IMG/VR virus record: IMGVR_UViG_3300034060_000856
Location: 1-64,000 of that record
Strand: one strand, 5' to 3'
DNA: 64,000 nt
Source of the DNA: a virus
Shown: positions 1 through 64,000 of the stretch, one piece after another
How positions within the stretch are numbered: the first letter of the stretch is position 1
How the letters are laid out: every line of letters starts with the position of its first letter
Program-made: the position numbers and the translations under genes
Notes under the pieces: generated by a model
The model's input: only the letters and a program-made list of their open reading frames with translations
Databases searched by the model: none
What the model was told of the DNA's origin: nothing

Positions 1-183
1 AAAAACCCATTTGATCCAAATATGTTTAAAAACATTAATGAGTTAATGAAAAACTATCAAACAACACCACTATTACCAAAACAACCTATATTTGGTAATA
101 TGAAAAAATATATTTTTATTTTTGCCGGATTACTTTTTATGTCTGGATTTGGATTTGGTTTAATGATAGGTTTGTTATTCTAA
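1..183 (+). CDS. C-terminal end of a small membrane protein (5' truncated)
   Basis: Open from the first base of the window and ending at TAA 181-183, so the start lies outside. The visible 60 residues are polar (many N, K, P, Q) and then end in one hydrophobic helix of about 23 residues rich in F, G and M. A C-terminal tail anchor is therefore likely. It runs in the same direction as the following small genes. No family recognised. Confidence 0.55.
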   Translation, partial: KNPFDPNMFKNINELMKNYQTTPLLPKQPIFGNMKKYIFIFAGLLFMSGFGFGLMIGLLF

Positions 184-194
184 AAAAAATTAAT

Positions 195-305
195 ATGATA
201 AAGAAATTAAATAGATGGTTTGAACTCAACTGGGGTTGGTTCTTCATCAACGGAAGGAAACAAGAACAATGGAATGAATACTTAAAAAACAAATATAAAA
301 AATGA
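195..305 (+). CDS. Very small protein, 36 aa
   Basis: ATG at 195, stop TGA 303-305, which overlaps the ATG of the next gene (ATGA). The peptide is basic and Trp-rich (WF, NWGWFF, QW). The tight coupling on both sides and the same pattern in the following genes support a real gene. Function unknown. Confidence 0.5.
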   Translation: MIKKLNRWFELNWGWFFINGRKQEQWNEYLKNKYKK

Positions 306-550
306 AAACAATAGAAGTAAATTTAGGGGTGGGGATGAATATGTTATTTCCAGAACCAATACAAATCGTTATTGACGATACATTTGAAAATAGATATAAA
401 AACTACCTTGAGTTTGTTAAAACCTTGGAAGATGTGGATTATGATTATATCACTGACGACCCAAATGAACATAAATTAAGAGAATTTACATTTGAAGAAT
501 TTGTTGAAGTGTGGGAAAGTAATACTAGGTTACAAGAACAATTTAAATAA
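302..550 (+). CDS. Small acidic protein, 82 aa
   Basis: Starts in an ATGA overlap with the preceding gene and stops at TAA, one base before the next ATG at 552. The protein is acidic, with D/E-rich stretches in its C-terminal half and no membrane segment. Unrecognised family; probably part of the early small-gene operon. Confidence 0.6.
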   Translation: MKTIEVNLGVGMNMLFPEPIQIVIDDTFENRYKNYLEFVKTLEDVDYDYITDDPNEHKLREFTFEEFVEVWESNTRLQEQFK

Positions 551-551
551 T

Positions 552-812
552 ATGGAAGCAGAAAAATTTGAACAAGCAAAAAAAATTAAAGGAGACCTTG
601 ATAGGTTGGAAACACAAAAGTATAAACTGGAATCCGCACTTAAATCTTGTAGTTTAGGAGCAACAATCGGATATTCAAGGGGAGGAGCTTATCCTAGTAA
701 ACAAGAGGTAAGTCTCTATAATAGGGATCTTATTAAAGAAATGATAACCAAAGCACTTGAGGGGTTGAATGAGGAAATAGATTTAGTGAAAGAAGAATTT
801 GAAAGATTATAA
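552..812 (+). CDS. Small coiled-coil protein, 86 aa
   Basis: ATG at 552 follows the preceding TAA by one base, so this start is preferred to longer readings that would overlap the upstream gene. Residues 1-40 and 55-86 are rich in E, K and L with heptad-like spacing, separated by a Gly/Ser-rich loop (about residues 34-48). Likely a helical hairpin. No family recognised. Confidence 0.6.
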   Translation: MEAEKFEQAKKIKGDLDRLETQKYKLESALKSCSLGATIGYSRGGAYPSKQEVSLYNRDLIKEMITKALEGLNEEIDLVKEEFERL

Positions 813-813
813 T

Positions 814-1008
814 ATGGAAAAGACACCGGTTGAATGGTTAGTAGATGAAGGTATGAAATTATTAGTTCAAACTATGACAGGAACATTAAATGAAGACACT
901 ATTGAAGATGATGTTTATAGAATAGTAACTAAAGCCAAAGAAATGGAAAAAGAAAAATTAGAATCCCTTAAAGATTTTGATACTTGGAAAGAATGGAAAA
1001 ACTCATAA
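814..1008 (+). CDS. Small helical protein, 64 aa
   Basis: ATG 814 is one base after the TAA of the upstream gene; the longer TTG reading would overlap it. The protein is helical and acidic with alternating E/K in its second half and no Cys. Same operon as its neighbours. Function unknown. Confidence 0.55.
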   Translation: MEKTPVEWLVDEGMKLLVQTMTGTLNEDTIEDDVYRIVTKAKEMEKEKLESLKDFDTWKEWKNS

Positions 1009-1012
1009 TGAT

Positions 1013-1294
1013 ATGTATAGAATCAAAATACAAGAAAAAAATAATGGACAAAAAACTTACACACCACAAGTTGGAAAACTTGTAAAGGTTGGTAATTGGA
1101 TTAAAAAAAGACAAGAAATTGTTTGGTATACTATAGTTTATGCTCACCGTAACACATTTAGATTATCTGAAACAATAACTGTGGGATATGCCACCGAAGA
1201 TTCGGCATTAAAAGTTATTGATGATTATAAAAATAAAGATGGGATAGAAGAAGCTAATAAAGTTAAATCAACAACATATAAAACAATTGACTGA
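1013..1294 (+). CDS. Small basic protein, 93 aa
   Basis: ATG 1013 begins four bases after the upstream stop and is preferred to a TTG further upstream. Basic N-terminal half with beta-like alternation, followed by an S-E-T-I-T-V-G strand and a helical tail. Stop TGA overlaps the next ATG (TGATG). Unrecognised. Confidence 0.6.
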   Translation: MYRIKIQEKNNGQKTYTPQVGKLVKVGNWIKKRQEIVWYTIVYAHRNTFRLSETITVGYATEDSALKVIDDYKNKDGIEEANKVKSTTYKTID

Positions 1295-1380
1295 TGAGAA
1301 AATTTTATATATTTTTTTGGTGGTTATGGAATTATCCTGAAATAGTGTGGATGAAAATTAAATCATATTTTAAAAGATGA
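1294..1380 (+). CDS. Tiny Trp-rich hydrophobic peptide, 28 aa
   Basis: ATG overlaps the preceding stop and its own TGA overlaps the next ATG, the same coupling seen in its neighbours. The peptide holds four Trp and many F, Y and I residues, with basic residues at both ends, as in small membrane-active peptides. Function is not predictable. Confidence 0.4.
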   Translation: MRKFYIFFWWLWNYPEIVWMKIKSYFKR

Positions 1381-1550
1381 CAGAAGAAACTAACTTTGAT
1401 AAGATCTACGATAAGATTGTTGAAGAACTACGTGGTAATCTAACAAATGAAGAATATAGAGAACTTATAACTCTTGAATATGTTGTATCACAAGGTTATG
1501 ATAGTCCAGGTGATGTTGAAAGGTATATGATATTAAGTAAAAAAAGATGA
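1377..1550 (+). CDS. Small protein, 57 aa
   Basis: ATG 1377 overlaps the upstream stop (ATGA) and the TGA 1548-1550 overlaps the following ATG. It starts MTEE, like the next gene, which suggests recent duplication of the translational-coupling segment. Predicted helical, with a C-terminal KKR. No family recognised. Confidence 0.5.
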   Translation: MTEETNFDKIYDKIVEELRGNLTNEEYRELITLEYVVSQGYDSPGDVERYMILSKKR

Positions 1551-1684
1551 CAGAAGAAGAAAAGGATATTAGAATAAAAGAACTTGAGGAATTTCTTGAA
1601 GAGGTTATAGAACATCCTTATATGTGTGGATCGCCAATATGGGAAGAAGGTTGGGAGTTATTAAATAAAGACAAAGATGAATAA
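1547..1684 (+). CDS. Small acidic protein, 45 aa
   Basis: Starts MTEEEK in an ATGA overlap with the preceding gene and its stop lies within the start of the 1677 gene. Strongly acidic helix followed by a C-G-S-P-I-W turn. Too short to classify, but the double overlap supports translation. Confidence 0.45.
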   Translation: MTEEEKDIRIKELEEFLEEVIEHPYMCGSPIWEEGWELLNKDKDE

Positions 1685-2030
1685 AGAACAGATTATTGAT
1701 GAGGTGTATGAAAACTACTCAAAGGAATATGAAAAGGATAATTCTATTGGGATGTGTCTTTTATATAAACGATTGGATGGTAAAAAAACCTACCGAAAGC
1801 CAGATAAAGAAATGTTTGTTGGGTTATGTAATCATGATAAAACATTCTCTGAAAAGTGGGGATTAAAGATTGAGGAACGAGAGTTGAGTTTGGAGGAAAG
1901 ATTTGAGTTATTCAAAAAACAAAATAATGGTTCACACCCTGAAGACATTGAAATTATGGATGACTATGATATCCCAACCAAACTAATCACACTAACATAC
2001 AACAACGAAACAATAGAAAGTTATGAATAA
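1677..2030 (+). CDS. Small protein of a triplicated local family, 117 aa
   Basis: First of three neighbours (1677, 2023 and the C-terminal half of 2665) that share a module: an IIDEVYENY-type helix or its equivalent, then FSEKWGLKIEERELSLEER, then a terminal segment IPTKLITLTYNNETIESYE. Overlaps the 2023 gene by eight bases. The module looks like a small alpha/beta domain. Function unknown; its conservation across three adjacent genes points to local duplication. Confidence 0.65.
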   Translation: MNKEQIIDEVYENYSKEYEKDNSIGMCLLYKRLDGKKTYRKPDKEMFVGLCNHDKTFSEKWGLKIEERELSLEERFELFKKQNNGSHPEDIEIMDDYDIPTKLITLTYNNETIESYE

Positions 2031-2364
2031 AGAAAGATACAATCAGATTATTGATGAGGTGTATGAGAATTTTGAAAAACAGTGTATTCCGGGTACAGGT
2101 AAAAAGATGTCAAAAGAAGGGTTCATTAATATTTGTAAAACCAATCCTGAGTTCTCTGAAAACTGTGGATTGAAGATTGAGGAACGAGAGTTGAGTTTGG
2201 AAGAAAGACAAGAATTACAAACAAAAATGTTTAATGGTCTTCATTATTTACATTATTCTTTAAATGGTGAAGAAGGTTTACATAAAGAATACGATAAACA
2301 AAACGTGCCTCGTAGAGTAATAACACTTGAATATAATAACGAAAAAACATATTATTATGAGTAA
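2023..2364 (+). CDS. Paralogue of the 1677 gene product, 113 aa
   Basis: Shares the N-terminal IIDEVYEN segment, the central GLKIEERELSLEER segment and a C-terminal V-I-T-L-E-Y-N-N-E tail with the 1677 product, while the middle is different. The start overlaps the preceding stop and the stop overlaps the next ATG (2357). Same operon. Function unknown. Confidence 0.65.
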   Translation: MNKERYNQIIDEVYENFEKQCIPGTGKKMSKEGFINICKTNPEFSENCGLKIEERELSLEERQELQTKMFNGLHYLHYSLNGEEGLHKEYDKQNVPRRVITLEYNNEKTYYYE

Positions 2365-2662
2365 AAGAGTTAAAATAGAAAATAATTGGAAAGCTGAACC
2401 TCTTGATCTATCTAATTGGTATGAAAGTCAAAAAAAACAAGAATTAGAAGAACAAGAACGAAAACGAACAGAAGAAGCATTAGAACAAGAACGAATTGAT
2501 AAAATAAATTGTCCTCTTTGCAAATCAACTGATAAGATACAAAGAATAAAAAGAAAAAGTAATGGAATAATGGGTCCAGGACATTCAAGTTGGATTACAG
2601 ATGATTACTTGGTTTGTAGAAGATGTGGAATACATTATGACGATGTTACAAAATTAAAATAA
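2357..2662 (+). CDS. Zinc-ribbon protein with coiled-coil, 101 aa
   Basis: ATG 2357 overlaps the upstream stop. An acidic/basic helix (about residues 20-50, rich in E, Q, K, R) precedes a treble-clef-like zinc ribbon with C52, C55, C87 and C90 (CPLC and CRRC). Such four-Cys ribbons in small phage proteins usually bind nucleic acid or RNA polymerase, but there is no specific family match here. Confidence 0.6.
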   Translation: MSKRVKIENNWKAEPLDLSNWYESQKKQELEEQERKRTEEALEQERIDKINCPLCKSTDKIQRIKRKSNGIMGPGHSSWITDDYLVCRRCGIHYDDVTKLK

Positions 2663-2664
2663 CA

Positions 2665-3285
2665 ATGGGTGATAAAAAAATAATAACAGGAATTACGGTC
2701 TCTAAACAAAAAGTCAAAGCCGAAATGATTTTAGAAAATGTTGTTATACCAAGAGCCGAACTTTTTGAAATTAGAAAAACAAAAATAGATATGAATAAGG
2801 AAACAAAATTTAAGGTAGGTGACAAGGCTCACAAAACAAAGGGATATAAATTTCCTTGCACCATTGTGGGTGTATTTGAAACAATTAAAGGAGACATCAG
2901 AGTGGTTGGTGAAATGGATGAGTATGGATTACTACACATCTTCAACGAGGATCAATTGGAACATTACGGTAAAGACGAACCAGACTTATTGAATGAGGCT
3001 TATATGGATTATTACTGGATAATGGGGGATAAAATTAAAATAACACAAAATGAGTTCATCAACAAATGTAAAACAGATCCAGAGTTCTCTGAAAAGTGGG
3101 GATTAGAAATTGAAGAACGAGAGTTGAGTTTGGAAGAGAGAAAATCAATTTACGAAAAAGAATATACTGATGGTATGGAAGTCCCAAATAACAATTGGTT
3201 AAATTCAAAATTAACAACAAGAAACATCCCAACCAAACTAATCACAATCACATACATCGATAAAAAAATAGAAAGTTATGAGTAA
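2665..3285 (+). CDS. Two-domain protein carrying the 1677/2023 module, 206 aa
   Basis: Residues 40-100 look like a beta-barrel of KOW/SH3 type (F-K-V-G-D-K-A-H, then T-I-V-G-V-F). Residues 120-206 repeat the module of the two upstream paralogues, including GLEIEERELSLEER and the IPTKLITITY tail. This is a domain fusion of the duplicated family with a new N-terminal part. The stop overlaps the next start. Function unknown. Confidence 0.65.
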   Translation: MGDKKIITGITVSKQKVKAEMILENVVIPRAELFEIRKTKIDMNKETKFKVGDKAHKTKGYKFPCTIVGVFETIKGDIRVVGEMDEYGLLHIFNEDQLEHYGKDEPDLLNEAYMDYYWIMGDKIKITQNEFINKCKTDPEFSEKWGLEIEERELSLEERKSIYEKEYTDGMEVPNNNWLNSKLTTRNIPTKLITITYIDKKIESYE

Positions 3286-3469
3286 ACACAGTATACAGAA
3301 TGATCCTGAAATCCAACAATGGATGGAAAATGAAAGGATAAGATATCATAATCAATCAAACGTAAGGATTCTAACAGATTTACTAGAATATCTTAAAGAA
3401 CAACATTCTAATCTACCAACACACGTATTTGAAGTATTAGGTGAAGTAATTGATGATTTAAAACAATAG
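3278..3469 (+). CDS. Small helical protein, 63 aa
   Basis: ATG 3278 overlaps the end of the preceding gene by eight bases. Predicted all-helical, with many Q, E and H residues and no membrane segment. It sits directly before thyA and is probably co-transcribed with it. Not recognised. Confidence 0.55.
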   Translation: MSKHSIQNDPEIQQWMENERIRYHNQSNVRILTDLLEYLKEQHSNLPTHVFEVLGEVIDDLKQ

Positions 3470-3475
3470 AAAGGT

Positions 3476-4309
3476 ATGAATAAGGCCGACAAATATTATA
3501 TTCAAAATCTACAAAAAATTATATCAGAAGGGTCTTGGGATGAAAAACCGAGACCAAAATATTCTGACGGGACACCATCACACTCAAAGTTTATAACACA
3601 AGTGTTTGAAGAGTATGATATTTTAAAAGGTGAGTTTCCAATTACCACATTAAGAAACACAGCAATTAAAACCGGAATTAAAGAAATACTTTGGATATAC
3701 CAAAAACAAACTTCATCACTTGAGGTTGCTCGTGAATTGGGTATTAACTGGTGGGAAGAATGGAATATTGGTGATAATAGTATTGGGCAAAGATATGGCG
3801 CAACAATCAAAAGATACGATTTAATGAATAAATTACTTGATGGGTTAGTTAATGATCCATTTGGTAGGAGACACATTATTAGTATGTATCAGTATGTTGA
3901 TTTAGAAGAAACTAATGGGTTATTTCCTTGCGCATATGAAACAATTTGGTCTGTTAGAAAGGTAGGTGAAGATAAAGTGTTAGATATGACTTTAATTCAA
4001 AGATCAAACGATTACTTGGTTGCTGGATATATTAACAAGGTTCAATATTTGGCATTACAAATGATGATTGCAGGACATTGTGGTTATAAAGTTGGTAAGT
4101 TTTGTCATCTCGTTCAAAACCTTCATATATACGATAGACATTTTGATGGTGTTAGTGAATTATTAGATAGAACACCATTGGAAACTGATTTACCATACAT
4201 TGAGTTAACGGAGAATAAGAATTTTTATGACTACACAATTGATGATTTTAAAATCTATAATATTGATAAAATAATGAAAATAAATTCACAATTAGAACTA
4301 GCAATATGA
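3476..4309 (+). CDS. thyA: Thymidylate synthase (ThyA type)
   Basis: Converts dUMP to dTMP with methylenetetrahydrofolate in the cytoplasm. The 277-residue length fits the family. Visible signatures are FPITTLRNTAIKTGIKEILW (49-73), NWWEEWN (91-97), GQRYGA (104-109), DPFGRRH (127-133), the catalytic Cys152 in FPCAYET, QRSND (175-179) and the dUMP-binding HIYDRH near 217-222. The Cys neighbourhood (PCAYE rather than the common PCH) is somewhat divergent. It sits in the early small-gene operon, with an ATGA overlap to the next gene, and would supply T for an AT-rich genome. Confidence 0.95.
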   Translation: MNKADKYYIQNLQKIISEGSWDEKPRPKYSDGTPSHSKFITQVFEEYDILKGEFPITTLRNTAIKTGIKEILWIYQKQTSSLEVARELGINWWEEWNIGDNSIGQRYGATIKRYDLMNKLLDGLVNDPFGRRHIISMYQYVDLEETNGLFPCAYETIWSVRKVGEDKVLDMTLIQRSNDYLVAGYINKVQYLALQMMIAGHCGYKVGKFCHLVQNLHIYDRHFDGVSELLDRTPLETDLPYIELTENKNFYDYTIDDFKIYNIDKIMKINSQLELAI

Positions 4310-4518
4310 GTACACACAAACTAAACGCAATTAAAAACACATTTCCGGATCTTGATTTGGAAATACAAAAGGAAGTTGAACCACAAACACAACTGGAAGA
4401 ACTAAACGATTATTTGAGAATGTTGGCCGATATGGAAAATGTAACCATTAGAAGAAAGATTATGTTGTTGGAAGGATATACTAATTTAGTGGTTAAAAGA
4501 TTAAAGAATAAAAAATAG
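4306..4518 (+). CDS. Small helical protein after thyA, 70 aa
   Basis: Overlaps the thyA stop by four bases (ATGA), so translationally coupled. Predicted helical, with a Q-rich and E-rich middle and a basic C-terminus (VKRLKNKK). Its 3' end merges into the repeated hairpin element at 4511-4552. Unrecognised. Confidence 0.6.
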   Translation: MSTHKLNAIKNTFPDLDLEIQKEVEPQTQLEELNDYLRMLADMENVTIRRKIMLLEGYTNLVVKRLKNKK

Positions 4519-4552
4519 TATTTACACTGATCTTCATAGGGGTAAACCCCCA
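4511..4552 (+). repeat. Copy 1 of a 42-base hairpin repeat
   Basis: Nearly identical to 5331-5372: a conserved stretch with TATTTACACTGA, then CTTCATAGG, then a GGGGT/ACCCC hairpin. The differences fall at one base and in the hairpin loop (GTAAAC versus GTTTAC). Each copy lies at the end of a gene and just upstream of a host-like promoter. No U-run follows, so a simple intrinsic terminator is unlikely; it may be a processing or regulatory element. Confidence 0.7.
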
Positions 4553-4568
4553 AATTTAATAAAATAAT

Positions 4569-4602
4569 TTGTAAAAACCAAAAATCCTCATTATATTTGT
4601 TC
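4569..4602 (+). promoter_or_regulatory. Bacteroidota-type promoter
   Basis: TTTG at about 4569 is followed after roughly 20 bases by TATATTTG, matching the Bacteroidota sigma-A pattern TTTG-N19/20-TAnnTTTG. It lies upstream of the 4634 gene and just after hairpin repeat 1. Confidence 0.55.
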
Positions 4603-4633
4603 TATAATTAAAAACAATTTAAAAAATAGAAAG

Positions 4634-4888
4634 ATGTTAGAAACAAAATATGTTATAGTAAATGGTTCTGCAATCGTATTTTCCGAAGCAATTACCCATA
4701 GTGATATGGTAGGTTATGGTCAGAAGGCTGAAGGTGCAGGTTTTGTTAGATTTGAAGCTGCGAAAGACCCTGAGTATGGAGATACCATAGTTGTTGCAAA
4801 ATGTTATGGAAGATCAATCTCATTAAATGTTGATTCTCGTGAAGAAGACTCAATGATTGTAACACGTCAAATTTGTGGAAATTATTAA
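4634..4888 (+). CDS. Small protein, 84 aa
   Basis: First gene after a host-like promoter and the repeat at 4511-4552. A/G-rich beta-type sequence: V-I-V-N-G-S-A-I-V-F near the N-terminus, G-A-G-F-V-R-F in the middle and CYGRSISLNV later. It resembles a small globular single-domain protein. Function unknown. Confidence 0.65.
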   Translation: MLETKYVIVNGSAIVFSEAITHSDMVGYGQKAEGAGFVRFEAAKDPEYGDTIVVAKCYGRSISLNVDSREEDSMIVTRQICGNY

Positions 4889-4907
4889 CAATTAAAATTA
4901 GAATAAA

Positions 4908-5039
4908 ATGAGAAAAAACACGGATTGGAAGGAATTTATTCCACAAGAAACTAAAGATGAATGTACTGATTCATTAAAGCTAAACCTTAAAGATGTAGAA
5001 GAAATACTTGAAAGGTGTAAAGAAATTATTAACAGTTAA
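4908..5039 (+). CDS. Small acidic helical protein, 43 aa
   Basis: ATG 4908 follows an A-rich stretch and stop TAA is at 5037-5039. The peptide is acidic with an amphipathic C-terminal helix and two Cys residues. It has the same direction and similar spacing as its neighbours. Unrecognised. Confidence 0.5.
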   Translation: MRKNTDWKEFIPQETKDECTDSLKLNLKDVEEILERCKEIINS

Positions 5040-5048
5040 ATCAGAATA

Positions 5049-5330
5049 ATGAAACAGACAGCAATGCAAGAATTAAAAAGTGATTTAATACTTACTAAAT
5101 CACGTACTAAAGATTCTTTATCAGAAATTGAAAATCAAGAAATAAAAGATGCGTGTATAAAGGTTGTTGAAATGACTTTAAACAGTATTATTAAAAGAAT
5201 TGATGATGAACTTTTAAAAATGGAGAAGGAGCAGATTATGAGTGTTTATGCCGATGGTAGAATATCTGTAATAAGTAATAAAATAATTGGTTACGAAGAG
5301 TATTACAACGAAACCTTTAGATCAGAATAA
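5049..5330 (+). CDS. Small protein, 93 aa
   Basis: Helical N-terminal two-thirds with alternating charges, then a short beta-like tail (ISVISNKIIGYEEYY). Its stop codon is immediately followed by hairpin repeat 2 (5331-5372), as the 4306 gene is by repeat 1. Function unknown. Confidence 0.6.
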   Translation: MKQTAMQELKSDLILTKSRTKDSLSEIENQEIKDACIKVVEMTLNSIIKRIDDELLKMEKEQIMSVYADGRISVISNKIIGYEEYYNETFRSE

Positions 5331-5372
5331 AAAATAGTATTTACACTGAGCTTCATAGGGGTTTACCCCCAT
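5331..5372 (+). repeat. Copy 2 of a 42-base hairpin repeat
   Basis: Second copy of the 4511-4552 element. The flanks of the hairpin are conserved and the loop is changed while GGGGT/ACCCC pairing is kept, suggesting selection on RNA or DNA structure. It marks the boundary between two small operons. Confidence 0.7.
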
Positions 5373-5410
5373 ATTAACTAAAAATACTTTTCAAATCAAA
5401 ATAGATTGTT

Positions 5411-5418
5411 TAAGTTTG
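5411..5418 (+). promoter_or_regulatory. Possible host-type -7 box
   Basis: TAAGTTTG fits TAnnTTTG and lies about 24 bases before the ATG at 5442. The upstream -33 box is weak. Position right after repeat 2 supports a new transcription unit. Confidence 0.4.
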
Positions 5419-5441
5419 TATAAGAAATTAAAAAATAAAAA

Positions 5442-5615
5442 ATGAAAAGATTAAATGTAAAACTAATTAAATGGATTTCAAATAAATTGGGATTCAAAAT
5501 TGTTATGGTTAGAATTGGTAATGGTAATATTGATATTGAAGGTGATAAAGAATTAATGAGGTATACAGACATTTCTGGTTACACATTCAAGAAAGACCCA
5601 TTAAAAAGAAAATAA
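5442..5615 (+). CDS. Small basic protein, 57 aa
   Basis: ATG 5442 lies downstream of a TAAGTTTG box. Amphipathic basic N-terminal helix (KLIKWISNKLGFKI), then V-M-V-R-I-G-N-G-N-I-D-I and a basic end (KKDPLKRK). Possibly membrane-surface or nucleic-acid associated. No family recognised. Confidence 0.5.
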   Translation: MKRLNVKLIKWISNKLGFKIVMVRIGNGNIDIEGDKELMRYTDISGYTFKKDPLKRK

Positions 5616-5618
5616 AAA

Positions 5619-5870
5619 ATGATACACCAAATTAAAACATCAACCAATAAAATTCTTGTGGAACTAAAAGTTATTGATCACGGAACAGAATTTTATACTT
5701 CAAACGAACTGTCAACACTCAGACAAAAAATAACTGAAGCAAACAAAGAACACGGTTTACAGTTTGGAAATGATTTCTCATCTTTAGAAGGAATCAAAAA
5801 AGAATTGATTGAAGAAACATTTAAAGATGTGAGTGAGAATTGGGGTTTAAAATATGAAATAAACAATTAA
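5619..5870 (+). CDS. Small protein, 83 aa
   Basis: Starts three bases after the preceding stop. Mixed alpha/beta, with a strand-rich N-terminus and a helical E/K-rich C-terminal half ending in ENWGLKYEINN. The last segment faintly echoes the EKWGLKIEE of the 1677 family, but not enough to group them. Unknown function. Confidence 0.55.
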   Translation: MIHQIKTSTNKILVELKVIDHGTEFYTSNELSTLRQKITEANKEHGLQFGNDFSSLEGIKKELIEETFKDVSENWGLKYEINN

Positions 5871-5879
5871 AATAAGAAA

Positions 5880-5963
5880 ATGAAATTAGAAGAATTGGAA
5901 AACCAACCTATGATTGATGAGGTTGAAGAAGAAATAAACAGCACAATGTGTGAATCAATATAA
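5880..5963 (+). CDS. Tiny acidic peptide, 27 aa
   Basis: ATG 5880, stop 5961-5963, directly upstream of the ATG at 5968. Very acidic (E-rich). Supported only by position and direction between two real genes. Confidence 0.35.
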   Translation: MKLEELENQPMIDEVEEEINSTMCESI

Positions 5964-5967
5964 TAAT

Positions 5968-6225
5968 ATGAAATATAGAAAAAAACCAGTAGAAATTGAT
6001 GCGATACAATGGGTATCTGATAACATTGAACAAGTATATGAAATGTTAGGTGATAATCTAATAATAAATACAGATGAAGATAAAGATGAGGTAAAACATT
6101 TCATTAACACATTGGAAGGTAAAATGGAGATGTCTTGGGGTGACTACATAATCAAAGGAGTTAAGGGTGAATTTTATCCGTGTAAACCAGATATTTTTGA
6201 ATTAACTTACGAAATGGTAGAATAA
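5968..6225 (+). CDS. Phage protein of the GDYIIKGVxGEFYPCKPDIF family
   Basis: The 85-residue protein has the hallmarks of a small family common in phages and prophages: KYRKKPVEIDAIQW at the start, a central TLEGKMEMSWGDYIIKGVKG segment and EFYPCKPDIFELTYE at the end. The role is not established. ATG 5968 is chosen because the family begins MKYRKKPV; an upstream GTG reading would overlap the preceding gene. Confidence 0.85.
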   Translation: MKYRKKPVEIDAIQWVSDNIEQVYEMLGDNLIINTDEDKDEVKHFINTLEGKMEMSWGDYIIKGVKGEFYPCKPDIFELTYEMVE

Positions 6226-6229
6226 ACAA

Positions 6230-6313
6230 ATGAAAAAACTATTTAAATTTTTAGGTTGGTTAGAACAACAAAGAATAAACGCGATGTCACAATCCGGTAG
6301 AGGATGGGTATAA
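6230..6313 (+). CDS. Tiny basic peptide, 27 aa
   Basis: ATG 6230 follows the preceding stop by four bases and its TAA lies inside the next gene's start region. Amphipathic (KKLFKFLGWL), then polar. Coupled position supports translation, but the length leaves this tentative. Confidence 0.4.
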   Translation: MKKLFKFLGWLEQQRINAMSQSGRGWV

Positions 6314-6540
6314 AACGTATTCACGTTAATCAACACAATGTTAGGTCCAATAAAACAAAGGACACGGATCTTCCTGTAATAACAATTAAGGAAGGTAAGA
6401 CAAACACATATTGCAATGAAGTGGAAATACTTGGACCAAGTTTAATAAGGTATTGTGGTAGTGGAGATAAAAAACCAATACTTTCTTGTGGTGCCAGAGT
6501 GGTAATAGAAACTGAAAGTGAAATAAGAATTATTAGTTAA
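6304..6540 (+). CDS. Small beta-rich protein, 78 aa
   Basis: Overlaps the tiny upstream gene by ten bases. Rich in V, I and T with three Cys (YCNE, RYCGSG, LSCGAR), which suggests a compact beta-barrel, possibly metal binding. Last gene of the first rightward block; the next gene has its own promoter. Function unknown. Confidence 0.6.
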   Translation: MGIKRIHVNQHNVRSNKTKDTDLPVITIKEGKTNTYCNEVEILGPSLIRYCGSGDKKPILSCGARVVIETESEIRIIS

Positions 6541-6547
6541 TATTTAT
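6540..6547 (+). promoter_or_regulatory. Late-type ATATTTAT box before the endolysin
   Basis: ATATTTAT directly after the stop of the preceding gene and 26 bases before the ATG at 6574. It is the first occurrence in the window of the motif that heads most leader-gene operons. Confidence 0.5.
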
Positions 6548-6573
6548 AAAAATAAACAAACAAATTAAAAAAA

Positions 6574-7452
6574 ATGGAAGTACTAAAAAAAGGTAGTAAG
6601 GGCGAATCAGTTAGAACCTTACAAGAGTTTTTAAAAATTACAGTTGATGGTGACTTTGGGTCAAAAACTGAAAGTGCAGTTAAAGCATTTCAAAAGAAAA
6701 CTGGGTTAACAGTAGATGGTGTTGTAGGTAAGAGTACATGGGCTGTTATGGGTATTTTAAATACCGATAATGCAGAAAATAGTGAAGTACAATCTGCGTT
6801 ACAAATCACTAAACATTATATGCCAAAAGGAACTTATTTTGAAGGACCTGTAAAAAAACAATGGATATTCTTACATCACACAGCAGGATGGGAAAATCCA
6901 TATCAAGTTGCGGATATGTGGGCTAGAGATAACCGTGGAAATGTTGCAACAGAATTTATATTAGGTGGACAATCGGTTAAAAACGGAAATACAAAATTTG
7001 ATGGTGAATTAATCCAATGTTTTCCAGAAGGTGGTTATGGTTGGCACACAGGAACCGGAAACTCGGTTATGCACAGAAACTCTGTTGCTATTGAGGTATG
7101 TAATATGGGACAAATTGTTAATGGTAAGACTTATGTAAATACACCAGCGGATCCATCACAAATCGTAAAATTAGCAAAACCATTTAGGGGTTTTCAGTTT
7201 TGGCATCGTTATTCAGATGAACAAATTAGAGTGTTAAGGAATTGGATTTTATATTGTGCAAATAAATACAATATTGATCCAAGAGTTGGATTAGTAGAGT
7301 ACGTTAAAGCTAAAGGTGCTGATGGATTTGATGTTTTAGACTTAGCAAAAGCTAACTCAACACCAGGAATGTATTCACATACAAATATTATTAGAGGTAA
7401 AGTGGATATGTTTCCACAACAAGAATTAATTGATATGTTACTTAGCTTGTAG
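6574..7452 (+). CDS. Endolysin: peptidoglycan-binding domain plus N-acetylmuramoyl-L-alanine amidase
   Basis: Residues 1-60 form a PG_binding_1 domain (GSKGESVRTLQEFL, DGDFGSKTESAVKAFQ, DGVVGKSTW). Residues about 95-250 are an Amidase_2-like zinc domain: IFLHHTAGWENP with H101/H102, an E-F-I-L-G-G strand, GWHTG, and AIEVCN. It should cleave the amide bond between MurNAc and the stem peptide to lyse the host. No signal peptide, so release needs a holin; candidates lie at 7454, 8748 and 45733. A late-type box precedes it. Confidence 0.9.
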   Translation: MEVLKKGSKGESVRTLQEFLKITVDGDFGSKTESAVKAFQKKTGLTVDGVVGKSTWAVMGILNTDNAENSEVQSALQITKHYMPKGTYFEGPVKKQWIFLHHTAGWENPYQVADMWARDNRGNVATEFILGGQSVKNGNTKFDGELIQCFPEGGYGWHTGTGNSVMHRNSVAIEVCNMGQIVNGKTYVNTPADPSQIVKLAKPFRGFQFWHRYSDEQIRVLRNWILYCANKYNIDPRVGLVEYVKAKGADGFDVLDLAKANSTPGMYSHTNIIRGKVDMFPQQELIDMLLSL

Positions 7453-7453
7453 T

Positions 7454-8065
7454 TTAATGTTCCAAGTGATTAATTAGAACACCGCCCAGTGTTGATGTAT
7501 GAACCATAAGATTATTTATTACTTCATCATCTAACTGGGTTTTATTTTTAGTATAATCTATACCTAAAACACCAATGAATTTATTGTCAATTGTTTTAAT
7601 TGCAAAAAGATACCCAGATTTACAACCACTTTCTTCGGCACTATATTTCAAACCATATGTTGCAATTGTAGGATCCCCAAAATCAGGAACTTCAATTATA
7701 TCCGCAATTACAAGTTGATTTAATGATTTAGAAAAAAGATGTACTGGAATGTTTTGATAATTACTTTGAACAGATAAAACACCAGTACTTACCGATTCAT
7801 ACATAATTGAAAATTTTGTAATTGACTTACCGGTTGGATAAAAATGACCACCATTATGAAACTGGGTAACCCAAACTCTATCCGCTTTAACACCTTCTTT
7901 TATTTCATCTATTTTGTGTGTTACTAATTCACTTATTCTTAAAGCATCCACAACCATATCTGGTTTTTTCTTTCTTTTGTCTAAAATTGTTTTAAAGTAT
8001 AATACCGATATTGGCCCCAAAACTCCTGTTGTAAATGCAACCCCTAACTCAACCCAACTATTCAT
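7454..8065 (-). CDS. Membrane-anchored GAF-like protein in the lysis region
   Basis: One N-terminal hydrophobic segment (about residues 5-27) with a following basic KRKKKP. The rest resembles a GAF sensor fold: RVWVTQFHNGG, repeated hydrophobic strands, and a late FIGVLGIDY strand. It is read toward the endolysin gene and stops two bases from it. Its own ATATTTATT box lies upstream on the minus strand. It may be a holin or a lysis-timing regulator, but no established holin family is recognised. Confidence 0.6.
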   Translation of the reverse strand: MNSWVELGVAFTTGVLGPISVLYFKTILDKRKKKPDMVVDALRISELVTHKIDEIKEGVKADRVWVTQFHNGGHFYPTGKSITKFSIMYESVSTGVLSVQSNYQNIPVHLFSKSLNQLVIADIIEVPDFGDPTIATYGLKYSAEESGCKSGYLFAIKTIDNKFIGVLGIDYTKNKTQLDDEVINNLMVHTSTLGGVLINHLEH

Positions 8066-8081
8066 ATAAATGTTTTTACTT

Positions 8082-8091
8082 AATAAATATA
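8082..8091 (-). promoter_or_regulatory. Late-type box, minus strand
   Basis: Reads TATATTTATT on the minus strand, about 16 bases upstream of the ATG of the GAF-like gene. It is divergent from the box at 8113. Confidence 0.5.
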
Positions 8092-8112
8092 TTAAAGTTT
8101 TAAAAGATATTC

Positions 8113-8120
8113 ATATTTAT
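8113..8120 (+). promoter_or_regulatory. Late-type box, plus strand
   Basis: ATATTTAT 17 bases before the ATG at 8138. With 8082-8091 it forms a divergent promoter pair. Confidence 0.45.
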
Positions 8121-8137
8121 TTATAAATTATAAAATT

Positions 8138-8746
8138 ATGTGTTATACAAGAGAACAAATTGAAACAGCTGTGAAAAACAAAGGATTTAAATGGTTTGAA
8201 GACACCGCTAACAAAAGTTACGATGTGAATATCATTGGGGTTAGAAATAACACACCAACTGTCTATAAAAAAGTAACAAACGTGTTTGACGATTGTATTA
8301 CAGTTACATTCAAAGACGAGAAAGGTATTTTACAATTTTATTATTGGATGGCAACAACTGATCCCGGTAAAAAAGGAGTTCAACAGTTTCACAATAAAAA
8401 AGGTGTCGCAAGATTAATTCCTGGTCAATACCGAACAACGTATGCAATTGATAAACATCAAGGTAAATATGACGCACTTTGTCAAAGATTAGGTGAAGTT
8501 ACAGTTTGGAGAGACGCAAATAAAGATCTAATTTTTGAAGAAAAAGTGACTGACACTGGTATGTTCGGTATTAATATACATAAAGCAGGTACAGACTCAA
8601 CTTGGGTTGAAAATTGGAGTGAAGGATGTCAAGTATTTAAAAGAGTAAAAGATTTTGACCAATTTATGTCAATATGTAAAAAGGCCGCAAAAATTCACGG
8701 TAACAAATTTTCTTACACACTTTTAGAATCAACAGATATTAAATAA
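8138..8746 (+). CDS. L,D-transpeptidase-like (YkuD-like) protein
   Basis: A 202-residue soluble protein. The segment FGINIHKAG, then about 15 residues, then WSEGCQVF resembles the H...S-x-G-C active-site arrangement of YkuD/L,D-transpeptidase folds, with Cys as nucleophile. Phage members of this kind sit near lysis genes and may act on peptidoglycan peptides. It has no signal peptide. The neighbouring amidase supports a wall-related role. The assignment rests on the motif only. Confidence 0.55.
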   Translation: MCYTREQIETAVKNKGFKWFEDTANKSYDVNIIGVRNNTPTVYKKVTNVFDDCITVTFKDEKGILQFYYWMATTDPGKKGVQQFHNKKGVARLIPGQYRTTYAIDKHQGKYDALCQRLGEVTVWRDANKDLIFEEKVTDTGMFGINIHKAGTDSTWVENWSEGCQVFKRVKDFDQFMSICKKAAKIHGNKFSYTLLESTDIK

Positions 8747-8747
8747 G

Positions 8748-8831
8748 TTATTTATCCTCATAAGTCAAATAAGAAATCAATAAAATACCAATCATTACAA
8801 CTGGTACAATAAACGCTACAACAATTTCCAT
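8748..8831 (-). CDS. Tiny single-pass membrane protein, 27 aa
   Basis: Minus-strand ATG at 8831 and stop at 8748. The sequence is almost entirely a hydrophobic helix (IVVAFIVPVVMIGILLISYL) followed by a short charged tail TYEDK. A TATATTTG host-type box lies upstream on the minus strand near 8855-8865. The lysis-region position makes a pinholin or holin accessory possible, but small membrane peptides can do many things. Confidence 0.5.
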   Translation of the reverse strand: MEIVVAFIVPVVMIGILLISYLTYEDK

Positions 8832-8887
8832 AGTTTTTGTTTTTATATAATTAATAAACAAATATACAAAAATTTAACCAAATGAAC

Positions 8888-8921
8888 AAGGATATGATTT
8901 TATTTATCATATCCTTTTTTT
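8888..8921 (+). terminator. Intrinsic terminator
   Basis: Stem AAGGATATGAT / ATCATATCCTT with a short AT-rich loop, followed by a run of T. It closes plus-strand transcription from the 8138 gene. Confidence 0.8.
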
Positions 8922-8937
8922 ATTCTAATATTTTTTA

Positions 8938-8945
8938 TATATTTG
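8938..8945 (+). promoter_or_regulatory. Host-type -7 box, leaderless geometry
   Basis: TATATTTG ends four bases before the ATG at 8950. With normal spacing transcription would begin at or next to the ATG, so the mRNA may be leaderless. Confidence 0.5.
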
Positions 8946-8949
8946 TCCT

Positions 8950-9648
8950 ATGATTAAAAAAATAACGTTCATTTCGGACACTCACACCAAACACGAAAAA
9001 CTAAATAGTTTTTTACCTGGTGGTGATATTCTTATTCACGCAGGTGATCTAACTAGTAGGGGTTATATCACTGAAATAGAAAACTTTTTTAAGTGGTACG
9101 ACAAAATAGATAATTACGATACCAAAGTGTTTATATGTGGTAATCACGATTTTGGTTTTCAAGAAGATTTAGAAAAAGTAAAAGGATTACTCACTGGTTA
9201 TAAGACCATAGACTATCTTCAAGATGATTGGATGATGGCGGGTGAGGATTACGAAAAACTAGTGAAGATCTGGGGCAGTCCTTGGCAACCGGAATTTCAT
9301 AACTGGGCATTTAACCTACCTCGTGGTGAAAAGATAAAAGAAAAATGGGATATGATACCAACTGATGTTGATATATTAATAACCCACGGACCACCATTGG
9401 GAAAACTTGATTATGTTAGATATTCTAATGAAAACGTTGGTTGTGAAGAATTGGTAAAACGAATTGAGGAAATCAAACCTAAAATCCACGTATTTGGGCA
9501 CATCCACGAAGGTTATGGTTATGTGTTTGATGGTAATACTCATTACATCAATGCGGCAGTCTTAAATGGTCGTTATGAATACCAAAATAAACCCTTAACA
9601 ATTAATTGGGATCCAGAAACAAATGAAATTGAGTTTGTTCAAGTATAA
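8950..9648 (+). CDS. Calcineurin-like metallophosphoesterase
   Basis: The metal-binding motifs appear in order: ISDTHTKH (8-15), GGDILIHAGDLT (24-35), CGNHDFG (63-69), ITHGPPLGKLD (about 144-154) and VFGHIHEGYG (about 180-189). Length of 232 residues fits the family. Such enzymes hydrolyse phosphomono- or diesters with two metal ions; the substrate cannot be told. It has its own promoter and stands alone between terminator and late genes. Confidence 0.9.
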   Translation: MIKKITFISDTHTKHEKLNSFLPGGDILIHAGDLTSRGYITEIENFFKWYDKIDNYDTKVFICGNHDFGFQEDLEKVKGLLTGYKTIDYLQDDWMMAGEDYEKLVKIWGSPWQPEFHNWAFNLPRGEKIKEKWDMIPTDVDILITHGPPLGKLDYVRYSNENVGCEELVKRIEEIKPKIHVFGHIHEGYGYVFDGNTHYINAAVLNGRYEYQNKPLTINWDPETNEIEFVQV

Positions 9649-9672
9649 TTTACTAAATTGTTAAATTCCGTA

Positions 9673-9680
9673 ATATTTAT
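9673..9680 (+). promoter_or_regulatory. Late-type box
   Basis: ATATTTAT 21 bases before the ATG at 9702, after a long A-rich spacer. Confidence 0.45.
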
Positions 9681-9701
9681 AATAAATTAAAATATAAAAG
9701 T

Positions 9702-10223
9702 ATGGAAAAGAATTTAACAGAAAAACTTTATGAAGAGCTCAGAAAAAGGAGAATCTTTGAAGAAGACGAAGATGAGAAAGACGAAGATGATGAAAATGTT
9801 GATATTGAAGATGAACAAGACGACAACGATGAGGAAGACAATGTAGAAGACGAGTCAAACGACGGTTTTTGTGAAATGGTTTGTAATATCCTACATTCAA
9901 GAAATCAAGCACATGTCTTTCATTTACAAACAAAATCTTACGCTGAACACATCGCATTAAATACTTACTATGACGGTGTTGTTGATTTGTTTGACGGTAT
10001 TGTTGAATCATATCAAGGAAAGTACGGAATTATTAGTAATTTCAAGACATTCAAAATTGAACAATACAGAAATGGTAAAAAAACCATTTCGTATTTTGAA
10101 AGATTACTTGACATAATTGAAGAAAATAGAGATTCAGTTGACGACAGTTATCTCCAAAACCAAATAGACACTGTACAGGAATTAATCAATTCAACAATCT
10201 ATAAATTAAGATTTCTTAAATGA
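9702..10223 (+). CDS. Ferritin-like phage protein with acidic tract, 173 aa
   Basis: Begins MEKNLTEKLYEEL, so an L-T-E lies at residues 5-7 as in the leader proteins. Residues about 17-52 are an almost continuous D/E tract, reminiscent of acidic core or internal head proteins. The C-terminal part (LHSRNQAHVFHLQTKSYAEH, then YYDGVVDLFDGIVESYQGKYG) resembles a Dps/ferritin-like helical family found in phages (I believe DUF5856). It overlaps the next gene by four bases. Probably a virion or nucleoid-associated protein. Confidence 0.6.
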   Translation: MEKNLTEKLYEELRKRRIFEEDEDEKDEDDENVDIEDEQDDNDEEDNVEDESNDGFCEMVCNILHSRNQAHVFHLQTKSYAEHIALNTYYDGVVDLFDGIVESYQGKYGIISNFKTFKIEQYRNGKKTISYFERLLDIIEENRDSVDDSYLQNQIDTVQELINSTIYKLRFLK

Positions 10224-10579
10224 AAATAATAATCACAGAAAATGAAAGAAAGCCAATCTCCTCACAACACGAGGAGTTTGAGTCTTATATATTAAATTTT
10301 CTGATGAGAAGGATTAATGTTGAGAAAAGAAAACTTGGTGGTGATTTTGGTGATTTTGAACCACTTACAACTATAGAATATAATTTTAATGGTTTTCCTG
10401 GTCACGGATTTAATTCTTTTCAAAACAGATCATATTGGGAAAGAAGAGTTATTGAATTACTTGAAGAAGCTGAAATTATACCACAAGATTGGGCTGGTGA
10501 TTTAAAAGTTGAAAATTCAGAAAGACAAAAAATTATTAGAACAATTAGAAAATTTATTAAAAATATTTTGATTAACTAA
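10220..10579 (+). CDS. Leader protein with RR module, 119 aa
   Basis: Starts MKIIITENERK, the class B leader with I-T-E at residues 5-7. A hydrophobic-RR motif follows (ILNFLMRRI), and the C-terminal half is helical and basic. Overlaps the upstream stop (ATGA). Inferred internal virion protein. Function unknown. Confidence 0.6.
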   Translation: MKIIITENERKPISSQHEEFESYILNFLMRRINVEKRKLGGDFGDFEPLTTIEYNFNGFPGHGFNSFQNRSYWERRVIELLEEAEIIPQDWAGDLKVENSERQKIIRTIRKFIKNILIN

Positions 10580-10597
10580 AAAAAAGTATTACATTTG
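10566..10597 (+). promoter_or_regulatory. Bacteroidota-type promoter
   Basis: TTTTG at 10566-10570 and TACATTTG at 10590-10597 with 19 bases between, close to the consensus TTTG-N19-TAnnTTTG. It drives the 10630 gene with a short untranslated leader. Confidence 0.65.
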
Positions 10598-10629
10598 TTT
10601 ATTGTTTAACTTAAAATATAAAATAAAAA

Positions 10630-10878
10630 ATGGGATTAAAATCAGGAAGTAAAGGTCGTTACATCACAAAAGTTGGTTACTTGGATGTTTACGCAAAAGA
10701 CAGTCACAAACCAAAAAAAGAATCAAAATACAATTTTGTAAAGGCGGAAGTAAAATCAACAGTTTATAACATTCTTCACGCAAAGAAATTAGTTAAAGGT
10801 AACTTTAATACTAAAGAGGAGGCGGTACAACACGCAATTGAAGCTTTGGGTGATAAAAGAGTTCATTATTCTTTATAA
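10630..10878 (+). CDS. Small basic protein, 82 aa
   Basis: A monocistronic gene with a good host-type promoter and its own terminator. Basic (many K), beta-like N-terminus (GSKGRYITKVGYLDVYAK) and a helical C-terminal segment (TKEEAVQHAIEALG). It may bind nucleic acid. An early or constitutive expression pattern is inferred from its promoter. No family recognised. Confidence 0.65.
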   Translation: MGLKSGSKGRYITKVGYLDVYAKDSHKPKKESKYNFVKAEVKSTVYNILHAKKLVKGNFNTKEEAVQHAIEALGDKRVHYSL

Positions 10879-10883
10879 AAAAC

Positions 10884-10908
10884 AAACCGGATCACAAGTC
10901 CGGTTTTT
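10884..10908. terminator. Bidirectional intrinsic terminator
   Basis: AAACCGGA / TCCGGTTT stem with a seven-base loop, T-run on the right and A-run on the left. It separates the converging 10630 (+) and 10915 (-) genes. Confidence 0.85.
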
Positions 10909-10914
10909 TTATGT

Positions 10915-11490
10915 CTAATCATCCCAATGTATTTCGGTATCTTCAAATTCTAAACCAAAATTTTTCGCTTGAATTAAAACGTAATCCTCAATTTCCCACT
11001 TCATAGTATCAGTTACGTCATCCCAAATTTCATCATATTCATCATCATATAATTCTTCCATAGATAAAACACCCTGATCAGTCATAAATTGACCATCAAG
11101 AAGAGCAAAACCAAATTCAAGTATTTCGTTTGAACCAACAATCCTTTTTCCACGGTAATCGGGATTATAAATCCTAGTAATTTTAACTCTATATTTATCA
11201 TCCGGGTGGACACGAATACCAATACTTTTTATATCTTCTTCGGTTATAATTTTACCATCAATAACGTTTTTAAATAATTTAAACGCCTCTTCTTCACCAC
11301 CAACAAAATCAAAATATACTTGTATTATCTCATCAAAATAATCAGATAATTTTTTTCTTTCCATATCTTTAATATCTAATTTTGGTGTTAAACCAGAATC
11401 AACTTGTCTCTGTAAATTTTTGACAATGTAATTTTTAAGAACTTGAATATTCTGATCTTCTTTTAATATTTTTCTTATTAAACTTTTCAT
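10915..11490 (-). CDS. Leader protein (class C), 191 aa
   Basis: ATG at 11490 gives MKSLIRKILKEDQ, the LxxxIRRILKE-type leader, with L-K-E near residues 8-10; a TTG two codons upstream is rejected. The body is acidic and similar to the upstream neighbour at 11487-12068 (shared KN-x-x-x-K-R-W/L-Q-x-Q-V, D-E-I-I-Q, and a W-E/W-D end), so the two are tandem paralogues. It overlaps the 11487 gene by four bases. Inferred internal virion protein; function unknown. Confidence 0.65.
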   Translation of the reverse strand: MKSLIRKILKEDQNIQVLKNYIVKNLQRQVDSGLTPKLDIKDMERKKLSDYFDEIIQVYFDFVGGEEEAFKLFKNVIDGKIITEEDIKSIGIRVHPDDKYRVKITRIYNPDYRGKRIVGSNEILEFGFALLDGQFMTDQGVLSMEELYDDEYDEIWDDVTDTMKWEIEDYVLIQAKNFGLEFEDTEIHWDD

Positions 11491-12068
11491 TCCCAATCTA
11501 CAGTAATATAATCAAAATGGTTTTTTATGTCAAAACCAAACGATTCAAGAATGGTACCAACAAAATTCATAACAAAATTTTTAATCTCATCTTTAAAATC
11601 CCAATATGAAACAAAATCATCAAAAGGATTTTCGTTTGATGAAAAATTATAAGTTTCCTCTTCATCACTATTATAAAAAGAACCACTCAACACTTCAAAT
11701 TCAATGTCCAGATCTATAGTATTTATAGACACATTATCATTCTCTGTAAACTCAACTTTGGTAAATTTTATTTTTATTTTTCCTTCGTCTAGATATTTCA
11801 TATCTGTAATTTCATTTTCCGTGAAAGTGTGATTTAAGAGGTATTGTTTTACGGCCTCACTTCTACTATTAATATTACCATAACCCATAAATTCAACAAA
11901 ATATTGGATTATTTCATCTTTTTTACTAGAAAGACCCAATTTATTAATGTCAAAAATTGTAGGAAGTTCTCCTTTATTTACTTGGCCTTGCCATCTTTTA
12001 AAGAAAAAGTTTTTAAGAGGATTATTTGAGTTCTCCTCAAGTAGAATATTTTTTATACGTTCTCTCAT
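11487..12068 (-). CDS. Leader protein (class C), 193 aa
   Basis: Begins MRERIKNILLEENSN, a class C leader with L-L-E at residues 9-11. Paralogue of the downstream 10915 gene. Beta-rich centre and an acidic C-terminus ending in TVDWE. A late-type GTATTTATT box lies a few bases upstream on the minus strand (about 12075-12082). Function unknown. Confidence 0.65.
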   Translation of the reverse strand: MRERIKNILLEENSNNPLKNFFFKRWQGQVNKGELPTIFDINKLGLSSKKDEIIQYFVEFMGYGNINSRSEAVKQYLLNHTFTENEITDMKYLDEGKIKIKFTKVEFTENDNVSINTIDLDIEFEVLSGSFYNSDEEETYNFSSNENPFDDFVSYWDFKDEIKNFVMNFVGTILESFGFDIKNHFDYITVDWE

Positions 12069-12074
12069 ATTAAA

Positions 12075-12082
12075 ATAAATAC
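12075..12082 (-). promoter_or_regulatory. Late-type box, minus strand
   Basis: Minus strand reads GTATTTATT and the ATG of the 11487-12068 gene begins about six bases later. Confidence 0.5.
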
Positions 12083-12182
12083 TTCAAAAAGGACATTTAA
12101 TAAACTATAATTCTTAAAATATATTATGGTATATCTGGCAAGATAGTAATATTATGCGATATTTACAGTAAATGGGTGCGAT

Positions 12183-12905
12183 ATGGAGGACAAATTAAAA
12201 ATATTATTTGCTTATTTTAGAGCATTCAAAACCGAAAGCTTGGAGACTTATATGAATCTAATATATGATTCTATTGAAGATTGGGATAAAGAATTTACAA
12301 CATCTAATGGAAAGAACGTTAAGATTTTATCATCTATAACAAAAATTTTAGAAGAAATTGTTTATGATAATATGACCAGTTTTCATAGATATAACGACTA
12401 TGACGAATCAGATTATTGGACATTATATGTTAATATTTATCCACAGGAAAATAGAATAAATTTTAAAAGCGAGTGTGAAATTGTGACAGAAACAGAAAAA
12501 TCTTATGAATATGATTTAACATCATCTAGAGAAATGTCAAGAACTGGTGACAACCCAACATTACCACGACAAACACTAGGTGAAATTGATAAAACTTTTA
12601 AAAGTGAAGTTGATGAAGAAGACAAAATTGTGTCATATAGTTTTGATGGTTACGACTCTGAAATTTATGTTGATGAAATTTATGTTGATGAAATTAAATA
12701 TGATGCAAGAGAACAACCTTGGGCTGATCTATTAGATAAAATTATGAGAGAAATCTTTAATAGATGGTGGACAGAGGGTTTAGGAATGTATGGTACAATT
12801 ATAATTAATCGTGCGAAAAACACATTAAACATAGATCTAAACGAAAGAGATAAAGACCCTAAAATGACAAAAATGGATTTAAACCTAACACCAGATTCTT
12901 ATTAA
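12183..12905 (+). CDS. First of three tandem paralogues, 240 aa
   Basis: Starts MEDKLKILFAYFRAFKTESL, closely matching the start of the next gene and, less closely, the third. Shared features through the family are I-E-D/E-W-D, S-I-x-K-I-x-E-E, a D-Y-D-E-x-x-Y-W segment, and an I-x-P strand. A direct repeat encodes EIYVDEIYVDEI (about residues 159-170). A GATATTTAC box is upstream. Not recognised; likely structural or internal. Confidence 0.65.
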   Translation: MEDKLKILFAYFRAFKTESLETYMNLIYDSIEDWDKEFTTSNGKNVKILSSITKILEEIVYDNMTSFHRYNDYDESDYWTLYVNIYPQENRINFKSECEIVTETEKSYEYDLTSSREMSRTGDNPTLPRQTLGEIDKTFKSEVDEEDKIVSYSFDGYDSEIYVDEIYVDEIKYDAREQPWADLLDKIMREIFNRWWTEGLGMYGTIIINRAKNTLNIDLNERDKDPKMTKMDLNLTPDSY

Positions 12906-12907
12906 CA

Positions 12908-13615
12908 ATGAAACAAAAATTAAAATTATTATTTGGTTATTTTAGAAGTTTTAAAACCAATTCACTTCAAACAGTAATCACTTTAGATAGAAGCCATATA
13001 GAAGAATGGGATGGTTTATTTAAGACGACTGAAGGTAAACAAATAGAACCCGTTGGGTCAATAGAAAAAATAATTGAAGAGTTGATTGAAATTTATTATT
13101 ATAATAAATTTCTTAAATATTTAAATTTTGATTATGATGAGTATTGGAATTTGTCTATTGATATTAACCCAAATGAACAAAAACTACTTTTTACTGCAAC
13201 TTGTAAAGAAGAAACAGAAACTCCATTTGAAGAAGATTATGAATATAGATTATTACCTCTTGAAAGACAAAACAATATTGATTATTTATATTCTGAATTT
13301 GCTGATGGTGCAAAAATAGACTTTAAAGGATGGGGAAGATGGGGTGACGGAAACATTACTGAATTAGATGTTGAAGGAAGAACATTAGAAGTTACTGGGG
13401 ATGTAGAAATTGCACTTTGGGATATTGCAAACTACTTTATGAGTGAAATGAGTGGAAAGTATTGGAATGATGGGCCTGGAGGAGATTTTGATATTACAAT
13501 TTGGGGTGATGACATTTTTGTGAAAGGTATTAATTATGAACAAGAATATGAAGATACTGGAATGAACATTGAAGTAACACCGGATAATGTATTAGAAAAC
13601 GAAGATGATGAATAA
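12908..13615 (+). CDS. Second of three tandem paralogues, 235 aa
   Basis: Begins MKQKLKLLFGYFRSFKTNSL. Aligns by eye with the 12183 product over the whole length, including the IEEWD, SIEKIIEEL and FDYDEYWNL segments. Contains several Gly/Trp-rich strands (GWGRWGDG). Starts two bases after the previous stop. Function unknown. Confidence 0.65.
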   Translation: MKQKLKLLFGYFRSFKTNSLQTVITLDRSHIEEWDGLFKTTEGKQIEPVGSIEKIIEELIEIYYYNKFLKYLNFDYDEYWNLSIDINPNEQKLLFTATCKEETETPFEEDYEYRLLPLERQNNIDYLYSEFADGAKIDFKGWGRWGDGNITELDVEGRTLEVTGDVEIALWDIANYFMSEMSGKYWNDGPGGDFDITIWGDDIFVKGINYEQEYEDTGMNIEVTPDNVLENEDDE

Positions 13616-14279
13616 CAAAAATAAATTCAAAGCCTTAATGGCCTATCTAAATCCCATTGGACCAATAGGAACCAATATTGATATGTTGTCAGATGATATT
13701 GAGTATTTTCCAAATATTTGGGGTTCACAAGACACACATAAATTTAAAATTATTGACCTATTTACAGATTTTATTCGTAAAGTTGTTGAAGAGAATGGTC
13801 AAAGACTTTATTATAGAACAGACAGACATGAATCAACGTACTGGGTCGATATCACAATAGACCCAAAAAATAGGTCAATTAAATTAATACCAAAATATTA
13901 TGTTTATAGCGAATCAAAAACTAATAAAAGATTTGATTGGAGAGAAACAAGAAATTATTATATAATATCAAAGTGGATGGAAGATAGAAACACAGAAGAA
14001 GTTACAATTGATTATACAGGACATGAGAGTAATTTTGATTTAACAATCACATATAATAATAAAGAAATGGATGGTTCAGAAAACAGATATTTTTCTTATG
14101 ACACAAGAATGATGATTAGTGAAATATTAGAAACTGATAGTTGGAATGAAGATGCTGGTGGTTACGGAGTTTTAAAGTTATATGATGAAGATAATAAAGG
14201 TTATTTATCACATACTTGGGTGGAAAAAGATGTTGCAAAAGGTGAACCAATAATATTAACAGAAAAAGATTTTGATTAG
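13605..14279 (+). CDS. Third of three tandem paralogues, 224 aa
   Basis: Start overlaps the previous stop. More diverged N-terminus (KFKALMAYLNPIGP), but the same later order: a D-I-E-Y-F-P segment, I-D-L-F-T-D-F-I, ESTYWVDITIDP, and a Gly-rich strand near the end. Ends at TAG 14277-14279, overlapping the promoter of the next unit. Function unknown. Confidence 0.6.
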   Translation: MMNNKNKFKALMAYLNPIGPIGTNIDMLSDDIEYFPNIWGSQDTHKFKIIDLFTDFIRKVVEENGQRLYYRTDRHESTYWVDITIDPKNRSIKLIPKYYVYSESKTNKRFDWRETRNYYIISKWMEDRNTEEVTIDYTGHESNFDLTITYNNKEMDGSENRYFSYDTRMMISEILETDSWNEDAGGYGVLKLYDEDNKGYLSHTWVEKDVAKGEPIILTEKDFD

Positions 14280-14301
14280 TAGATTAAATTTTGTAAATTT
14301 G
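14271..14301 (+). promoter_or_regulatory. Bacteroidota-type promoter
   Basis: TTTG at 14271-14274 and TAAATTTG at 14294-14301, 19 bases apart. Directly upstream of the 14318 gene. Confidence 0.65.
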
Positions 14302-14317
14302 GGAAAAAATTTAATTT

Positions 14318-15172
14318 ATGGTTAAAAAATTCATCATTGATGAGGTAAAAACAAATTCAGAGTTATTAGGAATAACAGATTATCAAACATCAAACCAAGA
14401 AGATCTCAAATTAAAAAACTATATTACAATATCAAAGGAAGACAAACTCCCAAAAAATTTAGAAATAAATTATATTAGTAATAATTGGAAAGTTGCACAA
14501 TTTTTAAATAAGATTCTGTACGAAATCTATAAAGACAATTTAGGATACAATCAAGATAAATCAAAGTATGGAATTGTTGATATATACACATTAGGAAATA
14601 AAATAAATTGGTCAATTTTAAATTATTTTGGTGGACACAAATACATTAAACAATATCTCCTTGATTTATTTAATACAAAGAACACCCAAGAAGATAAGAC
14701 ACCAGAGAATTTTTATTTATGGGTATTAATTAATATGACAACACTTTTTAAAAAAGGAAACATATTAGAAGAGTTCATAAAAACAAATATGTATACTTAT
14801 AATAAAGGAAGAAGTACTGAAAATTTTGTTTCAGAGATACTTGAAAAAAAAGGTTATAACATTATTTATTATCCACCAGGATCAAAATTTGATAGAGATT
14901 TTGGTATTGATATGGAAATAAACGGAACGACATATCAGGTAAAACAATTATTTGAAATAAGTGATGACGACATAAATTACTATTTATTAACACCATTACC
15001 AAAAAATTATCTTGGCTTACCGGTACAAAGGATTATGTTAGTTAATACAAATAATTCAAGTTTTGTGTCATTCTCAAATGAGAATTATGAAATTGATGAA
15101 GATGGTTGTAGGTATATTATTAAAAAAGAGATTAACAAACAAATAAAAAAAGGAAATTTAAACGACTTGTGA
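14318..15172 (+). CDS. Putative PD-(D/E)XK-type nuclease, 284 aa
   Basis: The C-terminal third has a pattern typical of Mrr/restriction-like nucleases: GRSTENFVSEILEKKGY (E169 on a helix), then FGIDMEINGTTYQVKQ with D198 and Q207-V-K209. That order (E, D, QxK) is the usual metal-binding core. The N-terminal 150 residues are helical and unrecognised. It has a host-type promoter and is coupled to a zinc-ribbon gene by GTGA overlap. Substrate unknown; the call rests on motif geometry. Confidence 0.5.
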   Translation: MVKKFIIDEVKTNSELLGITDYQTSNQEDLKLKNYITISKEDKLPKNLEINYISNNWKVAQFLNKILYEIYKDNLGYNQDKSKYGIVDIYTLGNKINWSILNYFGGHKYIKQYLLDLFNTKNTQEDKTPENFYLWVLINMTTLFKKGNILEEFIKTNMYTYNKGRSTENFVSEILEKKGYNIIYYPPGSKFDRDFGIDMEINGTTYQVKQLFEISDDDINYYLLTPLPKNYLGLPVQRIMLVNTNNSSFVSFSNENYEIDEDGCRYIIKKEINKQIKKGNLNDL

Positions 15173-15363
15173 AGATTATAATAACAGAAAAACAAGCTGA
15201 AAAATTATTTGGTGAAACTATAAAATGCCAATGTGGTCACTCTTGGAAAAAAGAAACAAATGACCAGGATCCCTATTTGTGTCATATGTGTGGTTGGGAT
15301 CAGAAACAAAAAAAATATAATGACGATAAATTAATTAAATTTTGGAGGACGTATAAAAAATGA
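15169..15363 (+). CDS. Leader-bearing zinc-ribbon protein, 64 aa
   Basis: GTG start in a GTGA overlap with the upstream stop. The chosen start gives MKIIITEKQAEKLF, a full class B leader with I-T-E, which confirms it. C20, C22 or H24, then C38 and C41 form a compact ribbon (CQCGHSW, CHMCGW) resembling small zinc proteins that bind nucleic acid. Overlaps the next gene by four bases. Confidence 0.65.
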   Translation: MKIIITEKQAEKLFGETIKCQCGHSWKKETNDQDPYLCHMCGWDQKQKKYNDDKLIKFWRTYKK

Positions 15364-15959
15364 GATTAAATGAATTGGCAAGTAAGTATAATACGGATAA
15401 AAAAATACCAAATGGGATAAAGTGTAAAAACGGTTTATTAGGTCACGGTTATACAACACAGTACGAAAGCATAATCTCAAAAAGAGAAATAAATTGTTTA
15501 CTTGAAATAGGTGTTTCATTTGGTGACTCAATAAGAATGTGGGATGAGTATTTTGGTGGTAACTGTGATATAACTGGTGTTGATATTGAAGAAAAAAGAT
15601 TTAAAAAAATAAATCTAGAAACTAAAAATATTAGAATTAAAATTGGAGACCAGAGTGATGTCAAATTTCTTAAAACTTTAGCTGACAAAAGTTATGATTT
15701 AATCATTGATGATGGAAGTCACATAGACGAGCATCAACTAATTTCTTTCAAACACCTATTTAATTGTTTAAAACCAAAAGGGATTTATATAATTGAAGAT
15801 TTGCATGTACAAAAAGGTATAAAAACAAAAGAACTATTCAAACACTTTGAATTTGAAGGCAAACTAAATAACCCTTATTTTTTAGATTTTAATACTGAAG
15901 AAATTGAAAAGGTTGATTTTTTAGAAAAAGATAAACTATGCGTAATATATAAAAAATAA
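15360..15959 (+). CDS. SAM-dependent methyltransferase, 199 aa
   Basis: Class I Rossmann methyltransferase. Motif I is LLEIGVSFGDSIRMW, the acidic end of strand 2 is GVDIEE, and YDLIIDDGSH gives motif IV. This arrangement resembles sugar O-methyltransferases of the macrocin/rhamnosyl type, where DDGSH includes metal ligands. Next to a putative glycosyltransferase, so a role in modifying glycans on phage or host surface is inferred. Starts in ATGA overlap. Confidence 0.75.
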   Translation: MRLNELASKYNTDKKIPNGIKCKNGLLGHGYTTQYESIISKREINCLLEIGVSFGDSIRMWDEYFGGNCDITGVDIEEKRFKKINLETKNIRIKIGDQSDVKFLKTLADKSYDLIIDDGSHIDEHQLISFKHLFNCLKPKGIYIIEDLHVQKGIKTKELFKHFEFEGKLNNPYFLDFNTEEIEKVDFLEKDKLCVIYKK

Positions 15960-15962
15960 ATT

Positions 15963-16598
15963 ATGAGTAACCATACAATTTTAACAAGATGCCGATTTGA
16001 AGACGAGCAAGTATTTGAAAAATATTTTGAAGTTATGAAAAAGATTTTCATACCAAGTATTAATAACCAAAAAAATAAAGATTTCACTCTTTTATTATCT
16101 AGTTTTCCAGAACACTTTGAAAAAATTAAAAATGAAATTAACAGTGATGTAAATGTTGTACAATTATTAAATCATAGTGAGGATTATAGAAATTATTTAA
16201 AAAAAAATAATATTACAATTCAAACAAGACACGATTGTGACGATTATATGAATCCAGATTATGTTGAAACAATAAAAAAATTATACGAAAGTAATAAAAT
16301 TAAACACGATGATTTTGTTTTAAATTTTCACCCAACTAAAATTATTTATGAAACAGGAGAGGAGTACACACATTCAAAGAATTATAGTATAACGTGCTCA
16401 ATGTTCTCAACACTAATTCAAAAAAATAATAGGACAAGTATTATGGCTGTCCAACACACCAAATTAAATGAAATAACAAAAAACATTATTTATATCCCAC
16501 CAGCTGGGTTAGTTAAACTCACAATACATAATAATAATAAACTATCTGTATTATTACCATTAGATGAACCATTAAATAAAAACTTCTACCAAAATTAA
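15963..16598 (+). CDS. Putative glycosyltransferase, 211 aa
   Basis: Resembles the putative rhamnosyltransferase family: ILTRCRFEDE at the start, a strand-helix layout, and TRHDCDDYMNPDYV (about 97-110), where the D-C-D-D would be the metal-binding DxD equivalent. Follows the methyltransferase by three bases, forming a two-gene glycan-modification unit. No membrane segment. The acceptor is unknown. Confidence 0.65.
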   Translation: MSNHTILTRCRFEDEQVFEKYFEVMKKIFIPSINNQKNKDFTLLLSSFPEHFEKIKNEINSDVNVVQLLNHSEDYRNYLKKNNITIQTRHDCDDYMNPDYVETIKKLYESNKIKHDDFVLNFHPTKIIYETGEEYTHSKNYSITCSMFSTLIQKNNRTSIMAVQHTKLNEITKNIIYIPPAGLVKLTIHNNNKLSVLLPLDEPLNKNFYQN

Positions 16599-16611
16599 TT
16601 TTGATTAGAAG

Positions 16612-16619
16612 ATATTTAT
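16612..16619 (+). promoter_or_regulatory. Late-type box
   Basis: ATATTTAT 15 bases before the ATG at 16635, followed by a second AT-rich stretch. Confidence 0.5.
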
Positions 16620-16634
16620 ATATAAAGTATTCAT

Positions 16635-17306
16635 ATGAAAATTAAAGTAACAGAAAGTCAATTAAAAAAAATTGCAGAAAATGTAAAAACTGATAATTTA
16701 AATGAAGGATTAACCGATTTTTTAAAAGGTGCATATTCCTCAATTAAAACTCTTGTTACTAAATTTAAAGATGGAGATTTATCAAAAGTTGATTTTGAAA
16801 AAGAATTAGAAAAATTAAGAGGTAAAGAAGAAGATAGTGGTGAAAGTGGTGAGATACCAAAAGGTAAAGGTTATGGATTTAATAAAAGCAACGGTTTTAA
16901 ATCAAAAGAAAGACCAAGTCACGGAGGTGTAGATTTTCAAGGTAGGGAAGGGGATAAAATTGTGATTAAAAAAACAGGAGAAGTTGTAGGTGTAAGTACC
17001 GGATGTAGTACTGGAAATCAAAAATGTGGTGGTGGATGTGGAAATTACGTTAAAATTAAACACGAAGACGGTAATACAACAATGTATTGTCATATGACAG
17101 ATGTTTATTCAAATATAAAAACAGGAACGAAAATAAAACCAGGTAAAGTTATTGGTACTATTGGTAATACTGGTCATTCTTTTGGTGATCATTTACACTT
17201 CCAGTTTTGGAATGGTGGTAACTTATCTGATGGGTCATCACAAGCTGAAAAATATTTTGTTATTTTAGACAAGTCTTCAAAGTATGGAGAAAAAGATAAA
17301 GGATAA
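16635..17306 (+). CDS. Leader-bearing M23 peptidase, 223 aa
   Basis: Starts MKIKVTESQLKKIAENV (class B leader) and has a second site L22-N23-E24-G25, a good match to the (L/I)-x-E|G consensus. The peptidase domain spans about residues 78-205: H96-x3-D100 in SHGGVDF and HLHFQF near the end carry the zinc ligands. Such enzymes cut peptidoglycan cross-bridges. Lacking a signal peptide but carrying a leader, it is probably a virion-borne wall hydrolase used at entry. Confidence 0.8.
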   Translation: MKIKVTESQLKKIAENVKTDNLNEGLTDFLKGAYSSIKTLVTKFKDGDLSKVDFEKELEKLRGKEEDSGESGEIPKGKGYGFNKSNGFKSKERPSHGGVDFQGREGDKIVIKKTGEVVGVSTGCSTGNQKCGGGCGNYVKIKHEDGNTTMYCHMTDVYSNIKTGTKIKPGKVIGTIGNTGHSFGDHLHFQFWNGGNLSDGSSQAEKYFVILDKSSKYGEKDKG

Positions 17307-17315
17307 TTTTAGAAT

Positions 17316-18083
17316 ATGAAAATAATTGTCAAAGAATCACAAATTAAAAAAATCATTAAAGAAGAAAAAAAACAACAACTAAATGAAAGTTTGAGTTTGT
17401 TGGGATGGATCTTTACTCTTAGCCTAGGTACTTGGGCAATCAGTTTAGTTTGGAATTTATTTAAAAAATATAAAAAAGGTGAAATATCAAAAAAAGTTTT
17501 TAAACGAGGTGTTTCTAAAATAAAACAAAAAGATAGTGCAGGTTATTACAATAATGAAGAAAAACGTTATTATGGTAATACTGATGAATATAGGTCTGGT
17601 GGAGTAAAAACAACAAACATTGTAATCGGTGACCCACAAGCATCAGTTATTGCTGGTAAATCAAGAAAGGCAAACCTTATTGGTCGTAAGGCCGGTGAAT
17701 CAAACTTATGGTACCCAGGTGCTGACGTTTCTTGGTTAAAAAATGCACTTAGAAAGTTTCCCATTTCACCGGAAGTAAATAATGTTATTATATGTATTGG
17801 GACAAATGGTGGGTTCAACCCAAACGATGATGTAAACGGATTATTTGGGGAATTAAAGGGTAAATTTCCCAATGCTAATTTCCACACAGTTCAAGGATCC
17901 TGGGGTAAAGGTTCAAATGTTGAGGTGGAATTATATAATGTTGAAAGATATTATAATAATTTTAAAAACTACTCCAATATTATTGGCAGTGTTGGTGATA
18001 TAGGTAATTTAAAATTACATCCACACAACCCAAAAATTCGGTCTTATGATGAGATCGCAAACGAAATAGATAGATCACTTTAA
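17316..18083 (+). CDS. Leader-bearing SGNH-hydrolase-like protein with membrane helix, 255 aa
   Basis: Leader MKIIVKESQIKKIIKEE, with L-N-E at 22-24. A hydrophobic helix spans about 28-48. The C-terminal domain has blocks like an SGNH hydrolase: NIVIGDPQAS (102-110), VIICIGTNGG, and LHPHNP near the end. The usual catalytic GDS is GDP here, so either Ser110 substitutes or the enzyme is inactive. Ten bases after the M23 gene; likely a co-packaged partner. Confidence 0.55.
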   Translation: MKIIVKESQIKKIIKEEKKQQLNESLSLLGWIFTLSLGTWAISLVWNLFKKYKKGEISKKVFKRGVSKIKQKDSAGYYNNEEKRYYGNTDEYRSGGVKTTNIVIGDPQASVIAGKSRKANLIGRKAGESNLWYPGADVSWLKNALRKFPISPEVNNVIICIGTNGGFNPNDDVNGLFGELKGKFPNANFHTVQGSWGKGSNVEVELYNVERYYNNFKNYSNIIGSVGDIGNLKLHPHNPKIRSYDEIANEIDRSL

Positions 18084-18094
18084 ATTATATACAA

Positions 18095-18244
18095 ATGAAA
18101 AAGATTTTAATTTTATTGTTATTAACAATAGTATGTTCTTGTAAAACAACAAAAAAAGCCAGTTGTGACGCTTACGGAAAAGTTAATCCCGACAAGAATA
18201 CATTGAGTGGTGATACTCCAAGCGAACATCTGAAAACTCGTTAA
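18095..18244 (+). CDS. Small lipoprotein, 49 aa
   Basis: MKKILILLLLTIVCSCKTT is a lipoprotein signal peptide with a lipobox ending at Cys14 or Cys16. The mature peptide is about 35 residues, polar, with one further Cys. It would be anchored in a membrane of the infected cell, possibly as an o-spanin-like or superinfection-exclusion factor. It overlaps the end of the minus-strand gene at 18183 by 62 bases. Confidence 0.6.
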   Translation: MKKILILLLLTIVCSCKTTKKASCDAYGKVNPDKNTLSGDTPSEHLKTR

Positions 18245-18542
18245 ATATTGGTTTAAATGTTGAGAAAAGCATATTACCAAGTACATGTGCTGTTGGGAAG
18301 TTACTGTAATCTCTACAATGACACTCAATAATCAATATAGTTTCCATTTGAATTAGGTTTTCCCAGTCCACACTACCAGTAGTTCTTTTTGTTATAGCTT
18401 GTTTCTTTACACCATTAATGTTAATGACATTACCATTACTATGTATATATAAAAACTTTTTAATATAATTATGGTGTTTTATATTAAAAAAACTTGAGTG
18501 ATTATTGGGATTGTAATGGGGGATTTGTACAGTATTACGCAT
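18183..18542 (-). CDS. Unrecognised minus-strand protein, 119 aa
   Basis: His/Asn-rich N-terminus followed by a mixed alpha/beta part with ILIIECHCRDYSNFPTAHVL and a C-terminal D-V-R-L-E-Y-H-H. The end faintly recalls the tail of 6-carboxytetrahydropterin synthases (PTAxNL, then VRL), but the histidine ligands needed are not placed convincingly, so no function is assigned. It has an AT-rich divergent promoter region with the 18586 gene. The only gene able to fill this 340-base gap. Confidence 0.5.
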   Translation of the reverse strand: MRNTVQIPHYNPNNHSSFFNIKHHNYIKKFLYIHSNGNVININGVKKQAITKRTTGSVDWENLIQMETILIIECHCRDYSNFPTAHVLGNMLFSTFKPIFNEFSDVRLEYHHSMYSCRD

Positions 18543-18585
18543 AACAAATTATACAAATATTTATTTTAATAAACAATATTATAAT

Positions 18586-18972
18586 ATGAAATATCTCATA
18601 ACTGAAAATAAAATAAATTCTTTTACACAAAGAATAATAAATGATACATTAACTGAATTTAGAAATGTTTGTGAAGTTCCAGATGCCGATACTTGGCCAG
18701 ATTGGTTAAGTTTTGATGATTGTAATAGTTTAGAATCAATTGAAAAAATTGAAGTCGTAAATACACAAATTTTAAAATTGACAAAAGGATTAGGAAAACA
18801 ATACCCAACATTTGGGGTTGACATAAACATACATTTTTCAAGTATCTTTGCAAGTCAAGATTTTAGTGACTTTCTTATTGCATTAGCTTATAGGATAAGA
18901 CAAAAATATAAAGTCACCCTAATGTTCAATGAAAATGAATCAATTAACACCAACACTAATAAAGAGTGGTAA
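18586..18972 (+). CDS. Leader protein (class B), 128 aa
   Basis: Begins MKYLITENKINSFTQRIIND with I-T-E at residues 5-7. ATATTTAT lies about 24 bases upstream. The body has a W-P-D-W-L segment and a central D-I-N-I-H-F strand. Inferred internal virion protein; otherwise unrecognised. Confidence 0.6.
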   Translation: MKYLITENKINSFTQRIINDTLTEFRNVCEVPDADTWPDWLSFDDCNSLESIEKIEVVNTQILKLTKGLGKQYPTFGVDINIHFSSIFASQDFSDFLIALAYRIRQKYKVTLMFNENESINTNTNKEW

Positions 18973-19221
18973 TTACTTTAGACCTTTAAGAACCACCTCT
19001 AAAGTATATATTGATATTTGATCTTGTTTGGTTTTCACCTCTTTTGATTTGAGATAACTTAAAGCTTGAAGAGCCTCTTCTTTCTTTTCAAGATTTGACG
19101 TACTTAACTTTTCTTTTTGACAAGTGCCAATATCATTAACCTGTTTTTCTAATTCAAGAACTCTTTTAGCTAAAAAATGTATACGTAATTTTAATTTATG
19201 AATTTCGTTTGATTCTCCCAT
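18973..19221 (-). CDS. Small coiled-coil protein, 82 aa
   Basis: Converges on the 18586 gene with no intergenic gap. Residues 5-30 show heptad spacing (IHKLKLRIHFLAKRVLELEKQV), the rest is charged and helical. No leader. Function unknown. Confidence 0.6.
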   Translation of the reverse strand: MGESNEIHKLKLRIHFLAKRVLELEKQVNDIGTCQKEKLSTSNLEKKEEALQALSYLKSKEVKTKQDQISIYTLEVVLKGLK

Positions 19222-19264
19222 AACAATTATTTTGTTCTGTAAAGGTATAAAAAAAAATTGAATT

Positions 19265-19278
19265 ATATTTATATTTAT
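19265..19278 (+). promoter_or_regulatory. Doubled late-type box
   Basis: Two overlapping ATATTTAT copies at 19265-19272 and 19271-19278, 12 bases before the ATG at 19291. Confidence 0.5.
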
Positions 19279-19290
19279 AGAATTTTTTTT

Positions 19291-19689
19291 ATGAAAGATA
19301 TAATTAGAAAAATATTAAGAGAAGAGGCTGAAAATGAGGAACGGCACAAATCAAACTTAAAAGTAAAACGTGCAATTGAGAGAGTGTTAGATTTGGTTAT
19401 TACTAATTATGATTACAACAAAGATGAAACAGAACTATTTTTTTTCGATAAAAATAAAAAATGTTTATTAACCTACAAAATTAAAGAAAAAAAAATATGG
19501 TATGATCACTACTTACTTAATGAAATAATATCACAAATGGTAAGAGTTCGGTTTTATATTAAGGACTTATTTAAAGAAGCACTTAAAATTTGGTTTGAGA
19601 AAAATTTTAAATCAAAAGGATTTGAAGTTGGTGATAAATATTGGTCTAATGGACCAAACATAGAAGGGGCAAATATTGCCTTATATTAA
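19291..19689 (+). CDS. Leader protein (class C), 132 aa
   Basis: ATG 19291 gives MKDIIRKILREEAENEE, a class C leader ending L-R-E-E-A; a TTG further upstream is rejected because the leader begins here. Basic helical body, YDYNKDETELFFFDKNKK in the middle. One base separates it from the 19691 gene, with which it forms a pair. Function unknown. Confidence 0.65.
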   Translation: MKDIIRKILREEAENEERHKSNLKVKRAIERVLDLVITNYDYNKDETELFFFDKNKKCLLTYKIKEKKIWYDHYLLNEIISQMVRVRFYIKDLFKEALKIWFEKNFKSKGFEVGDKYWSNGPNIEGANIALY

Positions 19690-19690
19690 T

Positions 19691-20458
19691 ATGAGAATAA
19701 AACCAGAAATAATGAAAAAATATCATAAAATAACAAAATTTTATGATTTAAAAACAATTTTTAAGTTTTTAGAGTTAATTAGACAATCCGGTATTATTAA
19801 TATGTTTACAGCCGCACCCTTTTTATATAATGGTAAGGAATTTCTAGAGAATGAAATAAAAAGATATTATGGTAATACTGGTGGATTTTCTTTATTTAAT
19901 GATGATGATGATGATGAAGACGAAGATGATGAAGATAAATTTAAAGAAGTAATTGATATGGCCGGTAAGGTTAGAGATCTTATGATTTATGGTGCAACGA
20001 AAATGATTACCGATACTGATTCAGAAAATTATATGTATAACATAAAAAGAAGGTTAATGCAAGATTCACAAGAAATAGTAAAAATCTGGATGAGTTTTAA
20101 AGGTAATGTAGTTAAAGAAAATGTTATAGTTGAATCTAAATACGACAAAAAAACTGCTGCAAAATTTCTTTTTAGACGAGTAACAAAAGAAGAACTTGAC
20201 GAAGAGTTTGAAGAAAACTATAAATATTTCCGTGATTTTTGGGGTCAACTTACACACAGAGACAAACCTTTTAGTGAGTTCAAAAGAATATATATCACAT
20301 ATATTATGGATTCAATACACGGAAAATTGATTGATGGTTTTTTAGATATAAAAGATGAAACTGGTGAACTTTATGATAATGTATTGAAAATAATAGATGA
20401 GATATATGGAGATCGTATTGCAAAACTATGGACTCAAAAAACCGGTGAAAGAGTTTAA
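19691..20458 (+). CDS. Protein with C-terminal RR module, paralogue of the 47274 product, 255 aa
   Basis: ATG 19691 is used; the longer TTG start would overlap the preceding gene. The N-terminal part contains a D/E-run (about residues 71-86). The last 110 residues (ESKYDKKTAAKFLFRRVTKE, then the end IAKLWTQKTGERV) are nearly identical to the end of the 47274 product, whereas the N-termini differ. The module is preceded by NVIVES, a (I/V)-x-E site, so it may be released by cleavage. Confidence 0.7.
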   Translation: MRIKPEIMKKYHKITKFYDLKTIFKFLELIRQSGIINMFTAAPFLYNGKEFLENEIKRYYGNTGGFSLFNDDDDDEDEDDEDKFKEVIDMAGKVRDLMIYGATKMITDTDSENYMYNIKRRLMQDSQEIVKIWMSFKGNVVKENVIVESKYDKKTAAKFLFRRVTKEELDEEFEENYKYFRDFWGQLTHRDKPFSEFKRIYITYIMDSIHGKLIDGFLDIKDETGELYDNVLKIIDEIYGDRIAKLWTQKTGERV

Positions 20459-20467
20459 ACTATTAAT

Positions 20468-20971
20468 ATGAATATTAGACAATCCATAAAAAAAATTCTA
20501 AAAGAAGAATTTAACCGTGAATCTAAAATATTCTCGGCCGTTGAAAAATATGGTATTATAAAAACTTGTGGAATGGTTGGTGGCATCAATCAACTCGCCA
20601 GTATATTAAATGAAACACCGGAAGGACTACTTACAAAGTACTTGAGTAAAGAAACATTCTCAACCAACGACATAGAAAAAAACACTGGTGGTTATAACTT
20701 TAAATTTAAATTACAATTTGTAGAAAAATATAACGATTATTATAATTTTTTCTTTGTGATAGAAGAAGGAACTGTTGAATTAATTATGACCGATGATGAC
20801 ACTGAATATAATTTATTTGGTAACTATATTAGAGAACTAGAAAGTTGGTGGGAAATAAAATATGAAATAAAAGACATATTATATGATTTTGTTAAAGAAC
20901 TTAACAATAAAATAAAATTTGATGATATCACAGTTAATGATGTTGATTACACCTTCAAAGACAAAAGATAA
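20468..20971 (+). CDS. Leader protein (class C), 167 aa
   Basis: MNIRQSIKKILKEEFNRES is a class C leader with L-K-E at residues 11-13. The body has G-I-I-K-T-C-G-M-V-G-G and an acidic C-terminal half. Ten bases after the 19691 gene. Distantly resembles the 10915/11487 pair in layout. Function unknown. Confidence 0.65.
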   Translation: MNIRQSIKKILKEEFNRESKIFSAVEKYGIIKTCGMVGGINQLASILNETPEGLLTKYLSKETFSTNDIEKNTGGYNFKFKLQFVEKYNDYYNFFFVIEEGTVELIMTDDDTEYNLFGNYIRELESWWEIKYEIKDILYDFVKELNNKIKFDDITVNDVDYTFKDKR

Positions 20972-21016
20972 AATCATGGTCTTTTTTAATCAAAATGTTT
21001 TTTCTATATTTCTTTT

Positions 21017-21316
21017 ATGGATCAAAGGACTATAAGGTATCTTGCTAGACGAACTAAAATACTTGATGATAAATTAAATCACCTTTTTAGACCGGAATTA
21101 AATGAATTTATGGATATATACATAGATTATTGTGATGAGAGTTTTGTTAATTTAATTTGTGAAATACTTAAACAAGAAATAGTTAAAGACATACCATTAG
21201 GAGATAATTTTCCATTTTCAAATGTGATTTTATATAGTTCAGTTAGTGAACACATAAAAACTACCTACCAAACAAGAATTACGGAGTATTACTTTCATAG
21301 AAAGACATATTTATAG
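21017..21316 (+). CDS. RR-module protein without leader, 99 aa
   Basis: Starts directly with IRYLARRTKILDDKL, the hydrophobic-RR motif, and ends in a Y-rich helix (TRITEYYFHRKTYL). It lacks the leader present in sister genes, so it is either made in the mature form or is not packaged. TATATTTC precedes the start by eight bases, a weak host-like box. Function unknown. Confidence 0.6.
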   Translation: MDQRTIRYLARRTKILDDKLNHLFRPELNEFMDIYIDYCDESFVNLICEILKQEIVKDIPLGDNFPFSNVILYSSVSEHIKTTYQTRITEYYFHRKTYL

Positions 21317-21318
21317 TT

Positions 21319-21645
21319 ATGCAAATTGTCCTTACAGAATCACAATATAATACACTAATAAGAAGATTAGATGACTTTGTTGTAATTGACAGACAGTTTA
21401 AATACCAGTTAAGACAAAAAATACCTTGTAATTTTACTGATTTTGAAGATTATTTTAATTTTGTTTCATATAGAACAGAAGATTATGTTACTAATAAATT
21501 AATAGAAAATAAAATAATTGAGTTTGATTTAGAATTATCAAATAAGATTAGAAGTGAGATTGAAAACTATATTAAGGATAATTTTTTAGAATACGCAAAA
21601 GAGTATTACGATTATTATAAAGAAAAAAACTGTCCGGAAGAATGA
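21319..21645 (+). CDS. Leader protein (class B) with RR module, 108 aa
   Basis: MQIVLTESQYNTLIRRLDDF: an L-T-E leader immediately followed by the RR motif. C-terminal helix is FLEYAKEYYDYYKEK, the Y-rich end of the module. Overlaps the next gene by four bases (ATGA). Inferred internal virion protein. Confidence 0.65.
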   Translation: MQIVLTESQYNTLIRRLDDFVVIDRQFKYQLRQKIPCNFTDFEDYFNFVSYRTEDYVTNKLIENKIIEFDLELSNKIRSEIENYIKDNFLEYAKEYYDYYKEKNCPEE

Positions 21646-22004
21646 ACCTACAAGAGAACATAAGAAGAATATTAAAGGAAGAGGTAAATGTTCCTCCATA
21701 TATTAAAAGAAGATTGTATGTTGTTGATGAATACATTAGTGATTTAGATCCTGAAGATGTTTGTAGATATTGGGATGATAATCACGCTAAAGAATATGTA
21801 AACCAACATATGTCAGACATTGTTAGAAGTATTGTAGATTTTAGAATCCAAGTAAATGATGATGAATATACTGAAAAGTATGATGAAATATACGGTTCAT
21901 TAATTGATTTAGGGTACAGAGAAAAATTAGAAGATTTCTTCTACGAATCATTACAAAACTGTAACCCAAAACATAGGATGAGGTTTATGAAATCACAGCA
22001 TTGA
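21642..22004 (+). CDS. Leader protein (class C) with RR module, 120 aa
   Basis: MNLQENIRRILKEEVNVPPYIKRRLYVVDEY: class C leader ending L-K-E-E, then a P-P-x-I-x-R-R motif. First of six near-identical leader cassettes in 21.6-25.4 kb. The C-terminal helix includes YREKLEDFFYESL. Function unknown. Confidence 0.65.
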   Translation: MNLQENIRRILKEEVNVPPYIKRRLYVVDEYISDLDPEDVCRYWDDNHAKEYVNQHMSDIVRSIVDFRIQVNDDEYTEKYDEIYGSLIDLGYREKLEDFFYESLQNCNPKHRMRFMKSQH

Positions 22005-22031
22005 CAATATGAATTAAAAGTGTTATAGTTT
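22001..22031 (+). promoter_or_regulatory. Possible host-type promoter for the nitroreductase gene
   Basis: TTGACA at 22001-22006 overlaps the preceding stop; TATAGTTT follows at 22024-22031. The spacing of 17 and a G in the -7 box at an unusual place make this a weak match. Confidence 0.35.
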
Positions 22032-22049
22032 AACATAAAATTATAACAT

Positions 22050-22679
22050 ATGAACTTATTAGAATCGTTAGAGTGGAGATACGCCACCAAGAAAATGAAT
22101 GGGGACAAGATCCCACAGGATAAATTAGACAGAATACTTCAAGCAACAAGACTGGCACCAAGTTCATACGGATTAACACCGTATAATGTTATTGTTGTTG
22201 AGGACCAGAAACTAAAAGAGGAACTACAAGGAGCTTGTTACGGTCAAACACAGTTAACAGAATCATCGGCGGTTCTTGTATTTGCAACCTGGGATGATGT
22301 AACGGAAGACTCTGTTAATATCTATATCAATGAGATTGCAAGACAAAGAGAAATTCCTGTAGAATCATTAGAAGGAATGACAGGTATGATGAAGGGGTCA
22401 CTATCCAATATGACACAAGAACAAAAGATTTCCTGGGCACAAAGACAAGCATACATCGGTTTGGGGTTTGCATTAACAGCAGCAGCCACAGAAGAAGTAG
22501 ACTCAACACCAATGGAAGGATTTAATCCGCCAGCAGTAGATAAAATATTAGGATTACAGGAACACGGATTAATGTCTGTAGTTGTATTACCATTAGGATA
22601 TAGAGATAGTGAAAATGACTACCTTTCAAATGCTAAAAAAGTAAGATGGGAGGATAGTATGTTTTTTATTAGAAAATAA
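22050..22679 (+). CDS. Nitroreductase-family NAD(P)H oxidoreductase, 209 aa
   Basis: FMN enzyme of the nitroreductase/NfsB family: MNLLESLEWRYATKKM start, LAPSSYGLTPYNVIVVED (phosphate-binding RxSxxxxQPW-like region), a central helix and GFNPPAVDKILGLQEHGL with the usual GF(N)P. It would reduce quinones or nitro compounds with NAD(P)H. The close likeness to cellular enzymes and less AT-biased wording suggest acquisition from the host. It has no leader and interrupts a run of leader genes. Why the phage keeps it is unclear. Confidence 0.85.
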   Translation: MNLLESLEWRYATKKMNGDKIPQDKLDRILQATRLAPSSYGLTPYNVIVVEDQKLKEELQGACYGQTQLTESSAVLVFATWDDVTEDSVNIYINEIARQREIPVESLEGMTGMMKGSLSNMTQEQKISWAQRQAYIGLGFALTAAATEEVDSTPMEGFNPPAVDKILGLQEHGLMSVVVLPLGYRDSENDYLSNAKKVRWEDSMFFIRK

Positions 22680-22683
22680 TTCA

Positions 22684-22691
22684 TATCTTTG
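22684..22691 (+). promoter_or_regulatory. Host-type -7 box, leaderless geometry
   Basis: TATCTTTG ends three bases before the ATG at 22695, so transcription should begin at or within the start codon. Confidence 0.5.
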
Positions 22692-22694
22692 TGT

Positions 22695-22973
22695 ATGAAC
22701 AAATACGAAAGAGCATTAATTAGAAGATTAGAGTGGATTGATGAACAGGCCAAATCTGTTATTCCCCAACAATTTGACAGGTTTGATCATATGGGTGAAG
22801 AGTATTTTCTTAAAACAACAATTAATATAATTTTATTTAGGATTCGTAATATTGGTTTTATAACTCTAAATGATGGGAACCAGGAATATCACAGATCAGC
22901 CAGAAAATTTGTAACTGAAAGATATGAAAAAGAAATAAGGGAGTATTTTCACAACATAAAAAATAATGTATGA
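22695..22973 (+). CDS. RR-module protein without leader (tandem group, first of four), 92 aa
   Basis: MNKYERALIRRLEWIDEQ: the RR motif right at the N-terminus. The C-terminal helix FVTERYEKEIREYFHNI matches sister proteins. ATG 22695 fits the -7 box; a start six bases upstream is less likely. Overlaps the next gene by four bases. Function unknown. Confidence 0.6.
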   Translation: MNKYERALIRRLEWIDEQAKSVIPQQFDRFDHMGEEYFLKTTINIILFRIRNIGFITLNDGNQEYHRSARKFVTERYEKEIREYFHNIKNNV

Positions 22974-23287
22974 AGCGCTCAAAGTTAGAACTTTCCTTAA
23001 TTAGACGATCCGAAACTATTTTTGAACAAATAGAGGAAGTTATGATGTCACTAAAAGATTCAAAAAGAGTACAAATAAATTCATCATCTCATTTTATGGA
23101 AATAGTTTCAAGAAGAGTTAGACCTTGGATTATCTGGGAATTAATGGATAATGGTTTTAAATTGGAAGATAATAACATTGCTACTTATGTTGAGTTTAAT
23201 AATTTTATTGAGGATTATCTTAAAGAAAGATATGGTCACGAAATGGATGGATTTTATAGATGGAGAATCAAAGACAGAACAAAATAA
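22970..23287 (+). CDS. RR-module protein without leader (second of four), 105 aa
   Basis: MKRSKLELSLIRRSETIFEQ: RR motif at residues 12-13. C-terminal helix YLKERYGHEMDGFYRW. Starts in an ATGA overlap. Similar length and order to its three neighbours. Function unknown. Confidence 0.6.
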   Translation: MKRSKLELSLIRRSETIFEQIEEVMMSLKDSKRVQINSSSHFMEIVSRRVRPWIIWELMDNGFKLEDNNIATYVEFNNFIEDYLKERYGHEMDGFYRWRIKDRTK

Positions 23288-23292
23288 TCCAT

Positions 23293-23580
23293 ATGACTAA
23301 ACACGAAAAATCTATAATTAGAAGAACTGAAATTATTGATGAGGTTTTTTATGAACATTTAAATAACAATAGCTCAATAGATCTGATTAAAATAGTGAAC
23401 CTTAATTTTACTCGGTGGAGTAGAAACATAATTGCAACAACAACAAACGATATTATGTTACATAGTTTTTATGTTAAACCGTGGGAAAATGACGCAAAAG
23501 ATATTTTTAATGACATATATAGTTTCATAGAAAATAAATATAGATACGAACTTGAATTATTTTATAATATTGTAATATGA
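23293..23580 (+). CDS. RR-module protein without leader (third of four), 95 aa
   Basis: ATG 23293 gives MTKHEKSIIRRTEIIDEVF, almost identical to the start of the next gene; an earlier in-frame start would overlap the preceding gene. C-terminal helix FIENKYRYELELFYNI. Overlaps the next ATG (ATGA). Confidence 0.6.
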   Translation: MTKHEKSIIRRTEIIDEVFYEHLNNNSSIDLIKIVNLNFTRWSRNIIATTTNDIMLHSFYVKPWENDAKDIFNDIYSFIENKYRYELELFYNIVI

Positions 23581-23903
23581 CTAAACACGAAAAATCTATA
23601 ATTAGAAGAGCTGAAGTTATTGATGATGTTTTTCACAACTGGTTAAATTCTGGTGGTGCTAGAAACTTAGTAAGGTCACTTGATTATCATAGGTGGGAAG
23701 AAGGATTATTACACGAGGTATCATATCACATTATGGTAGAATCTCTAAAAATGAATATCTATGATATAGTTCTTAACCCAACAGATGAAATGAAGATAAT
23801 TCATTCAAATTTGTGCACCTTTATAAGAAATAGACACAGAGACAAAATGAGAGACAAACATAGATTCTATAAGAACAGATTTAGAGAAACACATTATAGT
23901 TAA
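23577..23903 (+). CDS. RR-module protein without leader (fourth of four), 108 aa
   Basis: MTKHEKSIIRRAEVIDDVF shares 12 initial residues with the preceding gene, a recent duplication of the 5' end. The C-terminus FIRNRHRDKMRDKHRFYKN is more basic than in the sisters. Ends before a strong terminator. Confidence 0.6.
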   Translation: MTKHEKSIIRRAEVIDDVFHNWLNSGGARNLVRSLDYHRWEEGLLHEVSYHIMVESLKMNIYDIVLNPTDEMKIIHSNLCTFIRNRHRDKMRDKHRFYKNRFRETHYS

Positions 23904-23913
23904 AGATAATACA

Positions 23914-23945
23914 AAAAGGGAAATCAAAACTGGTTTCCCTTTTTG
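23914..23945 (+). terminator. Intrinsic terminator
   Basis: AAAAAGGGAAA / TTTCCCTTTTT stem with an 11-base loop and trailing T-run. Ends the four-gene RR-module operon. Confidence 0.85.
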
Positions 23946-23953
23946 TTTTCCAT

Positions 23954-23961
23954 ATATTTAT
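23954..23961 (+). promoter_or_regulatory. Late-type box, 5-base gap to ATG
   Basis: ATATTTAT ends at 23961 and the ATG begins at 23967, the favoured spacing for this motif. Confidence 0.6.
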
Positions 23962-23966
23962 ACAAT

Positions 23967-24281
23967 ATGAACCTACAAGAATCCATAAGAAAAGTATTAA
24001 GGGAAGAACTAAAATCAAAATTCTTTCTTAGGAGAATTAAATTAAATGATGTTAAAAGAATACTTCCACTTAATGCAGAACAGGTGTATTATGAAACGGA
24101 AAGTTATGGACAGTTCAAATATGAATTAACTTTAAGAGCTGTAGAAACAATTATGTACAATGAGTATGATATGGGGTGGGAAGATCTACCACAACAAGAA
24201 GAAATAGATTTTGTAACAGATGTTTCAGATATGTTTGATGACAAAATTAAATCATTATACAACCACTACAAAGAAAGATAA
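23967..24281 (+). CDS. Leader protein (class C) with RR module, 104 aa
   Basis: MNLQESIRKVLREELKSKFFLRRIKL: class C leader ending L-R-E-E, then an FFLRR motif. C-terminal FDDKIKSLYNHYKER. The nucleotide sequence of the leader is almost identical to those at 24281, 24624, 24924 and 25357 whereas the bodies differ. TAATG overlap with the next gene. Confidence 0.65.
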   Translation: MNLQESIRKVLREELKSKFFLRRIKLNDVKRILPLNAEQVYYETESYGQFKYELTLRAVETIMYNEYDMGWEDLPQQEEIDFVTDVSDMFDDKIKSLYNHYKER

Positions 24282-24622
24282 TGAACCTACAAGAATCCAT
24301 AAGAAGAATATTAAGGGAGGATACTATTAATATTGCAACAATCCTACGCAGAGTTAATTCTGATGATTTAGAAAGAGAGTTTGAGGAGTCATTAGACATG
24401 GCATCAACGTGGTTTTTAAATTTGACTTTCAATGGATTGGCTGTGAATTTAAACAGATTTATAGATGTGGCAATTTCAAATACAATTGACGGAATCCACC
24501 ATGACTTATACAGTACATTACCGGAAGATGTCCAATGGTATGAAGATGTTAAAGAAACTTTAAAAGAATATTATAGAGATAGAATCAAGGTTACATATAA
24601 AAGATTAATGTCAGAACTATAA
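24281..24622 (+). CDS. Leader protein (class C) with RR module, 113 aa
   Basis: MNLQESIRRILREDTINIATILRRVNSDD: leader with L-R-E followed by TILRRV. C-terminal helix YYRDRIKVTYKRLMSEL. One base separates it from the next gene. Function unknown; inferred internal virion protein. Confidence 0.65.
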   Translation: MNLQESIRRILREDTINIATILRRVNSDDLEREFEESLDMASTWFLNLTFNGLAVNLNRFIDVAISNTIDGIHHDLYSTLPEDVQWYEDVKETLKEYYRDRIKVTYKRLMSEL

Positions 24623-24623
24623 T

Positions 24624-25355
24624 ATGAACCTACAAGAAAACATAAGAAGAATATTAAGGGAAGAATTTAAATTACCTAATTTGATTAGAAGAAGATTTAA
24701 TGAAGAAGAACTTGATAAATTAGTCTCCAATGTAGAGAGAACATTTGAGACACACAGAATTTCCCAACAACACAGAGAAGATGTAATAGATGCCGAAGTA
24801 GATGACTTTATTATGAATAGTGTTTATTATGGTGAATTTGAGGACTTTGACGATGAAATATACCAAGATATATATAATCTGTACAGAGAACCATTGGTTA
24901 ATTATATAAAATCAAAATTAGATATGAACCTACAAGAATCCATAAAAAAAGTATTAAGGGAAGAACTAAATAATAGGGGTGACTGTAATATTATGTATGT
25001 TCCAGAACAATTTAGTAAATTAGATAGGTTTTCAAATCTGTGGGATATGGTGGTTAATGAAATTGATGAATTGATAGAAGTTTCTCAATTAGAAAAAGAA
25101 TTATTACCAAAAGACATTACAGTATATTCAGTTCAAGAAAAGTTTGATATAGAATACGTAAAAAGAATGGACGATGAAAGATACAATAAATCTGATATTA
25201 GTTTGTTCAAATATAAAAATAAATTATACATAATAGATGGGCATCATAGATTATGTTATGATAGATTAAATAATAGAGATTCCTATGTTTATATCTTTGA
25301 TAAAGATGACAGTCAAATTGTTGATTGTATATTTTACGGTATAGGAGATTGTTAA
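24624..25355 (+). CDS. Double-leader fusion: RR-module protein joined to a ParB-like protein, 243 aa
   Basis: Residues 1-100 are a complete leader plus RR-module protein (IRRILREEFKLPNLIRRRF). At residue 101 a second complete leader, MNLQESIKKVLREEL, begins in frame, followed by a ParB/sulfiredoxin-like domain with IIDGHHRLCYDRL (about 204-216). Elsewhere in this cluster such junctions contain a stop plus an ATG. Here no stop lies in frame, although a TAG in the +1 frame (24919-24921) suggests a small indel fused two genes. Cleavage at L-x-E would separate the halves. Confidence 0.6.
   Translation: MNLQENIRRILREEFKLPNLIRRRFNEEELDKLVSNVERTFETHRISQQHREDVIDAEVDDFIMNSVYYGEFEDFDDEIYQDIYNLYREPLVNYIKSKLDMNLQESIKKVLREELNNRGDCNIMYVPEQFSKLDRFSNLWDMVVNEIDELIEVSQLEKELLPKDITVYSVQEKFDIEYVKRMDDERYNKSDISLFKYKNKLYIIDGHHRLCYDRLNNRDSYVYIFDKDDSQIVDCIFYGIGDC
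24924..25355 (+). CDS. Possible independent ParB-like leader protein (internal start), 143 aa
   Basis: In-frame ATG at 24924 with the same leader as the neighbouring genes, so it can be made separately from the fusion above. Residues 104-110 read IDGHHRL, the phosphate/nucleotide-binding signature of ParB/Srx-fold proteins, preceded by a Y-x-N-K-L-Y-I strand. Some family members are CTPases or nucleases. Packaged delivery is inferred from the leader. Confidence 0.5.
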   Translation: MNLQESIKKVLREELNNRGDCNIMYVPEQFSKLDRFSNLWDMVVNEIDELIEVSQLEKELLPKDITVYSVQEKFDIEYVKRMDDERYNKSDISLFKYKNKLYIIDGHHRLCYDRLNNRDSYVYIFDKDDSQIVDCIFYGIGDC

Positions 25356-25356
25356 T

Positions 25357-25956
25357 ATGAACCTACAAGAATCCATAAGAAGAATATTAAGGGAAGAACT
25401 AGACTCTGATGATATTAAATCCAGACAAGACGAGGCTGCCGAGTTAATAAAACAATACGGTCACTATTCCTCACCTGACTTACGATATATCACTCGACCA
25501 CTATACGCATACATTGAGAACCAAAACTTTGGGAGATTAAAGGAATTGGGGGTTAAATATAGATTTACACCAATCGGTGAGATTAATTTAAATGGTGCAT
25601 TATCCAGGTTTATAAAAGAAAGGGGTGTCTTTAATGGTATTGGTGGTAATATAATAAGGTTATACAATGATGAACCGGTAACAAAGAGTGATATTTCAAG
25701 AATAAAAAGAAAGATCCAGGATATTATAAATGAGTTCAATACAAAGTTAAGAACAAACTATCAGATTGATGGTGTTGTTGGTGATAAGAGTTCCGACACA
25801 TTAAGAAATCAATTAAATCAAAAATTAACAGATGGTGAGTACAATATAGAACCAACATATAATAATATTGGTATAAAAATTTCAAGAGGGTTTGAGGATG
25901 AATATCTGGCAACCATACCAATGGATGAAATTGATAAACCACAGATGTTAGATTAA
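25357..25956 (+). CDS. Leader protein (class C), 199 aa
   Basis: MNLQESIRRILREELDSDD leader. The body differs from the RR family: helical segment, then R-F-T-P-I-G-E-I-N-L-N-G-A, a Gly-rich loop and a long basic helix (SRIKRKIQDIINEF). Last gene before a strong terminator and the long gene-poor segment. Function unknown. Confidence 0.65.
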   Translation: MNLQESIRRILREELDSDDIKSRQDEAAELIKQYGHYSSPDLRYITRPLYAYIENQNFGRLKELGVKYRFTPIGEINLNGALSRFIKERGVFNGIGGNIIRLYNDEPVTKSDISRIKRKIQDIINEFNTKLRTNYQIDGVVGDKSSDTLRNQLNQKLTDGEYNIEPTYNNIGIKISRGFEDEYLATIPMDEIDKPQMLD

Positions 25957-26000
25957 ATTAGTATAATAGGTAAAAACATTACAACATACTCACTCATTAC

Positions 26001-26029
26001 AAAGGGAGACCTCACACGGTCTCCTTTTT
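26001..26029 (+). terminator. Intrinsic terminator
   Basis: AAAGG-GAGACC / GGTCTCCTTT stem (one bulged G), loop TCACAC, then T-run. Ends the class C leader operon. Confidence 0.85.
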
Positions 26030-26055
26030 CATTCATTCATATCTTGTATTATTTT

Positions 26056-26105
26056 CCCCCATCTATTACATAAGCCCCCATCTTTTAATTAGTTCCCCCC
26101 ATTTA
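26056..26105. repeat. Three iteron-like CCCCCAT repeats
   Basis: CCCCCATCTA at 26056, CCCCCATCTT at 26075 and CCCCCATTTA at 26096. The near-constant period of about two helical turns suggests a protein-binding array. Confidence 0.55.
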
Positions 26106-26585
26106 GTATGACCAATAAGGTACACAAATATAATAACACATAGAGTATAATGGTGAGGTGTTCTAAATTATATTCATAAACATATAATTGATTATAAATG
26201 AGATGAATTATATGAAAGAACATATAGTATTATATTTTGGTGTCGTAGTGAGAGGGATAATTAGTTGTATCACCATAGTAAGGTTTCACCTTATAACAAA
26301 GATACAAAATATATCCCATTTTTTACCACTTTAATTTCCTTTACTATGTGTTTATTTTTGTGTAGATTTAAAGGGTCAATTGTTTAAGGATCCCATAAAT
26401 GGGTCGTTGAAGATGTCTTTTTAATGATCTATAAGTGATCTACAAACAACATAAATGTCTATCTCCGGCCTCTGTACTCTAACGTACCTTTTTTACTGGG
26501 AAATAGGTATAGTAAAAAAAGTGGTCTTCTAGATATCAAAAACAAGGATAAATCGGTGTTCTATATATCAGGGGGACACATTATG

Positions 26586-26633
26586 GTGGGAGAAAGTGGT
26601 AAGTATATACACAATAAAAGTGGGAGAAAGTGG
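26586..26633. repeat. Direct repeat GTGGGAGAAAGTGG
   Basis: Identical 14-base copies at 26586-26599 and 26620-26633, 34 bases apart, each followed by more G. Lies between the iteron-like array and a promoter. Confidence 0.55.
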
Positions 26634-26672
26634 GGAAGGGGATTGTGTGGTGTTTAACTCGTGACTGACATT

Positions 26673-26705
26673 TTGACAAAAACAAATAATTTAGTAGATA
26701 TTTAT
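26673..26705 (+). promoter_or_regulatory. TTGACA plus late-type box
   Basis: TTGACA at 26673 and ATATTTAT at 26698, upstream of the ATG at 26724. The 13-base TGACATTTTGACA that contains the first element recurs exactly at 27992-28004. Confidence 0.5.
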
Positions 26706-26723
26706 TAATAAAAACCCCATCTT

Positions 26724-27011
26724 ATGACATCAATAATGGACATCTTTATGGTAAACACAACAGAAAATGACGGTACCGTAACCGTGACATATTGTCACAA
26801 CTTGTACTCCGGGTCTTGTACATACAAATTAGTAACCCTTCAAGGAAAAAAATTAAGACAGGAGATTGAGTTATTAAGAAGTGTAGATATGGATGACATA
26901 CTGGAATGTCTATATAAAGAGGGGGAAATAACCGGACCAGATTGTTATGAGAGAATAAGGGGAGAAATTATAAATCATTCCCTCCACCAGGTTCAATCCC
27001 GGAATAAGTGA
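26724..27011 (+). CDS. Small protein in the gene-poor segment, 95 aa
   Basis: Its promoter-like elements and start support it. V-T-V-T-Y-C-H strands with five Cys, then a helical E/L-rich segment. Base composition is less AT-biased than most of the window. An opposing minus-strand frame overlaps it and was rejected. Not recognised. Confidence 0.5.
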   Translation: MTSIMDIFMVNTTENDGTVTVTYCHNLYSGSCTYKLVTLQGKKLRQEIELLRSVDMDDILECLYKEGEITGPDCYERIRGEIINHSLHQVQSRNK

Positions 27012-27239
27012 TCTATTAAAGATCCGGCCAGAATAACTGTAAGTAATAACCATATCATTGTGAACATAAAAAAAGATAGGGGAAATATATAACTTTTTCA
27101 ATAGTGACGTATATTTATTATAAGAGTTCATTTTCCCCACAGTGTCGTAGACCGACACGTTAGTGAAGTAGGGAATTAGTTGTTCAAAGTCCTGGCGACT
27201 TGCAAAGATCAAGATGAATCTGAAACAACCTAATTTCTA

Positions 27240-27269
27240 ATCCCCCTCAAATGGGTGGGGAATTTTTTT
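27240..27269 (+). terminator. Intrinsic terminator
   Basis: TCCCC / GGGGA stem with an 11-base loop followed by ATTTTTTTA. Confidence 0.75.
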
Positions 27270-27407
27270 ATGTCTTATATTTTTATAAGATGTTATGGAG
27301 TGTTCTAACCGACCACGCACGTGGGAGTCCACCCTCTGCGATCCCCAATACCTAGACCGAACCCGTCGTCGTTACTAACATAGACAATACAAAGATACAA
27401 ATAATAA

Positions 27408-27436
27408 TTGACATTAACAAAGAATATGGTATTTAT
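27408..27436 (+). promoter_or_regulatory. TTGACA plus GTATTTAT promoter
   Basis: TTGACA at 27408-27413 and GTATTTAT at 27429-27436, 20 bases before the ATG at 27457. Confidence 0.5.
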
Positions 27437-27456
27437 TTAATATAAAATACATTACT

Positions 27457-27909
27457 ATGGGATCCAGACTAGAAAACATTTCAGACGAACAACTAAAGAA
27501 GTATATGAAGTATGTATATAAAGTAATTGGGGCTTTTGAATTTGATGGTCCTGATCAATTATATTACTACGATAATATAACTACAATCTTCTCCCCCTTT
27601 GGTGGTAACATTAAAAGGTTGGATATTGAATACCTTTATTATGTGTTAAAGAACAACCCATTCTATTTTAAGGAGGGTTACCCAATTAATAGACCTACAC
27701 TTGTTGATCACGATTTACTTTATACAGTCAGGGAGTCACAGGTGGTTGAGATATATTATAACGGGGAGATTGAAACGTACATACCAGATGATCTGGAAGA
27801 AGAGTACCTCACCAAACTAACTGATGATCTGATTATTAACCCACGAACCTGGAACATAGACAGTGAGATTACTGATTCGGAATGGTTAAGTGATGATTGG
27901 GACTTTTAA
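27457..27909 (+). CDS. Paralogue of the 33696 gene product, 150 aa
   Basis: MGSRLENISDEQLKKYMKYV matches the MEKSKLENMSDGSLLKYVRYV start of the 33696 product, and both share R-L-D-I-E-Y-(L/I)-(Y/F)-Y-V-L-K-N, a Y-T-V-R/Y-T-R-S strand, and an acidic W-rich C-terminus. Two distant copies of one family, perhaps with a leader variant. Function unknown. Confidence 0.65.
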   Translation: MGSRLENISDEQLKKYMKYVYKVIGAFEFDGPDQLYYYDNITTIFSPFGGNIKRLDIEYLYYVLKNNPFYFKEGYPINRPTLVDHDLLYTVRESQVVEIYYNGEIETYIPDDLEEEYLTKLTDDLIINPRTWNIDSEITDSEWLSDDWDF

Positions 27910-27924
27910 TTAAGCCCTACCCTA

Positions 27925-28075
27925 TATGACCCCTATGACCGGGGGGCGTATGATATAACCTGGGGGCCCCCTCCCGTATCCCCCCCATATATGACATTTT
28001 GACAGGTAGATAGGGGGCTCAATCCCAAAAGCGAAATATTCGTAAAAAAATTTCTGGAAAAAATTTTGGGAAAAT
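27925..28075. other. Segment with extreme G and C runs
   Basis: Between two genes, with long runs of G and C, a GGGGGCCCCC palindrome (about 27963-27972) and the TGACATTTTGACA repeat at 27992-28004. Very unlike its surroundings. No ORF. Confidence 0.5.
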
Positions 28076-28111
28076 CCGGTTTATGTTTCCCCCAATTATT
28101 ATAACGTGGGT

Positions 28112-28119
28112 ATATTTAT
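28112..28119 (+). promoter_or_regulatory. Late-type box, 5-base gap to ATG
   Basis: TATATTTAT, ending five bases before the ATG at 28125. Confidence 0.6.
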
Positions 28120-28124
28120 CTTAT

Positions 28125-28532
28125 ATGAAAAGAATTGTAAGACTTACTGAATCTGATTTAACTAGAGTAATTAAAAAAATTATCTCTGAATCAGAGAAAG
28201 CCCCATCAATACAAAAGGTCTATAATAAAATATATAAAGTTTTAGAAAATATGGGGTTGTCTAAATTTAATGATGACTTTGATATATATTATATCCAAGA
28301 TGATATTCGGACGGAATATCCTGGTCCTGCAAGAAACTACGGTAAGTATGTAGGAAAATACCTATTTAAGGTGGCCTTTTATTTAGAAGATGGTGAAGAT
28401 GATATTAATATAAAAATGATTTCAAAAAAAGTTATCGATGAATTAAATAATGAGTTTGGTAATGAGTTCTTTGAATTGGGAAATTTATATAAAGAACATT
28501 TTTTAATAAAGTTCAATAAGTTGGCACTATAA
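28125..28532 (+). CDS. Leader protein (class A), 135 aa
   Basis: ATG 28125 gives MKRIVRLTESDLTRVIKKII followed by SES: the class A leader with L-T-E (7-9) and I-S-E. An upstream in-frame ATG would add a segment that overlaps the promoter, so it is rejected. Body is alpha/beta with an acidic D-G-E-D-D-I segment. Inferred internal virion protein. Confidence 0.7.
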   Translation: MKRIVRLTESDLTRVIKKIISESEKAPSIQKVYNKIYKVLENMGLSKFNDDFDIYYIQDDIRTEYPGPARNYGKYVGKYLFKVAFYLEDGEDDINIKMISKKVIDELNNEFGNEFFELGNLYKEHFLIKFNKLAL

Positions 28533-28619
28533 AATATTTTCCACAAAACACTCCACTAACGTGTCGGTCTAGAAACACGACCCCCATTTTAAAATGATCC
28601 CAAATATCAAAAAAAAATT

Positions 28620-28651
28620 TTTGGAAAATTTCTAGGAAATTCCTATCTTTG
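28620..28651 (+). promoter_or_regulatory. Bacteroidota-type promoter of the first HNH gene
   Basis: TTTG at 28620-28623 and TATCTTTG at 28644-28651 with 20 bases between; the ATG follows six bases later. Confidence 0.7.
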
Positions 28652-28657
28652 TACCCT

Positions 28658-29275
28658 ATGGAAAAAAAGACTTGTACAAAATGTGGTGAAGACAAACCAT
28701 TAACAGAATTTTATAGTGGTAGGACAAAGTGTAAATTTTGTTATAGCGAACAGAAAAAAGAATACAGAGAGAAAAATAAAGACGACATAAATGAAAAGAA
28801 TAAAACATATTATTATGAGAACCATAATAGGATGTTAGAAAAAAAGAAGAAGTATAGGGAAAATAATACCGAAACCATTAAATCCTATAATACGGAATAT
28901 TTTAAAACGTATGAAAAAAAGAGAAGTGAGAAAGATATTTTATACCGTATTGGGCGATCTTTACATAATTCAGTAAGAGGTTGTTTAAGACAGAAAAAAT
29001 TCCTTAAAAATTCTAGGACATATGAAATACTGGGTTGTACGTATGAAGAATTTAAAACCCATATTGAATTAAAATTTGAACCCTGGATGAGTTGGGATAA
29101 TTATGGGTTATATAACGGAAAGGAATGTTATGGTTGGGACTATGATCATATTATACCCAAATCTTCGGCAAAGTCGGAAGATGAACTAATTAAGTTATTT
29201 CATTATTCAAATCTCCAACCTTTATGTTCTTACGCAAATAGAGTTATTAAAAGAGACTCATTAGATTGGGAATAA
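28658..29275 (+). CDS. HNH homing-type endonuclease, 205 aa
   Basis: N-terminal zinc finger CTKCGEDKPLTEFY ... CKFC, a basic linker, then an HNH nuclease with WDYDHIIPKS, a downstream N-L-Q-P-L-C and N-R. Such genes are freestanding mobile elements in phages. Closest neighbour in sequence is the 30453 product. It has its own host-type promoter, so expressed early or independently. Confidence 0.85.
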   Translation: MEKKTCTKCGEDKPLTEFYSGRTKCKFCYSEQKKEYREKNKDDINEKNKTYYYENHNRMLEKKKKYRENNTETIKSYNTEYFKTYEKKRSEKDILYRIGRSLHNSVRGCLRQKKFLKNSRTYEILGCTYEEFKTHIELKFEPWMSWDNYGLYNGKECYGWDYDHIIPKSSAKSEDELIKLFHYSNLQPLCSYANRVIKRDSLDWE

Positions 29276-29310
29276 AACCAAAACACCCATTTTAAAAATT
29301 CTGAAAAAAT

Positions 29311-29341
29311 TTTGGTAATTTCAAGATTAATTATATCTTTG
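29311..29341 (+). promoter_or_regulatory. Bacteroidota-type promoter of the second HNH gene
   Basis: TTTG at 29311-29314, 19 bases, TATCTTTG at 29334-29341. Near-perfect consensus. Confidence 0.7.
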
Positions 29342-29366
29342 TAATTCAAACAAAAATTTGTAATAT

Positions 29367-30425
29367 ATGAAAAAAGGAAAAAACCATAGTCCAAAAAGTT
29401 CGTATGCTTGGAAAGAGGATAAGACGATTAAAAAAGATTGTTGTTATGAATGTGGTTCAACTGAAGATATACAGTATCATCATATCATACCAGAAAGTAA
29501 AGGTGGGGGAATGACAATACCTTTATGTATTATATGTCACGGTAAAGTACACGATGTTGATTTTGTAAAAATGAAAAAATTACAAAAAGAAGGTATTGAG
29601 AGAGCAAAACAAAATGGGGTTTATAGTGAAACAATAGAAGAGTTTTTATCAAAACCAAGTCATTCTGAAGCTGTAAGATTAATAGATACTTGGCGTTTTG
29701 ATATTGATCAAATTTGTCAAATGGTAAATTTATCCAAAAGTACCGTTAAAAAAATATATAAAATTATGGATGATAATGATTTACGTACAAACAAACAAAG
29801 ATATTATCCATATGTTGAAGAAGTACTTGAAACGGAATATTCTATATTTTTTGACTGGGATGACCATAAAGAATTTGAAGAACGTTATAAAAACCAACAT
29901 AAATTTTGGTCAAATGATACATATATTGATAATGTAGTTGAATACCATATATGGTTAGAAGATTTATTACATTACTTTTATAAGAATTTGGTAGATATTG
30001 AGTCTGGTCTTATATTTGTTTTAGAGAATACTAACCCAAAAGATGAACATTTTAAATGTTTTGACGATTATCTTTCATATGTTTTAAATAAAACACTTAT
30101 AGAATATTATTATCTTTTAAAATCAAATCATAAAAACTACGCTTGGCGATTGTTTTGGGAACGTACTATAGACCTAGAGAACTTCCTTGGTCACTTCCCA
30201 AAAGATGATATGGAAGAAGCTGAAAAATATTTGCTTAAGTACCTTAATAAGAAATTTAAAGAAGAATATCTAATTGCTAAAGTTCATATAATACCACATT
30301 ATGACGATGATATAAGAAAAATATATGATAGTGGAACTTCAGGTAATACAATTAAACGTATAAGACCTGACACCTATAAGGATTACAACACCAAAAAGGA
30401 TGTGGATTGTGATGAACTTTGGTGA
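29367..30425 (+). CDS. HNH endonuclease with helix-turn-helix, 352 aa
   Basis: HNH domain near the N-terminus: CCYECGSTEDIQYHHIIPES, then PLCIICHGKVH. A resolvase-like helix-turn-helix follows (about 110-145: FDIDQICQMVNLSKSTVKKIY), likely for target recognition. The C-terminal 200 residues are acidic and unrecognised. Part of a three-gene HNH cluster with host-like promoters. Confidence 0.8.
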   Translation: MKKGKNHSPKSSYAWKEDKTIKKDCCYECGSTEDIQYHHIIPESKGGGMTIPLCIICHGKVHDVDFVKMKKLQKEGIERAKQNGVYSETIEEFLSKPSHSEAVRLIDTWRFDIDQICQMVNLSKSTVKKIYKIMDDNDLRTNKQRYYPYVEEVLETEYSIFFDWDDHKEFEERYKNQHKFWSNDTYIDNVVEYHIWLEDLLHYFYKNLVDIESGLIFVLENTNPKDEHFKCFDDYLSYVLNKTLIEYYYLLKSNHKNYAWRLFWERTIDLENFLGHFPKDDMEEAEKYLLKYLNKKFKEEYLIAKVHIIPHYDDDIRKIYDSGTSGNTIKRIRPDTYKDYNTKKDVDCDELW

Positions 30426-30452
30426 AATAAAACCCAAATATCAAAAAACCCT

Positions 30453-30953
30453 ATGGAAAAAAAGACTTGTGTTAGTTGCAATGAAAATAAAATTCAAACT
30501 GAATTTAGAAATAGAAATACTTGTAAGACCTGTGAGAATAAACATAGGTATGAAAGAAAGAAGTTGCAAAGGATGGATCCCCTATATGATAAGAAGTGTA
30601 AGGAGTACGATGTTAAAAGAAAAAGAAAAAAGGAACATGAATGTCCCCTTACCAATTTTAAACAGATAATTAGACAAGCCGTTAGAAAATCATTTAAAAG
30701 AAATGGGTATACCAAAAAATCAAAAACGCATTTAATACTTGGGGATGACTGGGGTGTTGTTAAATTACATTTTGAATCTTTATTTCAACCGGGTATGTCC
30801 TGGGACAATTATGGGTTATGGGAAATTGATCACATAAAACCATTATCCCTTGCCAGTACCGAAGATGAGGTTATCAAGTTATGTGAATATAAAAACCTGC
30901 AACCCCTCTGGAAGGAAGATAATAATAAAAAGGGAACCTTTTATATTTTATAA
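30453..30953 (+). CDS. HNH homing-type endonuclease, 166 aa
   Basis: Paralogue of the 28658 product: same start MEKKTC-x-x-C, a shorter basic linker, then SWDNYGLWEIDHIKPLS and N-L-Q-P-L-W. The upstream DNA repeats the CCCAAATATCAAAAAA and CCCTATGG segments that flank the first gene's promoter, but lacks the TATCTTTG promoter between them. It probably relies on transcription from the 29367 unit. Confidence 0.85.
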   Translation: MEKKTCVSCNENKIQTEFRNRNTCKTCENKHRYERKKLQRMDPLYDKKCKEYDVKRKRKKEHECPLTNFKQIIRQAVRKSFKRNGYTKKSKTHLILGDDWGVVKLHFESLFQPGMSWDNYGLWEIDHIKPLSLASTEDEVIKLCEYKNLQPLWKEDNNKKGTFYIL

Positions 30954-30959
30954 AATACG

Positions 30960-30990
30960 ACCCCATTCCCAATAAGAGTGGGGTTTTTTA
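30960..30990 (+). terminator. Intrinsic terminator
   Basis: ACCCCAT / GTGGGGT stem with a T-run; ends the HNH cluster. Confidence 0.8.
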
Positions 30991-30999
30991 TTTATTGAT

Positions 31000-31007
31000 A
31001 TATTTAT
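31000..31007 (+). promoter_or_regulatory. Late-type box
   Basis: ATATTTAT within TATATTTATAAATA, 14 bases before the ATG at 31022. Confidence 0.5.
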
Positions 31008-31021
31008 AAATAAAAAATAAT

Positions 31022-31378
31022 ATGAAAAAAATTATAAAACTAACAGAATCAGATCTTACAAGAATTGTTAAACGTGTAATGAATGAAGACGAAGATTTTG
31101 ATTCTTTAGTAAAAAAAGTTTTTGGTAAAAATACTCCAGATGTTTCTAAAGTTAATAATAAATATGAAATGACTGAAGATTATTCAGATAGAAAGGGTGA
31201 TTTGTACTCAAGTATTAATAGAATAATTGACGGTGAATTTAATGATGTTGACCCATCTGAAATTGTTGATGTGTTGAGTAACATATTAGATCATCATAAA
31301 AGTCAATCATATAGACGTAAAAATAACACTAGGGGTATTAGCTCTGATGAGGTGCTTAGAAATTTTAGTAGACGTTAA
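31022..31378 (+). CDS. Leader protein (class A), 118 aa
   Basis: MKKIIKLTESDLTRIVKRVM leader, followed by N-E-D-E-D. Residues 30-118 are polar and acidic, with an RRKN-rich end. Shares its first 18 residues and its upstream DNA with the next gene (31415), a local cassette duplication. Inferred internal virion protein. Confidence 0.7.
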   Translation: MKKIIKLTESDLTRIVKRVMNEDEDFDSLVKKVFGKNTPDVSKVNNKYEMTEDYSDRKGDLYSSINRIIDGEFNDVDPSEIVDVLSNILDHHKSQSYRRKNNTRGISSDEVLRNFSRR

Positions 31379-31395
31379 TTTTAAAATAAATCAAT

Positions 31396-31403
31396 ATATT
31401 TAT
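31396..31403 (+). promoter_or_regulatory. Late-type box
   Basis: ATATTTAT with the same downstream sequence as the box at 31000, 11 bases before the ATG at 31415. Confidence 0.5.
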
Positions 31404-31414
31404 AAATAAAAAAT

Positions 31415-31669
31415 ATGAAAAAAATTATAAAACTTACAGAATCAGATTTAACAAGAATTGTTAAACGAGCGATTAAAGAATATCATTATGAAGATGATGA
31501 CGATGCTCACGGCGCATATGTGGATGAACGTGATGAATTAACAAGTGCTGTTATGAGATTATTAAAACCTTACTATGAAAAACACGGTGAGGAGATAACA
31601 CTTGATTTTATTGATGACATTAAAACTTTTTTGGAAGATGGGTTGCTAGGCGGTGACTCTTATAATTAA
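31415..31669 (+). CDS. Leader protein (class A), 84 aa
   Basis: MKKIIKLTESDLTRIVKRAI leader followed by K-E. The body is short, acidic and helical (HYEDDDDAHGAYVDERDE). Same promoter and leader DNA as the preceding gene. Function unknown. Confidence 0.7.
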   Translation: MKKIIKLTESDLTRIVKRAIKEYHYEDDDDAHGAYVDERDELTSAVMRLLKPYYEKHGEEITLDFIDDIKTFLEDGLLGGDSYN

Positions 31670-31683
31670 GGAAATGATTTAAT

Positions 31684-31712
31684 CCCCATCTTCAGTAGAG
31701 GTGGGGTTTTTT
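31684..31712 (+). terminator. Intrinsic terminator
   Basis: CCCCATCTT / AGAGGTGGGG stem with a short loop and TTTTTT. A second hairpin, CGGAC-TTC-GTCCG inside an AAACC/GGTTT stem, lies at 31742-31770. Confidence 0.8.
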
Positions 31713-31805
31713 ATTTTTCTTCCTTTTGTAATGGGGGTATAAACCGGGCCCGGACTTCGTCCGTGGTTTTCTTGGTTCTTTGGCGACCTTTTTTTGAAAT
31801 GGCCA

Positions 31806-31813
31806 ATATTTAT
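31806..31813 (+). promoter_or_regulatory. Late-type box, 5-base gap to ATG
   Basis: ATATTTAT ending five bases before the ATG at 31819. Confidence 0.6.
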
Positions 31814-31818
31814 CTTAT

Positions 31819-32394
31819 ATGAACATCATTATAACCGAAAATCAAAATAGTAAATTAAAAACAAAAATATTAGATTCGTTTGAAGATATTGGTGTGTTTA
31901 AAACATTAACAAGATATAGTCTGTCACCAAAAGGCCTTGATATTATTTTTAATAATGAATTTCCAGAATTTAATTGTGAGCATTTAGGTGCTTTATTTCA
32001 ATATTTCTACTTTAAAAACTTCTATGACAAAAGTTTTTCTTATGATTTTAATGGTAAAACTTATTTGGTTTTAACATCAAAAAGATTTGATGGTGTTATG
32101 GAGTATGATATAAAGGATTCCGAAAATAATGACGGTATTACAATACTTGCGACACCTTATTATGAAGGTGATTGTTTTATACCTGTTGATACCACGGATT
32201 ATTTTGTCGGAGACGATTATTATGAAATATGGGGTGAAGAACATTTTGATGGCATTTCACCACCGGAAAACTTTTCCAGTTTTGTTGAATTTTTTAATTG
32301 GTTTAAAATTGATGCTTTGGAACAAATGTTTGAAACTGTTATTCCCCATTTGGAAATGACAAGAGATAAATACGAAAATGGTGAGTTAAATTAA
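31819..32394 (+). CDS. Leader protein (class B), 191 aa
   Basis: MNIIITENQNSKLKTKILDS leader with I-T-E. The body starts FEDIGVFKTLTRYSLSPKGLD, which resembles the FSAVEKYGIIKTCGMVGGINQ region of the 20468 product in layout. Acidic, beta-rich centre (YDFNGKTYLVLTSKRF). Function unknown. Confidence 0.65.
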   Translation: MNIIITENQNSKLKTKILDSFEDIGVFKTLTRYSLSPKGLDIIFNNEFPEFNCEHLGALFQYFYFKNFYDKSFSYDFNGKTYLVLTSKRFDGVMEYDIKDSENNDGITILATPYYEGDCFIPVDTTDYFVGDDYYEIWGEEHFDGISPPENFSSFVEFFNWFKIDALEQMFETVIPHLEMTRDKYENGELN

Positions 32395-32417
32395 TTTTCT
32401 TCCTTTTGTTGTTTTAT

Positions 32418-32425
32418 ATATTTAT
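32418..32425 (+). promoter_or_regulatory. Late-type box, 5-base gap to ATG
   Basis: ATATTTAT within TATATATTTATAT, five bases before the ATG at 32431. Confidence 0.6.
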
Positions 32426-32430
32426 ATTAT

Positions 32431-32955
32431 ATGAAAATCATTATTACCGAAGAACAACGTGAATATATTTCAGAAATGATTAAACTTAACATTAAGGTTG
32501 GGGATGTAATTATGGGTGGTAAATTTAAGAACAAGAAAGTTGTTGTTAAAACCATTGGTAAAAATGAAAAGGGGGATATTACAATTAATGGAAAACCATT
32601 ATTAAGGTTTAGATTAATAAAGGAAAATATAATGTCCGTATCTCGGCGTAAAATTATATGGTTACTTAGAAGATTGGGTGACCCAGAAATTAATGATTTA
32701 TTAAAATCTATCGTTGATGAATCTTTTGACTATAGTGATCCTTGTGACTACGAAACTTATGATAGTTATGAGTTTGAGATTGCAAATAATAGTACAATAA
32801 CATTTATTAATTCATACATTGAACTTTATGGTGAAGAACATTTTGATTCTACCGAACTTGAGGAGTTTGTTCATAAATTAATCATTAGTAAGTATAATTT
32901 CAAAATTCTACGAGAATATAGGGATCGTGAATGTGAGGATGAATCAGATTATTAA
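32431..32955 (+). CDS. Leader protein (class B): KOW/SH3-like domain plus RR module, 174 aa
   Basis: MKIIITEEQREYISEM leader, then a small beta-barrel (IKVGDVIMGGKFKNKKVVV ... GDITINGKPLLRFRLI), then KENIMSVSRRKIIWLLRRLG with an I-K-E just before the RR motif. The module ends in a helix with YNFKILREYRDR. An example of the module joined to an extra domain behind a possible cleavage site. Confidence 0.65.
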   Translation: MKIIITEEQREYISEMIKLNIKVGDVIMGGKFKNKKVVVKTIGKNEKGDITINGKPLLRFRLIKENIMSVSRRKIIWLLRRLGDPEINDLLKSIVDESFDYSDPCDYETYDSYEFEIANNSTITFINSYIELYGEEHFDSTELEEFVHKLIISKYNFKILREYRDRECEDESDY

Positions 32956-32963
32956 CTATTTAT
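32956..32963 (+). promoter_or_regulatory. Late-type box variant
   Basis: CTATTTAT right after the preceding stop and five bases before the ATG at 32969. Confidence 0.5.
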
Positions 32964-32968
32964 AGATT

Positions 32969-33709
32969 ATGAAAATCATTATTACCGAAGAACAATTTAA
33001 TAACCTCATCCCCCCATCTGTTAAAAGAAGGATGAACCCGGAAGATTTTGTTCTTATTGATAATATTATTCAAACTAATAAAAAATATTATTTAAACTTT
33101 TCTTTTGATATCTTTTTTGAAAGTCTTATACGTGATTCTTTAAATGAGTTTATTGAAGAATATAAAGTAAAAGAAATAAACCCAAGTCTTGATGGTGATG
33201 TTTGGGCGCTTGAAGAAAACCTTATTTATGAAATTTTCTGGCAATTAACTCCATTTCTAAAAAAGAAATATTACGATGAGTATTATGATTATTATATAGA
33301 GTATCATAGACGACGTGGAAATATAACTGAATCGGAACATCTTAAAGGTCTTTTTTCAGAACTTCCATCATCTCTTAAACGAAGGGTTACAATGGAAGAT
33401 CTAGAATGGCTTGATAAAAGTATTACTGGGGTAATTCCGGGAACACCAACAAGAAGAGACTTTGATCTTTTTTGTCAAGATGTTCTTGGTGATTTGCTTC
33501 ACGAATTTGTGGTTGAAAGAAAAGATGATGAAATTGATACAGTTGAAGATCCGGATTATGGTTTAGTGTATAGTGAAGATGGTTTTGATAAAGTTGCATC
33601 AATTTATTGGGAATTAATGCCCTTTCTTAAAAAAAGATATGAAATAAAACTTCGTCAATCCTTTGAAAGGAAAAGACAACAATTAAAAAATTTTTATGGA
33701 AAAATCTAA
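32969..33709 (+). CDS. Leader protein with two tandem RR modules, 246 aa
   Basis: MKIIITEEQFNNLIPPSVKRRMNPEDF opens the first module, which ends PFLKKKYYDEYYDYYIEY. A linker containing NITESEHLKGLF, with its own I-T-E, leads to LPSSLKRRVTMEDLEWLD and a second module ending PFLKKRYEIKLRQSFERK. An internal duplication that includes a leader-like segment. Cleavage at I-T-E would give two module proteins. Confidence 0.7.
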   Translation: MKIIITEEQFNNLIPPSVKRRMNPEDFVLIDNIIQTNKKYYLNFSFDIFFESLIRDSLNEFIEEYKVKEINPSLDGDVWALEENLIYEIFWQLTPFLKKKYYDEYYDYYIEYHRRRGNITESEHLKGLFSELPSSLKRRVTMEDLEWLDKSITGVIPGTPTRRDFDLFCQDVLGDLLHEFVVERKDDEIDTVEDPDYGLVYSEDGFDKVASIYWELMPFLKKRYEIKLRQSFERKRQQLKNFYGKI

Positions 33710-34169
33710 ACTTGAAAATATGTCAGACGGAAGTCTATTAAAATATGTGCGTTACGTTGAGGACGTTGTTAAAGATGAATTTAGTAATTGGGATAGTGTA
33801 GATATTGATGATTTTTTTAATTATGTGTTTTACACAACGGTTATTGAAACTAAAATTAGTGGTCCGGTTGGTTCATTATCAAGACTTGATATTGAATATA
33901 TATTTTATGTTTTAAAAAATTCCGCTCTGGAGGCGGGCTCATTAATACGACCAAAGTTAAGTGAGACACCAATTGATTATGTGACAGCTGAAAAAGTTTT
34001 TATTCGTTATACAAGAAGTGGGTCCATTCAAACTTACTTGGGTAATGACCTAACGAATGGGTATTTATTCATTTTGAAGGAGGAAGACGATTTTGATCCT
34101 TGGTCTTGGGAAGTAACAGATGAAGATATGCGAGATAGTTCAATTAATGATGAATGGTTTGATGTTTAA
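33696..34169 (+). CDS. Paralogue of the 27457 gene product, 157 aa
   Basis: MEKSKLENMSDGSLLKYVRYV and the SRLDIEYIFYVLKN segment match the 27457 product, and both end in an acidic W-containing tail. Overlaps the preceding gene by 14 bases. Function unknown. Confidence 0.65.
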   Translation: MEKSKLENMSDGSLLKYVRYVEDVVKDEFSNWDSVDIDDFFNYVFYTTVIETKISGPVGSLSRLDIEYIFYVLKNSALEAGSLIRPKLSETPIDYVTAEKVFIRYTRSGSIQTYLGNDLTNGYLFILKEEDDFDPWSWEVTDEDMRDSSINDEWFDV

Positions 34170-34198
34170 ATTATATTTTTATCACCTATATATTAGTT

Positions 34199-34378
34199 AT
34201 GAATGACACACAAAAAGCAGAAAGGTATAATCAACTGATGTATGAATATACAAGAATACAAAATCAGATTTCATCCATAAAGGGAGAATCTTTAGAATTA
34301 AACGAAGGCCAGTTAAGAACAATTGGGGAACTTGAAAATAAGTTAAGGTTTCTTATGGAAACCGCATCTCGTTTGTGA
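34199..34378 (+). CDS. Small coiled-coil protein, 59 aa
   Basis: ATG 34199, stop TGA 34376-34378. Predicted continuous helix (AERYNQLMYEYTRIQNQISS, then ELNEGQLRTIGELENKL) with heptad spacing. Downstream of a TATATATTAG box. Unrecognised. Confidence 0.55.
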   Translation: MNDTQKAERYNQLMYEYTRIQNQISSIKGESLELNEGQLRTIGELENKLRFLMETASRL

Positions 34379-34400
34379 TAATATTATTAGTTATAATTTT

Positions 34401-34592
34401 ATGCGTAAAGTTAGAAGAAGAAAAAATCATATGAATATTATGGTTTTAAATGAACAAAATGAAATTGAGATTGTTCACGTACCAAACCACTTGGGAGATG
34501 AGTACATTAAACGATATAATTTAATGACAATTCAAACAAAAGATGAAATTTATGACTTTTTATTGGATCATAATAGTTTAAAAGTTAAATAA
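34401..34592 (+). CDS. Small basic protein, 63 aa
   Basis: Begins MRKVRRRKNHMN, strongly basic, then a short alpha/beta body (IMVLNEQNEIEIVHV). A second ATG at codon 11 could be the start. Function unknown. Confidence 0.5.
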   Translation: MRKVRRRKNHMNIMVLNEQNEIEIVHVPNHLGDEYIKRYNLMTIQTKDEIYDFLLDHNSLKVK

Positions 34593-34624
34593 TAACTAAA
34601 AATTAGGTTTTTTTGGTTTATATA

Positions 34625-34632
34625 ATATTTAT
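34625..34632 (+). promoter_or_regulatory. Late-type box, 5-base gap to ATG
   Basis: ATATTTAT ending five bases before the ATG at 34638. Confidence 0.6.
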
Positions 34633-34637
34633 TTTAT

Positions 34638-35036
34638 ATGAAAAAAACTATAAAACTTTCAGAAAGAAATTTATCACGTATTATTAAAAAAATAATTTTA
34701 GAAGAATTTAGTGATGACCAGCCTAAAGAGCTCTCATTAGATGAATGGAGTGATATATGGTATAATTTAAGACGTGAAAATAAAAGTTTTAACTATCCGG
34801 ATATGAATGGTGTGTTTAGCTTTGGTAATCTTGATTTTATGTTAAGTGAAGACGGTAAGTCGTTAGAACTTATTGAGTTTTTAAGAAGTCCACGTAATTG
34901 GGGAGACGATTATGAACAAGGTTCTAATGTTCTTGAAAAATATTTTGATAAACTATCAAGTATTGTTAATAATTCTAATTTAGGTTTAAGACTTAAAATG
35001 GGTCCTAGATACCATATGAAAATTGTAAAAGTCTAA
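34638..35036 (+). CDS. Leader protein (class A), 132 aa
   Basis: MKKTIKLSERNLSRIIKKII followed by LEEF: class A leader with L-S-E and I-L-E. The body has a W-S-D-I-W-Y-N-L start and ends RLKMGPRYHMKIVKV. Alpha/beta, no membrane segment. Function unknown. Confidence 0.65.
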   Translation: MKKTIKLSERNLSRIIKKIILEEFSDDQPKELSLDEWSDIWYNLRRENKSFNYPDMNGVFSFGNLDFMLSEDGKSLELIEFLRSPRNWGDDYEQGSNVLEKYFDKLSSIVNNSNLGLRLKMGPRYHMKIVKV

Positions 35037-35040
35037 ACTT

Positions 35041-35334
35041 ATGAAAAGATTACCCCCAGTTTTTATTAGAAGGTTTAACGGACATAAACTTGAAAAAATT
35101 ATGCGGAAGGGTGCTATTCACGCATATTTTGATACTACAAATAGAGAACAATTCAAAAAAGAATTGGCGTCATCGGCAGTTGATGGTTTTTTATATACAA
35201 TACATAGAATTGAGTCGGAAGAAGAATTAACAAAAGAAGATATGGATACTATTGTTGACTATATTATTGGGATTTATGGTTCTGTAATGGATATGTATTA
35301 TAATAATTTGAGAAAAGACTACCCAATGGGTTAA
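35041..35334 (+). CDS. RR-module protein without leader, 97 aa
   Basis: MKRLPPVFIRRFNGHKLEKI puts the P-P-x-x-x-R-R motif at the very N-terminus, as if made in the mature form. C-terminal helix YGSVMDMYYNNLRKDY. Four bases after the class A leader gene. Function unknown. Confidence 0.6.
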   Translation: MKRLPPVFIRRFNGHKLEKIMRKGAIHAYFDTTNREQFKKELASSAVDGFLYTIHRIESEEELTKEDMDTIVDYIIGIYGSVMDMYYNNLRKDYPMG

Positions 35335-35382
35335 TATCTGTAAAAAAGTTATATCATTAAAATAATTTTTTAAAACTTTGGT

Positions 35383-35390
35383 ATATTTAT
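35383..35390 (+). promoter_or_regulatory. Late-type box
   Basis: ATATTTAT within TATATTTATAAATA, 16 bases before the ATG at 35407. Confidence 0.5.
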
Positions 35391-35406
35391 AAATAAAATA
35401 ATAATT

Positions 35407-35742
35407 ATGGGAAAATTTGTAATTTCAGAAGAAGAAAAAAAAAGAATACTTAATATGCACCAATCACAGTATTCAAAAAATGTGTTAAAAGAGAATGTTA
35501 ATGTTAGTAAAGGTAGTATGTTAAATAATGGTAAAACCATTTTAAGTATTGGTAAACCAATGATGGCTGGTAACCCACCGTCAACCGCTGTGTTTATTGA
35601 AACTGAAAAAGGAAGTGGAGGAAATTTTGTTTGTAAAGCTCACGAAGCAAAAAAGTATTATCTACAACCAAATAGTACTAACCTACCACTAACACCAGAA
35701 GAATCTCAAGCATTATACGATACATATTGTAAGGCTGTTTAA
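35407..35742 (+). CDS. Leader protein (EEEKKRIL variant), 111 aa
   Basis: MGKFVISEEEKKRILNMHQSQ, with I-S-E at 6-8 and L-K-E near 27-29. The same EEKxxIL-x-x-H layout recurs at 51489 and partly at 36374. The body is small and Gly/Lys-rich with two Cys (FVCKAHEAKKYY ... YDTYCKAV). Flanked by a terminator. Inferred internal virion protein. Confidence 0.65.
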   Translation: MGKFVISEEEKKRILNMHQSQYSKNVLKENVNVSKGSMLNNGKTILSIGKPMMAGNPPSTAVFIETEKGSGGNFVCKAHEAKKYYLQPNSTNLPLTPEESQALYDTYCKAV

Positions 35743-35761
35743 TTTAAAATCAAAAAATATT

Positions 35762-35790
35762 AAACCCATCTAAATTCTAGGTGGGTTTTT
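35762..35790 (+). terminator. Intrinsic terminator
   Basis: AAACCCATCT / AGGTGGGTTT stem with an AAATTCT loop and a T-run. Confidence 0.85.
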
Positions 35791-35800
35791 AATTTATACT

Positions 35801-35808
35801 ATATTTAT
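35801..35808 (+). promoter_or_regulatory. Late-type box, 4-base gap to ATG
   Basis: ATATTTAT ending four bases before the ATG at 35813. Confidence 0.6.
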
Positions 35809-35812
35809 TTAT

Positions 35813-36355
35813 ATGGCAAAATACATCATTTCAAAAAAACAAACGCTACTACTTGAAGCCACAGATTCAAAAAAGGTTGCAAATAAATTACTTGCTAGTA
35901 TTTTAAAAAGATATTATCCATATATTATTGGTGTTGAGATTGAAGAAAAAGATTATTATACAACATTGGTCAGTGCGAATATATACGTTGATTTAAATAA
36001 ATTTTACCAAACTACAAACACAACACCACCTTTAGAATACCTTGAATATGATTATTTACTAGATTTATTAGAAGACCCAAGTTCGTATTTGATGACTTAT
36101 GTTGATGAAAAATACAAAAAATCTTTTGCTGCAGTATTTAACCACATTCTTGAAGAAAACCTACAAAAAATATATCAAACATTACCGACTCATATTATTA
36201 AGACCAAATTTCAAAATATCCCAGATGATTATGAACCATCAACCATATCACCAGAGTTTATACAAAAATGGAAAGAGGAACTTGAACCGGTTGATTTAAG
36301 AATAGGGAAATTCATACCAACGGTTAACCTTGAAGAATTGAAAACTTTAAAATAA
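35813..36355 (+). CDS. Leader protein (LLLEA variant), 180 aa
   Basis: MAKYIISKKQTLLLEATDSK: leader with L-L-E|A at 13-16, an excellent match to the (L/I)-x-E|A consensus. Body is helical and Y-rich (RYYPYIIGVEIEEKDYY). Repeated prolines near the end. Function unknown. Confidence 0.65.
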   Translation: MAKYIISKKQTLLLEATDSKKVANKLLASILKRYYPYIIGVEIEEKDYYTTLVSANIYVDLNKFYQTTNTTPPLEYLEYDYLLDLLEDPSSYLMTYVDEKYKKSFAAVFNHILEENLQKIYQTLPTHIIKTKFQNIPDDYEPSTISPEFIQKWKEELEPVDLRIGKFIPTVNLEELKTLK

Positions 36356-36359
36356 CAAG

Positions 36360-36367
36360 ATATTTAT
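36360..36367 (+). promoter_or_regulatory. Late-type box, 6-base gap to ATG
   Basis: ATATTTAT six bases before the ATG at 36374. Confidence 0.6.
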
Positions 36368-36373
36368 TTTATT

Positions 36374-37114
36374 ATGGGAAAAAAATTAATTATAACAGAA
36401 GAAGAAAAAAGACAAATAAGAAAGTCATATGGTTTAAATGAAAACTTGCCAGAATTAGATGCCTTCCCAATTGCCGGTGGTAGATATAACATTGGTTACG
36501 ATAATGATTGGGATGATTTTGGAAATCCTCGTGGTACCGCAAATTCAGATTATTCTAAAAAACCAACTTATGCTGGTGCTGGAGGACATTTAAAAGGACA
36601 TATTGGTGTTGATATCTTTGGATCAAAAGGTACACCAATTTTGGCACCTGTTGATGGTAAAGTAAAGTTTGGTGGTAATGGGCTAACTGTTATAATTGAG
36701 GATCCAGAAACCGGTTATTCACATTGGTTAGGACATTTAGATAGTAGAACTGTTGATGAAGGTGAATTTGTAACTGCTGGTACTAAAGTCGGTACATTAG
36801 GTGATTCTGGTAATGCTAAAGGAACCGCACCACATTTACATTATAATATTTATAAAACCTCTAGTGGTTTTTATTCAGGAGAAGATCCTTTGGACGTACT
36901 AAAAGGTGCTATGGATAAAAAAGGTGAAAACTTAAAAGATAAGGATCTTGATTCTATGGGCGAAAAATTTAAAAAAGCATTTAAAAACTTATTCAGTGAT
37001 GAAGAAAAAAATGAAAAGGGTGAAATTAGTGCTAAAGATGAAGAAGATTTATGGGATAAAATGAAAAAGGCTGGAAGTACCTTTTTTAATAAAATAGGAA
37101 ATTTTTTTAATTAA
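36374..37114 (+). CDS. Leader-bearing M23 peptidase, 246 aa
   Basis: MGKKLIITEEEKRQIRKSYG leader, with L-N-E at 21-23. The zinc peptidase domain covers about 70-180: GHIGVDIFG gives H76-x3-D80, and an H-L-H-Y motif lies near residue 157. A charged K/E-rich tail follows (about 190-246). Second M23 enzyme in the window beside 16635. Inferred virion-borne wall hydrolase. Confidence 0.8.
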   Translation: MGKKLIITEEEKRQIRKSYGLNENLPELDAFPIAGGRYNIGYDNDWDDFGNPRGTANSDYSKKPTYAGAGGHLKGHIGVDIFGSKGTPILAPVDGKVKFGGNGLTVIIEDPETGYSHWLGHLDSRTVDEGEFVTAGTKVGTLGDSGNAKGTAPHLHYNIYKTSSGFYSGEDPLDVLKGAMDKKGENLKDKDLDSMGEKFKKAFKNLFSDEEKNEKGEISAKDEEDLWDKMKKAGSTFFNKIGNFFN

Positions 37115-37115
37115 A

Positions 37116-37637
37116 ATGAAAAAATATATCCTAACAGAAGAACAAATAACAAAAGCTTTAACAAGTGGTGGAATCAAAAAAGGTATTGGTTTAAAAATCA
37201 ATGAGGGTGATTCTTTTTATTATAAATCAGTTATAAAAGAATTTGACAACGAAGATGATTTTGAAGAATGGAAAGATAATCTACCGGAAGATCAAAAAGT
37301 AGTTGGTGTCATTGATATTAAAAATGATACAATTACAGAGTCCATAAAACCGGAAGAATTAAAAAGATTAAGGAGAATCCAGGAGGTTAGAGATATTATA
37401 GATTTTCAAATGGAGATTCAATACCCTTGTAATTTTGATGATGGTGAAGAATATGCTGATTTTTGTATTGGAGAAGGAATGAGATTTTTCTATGGTGATG
37501 AAGACTATGAGAGAGAAGACGATATTTTTGCCGATGAAACTGAAGATCATATGAGAGATGAAATTGAAGAAATGATGATTGATGAATATTATAACCAACT
37601 AGTTGAGTTCTGGGAGGAAGAAAGTAAAGACTGTTAA
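37116..37637 (+). CDS. Leader protein (class B) with internal ITE site and RR module, 173 aa
   Basis: MKKYILTEEQITKALTSGG leader with L-T-E. A middle domain (about 25-70) leads to DTITESIKPEELKRLRRIQE, in which an I-T-E-S precedes the RR motif. The module ends with YYNQLVEFWEEE. Acidic throughout the C-terminal half. Supports the idea that the module is released by cleavage. Confidence 0.65.
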   Translation: MKKYILTEEQITKALTSGGIKKGIGLKINEGDSFYYKSVIKEFDNEDDFEEWKDNLPEDQKVVGVIDIKNDTITESIKPEELKRLRRIQEVRDIIDFQMEIQYPCNFDDGEEYADFCIGEGMRFFYGDEDYEREDDIFADETEDHMRDEIEEMMIDEYYNQLVEFWEEESKDC

Positions 37638-37648
37638 TATTTGTAAAG

Positions 37649-38707
37649 ATGAAAATAATATTAACAGAATCACAATTAAAATTAATCACTGAAGCATCAT
37701 TGGCTTATGATGAAGAATTTAAAAAACTTGTAAGGGGGTTTGAAGGTAAGGTTATTGACCCAACAACAAAAAAACACATTACTTATGATGATGAAACAGG
37801 AAAACCAATAACATCGTCAAAACAACTTAAAGGTACTATGACAATTGGTTATGGTACAACAGACGATATTTATCCAGAAATGAGACCTGGTCAAAAAATT
37901 TCAGATTCAGTTGCAAACGAATTACTCAGTAAAGGTATAACAAAAAAAGAAGACGATTTAAGAAGGTTATTACCTAATTTTGATAAATACCCAAGGTATG
38001 TTCGTGCCGCGTTATTAAACGCCAAATATAGAGGTGATTTAGGATCAAAAACAATTGAGTTAATAAATCAACGTAAGTGGGATTCTGTCTCAAGAGAGTA
38101 CTTGGATCACTCAAACTATAAAAACCCAGATAAATTTCCTGGTGTTGTTGCTAGGATGAAATCTAATGGTGATGCGTTTGATAGATATGCGAAAGAATTG
38201 AAAAACCCAACCAAACAACAAACAACAACTCAAAATGATTTTACTGACCCAATACTTTTATCTTTAGAGTCAAGACTTAAAATGTCAACATCTATGAAGG
38301 TTCATAGATTTAAAACAAATAAAGGTTATAGATTAGAAGTAGGGCCGTATCCACCACCAGCTAGAGAAGGACGTTATTTAGTATTTTTTAGGGATGGAAG
38401 GATTATATGGTATAATGGAAATAATTTTGATAGCTATGTTGGTAGGTGGGGCAGTACAACATTAGTATTTAACCAAGTACAATCTAAAACTGGTATAACA
38501 TCATTAAAGGACGCTTTAAATAATCCGGTAAAACATTTTGCAACAACTACAAAAACTGGTGGTGTGTATTACACCGTAAAACAAAATGATACATTATCAA
38601 AAATTGCCGCAAATTACGATAAATCTGTTACACCACAATCAATAGTCAAATTGAATAATCTAAAGGGCGGAATCATACGACCTGGTCAAAAATTAAGAAT
38701 TAAATAA
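37649..38707 (+). CDS. Leader-bearing GH24 lysozyme with LysM, 352 aa
   Basis: MKIILTESQLKLITEASLAY: leader with L-T-E and, at 13-16, I-T-E|A. A phage-lysozyme (GH24) domain follows: GFEGKVI with E32 as likely acid, then MTIGYGT (64-70). A middle region has basic/aromatic strands. A LysM domain ends the protein (307-352: YTVKQNDTLSKIAANY ... IRPGQKLRIK). Cleaves MurNAc-GlcNAc. With a leader, it is more likely a virion entry enzyme than a lysis endolysin. Confidence 0.85.
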   Translation: MKIILTESQLKLITEASLAYDEEFKKLVRGFEGKVIDPTTKKHITYDDETGKPITSSKQLKGTMTIGYGTTDDIYPEMRPGQKISDSVANELLSKGITKKEDDLRRLLPNFDKYPRYVRAALLNAKYRGDLGSKTIELINQRKWDSVSREYLDHSNYKNPDKFPGVVARMKSNGDAFDRYAKELKNPTKQQTTTQNDFTDPILLSLESRLKMSTSMKVHRFKTNKGYRLEVGPYPPPAREGRYLVFFRDGRIIWYNGNNFDSYVGRWGSTTLVFNQVQSKTGITSLKDALNNPVKHFATTTKTGGVYYTVKQNDTLSKIAANYDKSVTPQSIVKLNNLKGGIIRPGQKLRIK

Positions 38708-38759
38708 AAGTTTTAATTGATTTTTACGAACCAATGTTTAAACATTTGGAATCCAAGTA

Positions 38760-38767
38760 ATATTTAT
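38760..38767 (+). promoter_or_regulatory. Late-type box
   Basis: ATATTTAT 18 bases before the ATG at 38786. Confidence 0.5.
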
Positions 38768-38785
38768 TTGTATAAAATTTAATTT

Positions 38786-39250
38786 ATGAAAAAAGTAGTA
38801 AGACTAACAGAAGCTGATTTGACAAGAATTATTAAACGAGTAATTAGTGAAGCAACAAATGTACAATCACAAGAAAAGATTATGGTGCTTAGGAATAATG
38901 CTAAAGGAGAAGCAAAAATGAGTCCTTGTTGGACAAAAGGTATGTGTCCTAGAGTAGATGCTGGAAAAATTTATAGAAATGAGTGTGAAGTTTGTGCTGG
39001 ACCTATAGCTGGTATTTTAATACCAACTGTTGGTGCTATTACTGGGGCAATTATTGGGATCACAAATAGAGCCGAACAACAAAAAAGAAGAGTTCAAGAG
39101 AACGAATGGATAAAAACTAACCCAGAACTTCAAGACAGAACGTTTACATATTTTAAAGATGGTAGTGTACAAGCAATTAAAGATGGATTTGCTGAAGATG
39201 TTATGATATTAGAAAAAGGTGGGACTTGGAAAAAATTAAGTGATTACTAA
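38786..39250 (+). CDS. Leader protein (class A) with Gly-rich hydrophobic segment, 154 aa
   Basis: MKKVVRLTEADLTRIIKRVI followed by SEATN gives I-S-E|A. Four Cys in the SPCWTKGMCPRV and NECEVCAGP stretch may bind metal or form disulfides. A hydrophobic Gly-rich helix follows (IAGILIPTVGAITGAIIGIT), resembling glycine-zipper segments that insert in membranes. Inferred internal virion protein with possible membrane activity. Confidence 0.65.
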   Translation: MKKVVRLTEADLTRIIKRVISEATNVQSQEKIMVLRNNAKGEAKMSPCWTKGMCPRVDAGKIYRNECEVCAGPIAGILIPTVGAITGAIIGITNRAEQQKRRVQENEWIKTNPELQDRTFTYFKDGSVQAIKDGFAEDVMILEKGGTWKKLSDY

Positions 39251-39307
39251 ATAAAGAAAAAGTAATTGGTGTTTGACATAACGACATTTTTGTTTTATAT
39301 TTTACAT

Positions 39308-39838
39308 ATGCCAAAAAAACAAAAATATACTTTAGAACAAATCAAAACAAAGACAACAGATAAACTGTTCAAAAAGTTAGAAGTTTTATATGAACTATTT
39401 AAACGAAATCTAACTTTATATAAAAAATATAAAGCATTAGAAGACCAAGAATACGTTGAAATGTTTATTAGTATGTTTCGTAGTCCTATCTGGGACGTAA
39501 CATCAACATCCTTTTTTAAAAGTGGTTTAAAGTCAACTTGTGTACCTGACATCAAATCTAAAGACAATGTTGATGATCATTTTATACAACGTGTTAAAGC
39601 TGCTAAGTTTCTTTTTGAAATTTTTTATGAGAATCCAAAAACAACCTTTGTTTCATTTTTAAATTTTTTAATAAAATACGGATCAACAATAGCTTTGACA
39701 AAAGAAGAACATAATCTTGTTACCAGTACTGCAAAGAAGAACAAAGAACTTATGAACTATCAAATATATGAATCTTGTGGTGTTGAAATACCTGGACTAA
39801 ATGAACTTTTACAATCATTAGAAATAGAATCAACTTAA
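39308..39838 (+). CDS. Protein of unknown function, 176 aa
   Basis: ATG 39308 gives MPKKQKYTLEQIKTKTTDKL; a longer start is unsupported. Basic, helical, with Y/L-rich N-terminal half and a hydrophobic F-V-S-F-L-N-F-L-I segment. Upstream lie TTTGACA (about 39270) and TATATTTTA, a host-like promoter, so it is not leader or late type. Not recognised. Confidence 0.6.
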   Translation: MPKKQKYTLEQIKTKTTDKLFKKLEVLYELFKRNLTLYKKYKALEDQEYVEMFISMFRSPIWDVTSTSFFKSGLKSTCVPDIKSKDNVDDHFIQRVKAAKFLFEIFYENPKTTFVSFLNFLIKYGSTIALTKEEHNLVTSTAKKNKELMNYQIYESCGVEIPGLNELLQSLEIEST

Positions 39839-39854
39839 TTTTTTATTTTATTTG

Positions 39855-39862
39855 ATATTTAT
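39855..39862 (+). promoter_or_regulatory. Late-type box
   Basis: ATATTTAT 14 bases before the ATG at 39877. Confidence 0.5.
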
Positions 39863-39876
39863 AATAAAATATCAAA

Positions 39877-40428
39877 ATGAAAAAAGACATTCTTTTATCC
39901 GAAGACCAATTAAAAAAATTAATATATAAAATAATTAAAGAAGTTCGCGGTGGTTATGACGATTATGATGTTATGGCAACACACGCTGAATCCTCAATGA
40001 AAACAATGATCCATTCTCTCTCGGATCTTACAGCATCCTTATTGAATATGATCCAGTCAGTGGCATTTCTTGATGATCCAATCGGTTCTAAAGGTTTTTT
40101 TGAGTCTGCAAATGAATTTATTTCTTTAGTTGATGATTATAGGGATGTAAACAAAATTGTTTATAGAGACTTTTCTGAAGATGAAGTGATTAACGCCGGA
40201 CGGAAGCTTCTAAAAAAACTTAACACACTCCAAGAAAATTTAAGAAGGATACAAACATTTGGTAGAGAATTTTTTCAATCAAATGATGATTTTAAAGAAA
40301 AATTTAAAAATTACGCCATTGACGTTTTCCAAAGTATTCAAGATTATGACCAAACTCTTGAGAAAACACATAATATGTTTGCCGGAAGATTATCTGGAAA
40401 GGGACGACAAAAAAACGAAGAATCTTAA
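39877..40428 (+). CDS. Leader protein (class A-like), 183 aa
   Basis: MKKDILLSEDQLKKLIYKII followed by KEVRGG: leader with L-S-E and I-K-E. The body is long and helical with several phase-consistent heptads (about 75-165), so a coiled coil is likely. Two bases separate it from the next gene. Function unknown. Confidence 0.65.
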   Translation: MKKDILLSEDQLKKLIYKIIKEVRGGYDDYDVMATHAESSMKTMIHSLSDLTASLLNMIQSVAFLDDPIGSKGFFESANEFISLVDDYRDVNKIVYRDFSEDEVINAGRKLLKKLNTLQENLRRIQTFGREFFQSNDDFKEKFKNYAIDVFQSIQDYDQTLEKTHNMFAGRLSGKGRQKNEES

Positions 40429-40430
40429 AG

Positions 40431-40688
40431 ATGAGAAAAATAATAATAACAGAAAATCAACTACAATATGTTGTTGATTCAGTAGGTAAAAAAAAATCAA
40501 TACAAGAATCAATTTATGATTCTGAAAAAATGTATTCTAAAGAATATGTTAATTCTGTAACTAGGACAGCACCCAAATACGTCAAAAAAGTAATTAAAAA
40601 TTTACCAGAATATGACTGTCCAAATCGTCCTGGTAAATGTGTTAAAATTCCAGAGATGATTTTTCAATATATAAAAGGTAATTTCTAG
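40431..40688 (+). CDS. Leader protein (class B), 85 aa
   Basis: MRKIIITENQLQYVVDSVGK leader; a second element SIQESIYDSEK follows. C-terminal part has two Cys (YDCPNRPGKCVKIPEM). Small, basic. Inferred internal virion protein. Confidence 0.65.
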   Translation: MRKIIITENQLQYVVDSVGKKKSIQESIYDSEKMYSKEYVNSVTRTAPKYVKKVIKNLPEYDCPNRPGKCVKIPEMIFQYIKGNF

Positions 40689-40697
40689 GTTATTGGT

Positions 40698-40705
40698 ATA
40701 TTTAT
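40698..40705 (+). promoter_or_regulatory. Late-type box
   Basis: ATATTTAT within GGTATATTTATATATAAA, 16 bases before the ATG at 40722. Confidence 0.5.
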
Positions 40706-40721
40706 ATATAAATAATATATT

Positions 40722-41027
40722 ATGAAAACAGTTAGACTAACAGAATCAGATTTAAGAAGAATAATTAATAGAATTTTAAAAGAAGACGAAATTGATTTAG
40801 CGGATGACGTTAAAGCATTTGAAGATCATAGTGACATTCCTGGATGCGATCCATCAAGTCTAGATTTTCAAATGTGTACAACAGAAGCTTTTAAAAAATT
40901 GCCAGCTGAAGAATTTCTTGCTTTATTTACAAAATTATCTAATCAATCTAAAGAACCATTAGAAAACCCAATGGAAAAAATGGGTACTATGGCAGAATCT
41001 AGAAGAAGAAGATACGGAAGAAAATAA
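40722..41027 (+). CDS. Leader protein (class A), 101 aa
   Basis: MKTVRLTESDLRRIINRILK followed by E-D-E: L-T-E and L-K-E. Acidic middle with IPGCDPSSLDFQMC and a basic tail RRRRYGRK. Converges on the FKBP gene with a shared terminator. Function unknown. Confidence 0.7.
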   Translation: MKTVRLTESDLRRIINRILKEDEIDLADDVKAFEDHSDIPGCDPSSLDFQMCTTEAFKKLPAEEFLALFTKLSNQSKEPLENPMEKMGTMAESRRRRYGRK

Positions 41028-41030
41028 AAA

Positions 41031-41062
41031 AAATTGTTGGTATCAAGCGATACCAACAATTT
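41031..41062. terminator. Terminator overlapping the FKBP 3' end
   Basis: 14-base-pair stem AAATTGTTGGTATC / GATACCAACAATTT with a four-base loop. On the minus strand a T-run follows. The FKBP stop codon lies inside the stem, so its last codons also form the terminator. Confidence 0.8.
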
Positions 41063-41468
41063 CTAAATCAAAAATTAACTTTTTTCCTGCTAAAGGGTGA
41101 TTTGCATCCAAAACAACAGTTTCTTCTTTAACCTCTAATACGTTAAAATTTACAATACCCATAGGAGTTTCCGTTTGTAAAACGTGACCAACTTCTACTT
41201 CTTGTGGTACTCTATCTTTTGGTACTTCTTGAACCATACCTTCGTTTACATCACCATAAGCATCAGCTGATTCAATCTCAACAGTCTTTTTATCACCAAC
41301 TTGCATTTCTAATAAACCTTGTTCAAATCCACGAATAAGCTGTCCTTGTCCTAACGTTGCAACTAACGGCTCACGGCCTTCTGTCAATGATGAATCAAAA
41401 ATAGACCCATCTTCTAGTCTTCCTGTGTAATTTACAGTCACAGTACTGTTTTCATTAATTTTTGTCAT
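41043..41468 (-). CDS. FKBP-type peptidyl-prolyl isomerase (SlyD-like), 141 aa
   Basis: VTVNYTGRLEDGSIFDSS, LIRGFEQGLLEMQVGDKK and NVLEVKEETVVLDANHPLAGKKL are classic SlyD/FKBP segments, with an insert-in-flap domain between. No metal-binding His-rich tail. It catalyses proline isomerisation and acts as a chaperone. Host-like promoter (TAACTTTG upstream on the minus strand), no leader. Probably acquired from a host; may help fold phage proteins. Confidence 0.9.
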   Translation of the reverse strand: MTKINENSTVTVNYTGRLEDGSIFDSSLTEGREPLVATLGQGQLIRGFEQGLLEMQVGDKKTVEIESADAYGDVNEGMVQEVPKDRVPQEVEVGHVLQTETPMGIVNFNVLEVKEETVVLDANHPLAGKKLIFDLEIVGIA

Positions 41469-41491
41469 AACTTTTTTTTATACAAAGTTAG

Positions 41492-41499
41492 AATATTTA
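41492..41499 (+). promoter_or_regulatory. Late-type box
   Basis: ATATTTAT 20 bases before the ATG at 41520, divergent from the FKBP promoter. Confidence 0.5.
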
Positions 41500-41519
41500 T
41501 TTTAATAAGTCAAATTAAA

Positions 41520-42023
41520 ATGAGAAAAATTATTATCACAGAAAATCAATTAAGATTACTTTTAGAAAATCAAGAATATATTGATTCATTATTAGATAAA
41601 ATAAGTACAAAGGGTGTTGAGTCATTAACTCCCAGTGAAAAGAAATATTTAGATGGTCTATCATCACACGAAGGGCATATGGATGATTACGATAATCCAA
41701 ACTATAAAGATGATTATGATGAAAGAAGAGGAGAGAAAATAACCTCATCATTACCAAACTTACCACAAGTACAATTTATTTTTGATTATGAAGAACGTGA
41801 GGGAGACGAAATACTATTATACGGATCCGTATATTTCCAAGGGAATGAATATATTGGTGTTATTATTACAAACAATAACGGAAATTTAATTGACTTTGAT
41901 TTTGAAATTGCAGAACTCAGCTATGATGAATCAGAAGTGACCAATTTACTAGATGATGCAGAAGGTTTAGAACACGAATTAAGTGTATTTTTTGAAGATG
42001 ATGTTATTCCGACTTTAATGTAA
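41520..42023 (+). CDS. Leader protein (class B), 167 aa
   Basis: MRKIIITENQLRLLLENQEY, with I-T-E and L-L-E. The body is acidic: a D/Y-rich stretch around 50-75 then a beta-rich domain (VQFIFDYEEREGDEILLYG). Function unknown; inferred internal virion protein. Confidence 0.65.
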   Translation: MRKIIITENQLRLLLENQEYIDSLLDKISTKGVESLTPSEKKYLDGLSSHEGHMDDYDNPNYKDDYDERRGEKITSSLPNLPQVQFIFDYEEREGDEILLYGSVYFQGNEYIGVIITNNNGNLIDFDFEIAELSYDESEVTNLLDDAEGLEHELSVFFEDDVIPTLM

Positions 42024-42025
42024 CT

Positions 42026-42241
42026 ATGGTAGATTTTTTCAAATATCTTATAATCCAACTAATGAACAAATATGGTTCGTTTATGTGGTTTGGGACTCAC
42101 CTATCTATGACACAAATAGAATGGCACTATTTAATTGAAACTTTTTTATGTATTTTTGTTAACTTTTTAATTTTATTTTCATTATATTTGCAATACAAAG
42201 AAGAAGAAAATGAAAAATTACGAAAAACTAACAATACCTGA
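42026..42241 (+). CDS. Small membrane protein, 71 aa
   Basis: Two hydrophobic segments: VDFFKYLIIQLMNKYGSFMW near the N-terminus (amphipathic) and a clear transmembrane helix LIETFLCIFVNFLILFSLYL (36-55), then a charged tail. Overlaps the next gene by 32 bases. A holin or exclusion factor is possible; no family match. Confidence 0.55.
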   Translation: MVDFFKYLIIQLMNKYGSFMWFGTHLSMTQIEWHYLIETFLCIFVNFLILFSLYLQYKEEENEKLRKTNNT

Positions 42242-42800
42242 AGAATCCGCTTGGAATAGGAAAGGGTTATCTGCACGTATTTGGAGAAACCTACATTGGA
42301 GAATAAGATACTTTATTGGTGGGTGTAAAAATATAATAAGGTGGATACCAACATTATATAAAGATAAGGATTGGGACGAATGGTATATCTACACTATTTT
42401 ACAAAAGAAAATTGAGTTCCAAAGAAAGGAAATTATCTATGCAAACCGTCATATACAAGTTGATCGTGATAATCGTGATATGACTATTGTTTTAAATCTC
42501 ATAGAAAGAGTAAAAGAAGAACATTATGGGTCGGAGTATCTTGATTACTCTGAAAGTAAAATTAGATTTGAGGTAATTGAGGGGGATAGAGAGCTTTACT
42601 CAATGGAGGAAGATGTTATATCAGAAACTTATGATGACTATTTAAAAAAATATCCGTCAAGTGTTCGTAAAGTATTAAAAGAAAAACCTAACCTTAATAA
42701 AAAAGATTTGTGTTATTATGTTGCAAAACATAATGGAGAAAGGGCACACGATCTTTTACATAGAGTATTAAAAGAAAGAATGAAATTGTGGTGGGACTAA
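42210..42800 (+). CDS. Basic protein of unknown function, 196 aa
   Basis: Starts inside the preceding gene. R/W-rich N-terminus (IWRNLHWRIRYFIGGCKNII), then acidic and helical, with K-x-P-S-S-V-R-K-V and LLHRVLKERMKLWWD at the end. Predicted cytoplasmic. Unrecognised. Confidence 0.6.
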   Translation: MKNYEKLTIPEESAWNRKGLSARIWRNLHWRIRYFIGGCKNIIRWIPTLYKDKDWDEWYIYTILQKKIEFQRKEIIYANRHIQVDRDNRDMTIVLNLIERVKEEHYGSEYLDYSESKIRFEVIEGDRELYSMEEDVISETYDDYLKKYPSSVRKVLKEKPNLNKKDLCYYVAKHNGERAHDLLHRVLKERMKLWWD

Positions 42801-42979
42801 ATGTGTACAAAGTAAAAAATAAAGAAACTTATAACCAGTTAAATTCGTTATTAGTTGGTTGGTGTTTTTTTAGACACGAAGATGGTGAATACTTTATTAA
42901 AGCACCACTTAATAAGACAATTAAAAATTTAATAGAAATGGGTTCTATTTTTGAGTTAAGTCAAAAGACGACTGAATAA
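42788..42979 (+). CDS. Small protein, 63 aa
   Basis: No ATG is available: GTG at 42788 overlaps the preceding gene, and GTG at 42803 lies just after it, giving 58 residues. VKNKETYNQLNSLLVGWCFF, then a polar tail. Overlaps the end of the minus-strand gene by 35 bases. Uncertain start. Confidence 0.45.
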   Translation: MVGLNVYKVKNKETYNQLNSLLVGWCFFRHEDGEYFIKAPLNKTIKNLIEMGSIFELSQKTTE

Positions 42980-43226
42980 TAATATCTTTTTTATCCCCAA
43001 CAACACTCCAAGCTCTTTGTACTAACATCTCTAACCCAATAGGGTAAACTTCGTCTAATTTTGTTGGGTCATCAACAAATAATGTAATATTTATTAGGTG
43101 TGATTTTTTACTCCTTACATATGTTATGTTACTTATTTTCACATAACTACTTTCACCAAAAAGTTGAGTCAAATTTTTACATAATTGTTTGTCAAAAAAT
43201 AGTTGTAGATATTTCTTTCTATTCAT
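42945..43226 (-). CDS. Small protein, 93 aa
   Basis: ATG at 43226 gives MNRKKYLQLFFDKQLCK; an upstream in-frame ATG is less likely. Alpha/beta, with S-H-L-I-N-I-T-L-F-V-D-D-P and I-G-L-E-M-L-V-Q-R-A-W. Converges on the 42788 gene. Function unknown. Confidence 0.55.
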   Translation of the reverse strand: MNRKKYLQLFFDKQLCKNLTQLFGESSYVKISNITYVRSKKSHLINITLFVDDPTKLDEVYPIGLEMLVQRAWSVVGDKKDIIIQSSFDLTQK

Positions 43227-43292
43227 ATAATAAATTATAACCAGCAAATGTTCATTTGACAAGTTAAATTGTGTGTAATCATTAAAACTTTA

Positions 43293-43300
43293 ATATTTAT
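43293..43300 (+). promoter_or_regulatory. Late-type box, 5-base gap to ATG
   Basis: ATATTTAT five bases before the ATG at 43306, heading the three-gene secreted-protein operon. Confidence 0.6.
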
Positions 43301-43305
43301 TGTAT

Positions 43306-43899
43306 ATGAAATTTATACTTTTAATATTATTCTGTTTTAAAATTATTATAAGTATTGGACAATGTAATGGTGTACAATCTTTTACATTAAATCCGGCTCC
43401 AGTTAATAATACTTATAACCCAGGACAAGTGGTAACTATGTGTTATACAATGAATGGATATACTCAAGCTGGAACAAACTGGATTGAAGGATTTGATCTA
43501 ACATTAGGACCGGGTTGGGGTTCAGTTACACCACAATCAGCTCCGGCAAACTGTGGTGGTAATGCAACTGGGGGTCAATGGGTTTGGAAGACTTCCGTAA
43601 CCTCAACAACAACGCCAATTGTAACGGTTGGTCCTGGTTATTTCTTTGATTTAACCGTTGATGGTAACCCAGGTAATGATTTTGGTGATGCCGGATCCTG
43701 TGTTTGGACATTCTGTGTCACTTTAACTGTTACAAACGTATGTACACCACAAAATTTACTAATACAAGTAACTCCTGGATCAGATGGAATGTGGGGGAGT
43801 TACACAAGCACAACTTGTGACGTTGCAACACCTTTTGCCGTATTTAACGGAATAATAAACATAACCCTACCAACAGTAGGACCAATAAACCATAATTAA
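43306..43899 (+). CDS. Secreted beta-rich protein, first of a T9SS-linked trio, 197 aa
   Basis: Sec signal peptide MKFILLILFCFKIIISIGQC, with cleavage likely after the first 18-20 residues. The mature protein is rich in T, S, N, G, P and V, with paired Cys, like domains of Bacteroidota cell-surface adhesins (V-T-M-C-Y-T-M-N-G-Y, F-D-L-T-V-D-G-N-P). Ends with ITLPTVGPINHN; the next gene ends with a similar P-I-x-H-N. Three bases before the second trio gene. Function unknown; secreted to the periplasm or beyond. Confidence 0.75.
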   Translation: MKFILLILFCFKIIISIGQCNGVQSFTLNPAPVNNTYNPGQVVTMCYTMNGYTQAGTNWIEGFDLTLGPGWGSVTPQSAPANCGGNATGGQWVWKTSVTSTTTPIVTVGPGYFFDLTVDGNPGNDFGDAGSCVWTFCVTLTVTNVCTPQNLLIQVTPGSDGMWGSYTSTTCDVATPFAVFNGIINITLPTVGPINHN

Positions 43900-43902
43900 T
43901 TT

Positions 43903-44466
43903 ATGAAAAAACTATTATTTTCTCTTATGATGTTGATAACCGGAGTGGTATCAGCTCAATCAACAGTAAACCCAGACACAGTTTGCTACCAAACTAACGG
44001 ATCAACCTATACTGTACCCTCTTTAGGTGTTGGTTATACCTACACTTGGACAGTTTTAGCACCTGGAACACTAACATCCGGACAAGGTACTAACTCAATC
44101 AACGTAAACTGGTCTGCTGCAGCGTCCGGATTGATAAATAACGCCATCTCTGTCGTTGCGACAAGCCCAAGTGGGTGTCAAAGTACCCCAGTTACATTAA
44201 ACGTGTTTATATTGCAAGTAATACCTACCATTACAGCTATTGGACCTTACTGTTCAACAGACCCTTGTGTCAATTTAGTAGGTGCTCCAGCAGGTGGTAC
44301 TTGGTCTGGTACTGGTGTTAGTGGTAATCAGTTCTGTCCTAACCTTGCAAGTAGTGGTTCTAACACTGTAACTTATACTGTAACACAAGGCGGATGTACG
44401 TTTTCAACAACAAGTACTGTAATTGTTAACGCTCAACCAGTATTATCGCCGATACAACACAATTAA
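43903..44466 (+). CDS. Secreted PKD-like protein, second of a T9SS-linked trio, 187 aa
   Basis: Signal peptide MKKLLFSLMMLITGVVSAQS with AxA-like SAQ cleavage. The rest has PKD/SprB-like strands (VGYTYTWTVLAPGTLTSGQG, then P-S-G-C-Q-S-T-P-V-T-L) with conserved Cys, found in gliding-associated adhesins. Ends PVLSPIQHN. Its base composition is richer in G and C than its neighbours, a sign of transfer. TAATG overlap with the sorting-domain gene. Confidence 0.75.
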   Translation: MKKLLFSLMMLITGVVSAQSTVNPDTVCYQTNGSTYTVPSLGVGYTYTWTVLAPGTLTSGQGTNSINVNWSAAASGLINNAISVVATSPSGCQSTPVTLNVFILQVIPTITAIGPYCSTDPCVNLVGAPAGGTWSGTGVSGNQFCPNLASSGSNTVTYTVTQGGCTFSTTSTVIVNAQPVLSPIQHN

Positions 44467-45035
44467 TGAGGTATATTTTACTAATATTATTCATTTTTTA
44501 CGGGTTTTTATCCTTCACACAACAATTTATTGAGATATGTGAAGGATATACACCCACTTATACCTATTTTTCAACAACAAATGACCCTGGAAACAACGAA
44601 TGGACGGTAAATGGACAGTATTTTTACACAGAAGAGCTAGAAATTACGTGGAATACACCCGGAAATTATCAAATTAACGTAATTAGGTATTCAGATGGCT
44701 GTCCATCGCCAGAAATGACCTATAATGTAGCCGTAACACAATGTCCAGAGCTCATTTATTGGATACCAAACACATTTACACCTAACCAAGATGAGTTTAA
44801 TACCCTTTGGGGGCCTGTTTTTACCTCTGGATATGATGTTGATGGGTTTAAATTACTTGTTTTTAACCGTTGGGGTAACATTGTATGGGAATCTAACGAC
44901 CCAAATGGCCGTTGGGACGGTACATATGACAATAAAATGTGTTTAGATGGTGTTTATACGTGGAAAATTAATTTTGGGGTAAAAAATACGGACGAAAGGA
45001 AAGAAATACACGGTTTTGTGACTATAATTAGGTAA
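44466..45035 (+). CDS. Secreted protein with type B T9SS sorting domain (gliding-associated C-terminal domain), 189 aa
   Basis: Signal peptide (1-18, MRYILLILFIFYGFLSF), an Ig/PKD-like domain (about 20-92), then a full type B C-terminal sorting domain: YWIPNTFTPNQDEFN (98-112), FNRWGNIVWES (133-143), WDGTYDNKMCLDGVYTW (150-166) and GFVTIIR at the end. In Bacteroidota this domain directs outer-membrane export by the type IX system. In a phage this implies use of the host's T9SS. The start overlaps the previous stop; the three genes form one operon. Confidence 0.85.
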   Translation: MRYILLILFIFYGFLSFTQQFIEICEGYTPTYTYFSTTNDPGNNEWTVNGQYFYTEELEITWNTPGNYQINVIRYSDGCPSPEMTYNVAVTQCPELIYWIPNTFTPNQDEFNTLWGPVFTSGYDVDGFKLLVFNRWGNIVWESNDPNGRWDGTYDNKMCLDGVYTWKINFGVKNTDERKEIHGFVTIIR

Positions 45036-45036
45036 T

Positions 45037-45483
45037 TTACCACAAAAAATCATCATTTTCGGTATTAATTTCTTCAATTTTGATAATTTTTACGTTTTTT
45101 CCCTTATTTTTAACAGTAATTTCGTTTTCGTGGGGATAAAGTATGTTATTTCTAACAGTTTCACCCAAATTTATCTCATTTTTGGGTATTTTAGCCGTAA
45201 TTAAGTAGTATTTGTCACCTAAACCGGTCAAATATGAGTGATTTGAGAGTAAATCAGCCTTATTTTCGGCAAAATGTGACCCAATTTCGTCAAAATTGAT
45301 GTCTTTTTTGTCATTTACCCTTAAAATTCGGTATCCTTTGACCATTTCTGGTAGGTTTTTTAACCTATTTAGGTGGTATTTTAGCTCTTTTTCGGCCTCT
45401 TTTTCACTAAAATCCATCGTTTTTAGGGCTAAAATGAGCTCTTTTTTGTCTATTATTTCACTTAAAATGGGTAATAATTTCAT
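45037..45483 (-). CDS. Putative ADP-ribosyltransferase-like protein with leader-like start, 148 aa
   Basis: MKLLPILSEIIDKKEL has L-S-E at residues 6-8, like a leader. The later part shows spaced elements resembling the R-S-E type: YRILRV (R), G-S-H-F and N-H-S-Y-L (S), and Y-P-H-E-N-E-I (E). The likeness is motif-level only. T4 packages an ADP-ribosyltransferase (Alt) in its head, so the combination fits. A late box, AGTATTTATT, is on the minus strand upstream. Alternative: an unrelated small alpha/beta protein. Confidence 0.4.
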   Translation of the reverse strand: MKLLPILSEIIDKKELILALKTMDFSEKEAEKELKYHLNRLKNLPEMVKGYRILRVNDKKDINFDEIGSHFAENKADLLSNHSYLTGLGDKYYLITAKIPKNEINLGETVRNNILYPHENEITVKNKGKNVKIIKIEEINTENDDFLW

Positions 45484-45486
45484 ATA

Positions 45487-45496
45487 AATAAATACT
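45487..45496 (-). promoter_or_regulatory. Late-type box, minus strand
   Basis: Minus strand reads AGTATTTATT and ends three bases before the ATG (45483). Confidence 0.5.
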
Positions 45497-45500
45497 TTAA

Positions 45501-45656
45501 TTAACTCTTTTTCTTATTGTATTTGATTTCTACCTCATATGGGCCGGAATTTGACTTATAATTGTCATATTTCCAGATCAAAACACAATCTTCGTGTTTA
45601 ATAACCCTCTCAAATGCCTTTCTTTCTACTTGTTTTTTAACTTTTTTGTCAATCAT
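45501..45656 (-). CDS. Small basic protein, 51 aa
   Basis: ATG at 45656, stop at 45501. Basic helix (MIDKKVKKQVERKAFERVIKH), then VLIWKYDNYKSNSGPYEVEI and a KKK end. Lies between the ADP-ribosyltransferase-like gene and a terminator. Unrecognised. Confidence 0.5.
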   Translation of the reverse strand: MIDKKVKKQVERKAFERVIKHEDCVLIWKYDNYKSNSGPYEVEIKYNKKKS

Positions 45657-45694
45657 AGGATACAAATATAATAATAATTATTTAAAAAAAGAAA

Positions 45695-45711
45695 CCCCTC
45701 TTGCGGAGGGG
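45695..45711 (-). terminator. Intrinsic terminator (minus strand)
   Basis: CCCCTC-TTGC-GAGGGG type stem; on the minus strand a T-rich stretch (TTTCTTTTTTT) follows. It ends the 45733 gene unit. Confidence 0.75.
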
Positions 45712-45732
45712 AGTAAAAAACTTAATAAAATG

Positions 45733-45966
45733 TTAATCTTGGGGTTCTTTATTATCCTCTTTAAAGAAGTTTGTTAAAAATTTACCAACAACACCAAATA
45801 TGATTGATGATACGATCATAATTTTAAGTTCCTGTGGTGTAAAAATTTCTTTTAAACTGTCATACTGCCAGATACCACCAACAGCAATTATTGTAGCTAC
45901 TGCTAATAATGAATCCCCAAGTTTTCTCCACTTTTTTGGGGTGGGTTTCCAATAATTTTTCATCAT
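45733..45966 (-). CDS. Holin-like protein with two membrane segments, 77 aa
   Basis: Start MMKNYWKPTPKKWRKL at 45966 is chosen because a late box is just upstream on the minus strand (45980-45987). Two hydrophobic segments, LLAVATIIAVGGIW and IMIVSSIIFGVVGKFLTNFF, joined by a short loop, with a charged C-terminus (KEDNKEPQD). Size and topology fit a class II holin, though far from the endolysin at 6574. Confidence 0.55.
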   Translation of the reverse strand: MMKNYWKPTPKKWRKLGDSLLAVATIIAVGGIWQYDSLKEIFTPQELKIMIVSSIIFGVVGKFLTNFFKEDNKEPQD

Positions 45967-45979
45967 AATTGTTTTTATA

Positions 45980-45987
45980 ATAAATAT
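45980..45987 (-). promoter_or_regulatory. Late-type box, minus strand
   Basis: ATATTTAT on the minus strand, 13 bases before the ATG of the holin-like gene. Confidence 0.45.
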
Positions 45988-45997
45988 CTTTAAATTA

Positions 45998-46027
45998 AAA
46001 AAGGGACAGTAGCGAATTGTCCCTTTT
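45998..46027 (-). terminator. Intrinsic terminator (minus strand)
   Basis: AAAAGGGACA / TGTCCCTTTT stem; the minus-strand copy is followed by a T-run. Ends the 46065 gene. Confidence 0.8.
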
Positions 46028-46064
46028 GTGTTACCAATAACGGTAACGATCCTAAGCAAAACTT

Positions 46065-46604
46065 TTATTTACCTTTAATAATGTTTAAACACTGTTTTAA
46101 ATATTCTTTAGCTCTAGCCGATGGTGTAAATTCATCATCTTTTGATTGTAAAGCTAAAACTCTCTCAATATCTTTTACTAATTCTGTACCGTGTTCATTT
46201 TCTTTATATAGTTCAGATATTTTATCTAATGCTTTATGACATTCACCAGTTGTTTCATCGTGATAGTTTTTATTTCTAAACTTATCTAAATGATTCATCA
46301 TTTCATAAGCCAAATGTGATCCACCATCTTTTACATCATTAGCCCAACGGATATTATTTAAAATACCTAAAGTATCAACCATTGAATTAACACCAAAGGC
46401 TCTTTTTTTAATTCCGGGTGAATATTTCACATATTCATTTGCCTGACCAACCATTTCATCTAATGGTGTGATGTTTTCTGGAATACATCTAGGTTTTTTT
46501 TCTTTTTCTTCTTTAGCCGGACTAGACGGATTTGCATCTTCTTCTTTAAGAACTCTTTTAACGATTCTTTTGATATCTGACTCTGTCAATATAATTTCTT
46601 TCAT
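46065..46604 (-). CDS. Leader protein (class A), 179 aa
   Basis: ATG 46604 gives MKEIILTESDIKRIVKRVLK followed by E-E-D; a longer start adds a hydrophobic prefix and is rejected because the leader begins here. L-T-E and L-K-E are present. The body is basic and helical, with a C-x-P-E-N-I-T-P-L-D segment and K-E-Y-L-K-Q-C. Function unknown. Confidence 0.7.
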   Translation of the reverse strand: MKEIILTESDIKRIVKRVLKEEDANPSSPAKEEKEKKPRCIPENITPLDEMVGQANEYVKYSPGIKKRAFGVNSMVDTLGILNNIRWANDVKDGGSHLAYEMMNHLDKFRNKNYHDETTGECHKALDKISELYKENEHGTELVKDIERVLALQSKDDEFTPSARAKEYLKQCLNIIKGK

Positions 46605-46621
46605 ATTATATATTTTTTTTA

Positions 46622-46629
46622 ATAAATAT
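46622..46629 (-). promoter_or_regulatory. Late-type box, minus strand
   Basis: ATATTTATT on the minus strand, 17 bases before the ATG at 46604. Confidence 0.5.
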
Positions 46630-46680
46630 TCTATAAACAATTAAATAATAAAGTATTTATAAACATAAATATCTATTGTT

Positions 46681-47271
46681 ATGGTAATTTTAGAAAATCT
46701 AATAAAGAAAGTTTTGAAAGAAGAGTTTTCAAAACCTATGGAATTGAAAAAACGTATAAAAATTTCAGAAAATTTAAAATACCATTTAGATAATCAAATA
46801 ACTTTATCTGAAAATATTTTTAGAATTTATTCACAGTCTTATTTTGATTTAATTAACGAAGTAAGAGATTTATATGAGGATAATTTAATTAATTTAAATC
46901 AGGAAGATAAATGGGTCGTTGAAAGTGATTTAGGGAAATCTGTTTTAAGTGAGGAACAGTTTAATTACGAAGACTTTTATGGTTCTGTAGAAAATGTAGA
47001 TCTATTGAATGAGGCCGAGTATCAAGGAAGAAATGTACAACTTGGAAAAATTATGCAAGGGGACATTAAGAAGTTTAAAGTTTATGTTAAAAACGACAAA
47101 GGAAAAGTTGTTAAAGTAAATTTTGGTTTTGGTGGTAAATCAGCAAAAGGTAAAAGAATGGTTATTAAAAAGAACAATCCAGAAAGAAGACGTTCTTTTA
47201 GAGCTAGACATAATTGTGATAATCCAGGCCCAAGATGGAAACCAAGATATTGGGCTTGTAAAACTTGGTAA
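46681..47271 (+). CDS. Leader protein with LNEA site and basic Cys-W domain, 196 aa
   Basis: Class C-like leader MVILENLIKKVLKEEFSKP. Around residue 109 there is L-L-N-E|A-E-Y-Q-G-R, then a domain with KKFKVYVKNDKGKVVKV, R-x-x-SFRARHNC (Cys179) and RYWACKTW (Cys193). The C-terminal domain resembles one I recall from phage virion proteins of uncertain role. The L-N-E|A right before it suggests the domain is released by the head protease. An ATATCTATT box is upstream. Confidence 0.65.
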   Translation: MVILENLIKKVLKEEFSKPMELKKRIKISENLKYHLDNQITLSENIFRIYSQSYFDLINEVRDLYEDNLINLNQEDKWVVESDLGKSVLSEEQFNYEDFYGSVENVDLLNEAEYQGRNVQLGKIMQGDIKKFKVYVKNDKGKVVKVNFGFGGKSAKGKRMVIKKNNPERRRSFRARHNCDNPGPRWKPRYWACKTW

Positions 47272-47273
47272 AA

Positions 47274-48071
47274 ATGAAACTATACGAAAAATTTATTAAC
47301 CCTAGATATATCAAAATGTTCAACCACTTTTTACAAAAAGTTTGTGAACCAAAAATTAAACAAAAATATAATAGGGATGTTAAATTAACTTTATATGGAA
47401 TTTCTATTAAACCAAAAAATTCTAGTTATAATTTGATACCAAAAGATGAATTAACACAATCACAAGGAAAGGTTAGTTTTTTTATTGACTCTAATCCTTC
47501 AAAGTTAACCCCACACAACTTTGTTGAGGGTTTAATCCTTGGTGATGGTAGAACATTTTTAAATTTACAAGATGCAACTTACTATGGGGGCGGGTTTGAT
47601 AAATTCCTAGTTGATGTTCATTTTGACAAAAGACCACTATATCCTTTAGATTATGTTGCTGAAGATCCGATTACTGAAAATAAATTAGAATTTAAAAAAA
47701 ATAATATAAAAACCAAGTTATTAAAAGAAAGTGTAATACTTGAATCTAGATACAATAAAAAAAGCGCTGCAAATTTTCTTTTTAGAAGAGTAACAAAAGA
47801 AAAACTTGACGATGAATTTAAAGACACATACCAATACTATTCTGATAATTGGAGTAAAAGACATAAATACAGATTTGAAAATTTTGACCTATTTAAAAAA
47901 GTGTTTACAACAACTATAATGGATGGTGTACACGGAAGATTGATTGATGGTTTTTTAGAAACAGATGATGAAATTGGTGAACTTTATGATAATGTATTGG
48001 AAATAATAGATGATATTTATGGTAATCGTATAGCAAGACTATGGACTCAAAAAACCGGTGAAAGAGTTTAA
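47274..48071 (+). CDS. Protein with C-terminal RR module, paralogue of the 19691 product, 265 aa
   Basis: ATG 47274 follows the preceding stop closely. N-terminal 150 residues (KFINPRYIKMFNHF ... GISIKPKNSS, Y-Y-G-G-G-F-D-K-F-L-V-D-V) differ from the 19691 product, but the last 110 residues match it closely (KKSAANFLFRRVTKE ... IARLWTQKTGERV). LLKESVILESRY supplies two (I/L)-x-E sites before the module. Domain shuffling over 27 kb is implied. Confidence 0.7.
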   Translation: MKLYEKFINPRYIKMFNHFLQKVCEPKIKQKYNRDVKLTLYGISIKPKNSSYNLIPKDELTQSQGKVSFFIDSNPSKLTPHNFVEGLILGDGRTFLNLQDATYYGGGFDKFLVDVHFDKRPLYPLDYVAEDPITENKLEFKKNNIKTKLLKESVILESRYNKKSAANFLFRRVTKEKLDDEFKDTYQYYSDNWSKRHKYRFENFDLFKKVFTTTIMDGVHGRLIDGFLETDDEIGELYDNVLEIIDDIYGNRIARLWTQKTGERV

Positions 48072-48084
48072 AAATTAAAGAATA

Positions 48085-49050
48085 TTAAGTTCTAATAACA
48101 TATCTGACACTACTCAAACATTCTATCGAATTTGGGTTACCACCAGCATAAGAAATTGAACTTTGTAGTGATTCTTCAATATCATTTAATTTATCAAAAA
48201 TAGAAACGTCTTTATACGGTACTAATTTTCTGATACCCTCAATTCTATTTGCCTTACCAGATTGTGAAGATGATGCACTACCCCAAAATTCTTTGTACCA
48301 ATGACCGTCTACTTCGTTTTTAAGTTTGTCTCCTGGTGAATCTATGTATCCAGATAACATACCACCAACCATAACCATAGAAGCCCCTAAAACAAGACTT
48401 TTTGTAATATCACAATGTTCTTTTATTGACCCATCAGCAATAATTGGTTTTTTAGCCACCTTAACACACTTCTTAATCATTGATGCTTGCCAACCACGAT
48501 TACCAAATCCAGTTGAGTGATATGTAGTGCAAGCGGATCCCCCACCAATACCACATTTAACGGCGTCACAACCCCAAGACTCCAAATCAGTAACGGCTTC
48601 TGGTGTACAGACATTCCCACCAATTAAAAATACATCTGGCATTTTATTTTTGATGTATTTAACCATTTTTTTCATTTTAATAGAATGACCGTGTGCAATA
48701 TCTACAGTAATAAAGTGTGGTATTAAATCTTCTGATACAAGTTCATCAATTAGTTTATACGAATCGTCATTTACACCAACAGATATTGAAGAAATTAAGT
48801 TATGTTCTTTCATATCTCTCACAAAAGAAACCTCATCAATATTAAATCTGTGTAATATATAAAAATAATCATCTTTTGCCAATTTTTTTGCTAGATTAAT
48901 ATCTATAATACTTTCCATATTTGCTGGAACTATCGGTAGTTTAAACCTATGACCACCAAATACACAAGTTGTATCACAATCACTTCTACTCTCAACACGA
49001 CTAAAGTTTGGTAGTAATGTTATATTATCAAAATCAAATACTTTTTTCAT
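48085..49050 (-). CDS. GMP reductase / IMPDH-family enzyme, 321 aa
   Basis: TIM barrel of the GMP reductase family: FDFDNITLLPNFS start, L-P-I-V-P-A-N-M, T-V-D-I-A-H-G-H, GGNVCTPEAV, then CGIGGGSACTT with catalytic Cys174, IIADGSI, and EFWGSASSSQSG. It turns GMP to IMP with NADPH; IMP then feeds AMP. This would favour A over G in the pool, alongside thyA. Overlaps the thioesterase gene by 17 bases. IMP dehydrogenase is the alternative; absence of CBS domains and size favour GMP reductase. Confidence 0.8.
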   Translation of the reverse strand: MKKVFDFDNITLLPNFSRVESRSDCDTTCVFGGHRFKLPIVPANMESIIDINLAKKLAKDDYFYILHRFNIDEVSFVRDMKEHNLISSISVGVNDDSYKLIDELVSEDLIPHFITVDIAHGHSIKMKKMVKYIKNKMPDVFLIGGNVCTPEAVTDLESWGCDAVKCGIGGGSACTTYHSTGFGNRGWQASMIKKCVKVAKKPIIADGSIKEHCDITKSLVLGASMVMVGGMLSGYIDSPGDKLKNEVDGHWYKEFWGSASSSQSGKANRIEGIRKLVPYKDVSIFDKLNDIEESLQSSISYAGGNPNSIECLSSVRYVIRT

Positions 49051-49456
49051 TCTCGTTATTTTTTTCTATTAGTTTTGTGATTCTATTTTTTCCTTTTTCA
49101 CCAATTGGAATTGGGTTACCCTCTTCGTCAATTCTTACAAATCGTATATTTGTCTTTAAAACAACAACTTGATTCCCGGTATATACATTGTGAGCTCGGG
49201 CTTCCATATATAATGTTGTTGAACTGTTACCTAATACTGCTGGTTCACCATAGATCTTTAGTAACTGACCCTCCTTTGCTGGTTTTTCAAAGTTACATTT
49301 ATCAATAGATACTGTAACCATTCTTGGTGTATCACATAACTGCATGGCATAACCAGCGGCAGAAGCATCAATCCAAGCTAGAAGTTTACCACCAAATAAA
49401 TTTCCGTGAAAACCTAGGTCTGATTTTTTAATTGGGTGTGAATTTAATAATTCCAT
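49034..49456 (-). CDS. Acyl-CoA thioesterase (hot-dog fold), 140 aa
   Basis: Resembles YciA/acyl-CoA hydrolases: GNLFGGKLLAWIDASAAGYA (19-38) is the central helix motif with the Asp, followed by V-T-V-S-I-D-K-C-N-F and Y-M-E-A-R-A-H-N-V. Hydrolyses acyl-CoA to acid and CoA. Paired with the GMP reductase by overlap. Both look host-derived and lack leaders. Role in infection unclear, perhaps membrane lipid supply. Confidence 0.8.
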   Translation of the reverse strand: MELLNSHPIKKSDLGFHGNLFGGKLLAWIDASAAGYAMQLCDTPRMVTVSIDKCNFEKPAKEGQLLKIYGEPAVLGNSSTTLYMEARAHNVYTGNQVVVLKTNIRFVRIDEEGNPIPIGEKGKNRITKLIEKNNENEKSI

Positions 49457-49507
49457 TTTTTGTTTTTTTAAAAAAAATACGTAAATTTGAAATTATAGTC
49501 AAATCAA

Positions 49508-49515
49508 CTATTTAT
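49508..49515 (+). promoter_or_regulatory. Late-type box variant
   Basis: CTATTTAT, seven bases before the ATG at 49523. Confidence 0.5.
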
Positions 49516-49522
49516 TATTATT

Positions 49523-50107
49523 ATGTCAAAGGTGTTGTTAGAAGATTCTAGGTTAAGAAATGTGATCAGAACTATTGTTAAAGATATAATCATCACCTAC
49601 AAAGAAAATGGTGAGGGTGAGTTTTATTTGCCTAAAGGTGATGATGATTCGTATAATTTTCCTGGGTTTGAACACGACATTATAGTACAATTAAATTTAG
49701 TTGAAAATGGTGATATTGATGATTATGTTGCAAACGCTCATCTTTGGCAGGACACCGACATAATTGAAATTGGTCTTGAGTATAATCCGGAAAAAAAATC
49801 AAAAATACTATATGACGTTGTTGGTGAGATGAATGAATTGATTGCTCACGAACTTCGGCATATTTATCAAAGAGAAACCGGTATGTTTAATATTAGTGGT
49901 AAAGAAAAAACTAACCCACTAAAATATTACACTCAACCTCACGAAATTGACGCACAAGTATTTGGTTTTAATAGATTAGCAAAACTATCAAAAAAACCAT
50001 TTGATGTTGTTGTCAATAACTGGTTTGAAAAAAATAAAGAAACACACAGGTTAAACGATAAAGAGATTCAAAAAGTGATAAACTTAATAATGAAACATAA
50101 GAAATGA
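49523..50107 (+). CDS. Leader-bearing zinc metallopeptidase-like protein, 194 aa
   Basis: MSKVLLEDSRLRNVIRTIVK: leader with L-L-E at 5-7. H109-E110-L-R-H113 is a standard HExxH zinc site, and QPHEIDAQ (E141) supplies a plausible third ligand, as in gluzincin-like folds. It may cleave a peptide substrate during entry or early infection. Overlaps the next gene (ATGA). Confidence 0.65.
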   Translation: MSKVLLEDSRLRNVIRTIVKDIIITYKENGEGEFYLPKGDDDSYNFPGFEHDIIVQLNLVENGDIDDYVANAHLWQDTDIIEIGLEYNPEKKSKILYDVVGEMNELIAHELRHIYQRETGMFNISGKEKTNPLKYYTQPHEIDAQVFGFNRLAKLSKKPFDVVVNNWFEKNKETHRLNDKEIQKVINLIMKHKK

Positions 50108-50511
50108 AAAATGTACCAGAAAATTATTTGAGTAAAATTAAAACGATGAAAAACGTTATACTAACCACTTCTGGTCTATTATCTGAATATGGTAACTCCA
50201 TTAGTTTAGAACTTGGTGATATTGATTACAACCAAAACGTCAATGACGTTTACGAAATTGTGTTAGAATTAAAATTAACAGATGTTTATTGTCCAGATTG
50301 TGATCACGAGCCCAATATGGTAAGTAATACGATAAATGAAATTATTAAAAAAATATATAAAGGGTGTAATTTTGGTTTGACAGGTGATTTACAATTTAAA
50401 AATTCATTTATGTCAACAAGAGGTGTCTTATTGTACGAAACTAAATTGTGGAGGGATAATTTTGAATATATAGTTTTTGGTATTTTTATTGATCCAGGAC
50501 AAAAATATTAA
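50104..50511 (+). CDS. Unknown protein, 135 aa
   Basis: Starts in ATGA overlap with the peptidase gene. Beta-rich, with a C-P-D-C-D-H pair (about 80-86) that could bind metal and a later N-x-F-G-L-T-G-D strand. Overlaps the 3' end of the minus-strand gene by four bases. Might be the partner of the peptidase; function unknown. Confidence 0.6.
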   Translation: MKNVPENYLSKIKTMKNVILTTSGLLSEYGNSISLELGDIDYNQNVNDVYEIVLELKLTDVYCPDCDHEPNMVSNTINEIIKKIYKGCNFGLTGDLQFKNSFMSTRGVLLYETKLWRDNFEYIVFGIFIDPGQKY

Positions 50512-51125
50512 TTTCCAAACTTTTTTACAATTCCTTGTAATAGGTTTTTTATCATAGACCCACTTAACGTTACACCAACAAAACCAATTACTCTTTTTAT
50601 CATTTCTTCAATTTCCATAGAAGAATGACCTTGCGAATATTCATATAATTCAGGTATTATTGGTATTATAAAAGTATAGGCCATCATATTTGATATTTTT
50701 GAAACCGGTATTGCTAGACTACCAATAAAAGAAATAAAATAATCTTTTAACTCTGATGCTTTATTTAACATATGGTCAAATTCTTGAATTAAAGATTTTT
50801 CTTTTACCTTATCTAAAACTTTTTTCAGACCTTCTTTATTGGTTGTAAAATACGTTAAAATAACCCCTGTTGAAAGTAATGCTAATTCCGTATTTGTTAA
50901 TTCTGGATAATTACCTTTTATAAATTCAGCTATTGGTCTAACAAATCCGGCGATTGTAACACCCCACGTTGCTAAAAATTCAAGATCTAAACCAATCTGT
51001 TTTTTTGACTCTGAAGAGACGGTTTTAAAAAACTTTTTTAGTGATTGTAATTTATCAACAACATTATTTGTTCTTTCTTCAAATATTATTTTTTTGTATT
51101 GTGATTCTGTCAAAATAAACTTCAT
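50508..51125 (-). CDS. Leader protein (class B) with membrane segments, 205 aa
   Basis: MKFILTESQYKKIIFEERTN, with L-T-E and I-F-E. Several hydrophobic stretches (FLATWGVTIAGFV, LALLSTGVILTYF, FISFIGSLAIPVS, MMAYTFIIPIIPEL, VIGFVGVTLSGSM) suggest a multi-pass or membrane-inserting protein. As an internal protein it may form an ejection pore. Its promoter (51131-51138, minus) diverges from the 51159 unit. Confidence 0.6.
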   Translation of the reverse strand: MKFILTESQYKKIIFEERTNNVVDKLQSLKKFFKTVSSESKKQIGLDLEFLATWGVTIAGFVRPIAEFIKGNYPELTNTELALLSTGVILTYFTTNKEGLKKVLDKVKEKSLIQEFDHMLNKASELKDYFISFIGSLAIPVSKISNMMAYTFIIPIIPELYEYSQGHSSMEIEEMIKRVIGFVGVTLSGSMIKNLLQGIVKKFGN

Positions 51126-51130
51126 AACAA

Positions 51131-51138
51131 ATAAATAT
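51131..51138 (-). promoter_or_regulatory. Late-type box, minus strand
   Basis: ATATTTAT on the minus strand, five bases before the ATG at 51125. Confidence 0.6.
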
Positions 51139-51144
51139 TTCGCT

Positions 51145-51152
51145 ATATTTAT
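51145..51152 (+). promoter_or_regulatory. Late-type box, plus strand
   Basis: ATATTTAT six bases before the ATG at 51159. With 51131-51138 this forms a compact divergent pair. Confidence 0.6.
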
Positions 51153-51158
51153 ATTTGT

Positions 51159-51485
51159 ATGGCAAAGAAAATTAAATATGTAAAAAATGCACCACTAGAG
51201 GTTGGTGACAATGTTGTTTGTATGCATATGGCTGACGACTTTTCAGCTGTGGCAGGAGGAACACCAGGTATTGTACAAACGGTTAGTAATGTTGGTGGAC
51301 AAAATATTTATTACGTTAAATGGCGTAGTGGTTCAAAATTAGCATTATTAGAAGGTGTTGATATGTGGAAAAAAGTTGTTGAAGAAGACGATGACGAAGA
51401 GGGACAAGAAGATTTAGCAGAAGGTATCTTGTTTGTAACAACAAAGAATAATCTGTTAAAAGAAATAAAAAGAAAAAAATATTAA
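51159..51485 (+). CDS. Small SH3-like protein, 108 aa
   Basis: LEVGDNVVCMHMADDFSAVA, P-G-I-V-Q-T-V and Y-Y-V-K-W-R-S-G give a small beta-barrel like KOW/SH3 folds. A D/E-run (about 75-87) and a basic tail (KEIKRKKY) follow. No leader. First gene of the run that ends with the large proteins. Function unknown. Confidence 0.6.
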   Translation: MAKKIKYVKNAPLEVGDNVVCMHMADDFSAVAGGTPGIVQTVSNVGGQNIYYVKWRSGSKLALLEGVDMWKKVVEEDDDEEGQEDLAEGILFVTTKNNLLKEIKRKKY

Positions 51486-51488
51486 AAT

Positions 51489-52094
51489 ATGAACTCTTAC
51501 TTTTTTAAAATGACAAAAGAAGAAAAACAAAACATTTTAGACTCACATAAAAGTGTCTATGATGGTTTTGCAACACAGTATGGTCAAAATACAAATCAAC
51601 AACCTTTATACGTTCAAGACTTTGCAAACGACAAAAATGGTATTACTGTTAACAACAAAGGAGAAGTAAAAACATATACAAATATGAATATCAATGAACG
51701 TTTTGATAGTAGAGATAAAATTGCTGACGGACCACACGATTTACAAAATGGTACTGTTGATTTTAGAGGTACACCAGATATGTCAGAGGTGAATAGTGAA
51801 TATTTTCACGATTTAAAGTCATCACCAAACGAAGATGAGGTAGAATTTATTTCATTAGGTATTGATGAACCAGAAAGTGAAGAAAGTGAAGAAGAACCAT
51901 TTGACGATTATAACGATTTAAGTATGTATAACCCATATTATGGTAGTGACGATTATGATATAGATGAACCAACTGACAATACTGAAGATGATTATGATGT
52001 ATTTTCAGAATTAGGTGTGGAAGAAAAACCAGAAGTGATTGAGAAAATAAACGAGTCTTTAGATATGTTTAAAAGATTCAAAAGATATAATTAA
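51489..52094 (+). CDS. Leader-like acidic protein, 201 aa
   Basis: An ATG at codon 8 gives MTKEEKQNILDSHKSVYDGF, similar to the EEKxxILxxH leader of the 35407 product; the upstream ATG adds MNSYFFK. The remainder is strongly acidic (E/D/S-rich about 115-180), like an internal core protein. Three bases after the SH3-like gene. Function unknown. Confidence 0.6.
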   Translation: MNSYFFKMTKEEKQNILDSHKSVYDGFATQYGQNTNQQPLYVQDFANDKNGITVNNKGEVKTYTNMNINERFDSRDKIADGPHDLQNGTVDFRGTPDMSEVNSEYFHDLKSSPNEDEVEFISLGIDEPESEESEEEPFDDYNDLSMYNPYYGSDDYDIDEPTDNTEDDYDVFSELGVEEKPEVIEKINESLDMFKRFKRYN

Positions 52095-52095
52095 A

Positions 52096-52401
52096 ATGGA
52101 AATACTGGAAATCGTCAATTATTATCTTTACGAAGATACTAAAAGATTAGAGGTTTCTTTTCGTTTAACTTCTGATACGGAAGATGAAATTAGAAATGAT
52201 ATACTCAACCTAGACGAAGCTGAAGAATTTGGATATGAATTGGTCAAAGATACTTTGAGTTTTTTTGACGTATCCGATGAAGAAGAAGATGATGACGATT
52301 TTGAAGATTTTGATACAATAGATGAGGACGTTTTACAAAACTTCCTAAATGAGTATTATGTTGTTTACCCAGATAAATTACCCAAAAGTGAACTAGTATA
52401 A
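52096..52401 (+). CDS. Small acidic protein, 101 aa
   Basis: ATG 52096, one base after the previous stop. Beta-rich first half (LEIVNYYLYEDTKRLEVSFR), then an acidic stretch (EEEDDDDFEDFDTIDEDV). The stop codon overlaps the next ATG (TAATG). Unrecognised. Confidence 0.55.
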   Translation: MEILEIVNYYLYEDTKRLEVSFRLTSDTEDEIRNDILNLDEAEEFGYELVKDTLSFFDVSDEEEDDDDFEDFDTIDEDVLQNFLNEYYVVYPDKLPKSELV

Positions 52402-52646
52402 TGGAATTAGATGTAATATTGGGTTTAATGAGTAAATACACAAGGACACATAAAAATGAACTTGACGAAGAAGGTGAAGGTGCCCCAGAATCTGGTACAT
52501 CAGCACCGGCTGCGGCTAGTGGTTACCCAACAGTTACAAAATGGGAGACAGGTCTTACAAGAAGTGTTGCAAACACAATTGACGATAAAGTTACTTGGAA
52601 GTCTTTAAATAAAATAACGAGAGGAAAAGCAAATACATTATTATGA
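52401..52646 (+). CDS. Small protein, 81 aa
   Basis: TAATG overlap with the preceding gene. Acidic N-terminal helix, an A/P/S-rich stretch (EGAPESGTSAPAAASGYP) that looks like a flexible linker, then a basic C-terminus. ATGA overlap with the next gene. Unknown. Confidence 0.55.
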   Translation: MELDVILGLMSKYTRTHKNELDEEGEGAPESGTSAPAAASGYPTVTKWETGLTRSVANTIDDKVTWKSLNKITRGKANTLL

Positions 52647-53884
52647 GCAATTTAGATGATGTAATAAAGGATATATTGGGTAATATGTATTATGATGTTA
52701 GTGATACGTTGTCTGAACAAAAATTAGTTAAAGGGGTACAAACACCAGCTCTTACAAATTATTTAAATCAATCTAAAACAAACCCTTTATCGGTAGGAAT
52801 TGATCCACTTGGGATTTTTAATAAACAAAAAACCCCACAACCTTCTGTAGGTGTGTCTAATCAAATTGTTCAGTTTGACACTTGTGTTAGGGGGATGTCA
52901 TTTAGAATTGCCGCTAGAGGTTCAGATTTTGGAATCAAACCAATAACTTGGTTAAATAGAGACGAACCTTATAATCAAGATAAAGCACGTATGTTTTTTG
53001 GTACTGCGTGTAAATTTTGGTCAAAAATTCCAAGCACTAGTCAATTTGTTGAGCCTAGCGATCAATACTTCTTCAACCAGGAAACACTATTACCTTGTCA
53101 GGCAATATACAATAATGAAAGGTATACCGCTTATAATACGACTGATCAAGAAATACAAAAAAATAAAACAAAAAATAGATATAATACTTTTGTGTCAAAT
53201 TTACAAAAAATTGGACAAAAAAAATGGAATGAAATTTTAAAAAAAAGTAATGGACAAATTTTTAAATCTGGTAATGGTTGGTTTGAAGCAAATGGAAAAA
53301 AAATTCCCGCGAGAGAATACACATATGAAAAAAATTGTATAAGAATTACTGAAGATGTCTGTTTGAAATTAAGTTGGCAATCTTTACATTTAAATTCAAA
53401 TGTTGGGATGAAAACATTTGCAACAATAGATAGAAGAAAGGATAAAAACCGCCCAACAAAAATTAATTGGTGTGCTTGCACTGGAAAACAACTATCTTTT
53501 GATAATTTAACTTCAGAAAATAAAGCAGATTATTACGCCACAACTAATTTTAAATATCCTTGGGATTATACATACATTGGGTTTAAAAACTGCGCTGCTG
53601 GCAGTGGCGAATGTTTAATGGAACCACAAAAAATAGTCCCTGTTGATATTCAATTTAAATTACCGGGCAATGAAATAGGCTCTTTAGATTTTCAACAAAA
53701 ACAAAATTTACTTCAAAAAAATGAAGTGCCTATGGAAAATGCTATAAGATATAATTTATATGGTGTACCTTATGATGCTTCAGCTACTTTTGGTAAACAG
53801 CCGACAATTACACCAGAAGAAATTCAAAAAAGACAACAAGCTTTGGCTTTATTCGGTAATGGTGCGATAATACCTGGAACTTAA
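52643..53884 (+). CDS. Large virion-type protein, 413 aa
   Basis: ATGA overlap with the preceding gene. N-terminal MSNLDDVIKDILGNMYYDV, with T-L-S-E at 22-25 as a possible cleavage site. Eight or more Cys spread through the middle (TCVRGM, CKFW, CQAIY, NCIRI, DVCLKL, WCACTG, NCAAGSGEC). Basic central part. No family recognised. Context in a run of large late genes suggests a virion or internal protein. Confidence 0.6.
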   Translation: MSNLDDVIKDILGNMYYDVSDTLSEQKLVKGVQTPALTNYLNQSKTNPLSVGIDPLGIFNKQKTPQPSVGVSNQIVQFDTCVRGMSFRIAARGSDFGIKPITWLNRDEPYNQDKARMFFGTACKFWSKIPSTSQFVEPSDQYFFNQETLLPCQAIYNNERYTAYNTTDQEIQKNKTKNRYNTFVSNLQKIGQKKWNEILKKSNGQIFKSGNGWFEANGKKIPAREYTYEKNCIRITEDVCLKLSWQSLHLNSNVGMKTFATIDRRKDKNRPTKINWCACTGKQLSFDNLTSENKADYYATTNFKYPWDYTYIGFKNCAAGSGECLMEPQKIVPVDIQFKLPGNEIGSLDFQQKQNLLQKNEVPMENAIRYNLYGVPYDASATFGKQPTITPEEIQKRQQALALFGNGAIIPGT

Positions 53885-53889
53885 AAATT

Positions 53890-56109
53890 ATGAAAAAAAT
53901 AGATAACATATTATTTGAAGAACTAAACCGAATTAAAGCCCTTTTAAACGAACAAAGTGTAAAAAGTGATAGACTAGGTACAACAGGACAATTTCAAAGT
54001 TTTGTTCCACAAACACCAAAATTTAAAGGTAAATTAGTTCCATCTTTATCACAAAATGAACAGTATAGATCAAAATTTTTGAAGGATCCTTGTGAACTTT
54101 CTGGTGTTGATGCGTTTTATAGACAAAAAATGGTTGACGTTCCTGGGTACTATTCCGATTTTAAATTAGGGGAATGTTCTGCTGTGGAGTATTTTGGAGG
54201 ACAAGAAACCGCACTAAACACTATGAATATTAATAGAAATATTTACCAAGACGAACAAGGTTATTTTTTTAAAGTAAATACAGAAGGTAGTACTAAAGAA
54301 ACACAATTTGACGTTTCAATATACTTACCGCAAGATGAGTTTTTTAAACAATTACAAGGCAAAGCTAAATCATTTATTACTTTTTCTACGTGTCCTGCGG
54401 CTTGTAAATACAAACAAGGTCAACAATTAAATGATGATGAACAAAGTTCTAGATATGTACTTTTGTATCAATTAGCTGATCCTAGTAAAGCCACAGAAAC
54501 TAGTATTGCAACGCCACAAGGAATACAAACGTTTGGTTTAGAAACTATAGATAGAGGTTGGCAGTTCTCAACCGTAAATGTTTTAGAATCTGGTTATTAC
54601 TCGGTTTCAAATCCAGAACAAATGGCAACTTCAGAAATAAAAGAATATACAAGCACTGATTATGGTGAAAATCAAGCTAGAAGTGAATTTGATATATGGT
54701 ATGATGGTACTGCCGGTACAATAGCTCAAATAGGTATTGCCGTATTATTATCATACGTAACAGCTGGCGCAGCCGCTCCATATCTTGCCGCAATTGAGTC
54801 ACAAGGCGCTAGAATTTTTGCAAATTTAGCTTTGCAAACAACCGTTGAGTTAACCGTTGCAATACCTGAAGCGGTATATCTTTACGGTAGAGGAATGAAC
54901 AGTAATGCGGCCTTTGTGATAATGCTATCATTAATTCCAGTTGTACAAGCAAAAGTATTTAAAGGTGAATTTGCGGATCCGGCAGCATTTGGTTATGTCC
55001 ACGAATTAACAAGAAGATATGGTACTGGTCAGTTTAAAACACCGGCGGATTTAAAAAGATATGTAAATAGTTTAGGAAAAACAGAAAAAGCATCTCTTGA
55101 AAAATTATTAAAAGGGACACAGGATGCTTTAATTGCTAATGGTGGAAAAATGGCACAAGAAGAAGTTGCTGCAGTTATGGGGCTTGTTTTAAAAAATTCA
55201 GATACTGGAATAAATAAAATTGGATTTAGTTTAGGTCGTGTTGGTTATGAACAAATTATAGCACAATATGTACCAACCGCAACTCAAAATTTGATTAAAA
55301 ATGCAACATCTTTATTCGGGACACTTGGGTCAACATTATTGATCCACCCAATTACGGCATACCTAATAAAAGATGCCGATTGGGTCAAAAATCCACAAAA
55401 AATAGATATTGCACAAAAAACTTTAGAAAAGATTTTTAATTCTCAAAAAGATAAAAATAAAGAAAAAGTACAAAAAGAAGTAAAAGGTTTACAGACAAAA
55501 ATAGAAAAAGCAGCATATAATCAAAATAAATCAGAGGTCATCCAACCTATTTACGATTTAATTTTTTATATAGACGATTTATTAAAAATTGCGGAAAATA
55601 AGATAGTACTTGGACAAAGTTTAGAAGTTTTAAAAACCCAGTATAAAAGTGTAATAATTGGTCAATTACTATCGGAAATTGCTAGGGCTATTTATGAAGA
55701 AATGAAAGCTAGTCAAGGGGCTTCTTCTCCGACTGCGAATTATTTAGACCAAAATGGGTTACCGGTATCAACAAAACCTTGGTTTGAGATTCAGATCGAA
55801 ACTTGTAAATCTGAAGAACTTTATAAAATGAAACAACTAAACTTTACAAATATTGATAATCCTAGTGATATTGAAATAAAAAGAGCTTGTTCATTTAGAG
55901 ATTTTATTAGGTCAACATATCCTAGTATGGCTAATTTAAAACATTGTGGTTTTTATGAAGAAGGGGAACAAGTTCCACCACCAAAATGGTTTTATATAAA
56001 AGATTGTGAATTTAAGAAAATTTGGAATGGGGTTGAAACTAAAACCAATAAAAGATATTGTGAATTGTGGCTAGAATCGTTAATTAACAAAAAAAAACAA
56101 AAAGTATAA
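53890..56109 (+). CDS. Large virion-type protein with hydrophobic middle, 739 aa
   Basis: MKKIDNILFEELNRIKALLN begins like a class D leader, with I-L-F-E-E and then L-L-N-E at 18-21. The middle (about 280-360) has several hydrophobic, Ala/Gly-rich segments able to insert in membranes. The rest is K/N/Q-rich and mostly helical. The combination resembles large internal ejection proteins of other phages, which I infer by analogy only. Confidence 0.65.
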   Translation: MKKIDNILFEELNRIKALLNEQSVKSDRLGTTGQFQSFVPQTPKFKGKLVPSLSQNEQYRSKFLKDPCELSGVDAFYRQKMVDVPGYYSDFKLGECSAVEYFGGQETALNTMNINRNIYQDEQGYFFKVNTEGSTKETQFDVSIYLPQDEFFKQLQGKAKSFITFSTCPAACKYKQGQQLNDDEQSSRYVLLYQLADPSKATETSIATPQGIQTFGLETIDRGWQFSTVNVLESGYYSVSNPEQMATSEIKEYTSTDYGENQARSEFDIWYDGTAGTIAQIGIAVLLSYVTAGAAAPYLAAIESQGARIFANLALQTTVELTVAIPEAVYLYGRGMNSNAAFVIMLSLIPVVQAKVFKGEFADPAAFGYVHELTRRYGTGQFKTPADLKRYVNSLGKTEKASLEKLLKGTQDALIANGGKMAQEEVAAVMGLVLKNSDTGINKIGFSLGRVGYEQIIAQYVPTATQNLIKNATSLFGTLGSTLLIHPITAYLIKDADWVKNPQKIDIAQKTLEKIFNSQKDKNKEKVQKEVKGLQTKIEKAAYNQNKSEVIQPIYDLIFYIDDLLKIAENKIVLGQSLEVLKTQYKSVIIGQLLSEIARAIYEEMKASQGASSPTANYLDQNGLPVSTKPWFEIQIETCKSEELYKMKQLNFTNIDNPSDIEIKRACSFRDFIRSTYPSMANLKHCGFYEEGEQVPPPKWFYIKDCEFKKIWNGVETKTNKRYCELWLESLINKKKQKV

Positions 56110-56167
56110 ATCAAAAAACATAAATAAAAAAAAATAGATTTTATTATATTTTTTTTATTTATTTAAT

Positions 56168-56175
56168 ATATTTAT
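56168..56175 (+). promoter_or_regulatory. Late-type box
   Basis: ATATTTAT 15 bases before the ATG at 56191. Confidence 0.5.
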
Positions 56176-56190
56176 TAAAAAATGTAAAAT

Positions 56191-58218
56191 ATGAAAAATT
56201 CAAAACTACTCCTTGAGGAGGTTTTTAGAATGCGCGAACTTATGGGGTTTCCCTCAACTGATAAAGTCTTAAATTTATTAAAAGAAAGTGTTGGTGAAGG
56301 AATAAATGATTTTTGGAAATTTTTAGGGAAGGAATTAGCTTCTACTACTGACGAAGCAACAAAACTTACCAACATACAGAAGGCCTACGATGGTTTAGAT
56401 GCTTTAGACAAAAATACGATTGACGAGTTCATAAGAATTAAAAGAGGAGTTAGTGGTAGCTTTACAATCACCGATTTGATGAGTCTTTATAAAACTAAAG
56501 GATTACAACAATTAGTTAATGATATGGCAAATGATCAAGCACGATTACAACAATTACTTATAAAAAACCGTTTTAGCTTTAATATCCGTCCTGGTGAAAA
56601 TATTATTACTTCAACAACAAGACTTTTAAACGATCCAAATATCTCAGATGAGGTAAAAGGAATTTATCAAAAAACACAACAAATGGCAAAAAATCCTAGT
56701 GAAGTAGTTGGTGAATCAGAATTGGAGGCCTATTTAACCCAAATGGTTAAATTTAAAAATTCCCCAGAGTTCAAAAAGTTGAGTTCAGATGTACAAGACG
56801 ATATAAATAAAACGTATGACGAATTGAATGCCATACAAGTTAAGGCTGAAAAAGAAAGAATTGCTTTTGAAGCGTCGATTGAACCTGGTAGGTATGATGA
56901 CGATGTGTTAGCTGATGTTGACACAAATCTTGGTGATGATTTTGAAGCAGAACAAATCATAACAAGAGCTGAAGATGAAGCCGGTGATGCCGCAAGAGGT
57001 GCTGATGAGACTGGTGGTCGAACATATAGTATGCCAGAAGTAGAAGAAGAACGAATTGTAGAACTATCCATAGATGAAATAAGGACTCAAAAATACACCG
57101 GTATGGATGATATGTTATTAAAACAAGAATATGCAGTATTGATTGCAGGTATTAAAGGTAATAAAGTTAAATTCCCATTTGATAAAAACGTCCTAGCTCT
57201 ATTCAAAGAAATGGAACAAAGAGGTTTATTAAAAAATGATGATCTTGTTGGTAATATTTTAGCTAGTAACATCACAATGAACCCTAATGTTATTGCAATG
57301 CAAAAATTATTATCTGAATATGAAATATATAAAAAGAAAATGTTGAAAGACAATGTTAAAATTGTTGGTCCTGATGGTATCCTTAAAGATAGTGCACCAT
57401 TAGATTTTGTTGATTGGGCAATTAAAAATAAAAGAACAATACCAACTAATGTAAATTCACAAACTTTACTAAATAAAACTTCGGAGTATTTAGATTTTGT
57501 TTTTCTATGGCCACTTAGAAGACTCATTGGTAAAAGTACAGAGCAAGGAAGTTTCTCTAGAGCTTTACTTAATTTATTATTAGGATATGGGGGTGGAGCA
57601 TCTCTTGGTTGGGGTTTTTACGCCTCTTTAAAAAGTTATGGTCAAGCTGGAATTAGTTTTTTGGATTCAACACCTATCGCACAAAAACAAGCAATAAAAA
57701 CTGGTTTAAAAACTTACTTTACTTATGATAATCCTCAATTAATTATTAATGGTGAAACAGAGTCTATCTATGGTACAAGTATTGACCAAAGTAGACAAGC
57801 AAACATACAATTTAAAAATGCCACACCAACACCAATTTTTGATTTAGATATTAAACAAAGACAGTTTTCATTGGATCCTGGCATAGTAATAAAGGGTAAA
57901 ACATATAATGCATTTCTTATTAATTTTGGTGAAGGTAATTTTATTACACAAGGTTCAGAAAATTTTGGTAATAAAAATATATTAGTTGCAATAACCCAAT
58001 CAACTAAAACACCTACAACCACAACTCAAAAAGGAACAGAAGCAATTTTTAAAACCTCAAATTTCGCACAAGGTAAAACAATAACAGCATTTGTTTATAA
58101 AGGAATTGTAAATAACAAAGAACAATACGAAGTGAAATTCTATTCAAATACAGATCCTGATAAAAATGTAGTATCAAGAACATATTACTTTGATGGTACT
58201 AATTGGACAAAAAATTAA
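56191..58218 (+). CDS. Large leader-like virion protein, 675 aa
   Basis: MKNSKLLLEEVFRMRELMGF, with L-L-E-E at 7-10 and a second L-L-K-E-S near residue 30. Acidic, helical N-terminal 300 residues. A hydrophobic segment (about 460-480, LLNLLLGYGGGASLGWGFYA) is likely membrane inserted. Beta-rich C-terminus. Related in layout to the 53890 product. Inferred internal virion protein. Confidence 0.65.
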   Translation: MKNSKLLLEEVFRMRELMGFPSTDKVLNLLKESVGEGINDFWKFLGKELASTTDEATKLTNIQKAYDGLDALDKNTIDEFIRIKRGVSGSFTITDLMSLYKTKGLQQLVNDMANDQARLQQLLIKNRFSFNIRPGENIITSTTRLLNDPNISDEVKGIYQKTQQMAKNPSEVVGESELEAYLTQMVKFKNSPEFKKLSSDVQDDINKTYDELNAIQVKAEKERIAFEASIEPGRYDDDVLADVDTNLGDDFEAEQIITRAEDEAGDAARGADETGGRTYSMPEVEEERIVELSIDEIRTQKYTGMDDMLLKQEYAVLIAGIKGNKVKFPFDKNVLALFKEMEQRGLLKNDDLVGNILASNITMNPNVIAMQKLLSEYEIYKKKMLKDNVKIVGPDGILKDSAPLDFVDWAIKNKRTIPTNVNSQTLLNKTSEYLDFVFLWPLRRLIGKSTEQGSFSRALLNLLLGYGGGASLGWGFYASLKSYGQAGISFLDSTPIAQKQAIKTGLKTYFTYDNPQLIINGETESIYGTSIDQSRQANIQFKNATPTPIFDLDIKQRQFSLDPGIVIKGKTYNAFLINFGEGNFITQGSENFGNKNILVAITQSTKTPTTTTQKGTEAIFKTSNFAQGKTITAFVYKGIVNNKEQYEVKFYSNTDPDKNVVSRTYYFDGTNWTKN

Positions 58219-58229
58219 TTTAAGTAAAA

Positions 58230-60248
58230 ATGGGTAAATGTAAAGGTAAAATAGTAGACTGTGATGGACCATATGATTGTTATGATCCGTCTGATGATGA
58301 ATGCTATAAAAATGTTGGTAATTCAAAACCACAACCAGTGCCAGATAATAATAAGAAAAAAACAACTCCGATACCAGCACCAGTACCAAAAAATGTCTGT
58401 AAGGATGACTACGGTATTGAAATATCTGATAAATTTTTCGATCCGGAAATGAAAACAGAAAGGGGTATTAAAGCTTTTAAAGACTTTTTAAAAAAATATT
58501 ATCCAGAGTTAGTAACAAGAATTGCAGGTAGTCCAGATAATTTAGATAAAGCTAAATATAATGATTGTATTGTTATTAAACTTTTCAATACATCTGATCC
58601 AGTAAGAAACAGAATTATTGGTGATTATGTGTATGATGATTGGAAGGACTTTGTTAATGGTTGGGAAAACTCAACAAGTAAAACACCTGAAGAATTTCAA
58701 ACCTGGTTGAGGCGTGAAAAAAAATCAAGTGGGAAAATAAACGCAACAAAAGAAGATTGGGAAAAAATAGTTGGCGAGGGTTGGTTTTCATCTGGAGGAA
58801 GAATATCAGAAATAAACAACAATACGGTTCTTCTATATAAGTACGATTCTCAAGATAATATACTTAAATTTGATGCTTTAACCGAAACAGGTGAACTTGA
58901 TTTTGAAAAGATCAAATCTGATTTAGAAGTTAAGGATGGTAGTATTAGTTATTATTATAATACATACCCAGTTGATTATACTGGTGATGTATTATACCCT
59001 AAAATTTCTGATGAATATCAACTCTATTTAGGTGAAACAGGTTCTTTAAGAACAAAGAAAACAGCAACTATTGGTCTTGAGAGTCCTGTTGTACTTAAAG
59101 AAAACTATTTTAGAAAATTTCTTTTAGAAAAAATAAGAGAAAAGAATGTATATAAGACTATTTTTGTTGAGGATATAAAAACACCACAGACATCACAACC
59201 AACTGTTATTGGAAAACGTGGTGGTACTAAAATCAATACTGAAACAAAAACAGAAACAGATGTTTTCGGGTTAAACAATCCAGAAAATAATTTGGTAACT
59301 ACCGAAGCAAAAAAGAATTTCATTAATACTAAAACACCAACGATTCAAATTCTAATTAATAGAGGTGCGAGATCAAATGACTTTTTAGCTTGGAATACAC
59401 TAGCTGCTTCATTGGATGCTACAGAATTGACATATAAAGATAAAGACGGTAAAGACATAACAATTGATGAAAATAATTCATTTAATGTTGGCGAACCAGC
59501 ACAAAAGGGTCAATATACTGAACAACCATTTTATAATGTTTTAAATATAACCGGTAACGAATTAAACACCGGAAAAATTTACACACCAATATCGGTTACA
59601 AATAAACAACCATATATAGATGTTAAAGTAAGTATTCCTTTTTGTAGAACACAATTAATTAATTATTTAAAAGACGGTTTAAGTCAAAATTATTCAGGTA
59701 ATCCCCAACAAAATTGGAATAGAAAATATGAAATCTGTGGTTGTAACCAAAGAGGTGGATATGAACCATTTAAATTCTATCGTAAATTACCACAATTCGG
59801 AAAAAATCAAACTGGTCGTGAAAAACTAGATGTAAGACCAAATTCTTCTGTCTTTACTCAAACTGACAAGATTATAAATCCGGAAACGGGAGAGGAAGAA
59901 GTTTTTGTTGGTGATGTTGGGGGATCAGCGTCTCCATTTATACCGGTACTCAATAAGAAATTAAATTGGGAAGAAATAAAAAACATACTTAGCGGTGGGA
60001 TTTATAAAAGTAGAGATGGTGTTAATAGAACAATTGATTCAGAATTAGTTATAGCTGGTTTTGACGAAGGTGGTGATTGTGTAAGTAATAAATTTATAAG
60101 TGCATACCCATATAAACCAACAACAGAAATACAAAAAGAATCATTTGATGAAAGAATTGATAATAAACTTTTAGAGTCAATTAAAGATAAAAATAAAAAA
60201 GAAAGTATAATAGAGAACGTTCTTAAAAATTTACTAAAAGATAAATAA
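58230..60248 (+). CDS. Large protein with Cys-rich start, 672 aa
   Basis: MGKCKGKIVDCDGPYDCYDP places four Cys in the first 30 residues, then a P/K linker and C-K-D-D-Y-G-I. A long acidic/basic body with Gly-rich turns follows. The end is a charged helix (NKLLESIKDKNKKESIIENV). No leader of the main classes. Twelve bases after the previous gene and followed by a terminator, so it closes the large-protein run. Possible structural protein; unrecognised. Confidence 0.6.
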   Translation: MGKCKGKIVDCDGPYDCYDPSDDECYKNVGNSKPQPVPDNNKKKTTPIPAPVPKNVCKDDYGIEISDKFFDPEMKTERGIKAFKDFLKKYYPELVTRIAGSPDNLDKAKYNDCIVIKLFNTSDPVRNRIIGDYVYDDWKDFVNGWENSTSKTPEEFQTWLRREKKSSGKINATKEDWEKIVGEGWFSSGGRISEINNNTVLLYKYDSQDNILKFDALTETGELDFEKIKSDLEVKDGSISYYYNTYPVDYTGDVLYPKISDEYQLYLGETGSLRTKKTATIGLESPVVLKENYFRKFLLEKIREKNVYKTIFVEDIKTPQTSQPTVIGKRGGTKINTETKTETDVFGLNNPENNLVTTEAKKNFINTKTPTIQILINRGARSNDFLAWNTLAASLDATELTYKDKDGKDITIDENNSFNVGEPAQKGQYTEQPFYNVLNITGNELNTGKIYTPISVTNKQPYIDVKVSIPFCRTQLINYLKDGLSQNYSGNPQQNWNRKYEICGCNQRGGYEPFKFYRKLPQFGKNQTGREKLDVRPNSSVFTQTDKIINPETGEEEVFVGDVGGSASPFIPVLNKKLNWEEIKNILSGGIYKSRDGVNRTIDSELVIAGFDEGGDCVSNKFISAYPYKPTTEIQKESFDERIDNKLLESIKDKNKKESIIENVLKNLLKDK

Positions 60249-60347
60249 TAAGAAACTTGTTTGGTGTAGTTACCGAATAAGGATAAACCATCTAAAGAAA
60301 GGGAGGTGTTCAGTTTATCTAGCAGAATAGGAGCTTAGGTTCCTATT
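60249..60347 (+). ncRNA. Candidate structured transcript or attenuator
   Basis: About 100 bases without an ORF, with mixed-composition stems (GAAAGGGAGGTG and others) ending in a terminator hairpin AATAGGA / TCCTATT (60326-60347) and TTG-T-rich tail. Less AT-biased than other intergenic DNA. It could be a small RNA or the trailer of the 58230 gene. Confidence 0.35.
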
Positions 60348-60365
60348 TTGTTTTAAGGTTGGGCT

Positions 60366-60373
60366 ATATTTAT
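60366..60373 (+). promoter_or_regulatory. Late-type box
   Basis: ATATTTAT within CTATATTTATTATT, 15 bases before the ATG at 60389. Confidence 0.5.
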
Positions 60374-60388
60374 TATTAAATATCTTTT

Positions 60389-60985
60389 ATGTTTTCAGTG
60401 GTAATACCAACAATGTGGCAAAGTGAATATCTTTTACTTATGCTACCAATATACGAAAATTGTGATTTAGTAGTGGAAGTCATATTGATAGATAATGCTT
60501 TTGAAAAAAAACCGAATTTAACAGATTTTAAAAAAATTAGATATTATTCAGAATTTAAAAATATTTTTGTAAACCCAGCATGGAATGTTGGTTACAAACT
60601 GGCTAAACACAAAATCATTTTAGCAAATGATGATATATTAATTGAAAATTTAACAGAAGTTTTACAAGAAATAAAAAATTCTAATTTTGATATTATAGGT
60701 GTTAGTTGGGAGCAAAGTAACACTTTAAGAATTGAAGAGATTGACGAATTTAAAAGATCCGGATTTGGATGTTTTATGTATGTAAAACATTATACAACAA
60801 TTCCAGAAAATTATCTAATATTTAGAGGTGATTATATTTTATTCCAAAATAACACTAGGAGGGGTGAATTATTCAATCCAAAGATAAAAGGTGAAATTGG
60901 TAAAACAAGAAAAAGCGATGAGACACTAAGAGAAATTTCATTAAATGATCTGTGTAAATATTCCCAAAACAATTTAAATGTATGA
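60389..60985 (+). CDS. Putative glycosyltransferase (GT-A fold), 198 aa
   Basis: MFSVVIPTMWQSEYLLLML is a typical GT2 start, NPAWNVGYKLAKH corresponds to the helix after strand 4, and IILANDDILI gives a DD motif in the DxD position. Shorter than most GT2 enzymes. ATGA overlap with the next GT2 gene, so the two form a unit. The acceptor might be a virion or surface glycan. Confidence 0.7.
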   Translation: MFSVVIPTMWQSEYLLLMLPIYENCDLVVEVILIDNAFEKKPNLTDFKKIRYYSEFKNIFVNPAWNVGYKLAKHKIILANDDILIENLTEVLQEIKNSNFDIIGVSWEQSNTLRIEEIDEFKRSGFGCFMYVKHYTTIPENYLIFRGDYILFQNNTRRGELFNPKIKGEIGKTRKSDETLREISLNDLCKYSQNNLNV

Positions 60986-61953
60986 ATAAAATTTTTGACA
61001 TAACGGTTGTAATCCCAACGTATAATAACATTGAATATCTTGAAGAAATGCTAGAGTCTATAAATAACTCTAAACAAAATTATACAGTTGAGGTTCTAGT
61101 TGGTATTGACGGTTGTAAAAAAACTTTGGACTTTGTTAAAACCAATTTTTTTGACGAGAATGTAAGGTTTCTTTTTTTTGAACAAAATGGTGGCCCGTAT
61201 ACAATAAAAAATACCCTAGTACAAAAAGCAAGTGCGGAAAAAATAATTTTTTTTGATTCTGATGATTTAATGTCAGAAAATTTAATACCAAAAATAATAA
61301 AGACATTGGATTTGTTTAAGATTTGTAAATTTCGTTATAAAAACTTTATTTATAATAAAACTGATAATTATAAACAATCGGTTTCATATGGTGAAGGTGT
61401 TTTTGGTATAACAAAAAGTTTATTTTTAGAAATGAATGGGTTTGAGCCTTGGATTTGTGCTGCAGATAGTGATTTTTGGGGTAGGGTATATAAATCAAAT
61501 GTAAAAGCTAGATTTATAAATGAAATATTAATGCTTCGCAGAATACATAATAATCAATTAACAAAAAGAAATGATACTGGAATGCGATCAACTTTGCGAG
61601 CTTATTATTGGAAATTAAGTAAGTCAAAAAGAGGAAATGGTAACCCATCTTTTTTGAGTGTTCGAAAATACTTTGAAATCCACGATGTTAATTCAGAAAG
61701 ATTAAAATTTGAACAAATTAGTATTTTAAGAAAAAAGGAAGTTCTAATTGAGAGTGTAAAATCGGTATTAATGTCTAACAATTTAATTGTTCCACCATCG
61801 AAACCAAAAAAACAACCTCCAGTCGAGTTAAACTACGATCTTGTAAATAAGTTAATGATAAAAAAATTAAATCAAACTCAAGAACAAGAAAAAAAACCAA
61901 GTTTAATCCCAGATAGACAAAATCTTTTTGATTTAAAAAGAAAAAAGGTTTGA
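60982..61953 (+). CDS. Family 2 glycosyltransferase, 323 aa
   Basis: ITVVIPTYNNIEYLEEMLES start, VLVGIDG, EQNGGPYTIKN and IIFFDSDDLMSE (the metal-binding D-S-D-D) are standard. A later W-x-C-A-A-D-S-D-F-W-G-R segment is the substrate-side ED-like motif. The C-terminal 90 residues are basic with a P-K-K-Q-P-P linker. Transfers a sugar from a nucleotide donor; target unknown. Confidence 0.85.
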   Translation: MNKIFDITVVIPTYNNIEYLEEMLESINNSKQNYTVEVLVGIDGCKKTLDFVKTNFFDENVRFLFFEQNGGPYTIKNTLVQKASAEKIIFFDSDDLMSENLIPKIIKTLDLFKICKFRYKNFIYNKTDNYKQSVSYGEGVFGITKSLFLEMNGFEPWICAADSDFWGRVYKSNVKARFINEILMLRRIHNNQLTKRNDTGMRSTLRAYYWKLSKSKRGNGNPSFLSVRKYFEIHDVNSERLKFEQISILRKKEVLIESVKSVLMSNNLIVPPSKPKKQPPVELNYDLVNKLMIKKLNQTQEQEKKPSLIPDRQNLFDLKRKKV

Positions 61954-61993
61954 TATATTATATAATATTTTTTATCTTTATAAAAAAGAAAAT

Positions 61994-62173
61994 ATGTACG
62001 TAATAGTTAAACACATCAAATTAGAGGAAAGTAAAAAAAGAGTTCCTGTTATCTTACTTAATACTCAAAGTGAAATTTGGGAATTTGACACAGAAAAAGA
62101 GGCTGAAAAAATGAGAGAAGTTTTTGAATTAAATTCAGATTCGGGACATATTTACGAAATTAAAAGGATTTAA
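61994..62173 (+). CDS. Small protein, 59 aa
   Basis: ATG 61994, stop 62171-62173. MYVIVKHIKLEESKKRVPVI, then N-T-Q-S-E-I-W-E-F and an acidic helix. A TTTGA (about 61949) and TATCTTTA pair upstream is a host-like promoter. Unrecognised. Confidence 0.55.
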   Translation: MYVIVKHIKLEESKKRVPVILLNTQSEIWEFDTEKEAEKMREVFELNSDSGHIYEIKRI

Positions 62174-62188
62174 TAAAAATGTTATACT

Positions 62189-62293
62189 ATGGAAGAAATA
62201 CTTGAAGAAATCCATTTTGAGTTTGTTGATTCGGACGATTTCATACATTTTATAAAATTATTGGTAGAATTACAACAAACTGAAGATAACTGA
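62189..62293 (+). CDS. Tiny acidic peptide, 34 aa
   Basis: ATG 62189, stop 62291-62293, right before a late-type box. Very acidic with hydrophobic positions in helix spacing. Position and spacing support it weakly. Confidence 0.4.
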   Translation: MEEILEEIHFEFVDSDDFIHFIKLLVELQQTEDN

Positions 62294-62300
62294 TATTTAT
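62293..62300 (+). promoter_or_regulatory. Late-type box, 5-base gap to ATG
   Basis: ATATTTAT five bases before the ATG at 62306. Confidence 0.6.
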
Positions 62301-62305
62301 TTTAT

Positions 62306-62737
62306 ATGAAAGTAAGATTAACTGAATCAGAATTAGTTTCTTTGATAGAAAAAATCATCAAAGAAGAAAGAACAACTATGGATGATATTAAATACATACA
62401 TCCAGAGACAGGGAAAGAATGTCTTATAAAAGTTGCAAAACACAAATATACAAATAGGTTTGGTGCTGAATATGGATCTATTTTGGTTTGTGATGAATAT
62501 GGTGATGGTGAATATATGACCGTTGCCGAATTACCAATTAATGGTTCTAGTTTTGAAGAGGTGAGTGATATGATATGTAATAATCTTGAACGAGTATTTG
62601 AGATTTTAAACAAAATGTTAGCTGGCGAAAGTGAAGAAATAACAGAAGATTATAGTAAATACAGTAAATGGGATGTTATAGACCAGCCTATTGTTTGTTC
62701 AGGTAGACCAAAAAGGAAAAGAAGTTGGGAAGCTTAG
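62306..62737 (+). CDS. Leader protein (class A), 143 aa
   Basis: MKVRLTESELVSLIEKIIKE, with L-T-E and I-K-E-E. Alpha/beta body: YIHPETGKECLIKV, then G-S-I-L-V-C-D-E-Y-G, and an acidic helical end. Overlaps the 3' end of the RgpF-like gene by four bases. Inferred internal virion protein; function unknown. Confidence 0.65.
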   Translation: MKVRLTESELVSLIEKIIKEERTTMDDIKYIHPETGKECLIKVAKHKYTNRFGAEYGSILVCDEYGDGEYMTVAELPINGSSFEEVSDMICNNLERVFEILNKMLAGESEEITEDYSKYSKWDVIDQPIVCSGRPKRKRSWEA

Positions 62738-63618
62738 TTAATGACAATTAATTTTTGTTTTTCTTTATAAACTAAACAACCAAAAATTCGTTCCATTGCA
62801 TGATTTGGTGATGGTTCGTAAACATAACCACTTGGAAGTGTTGTTAATATTTTATCTATATTATTTGGGGTTAAATATTTTTTTAAAACACTGTTTCTAA
62901 CCCAGAAAACGGTACCACCAACAAAAAAACAATTATTGTGGTTATTAGGTGTGTTAAAAATTCTAAAAATAGAGTTCATTTCTTTAATATTTGTTGAAAA
63001 ATTATTATATTGTTTAAATCCAACCATACCACATTCTGGATTATGTTTAAATTCATTTAAAATATTATTAACTTTTAGTTCGTTTAATAATACACCATCC
63101 ATTAAACGTTTAAACCAACCATTACCTGAATTTTTTGCTGCAACAATACCTTTATTTAAGACACCTCTTGACGGTGTTTGAGTACTACCCAAACCAGCTT
63201 TAGTGTGTATTTTTAATATTAAATCAGTTTTTGGATCTACGTGTTTATAGGTATATAAAAAACCACCAATATCAACACCTTTATTTGGTGAAGATATTAT
63301 TTTAGCGTTTGGTTTAAACTTTTTTATTCTATCCTCAATCAATATATTATTTGTATACTTTCTCTTTTCTTTAATTCCGTGTTTTAAATAGTGTCTAATA
63401 GCTAGAGGTTCTGTTTTAACACCATTTGGTATAAGGTCTGGATTTAAACTTGTGTATTTGGACCAGATAAAATCTGCCGGAAGATTATTGTCAAATTGTG
63501 TTTCTTTTATTGGTAAATTCACATATAAATCATATTCTACTTTTAAATTATTCAAATAAGGTATAATTTCTTCCCACATATTTGTATGATATAAGTGAAT
63601 ACAGACAGCAATTTTCAT
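62734..63618 (-). CDS. RgpF-family (rhamnan synthesis F-like) glycosyltransferase, 294 aa
   Basis: IAVCIHLYHTNMWEEIIPYL start, SSPNKGVDIGGFLYTYKHV, DLILKIHTKAG and NCFFVGGTVFWVRNSVLKKY are hallmark segments of RgpF-type proteins, which act on rhamnose-containing surface polysaccharides. No membrane segment visible. A late box is on the minus strand upstream. Together with 60389, 60982 and 15963 it forms the phage's glycan toolkit. Confidence 0.8.
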   Translation of the reverse strand: MKIAVCIHLYHTNMWEEIIPYLNNLKVEYDLYVNLPIKETQFDNNLPADFIWSKYTSLNPDLIPNGVKTEPLAIRHYLKHGIKEKRKYTNNILIEDRIKKFKPNAKIISSPNKGVDIGGFLYTYKHVDPKTDLILKIHTKAGLGSTQTPSRGVLNKGIVAAKNSGNGWFKRLMDGVLLNELKVNNILNEFKHNPECGMVGFKQYNNFSTNIKEMNSIFRIFNTPNNHNNCFFVGGTVFWVRNSVLKKYLTPNNIDKILTTLPSGYVYEPSPNHAMERIFGCLVYKEKQKLIVIN

Positions 63619-63622
63619 ATTT

Positions 63623-63630
63623 AATAAATA
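63623..63630 (-). promoter_or_regulatory. Late-type box, minus strand
   Basis: ATATTTATT on the minus strand, a few bases upstream of the ATG at 63618. Confidence 0.55.
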
Positions 63631-63678
63631 TGTAAAAATAAATTTGGTAGATTAAAAAATTATTTATACTTTTGTTTT

Positions 63679-63984
63679 ATGATAACATTTAAGGATATAG
63701 AGTTTATACCACATCCAACTGGTGAAGGATCACAAGGACTGATTTTTTTTCCTGGTGGATACGGACTTTCAGTTGTTAGATTTAAACATCCTTATAATGT
63801 CAGATATTCGTCTTACACAGATGATAAAACCTGGGAGGTTGCAATTTTAAAAGGAACAAAAAATCATTGGGATATCTGTTATGATACAGAACTAACAAAT
63901 GATGTTTTGGCTTACCAAACAGAAGAAGATATAAATAAAATAATTAAACACGTTCAAAGATTATATAACGATGAAAATAATTGA
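63679..63984 (+). CDS. Small protein, 101 aa
   Basis: ITFKDIEFIPHPTGEGSQGL, then F-F-P-G-G-Y-G-L-S-V-V and W-E-V-A-I-L-K-G. Compact alpha/beta protein of the kind often found singly in phages. A TATACTTTTG host-like box precedes the ATG. Unrecognised family. Confidence 0.6.
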   Translation: MITFKDIEFIPHPTGEGSQGLIFFPGGYGLSVVRFKHPYNVRYSSYTDDKTWEVAILKGTKNHWDICYDTELTNDVLAYQTEEDINKIIKHVQRLYNDENN

Positions 63985-64000
63985 GATCACATATCAAGAA
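63971..64000 (+). CDS. Start of a further gene (truncated by the window end)
   Basis: ATG 63971 overlaps the end of the preceding gene and opens MKIIEITYQE up to the window edge. Only ten residues are visible; it recalls a leader start but has no T-E at the right place. Tentative. Confidence 0.3.
   Translation, partial: MKIIEITYQE

What the first reader, a model, noticed from the sequence alone, without database searches (positions are those of the whole stretch)
10220..62737. About 40 unrelated proteins share short N-terminal leaders with (I/L)-x-E sites: a probable capsid-targeting system
Seen directly: four recurring starts. Class A: LTESDLxRIIKRV (28125, 31022, 31415, 34638, 38786, 39877, 40722, 46065, 62306). 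Class B: IIITExQ (10220, 15169, 16635, 17316, 18586, 21319, 31819, 32431, 32969, 36374, 37116, 37649, 40431, 41520, 50508). Class C: LQESIRRILREE (10915, 11487, 19291, 20468, 21642, 23967, 24281, 24624, 25357, 46681). Class D: LLxEE or EEKxxIL (35407, 51489, 53890, 56191). The bodies are unrelated, from M23 and GH24 hydrolases to zinc ribbons. Nearly all have (I/L)-x-E near residues 5-16, sometimes followed by A or G (35813, 37649, 38786, 16635). Known: the T4 prohead protease cuts after (L/I)-x-E and T4 internal proteins carry a short N-terminal capsid-targeting sequence ending in it. Inference: these are packaged internal proteins, one of the largest such sets, delivered into the host with the DNA.
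Basis: partly seen in the sequence, partly recalled or inferred. Interest (0 to 1): 0.92.

Follow-up and report, generated by a model that had tools for sequence, protein, structure and literature searches.

The report
Phage proteins tagged for head packaging
About 40 mostly unrelated proteins of an uncultured T4-like phage begin with interchangeable short leaders that mostly end in the cutting site of the phage's own head-maturation protease, so the phage probably loads an unusually large set of proteins into its head and injects them with its DNA; virion proteomics has not yet tested this.

Summary
In this 98.7-kb phage contig, N-termini are shared between unrelated genes far beyond chance: 85 pairs score >=40, against 0 in internal, C-terminal or shuffled controls. 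I count 42 leader genes, 39 in the window. Conservation is at protein level. The genome encodes an S77 (gp21-type) prohead protease beside a gp20 portal, and the next gene carries a class A leader. Class A is a 22-residue module: 53/59 copies end in Glu preceded by hydrophobic-hydrophobic-x, and conservation collapses right after it. The same [I/L/V]-x-E|(A/Q) form is fixed in the clade's major capsid protein (58/58), scaffold (34/34) and two other head-region proteins. Orthologues and shared domains swap classes A, B and C before the same body. In one family this Glu is the only invariant residue of leader and linker. Best explanation: capsid-targeting propeptides working like T4's CTS, expanded about tenfold. 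Packaging, cleavage and injection are inferred, not shown.

The parts
28125..28532 (+). class A leader protein, 135 aa; predicted cut after Glu22 (IISE|S)
31022..31378 (+). class A leader protein, 118 aa; predicted cut after Glu22 (VMNE|D)
31415..31669 (+). class A leader protein, 84 aa; predicted cut after Glu22 (AIKE|Y)
34638..35036 (+). class A leader protein, 132 aa; predicted cut after Glu22 (IILE|E)
38786..39250 (+). class A leader protein, 154 aa; predicted cut after Glu22 (VISE|A)
39877..40428 (+). class A leader protein, 183 aa; predicted cut after Glu22 (IIKE|V)
40722..41027 (+). class A leader protein, 101 aa; predicted cut after Glu21 (ILKE|D)
46065..46604 (-). class A leader protein, 179 aa; widely conserved family; Glu21 invariant in 39/39 aligned sequences, model shows helix 8-21 then disorder 22-37 then folded body
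62306..62737 (+). class A leader protein, 143 aa; predicted cut after Glu20 (IIKE|E)
10220..10579 (+). class B leader protein, 119 aa (orthologue in G001 lacks a clear leader)
15169..15363 (+). class B leader protein, 64 aa, GTG start, zinc-ribbon-like CxC...CxxC body; orthologue with same leader in G001
16635..17306 (+). class B leader protein, 223 aa, M23 peptidase domain (E=5e-21); further possible sites IAE15|N and LNE24|G
17316..18083 (+). class B leader protein, 255 aa, hydrophobic segment after leader (by eye); possible sites IKE16, LNE24|S
18586..18972 (+). class B leader protein, 128 aa
21319..21645 (+). class B leader protein, 108 aa
31819..32394 (+). class B leader protein, 191 aa
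32431..32955 (+). class B leader protein, 174 aa
32969..33709 (+). class B leader protein, 246 aa
37116..37637 (+). class B leader protein, 173 aa
37649..38707 (+). class B leader protein, 352 aa, phage lysozyme (E=7e-7) plus LysM (E=9e-13); possible site ITE15|A
40431..40688 (+). class B leader protein, 85 aa
41520..42023 (+). class B leader protein, 167 aa, DUF6576 (E=7e-10); possible site LLE16|N
50508..51125 (-). class B leader protein, 205 aa; orthologues in G001 and G003 keep the leader
35813..36355 (+). class B-like leader protein, 180 aa (MAKYIISKKQTLLLE|A)
10915..11490 (-). class C leader protein, 191 aa; predicted cut LKE11|D
11487..12068 (-). class C leader protein, 193 aa; predicted cut LLE11|E
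19291..19689 (+). class C leader protein, 132 aa; predicted cut LRE11|E
20468..20971 (+). class C leader protein, 167 aa; predicted cut LKE13|E
21642..22004 (+). class C leader protein, 120 aa; best match in G003 has a class B leader (body 35% over 78 aa)
23967..24281 (+). class C leader protein, 104 aa; predicted cut LRE13|E
24281..24622 (+). class C leader protein, 113 aa; predicted cut LRE13|D
24624..25355 (+). class C leader protein, 243 aa; predicted cut LRE13|E
25357..25956 (+). class C leader protein, 199 aa; predicted cut LRE13|E
46681..47271 (+). class C leader protein, 196 aa; family whose relatives carry class A, B or C leaders before the same basic C-terminal domain; second predicted cut LNE111|A directly before that domain
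35407..35742 (+). class D leader protein, 111 aa; weaker case
36374..37114 (+). class B/D leader protein, 246 aa, M23 peptidase (E=3e-20)
51489..52094 (+). class D start, 201 aa; no [ILVMF]xE in the first 40 residues, doubtful
53890..56109 (+). class D start, 739 aa; possible LNE21|Q; doubtful
56191..58218 (+). class D start, 675 aa; doubtful

Best explanation
The leaders are capsid-targeting propeptides. Each is a short strand-plus-amphipathic-helix (A, B) or helix-only (C) module that docks its protein onto the acidic scaffold core of the T4-type prohead. The gp21-type S77 protease then cuts after the Glu of the leader-terminal hydrophobic-x-E, freeing the mature protein inside the head, from which it would enter the host with the DNA. 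Shown here: leader module, protease gene, site shared with head proteins, leader exchange, protein-level selection. Inferred: docking partner, actual cleavage, packaging, injection. The body functions are mostly unknown; by analogy with T4 they would be anti-defence and take-over proteins, plus cell-wall hydrolases.
For: S77 protease on the same contig, E=5e-24, between gp20 portal and a class A leader gene. Class A ends exactly at E: 53/59, with a sharp conservation drop. The same site is in MCP QAS[F/H]LINE|A/S 58/58, scaffold SL[NKS]E|Q/A/E 34/34, the 85213 family [IV]xE|AP in nearly all of 19 (one has M for the hydrophobic), and a gene next to the MCP with x-E|[AV] in 14 of 15 (the other lacks the stretch). 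Leader classes swap on the same body: RYMFFSNLEQ family; 46681 (C) vs G003:73691 (A), body 86%; L507 (A) vs L520 (B) vs L499 (C). 46065 family: Glu21 is the only invariant residue among the first 39, 39/39; the model puts a helix at 8-21, disorder at 22-37, then a fold. 46681 family: [LIVM]xE|(A/S) precedes the conserved domain in 65/65, and two phages annotated outside the T4 group start the same domain with Met at that Glu position. Codon choice under B leaders is random and under A leaders close to it. Long contigs: 25/32 with leaders have S77; the other 7 also lack gp23 and gp20 matches. T4 control: the same method recovers the proven ipII/ipIII leader.
Against: No virion or cleavage data. 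S77 is common in long AT-rich viral contigs anyway (5/18 random contigs, 2 of 3 at or above 100 kb), so co-occurrence alone is weak. Class B has no conserved terminal site; class D is weak. The residue after the cut in class A is mostly Q/N/S/E rather than the A of MCP. Bodies are not basic, unlike T4 internal proteins. Leaders also sit on a few isolated bacterial chromosomal genes.
Confidence: 0.77

Rival explanations
1. The leaders are a virion-docking tag, for example to tail, neck or baseplate, or to a membrane-bound assembly site, rather than capsid-interior cargo; cleavage may or may not occur.
For: Two M23 peptidases and one lysozyme-LysM protein carry leaders, functions usual in tails or lysis; some large class D proteins match no Pfam or PHROG family.
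Against: The site identity is with capsid and scaffold proteins, and head-region genes carry leaders. The protease acts inside the prohead in T4 (PMC9026906).
Confidence: 0.12
2. The shared starts are DNA or RNA elements (translation initiation, promoter, recombination tag) and the amino-acid likeness is a by-product.
For: Class C leaders share DNA beyond expectation (0.70 vs 0.54 identical codons).
Against: Class A 0.58 vs 0.51 and class B 0.551 vs 0.552: synonymous sites are near random. Sequence-diverse leaders keep only hydrophobic pattern and Glu.
Confidence: 0.03
3. The leaders are uncleaved N-terminal domains for another purpose: a degron, host-protein binding, or localisation to a replication compartment.
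For: Class B has no fixed terminal site; isolated leader genes occur in Bacteroidales chromosomes.
Against: Invariant Glu followed by a disordered linker; same motif in MCP and scaffold; leader classes interchange on conserved bodies.
Confidence: 0.08

Closest known systems
T4 capsid targeting sequence (IPI, IPII, IPIII, Alt) and gp21
   Same: Short N-terminal propeptide (about 7-20 residues) on otherwise unrelated proteins, ending in a hydrophobic-x-E cut by an S77 protease; gp20-gp21-gp22-gp23 gene order; proteins described as diverse with only the CTS conserved (PMC3012670, PMC9026906).
   Different: About 40 proteins instead of about 4; three or four leader architectures without clear sequence likeness to MKTYQEFIAE; bodies not basic; class A slightly longer (22 residues).
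T4 gp24, gp22 and gp23 propeptides
   Same: gp24 MAKINELLRE and gp22 MLKEQLIAE starts look like class C; gp23 FLTE|A corresponds to the LINE|A of the clade's MCP.
   Different: Those are shell and core proteins, not cargo.
phiKZ-like giant phages (SPN3US, phiKZ, 201phi2-1) processed head and ejection proteins
   Same: Many inner-head proteins with N-terminal propeptides removed by a gp21-related protease; 19 of 89 virion proteins processed in 201phi2-1 (PMC9026906).
   Different: Motif S/A-x-E in phiKZ, propeptides mostly much longer, no shared short leader families of this size (PMC5694885).
Flavobacterium phage vB_FspM_immuto (cultured relative)
   Same: T4-type head genes and its own four-protein leader MENFDLKKFLVENKLTxNSxLLxE.
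   Different: Different leader sequence and only four recognised members.

Membership tests
T4-type capsid targeting sequence (CTS) | short N-terminal module shared by otherwise unrelated proteins | tested here: met
T4-type capsid targeting sequence (CTS) | module ends in the L/I-x-E site of the phage's prohead protease | tested here: met
   class A 53/59 and class C by site alignment; same site in MCP and scaffold. For classes B and D: inconclusive
T4-type capsid targeting sequence (CTS) | genome encodes an S77/gp21 protease and T4-type head module | tested here: met
   S77 and gp20-like portal on own contig; MCP and scaffold next to the protease in relatives 95% identical in protease; own contig ends before the MCP
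T4-type capsid targeting sequence (CTS) | leader sufficient to bring a protein into the prohead core | not testable with these tools
   needs fusion or virion experiments; leader swapping between orthologues is consistent
T4-type capsid targeting sequence (CTS) | leader removed from the protein in mature virions | not testable with these tools
   no virion proteomics held
T4-type capsid targeting sequence (CTS) | sequence likeness to MKTYQEFIAE | tested here: inconclusive
   no clear likeness of A or B; a Kyanoviridae member of the 46681 family starts MKKFKQYIDE, by eye CTS-like; class C resembles T4 gp24 MAKINELLRE
T4 internal proteins IPI-IPIII | basic mature proteins | tested here: not met
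   median net charge of bodies -4.5 per 100 aa in G000, others -1.7
phiKZ-type processed ejection proteins | S/A-x-E motif and long propeptides | tested here: not met
   hydrophobic-x-E, leaders of 7-22 residues

The most novel reading that the evidence does not exclude
A widespread lineage of large T4-like phages (likely of Bacteroidota) packs most of some 30-40 different leader-tagged proteins into each head and injects them, the largest such payload described. New cargo is recruited simply by acquiring one of several interchangeable leaders, and such tagged genes also leak into host chromosomes.
Probability: 0.45. Interest if true: 0.9.

Novelty: new variant of a known kind. Interest (0 to 1): 0.78.

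Why it matters
It would turn dozens of unknown phage genes per genome, in a lineage common in viral metagenomes, into a defined functional class (packaged, probably injected effectors), with predicted mature N-termini that one mass-spectrometry experiment can check. It would also show how a T4-type head recruits new cargo: by swapping a leader of 7-22 residues.

Tried and rejected
A DNA/RNA element was rejected by the codon test. Simple paralogy was rejected by blastp of bodies. Association with S77 as proof was weakened by the random-contig control. Higher positive charge of bodies, expected from T4 IPs, was not found. A supposed ~105-aa 'IRR' family with and without leaders was not supported by an HMM, but a YLDxQDF family does show leader and leaderless paralogues at up to 75-81% body identity. 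tblastn of the 22-residue leader against GenBank phages gave nothing (query probably too short). Pfam, PHROG and PADLOC on bodies gave few assignments. Fold search of 46065 found no match. Literature search found no mention of these motifs or of CTS in cyanophage work beyond a T4 review.
Full report
What was checked. The window is part of a 98,693-base IMG/VR virus record. I called ORFs over the whole contig and compared 24-residue N-termini of all genes of at least 75 aa, excluding pairs with similar bodies. Pairs scoring at least 40: 85 at the N-terminus; 0 in residues 28-51, 52-75, at the C-terminus, or in shuffled N-termini. One connected component holds about 40 genes.

Anatomy. Using 59 class A leaders (found in seven of nine contigs scanned), aligned on the first LTE with nothing required beyond three residues after it, the module reads K-K-[IV]-[IV]-[RK]-L-T-E-S-D-L-x-R-[IL]-[VI]-K-R-[VI]-[IVL]-x-E. 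The final E is present in 53/59 against a background of 0.075, and the position two before it is I/L/V/M in 97%. Information falls from 3.0 bits at that E to 1.0, then 0.6, then about 0.3. Class C reads N-[LI]-Q-E-x-I-[RK]-[RK]-[IV]-L-[RK]-E (its E was part of the search pattern). Class B reads K-[IY]-[IL]-I-T-E-S-Q-x-x-x-[LI]-[IL] without a fixed later site. Under class A and B leaders the codons are chosen almost as the genome's usage predicts (0.58 vs 0.51; 0.551 vs 0.552); class C shows excess DNA identity (0.70 vs 0.54), fitting its tandem cluster. So selection acts on protein.

The protease and its known-type substrates. The contig encodes an S77 prohead protease (95899-96624, E=5e-24) downstream of a gp20-like portal, and the next gene, 96633, has a class A leader. 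The contig ends before the capsid gene, but contigs with a 95% identical protease continue with an acidic scaffold and gp23. In this clade the MCP reads QAS[F/H]LINE|A or S in 58/58, at residue ~60, matching the position of T4 gp23 FLTE65|A. The scaffold reads LVKESL[NKS]E|Q, A or E in 34/34. The 85213 family reads x-E|AP[VI]DY in 19/19 while its leaders differ. A gene next to the MCP has class C-like leaders such as MNINQILRKILNE|ATS. The accessory leaders end in the same form.

Leader exchange. The RYMFFSNLEQ family carries class C-type leaders in G001 and G004 and class A in G003 and G006. 46681 has class C here and class A in G003 with 86% identical body over 106 aa. Among 595 or more relatives of 46681 the same C-terminal domain follows class A, B, C or other starts; L507 (class A) and L520 (class B) share the very next domain. 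In G038/G019, close paralogues (up to 75-81% body identity) exist with and without the first five residues of a class B leader.

Site evidence. In the 39 aligned sequences of the 46065 family, Glu21 is the only invariant position among the first 39 residues. The AlphaFold2 model gives a helix at 8-21, pLDDT below 50 at 22-37, and a folded body after that. In the 46681 family, 65/65 distinct sequences have [LIVM]-x-E and then A (63) or S (2) directly before the conserved basic domain. In Pelagibacter phage Kolga and Roseobacter phage CRP-902 this domain is a free-standing ORF whose start Met sits at that Glu position. I did not test those two phages for S77; that they are not T4-like rests on their size, names and general knowledge.

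Distribution. Of 32 leader-bearing viral contigs of at least 100 kb, 25 have S77; the other 7 also lack gp23 and gp20 matches, as fragments would. Because random AT-rich contigs often have S77 too (5/18), this is consistency, not proof. Controls: in T4 the same method finds ipII/ipIII as a leader pair, besides an alt duplication, homing-endonuclease paralogues and chance pairs. A random S77 contig, G446, has its own 14-member leader (MKKSELRQIIKEEI.K.LNE), and cultured phage immuto has a four-member one. The principle therefore seems general in T4-like phages, and the expansion is marked in this lineage (regular-expression counts of 23-33 A+B+C leaders per contig in six contigs).

Mechanism and its status. 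In T4, CTS propeptides carry internal proteins into the scaffold core and are removed by gp21 after L/I-x-E (PMC9026906; PMC3012670). The anatomy here fits each testable part. Steps shown: module, protease gene, shared site, exchange. Steps inferred: scaffold docking, cleavage, packaging, injection. Bodies are mostly without known families; exceptions are two M23 peptidases, a lysozyme-LysM protein and DUF6576. Mean charge is not basic, a difference from T4 internal proteins.

Verdict. The claim 'works like T4 CTS' is well supported for classes A and C, likely for B, open for D. Membership in the CTS family cannot be closed without virion data. I rate it a new variant of a known kind: the expansion and the interchangeable leader architectures are, as far as the searched literature shows, undescribed. 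The host (Bacteroidota) is inferred only from the nearest named portal relatives, which include Flavobacterium and Rhodothermus phages but also a Microcystis phage.

Noticed in passing
L261:4619-5005, L263 near 6499, L265:6395-6958: Isolated low-GC genes with class A-like leaders (MKKxIRLTESDL...) in rumen Bacteroidales chromosomes; one lies between two halves of a TPR-regulator gene. They look like recent single-gene acquisitions.
   Followed up: partly
window 46681-47271; L569:898-1137; L572:760-1017: Very basic 85-residue domain (+20, phrog_7595) shared by T4-like, Pelagibacter and Roseobacter phages, function unknown, preceded by a prohead-protease-like site in the T4-like ones.
   Followed up: partly
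G446 (random control contig), whole record: Independent 14-member leader family MKKSELRQIIKEEIxKxLNE in another S77-bearing viral contig.
   Followed up: no
G000 86741-90395 (outside window): Four tail-fibre-like genes upstream of the terminase share a different N-terminus, MPLNVDxINxGxLxING.
   Followed up: no
G031 (268,739-base contig): Two S77 protease matches in one contig (E 2e-30 and 2e-24), possibly two phages or a paralogue.
   Followed up: no
G038 102034-184568 and G019 1186-285715: Expanded family of ~105-aa proteins (VIFxYLDxQDF) with and without class B leaders.
   Followed up: partly
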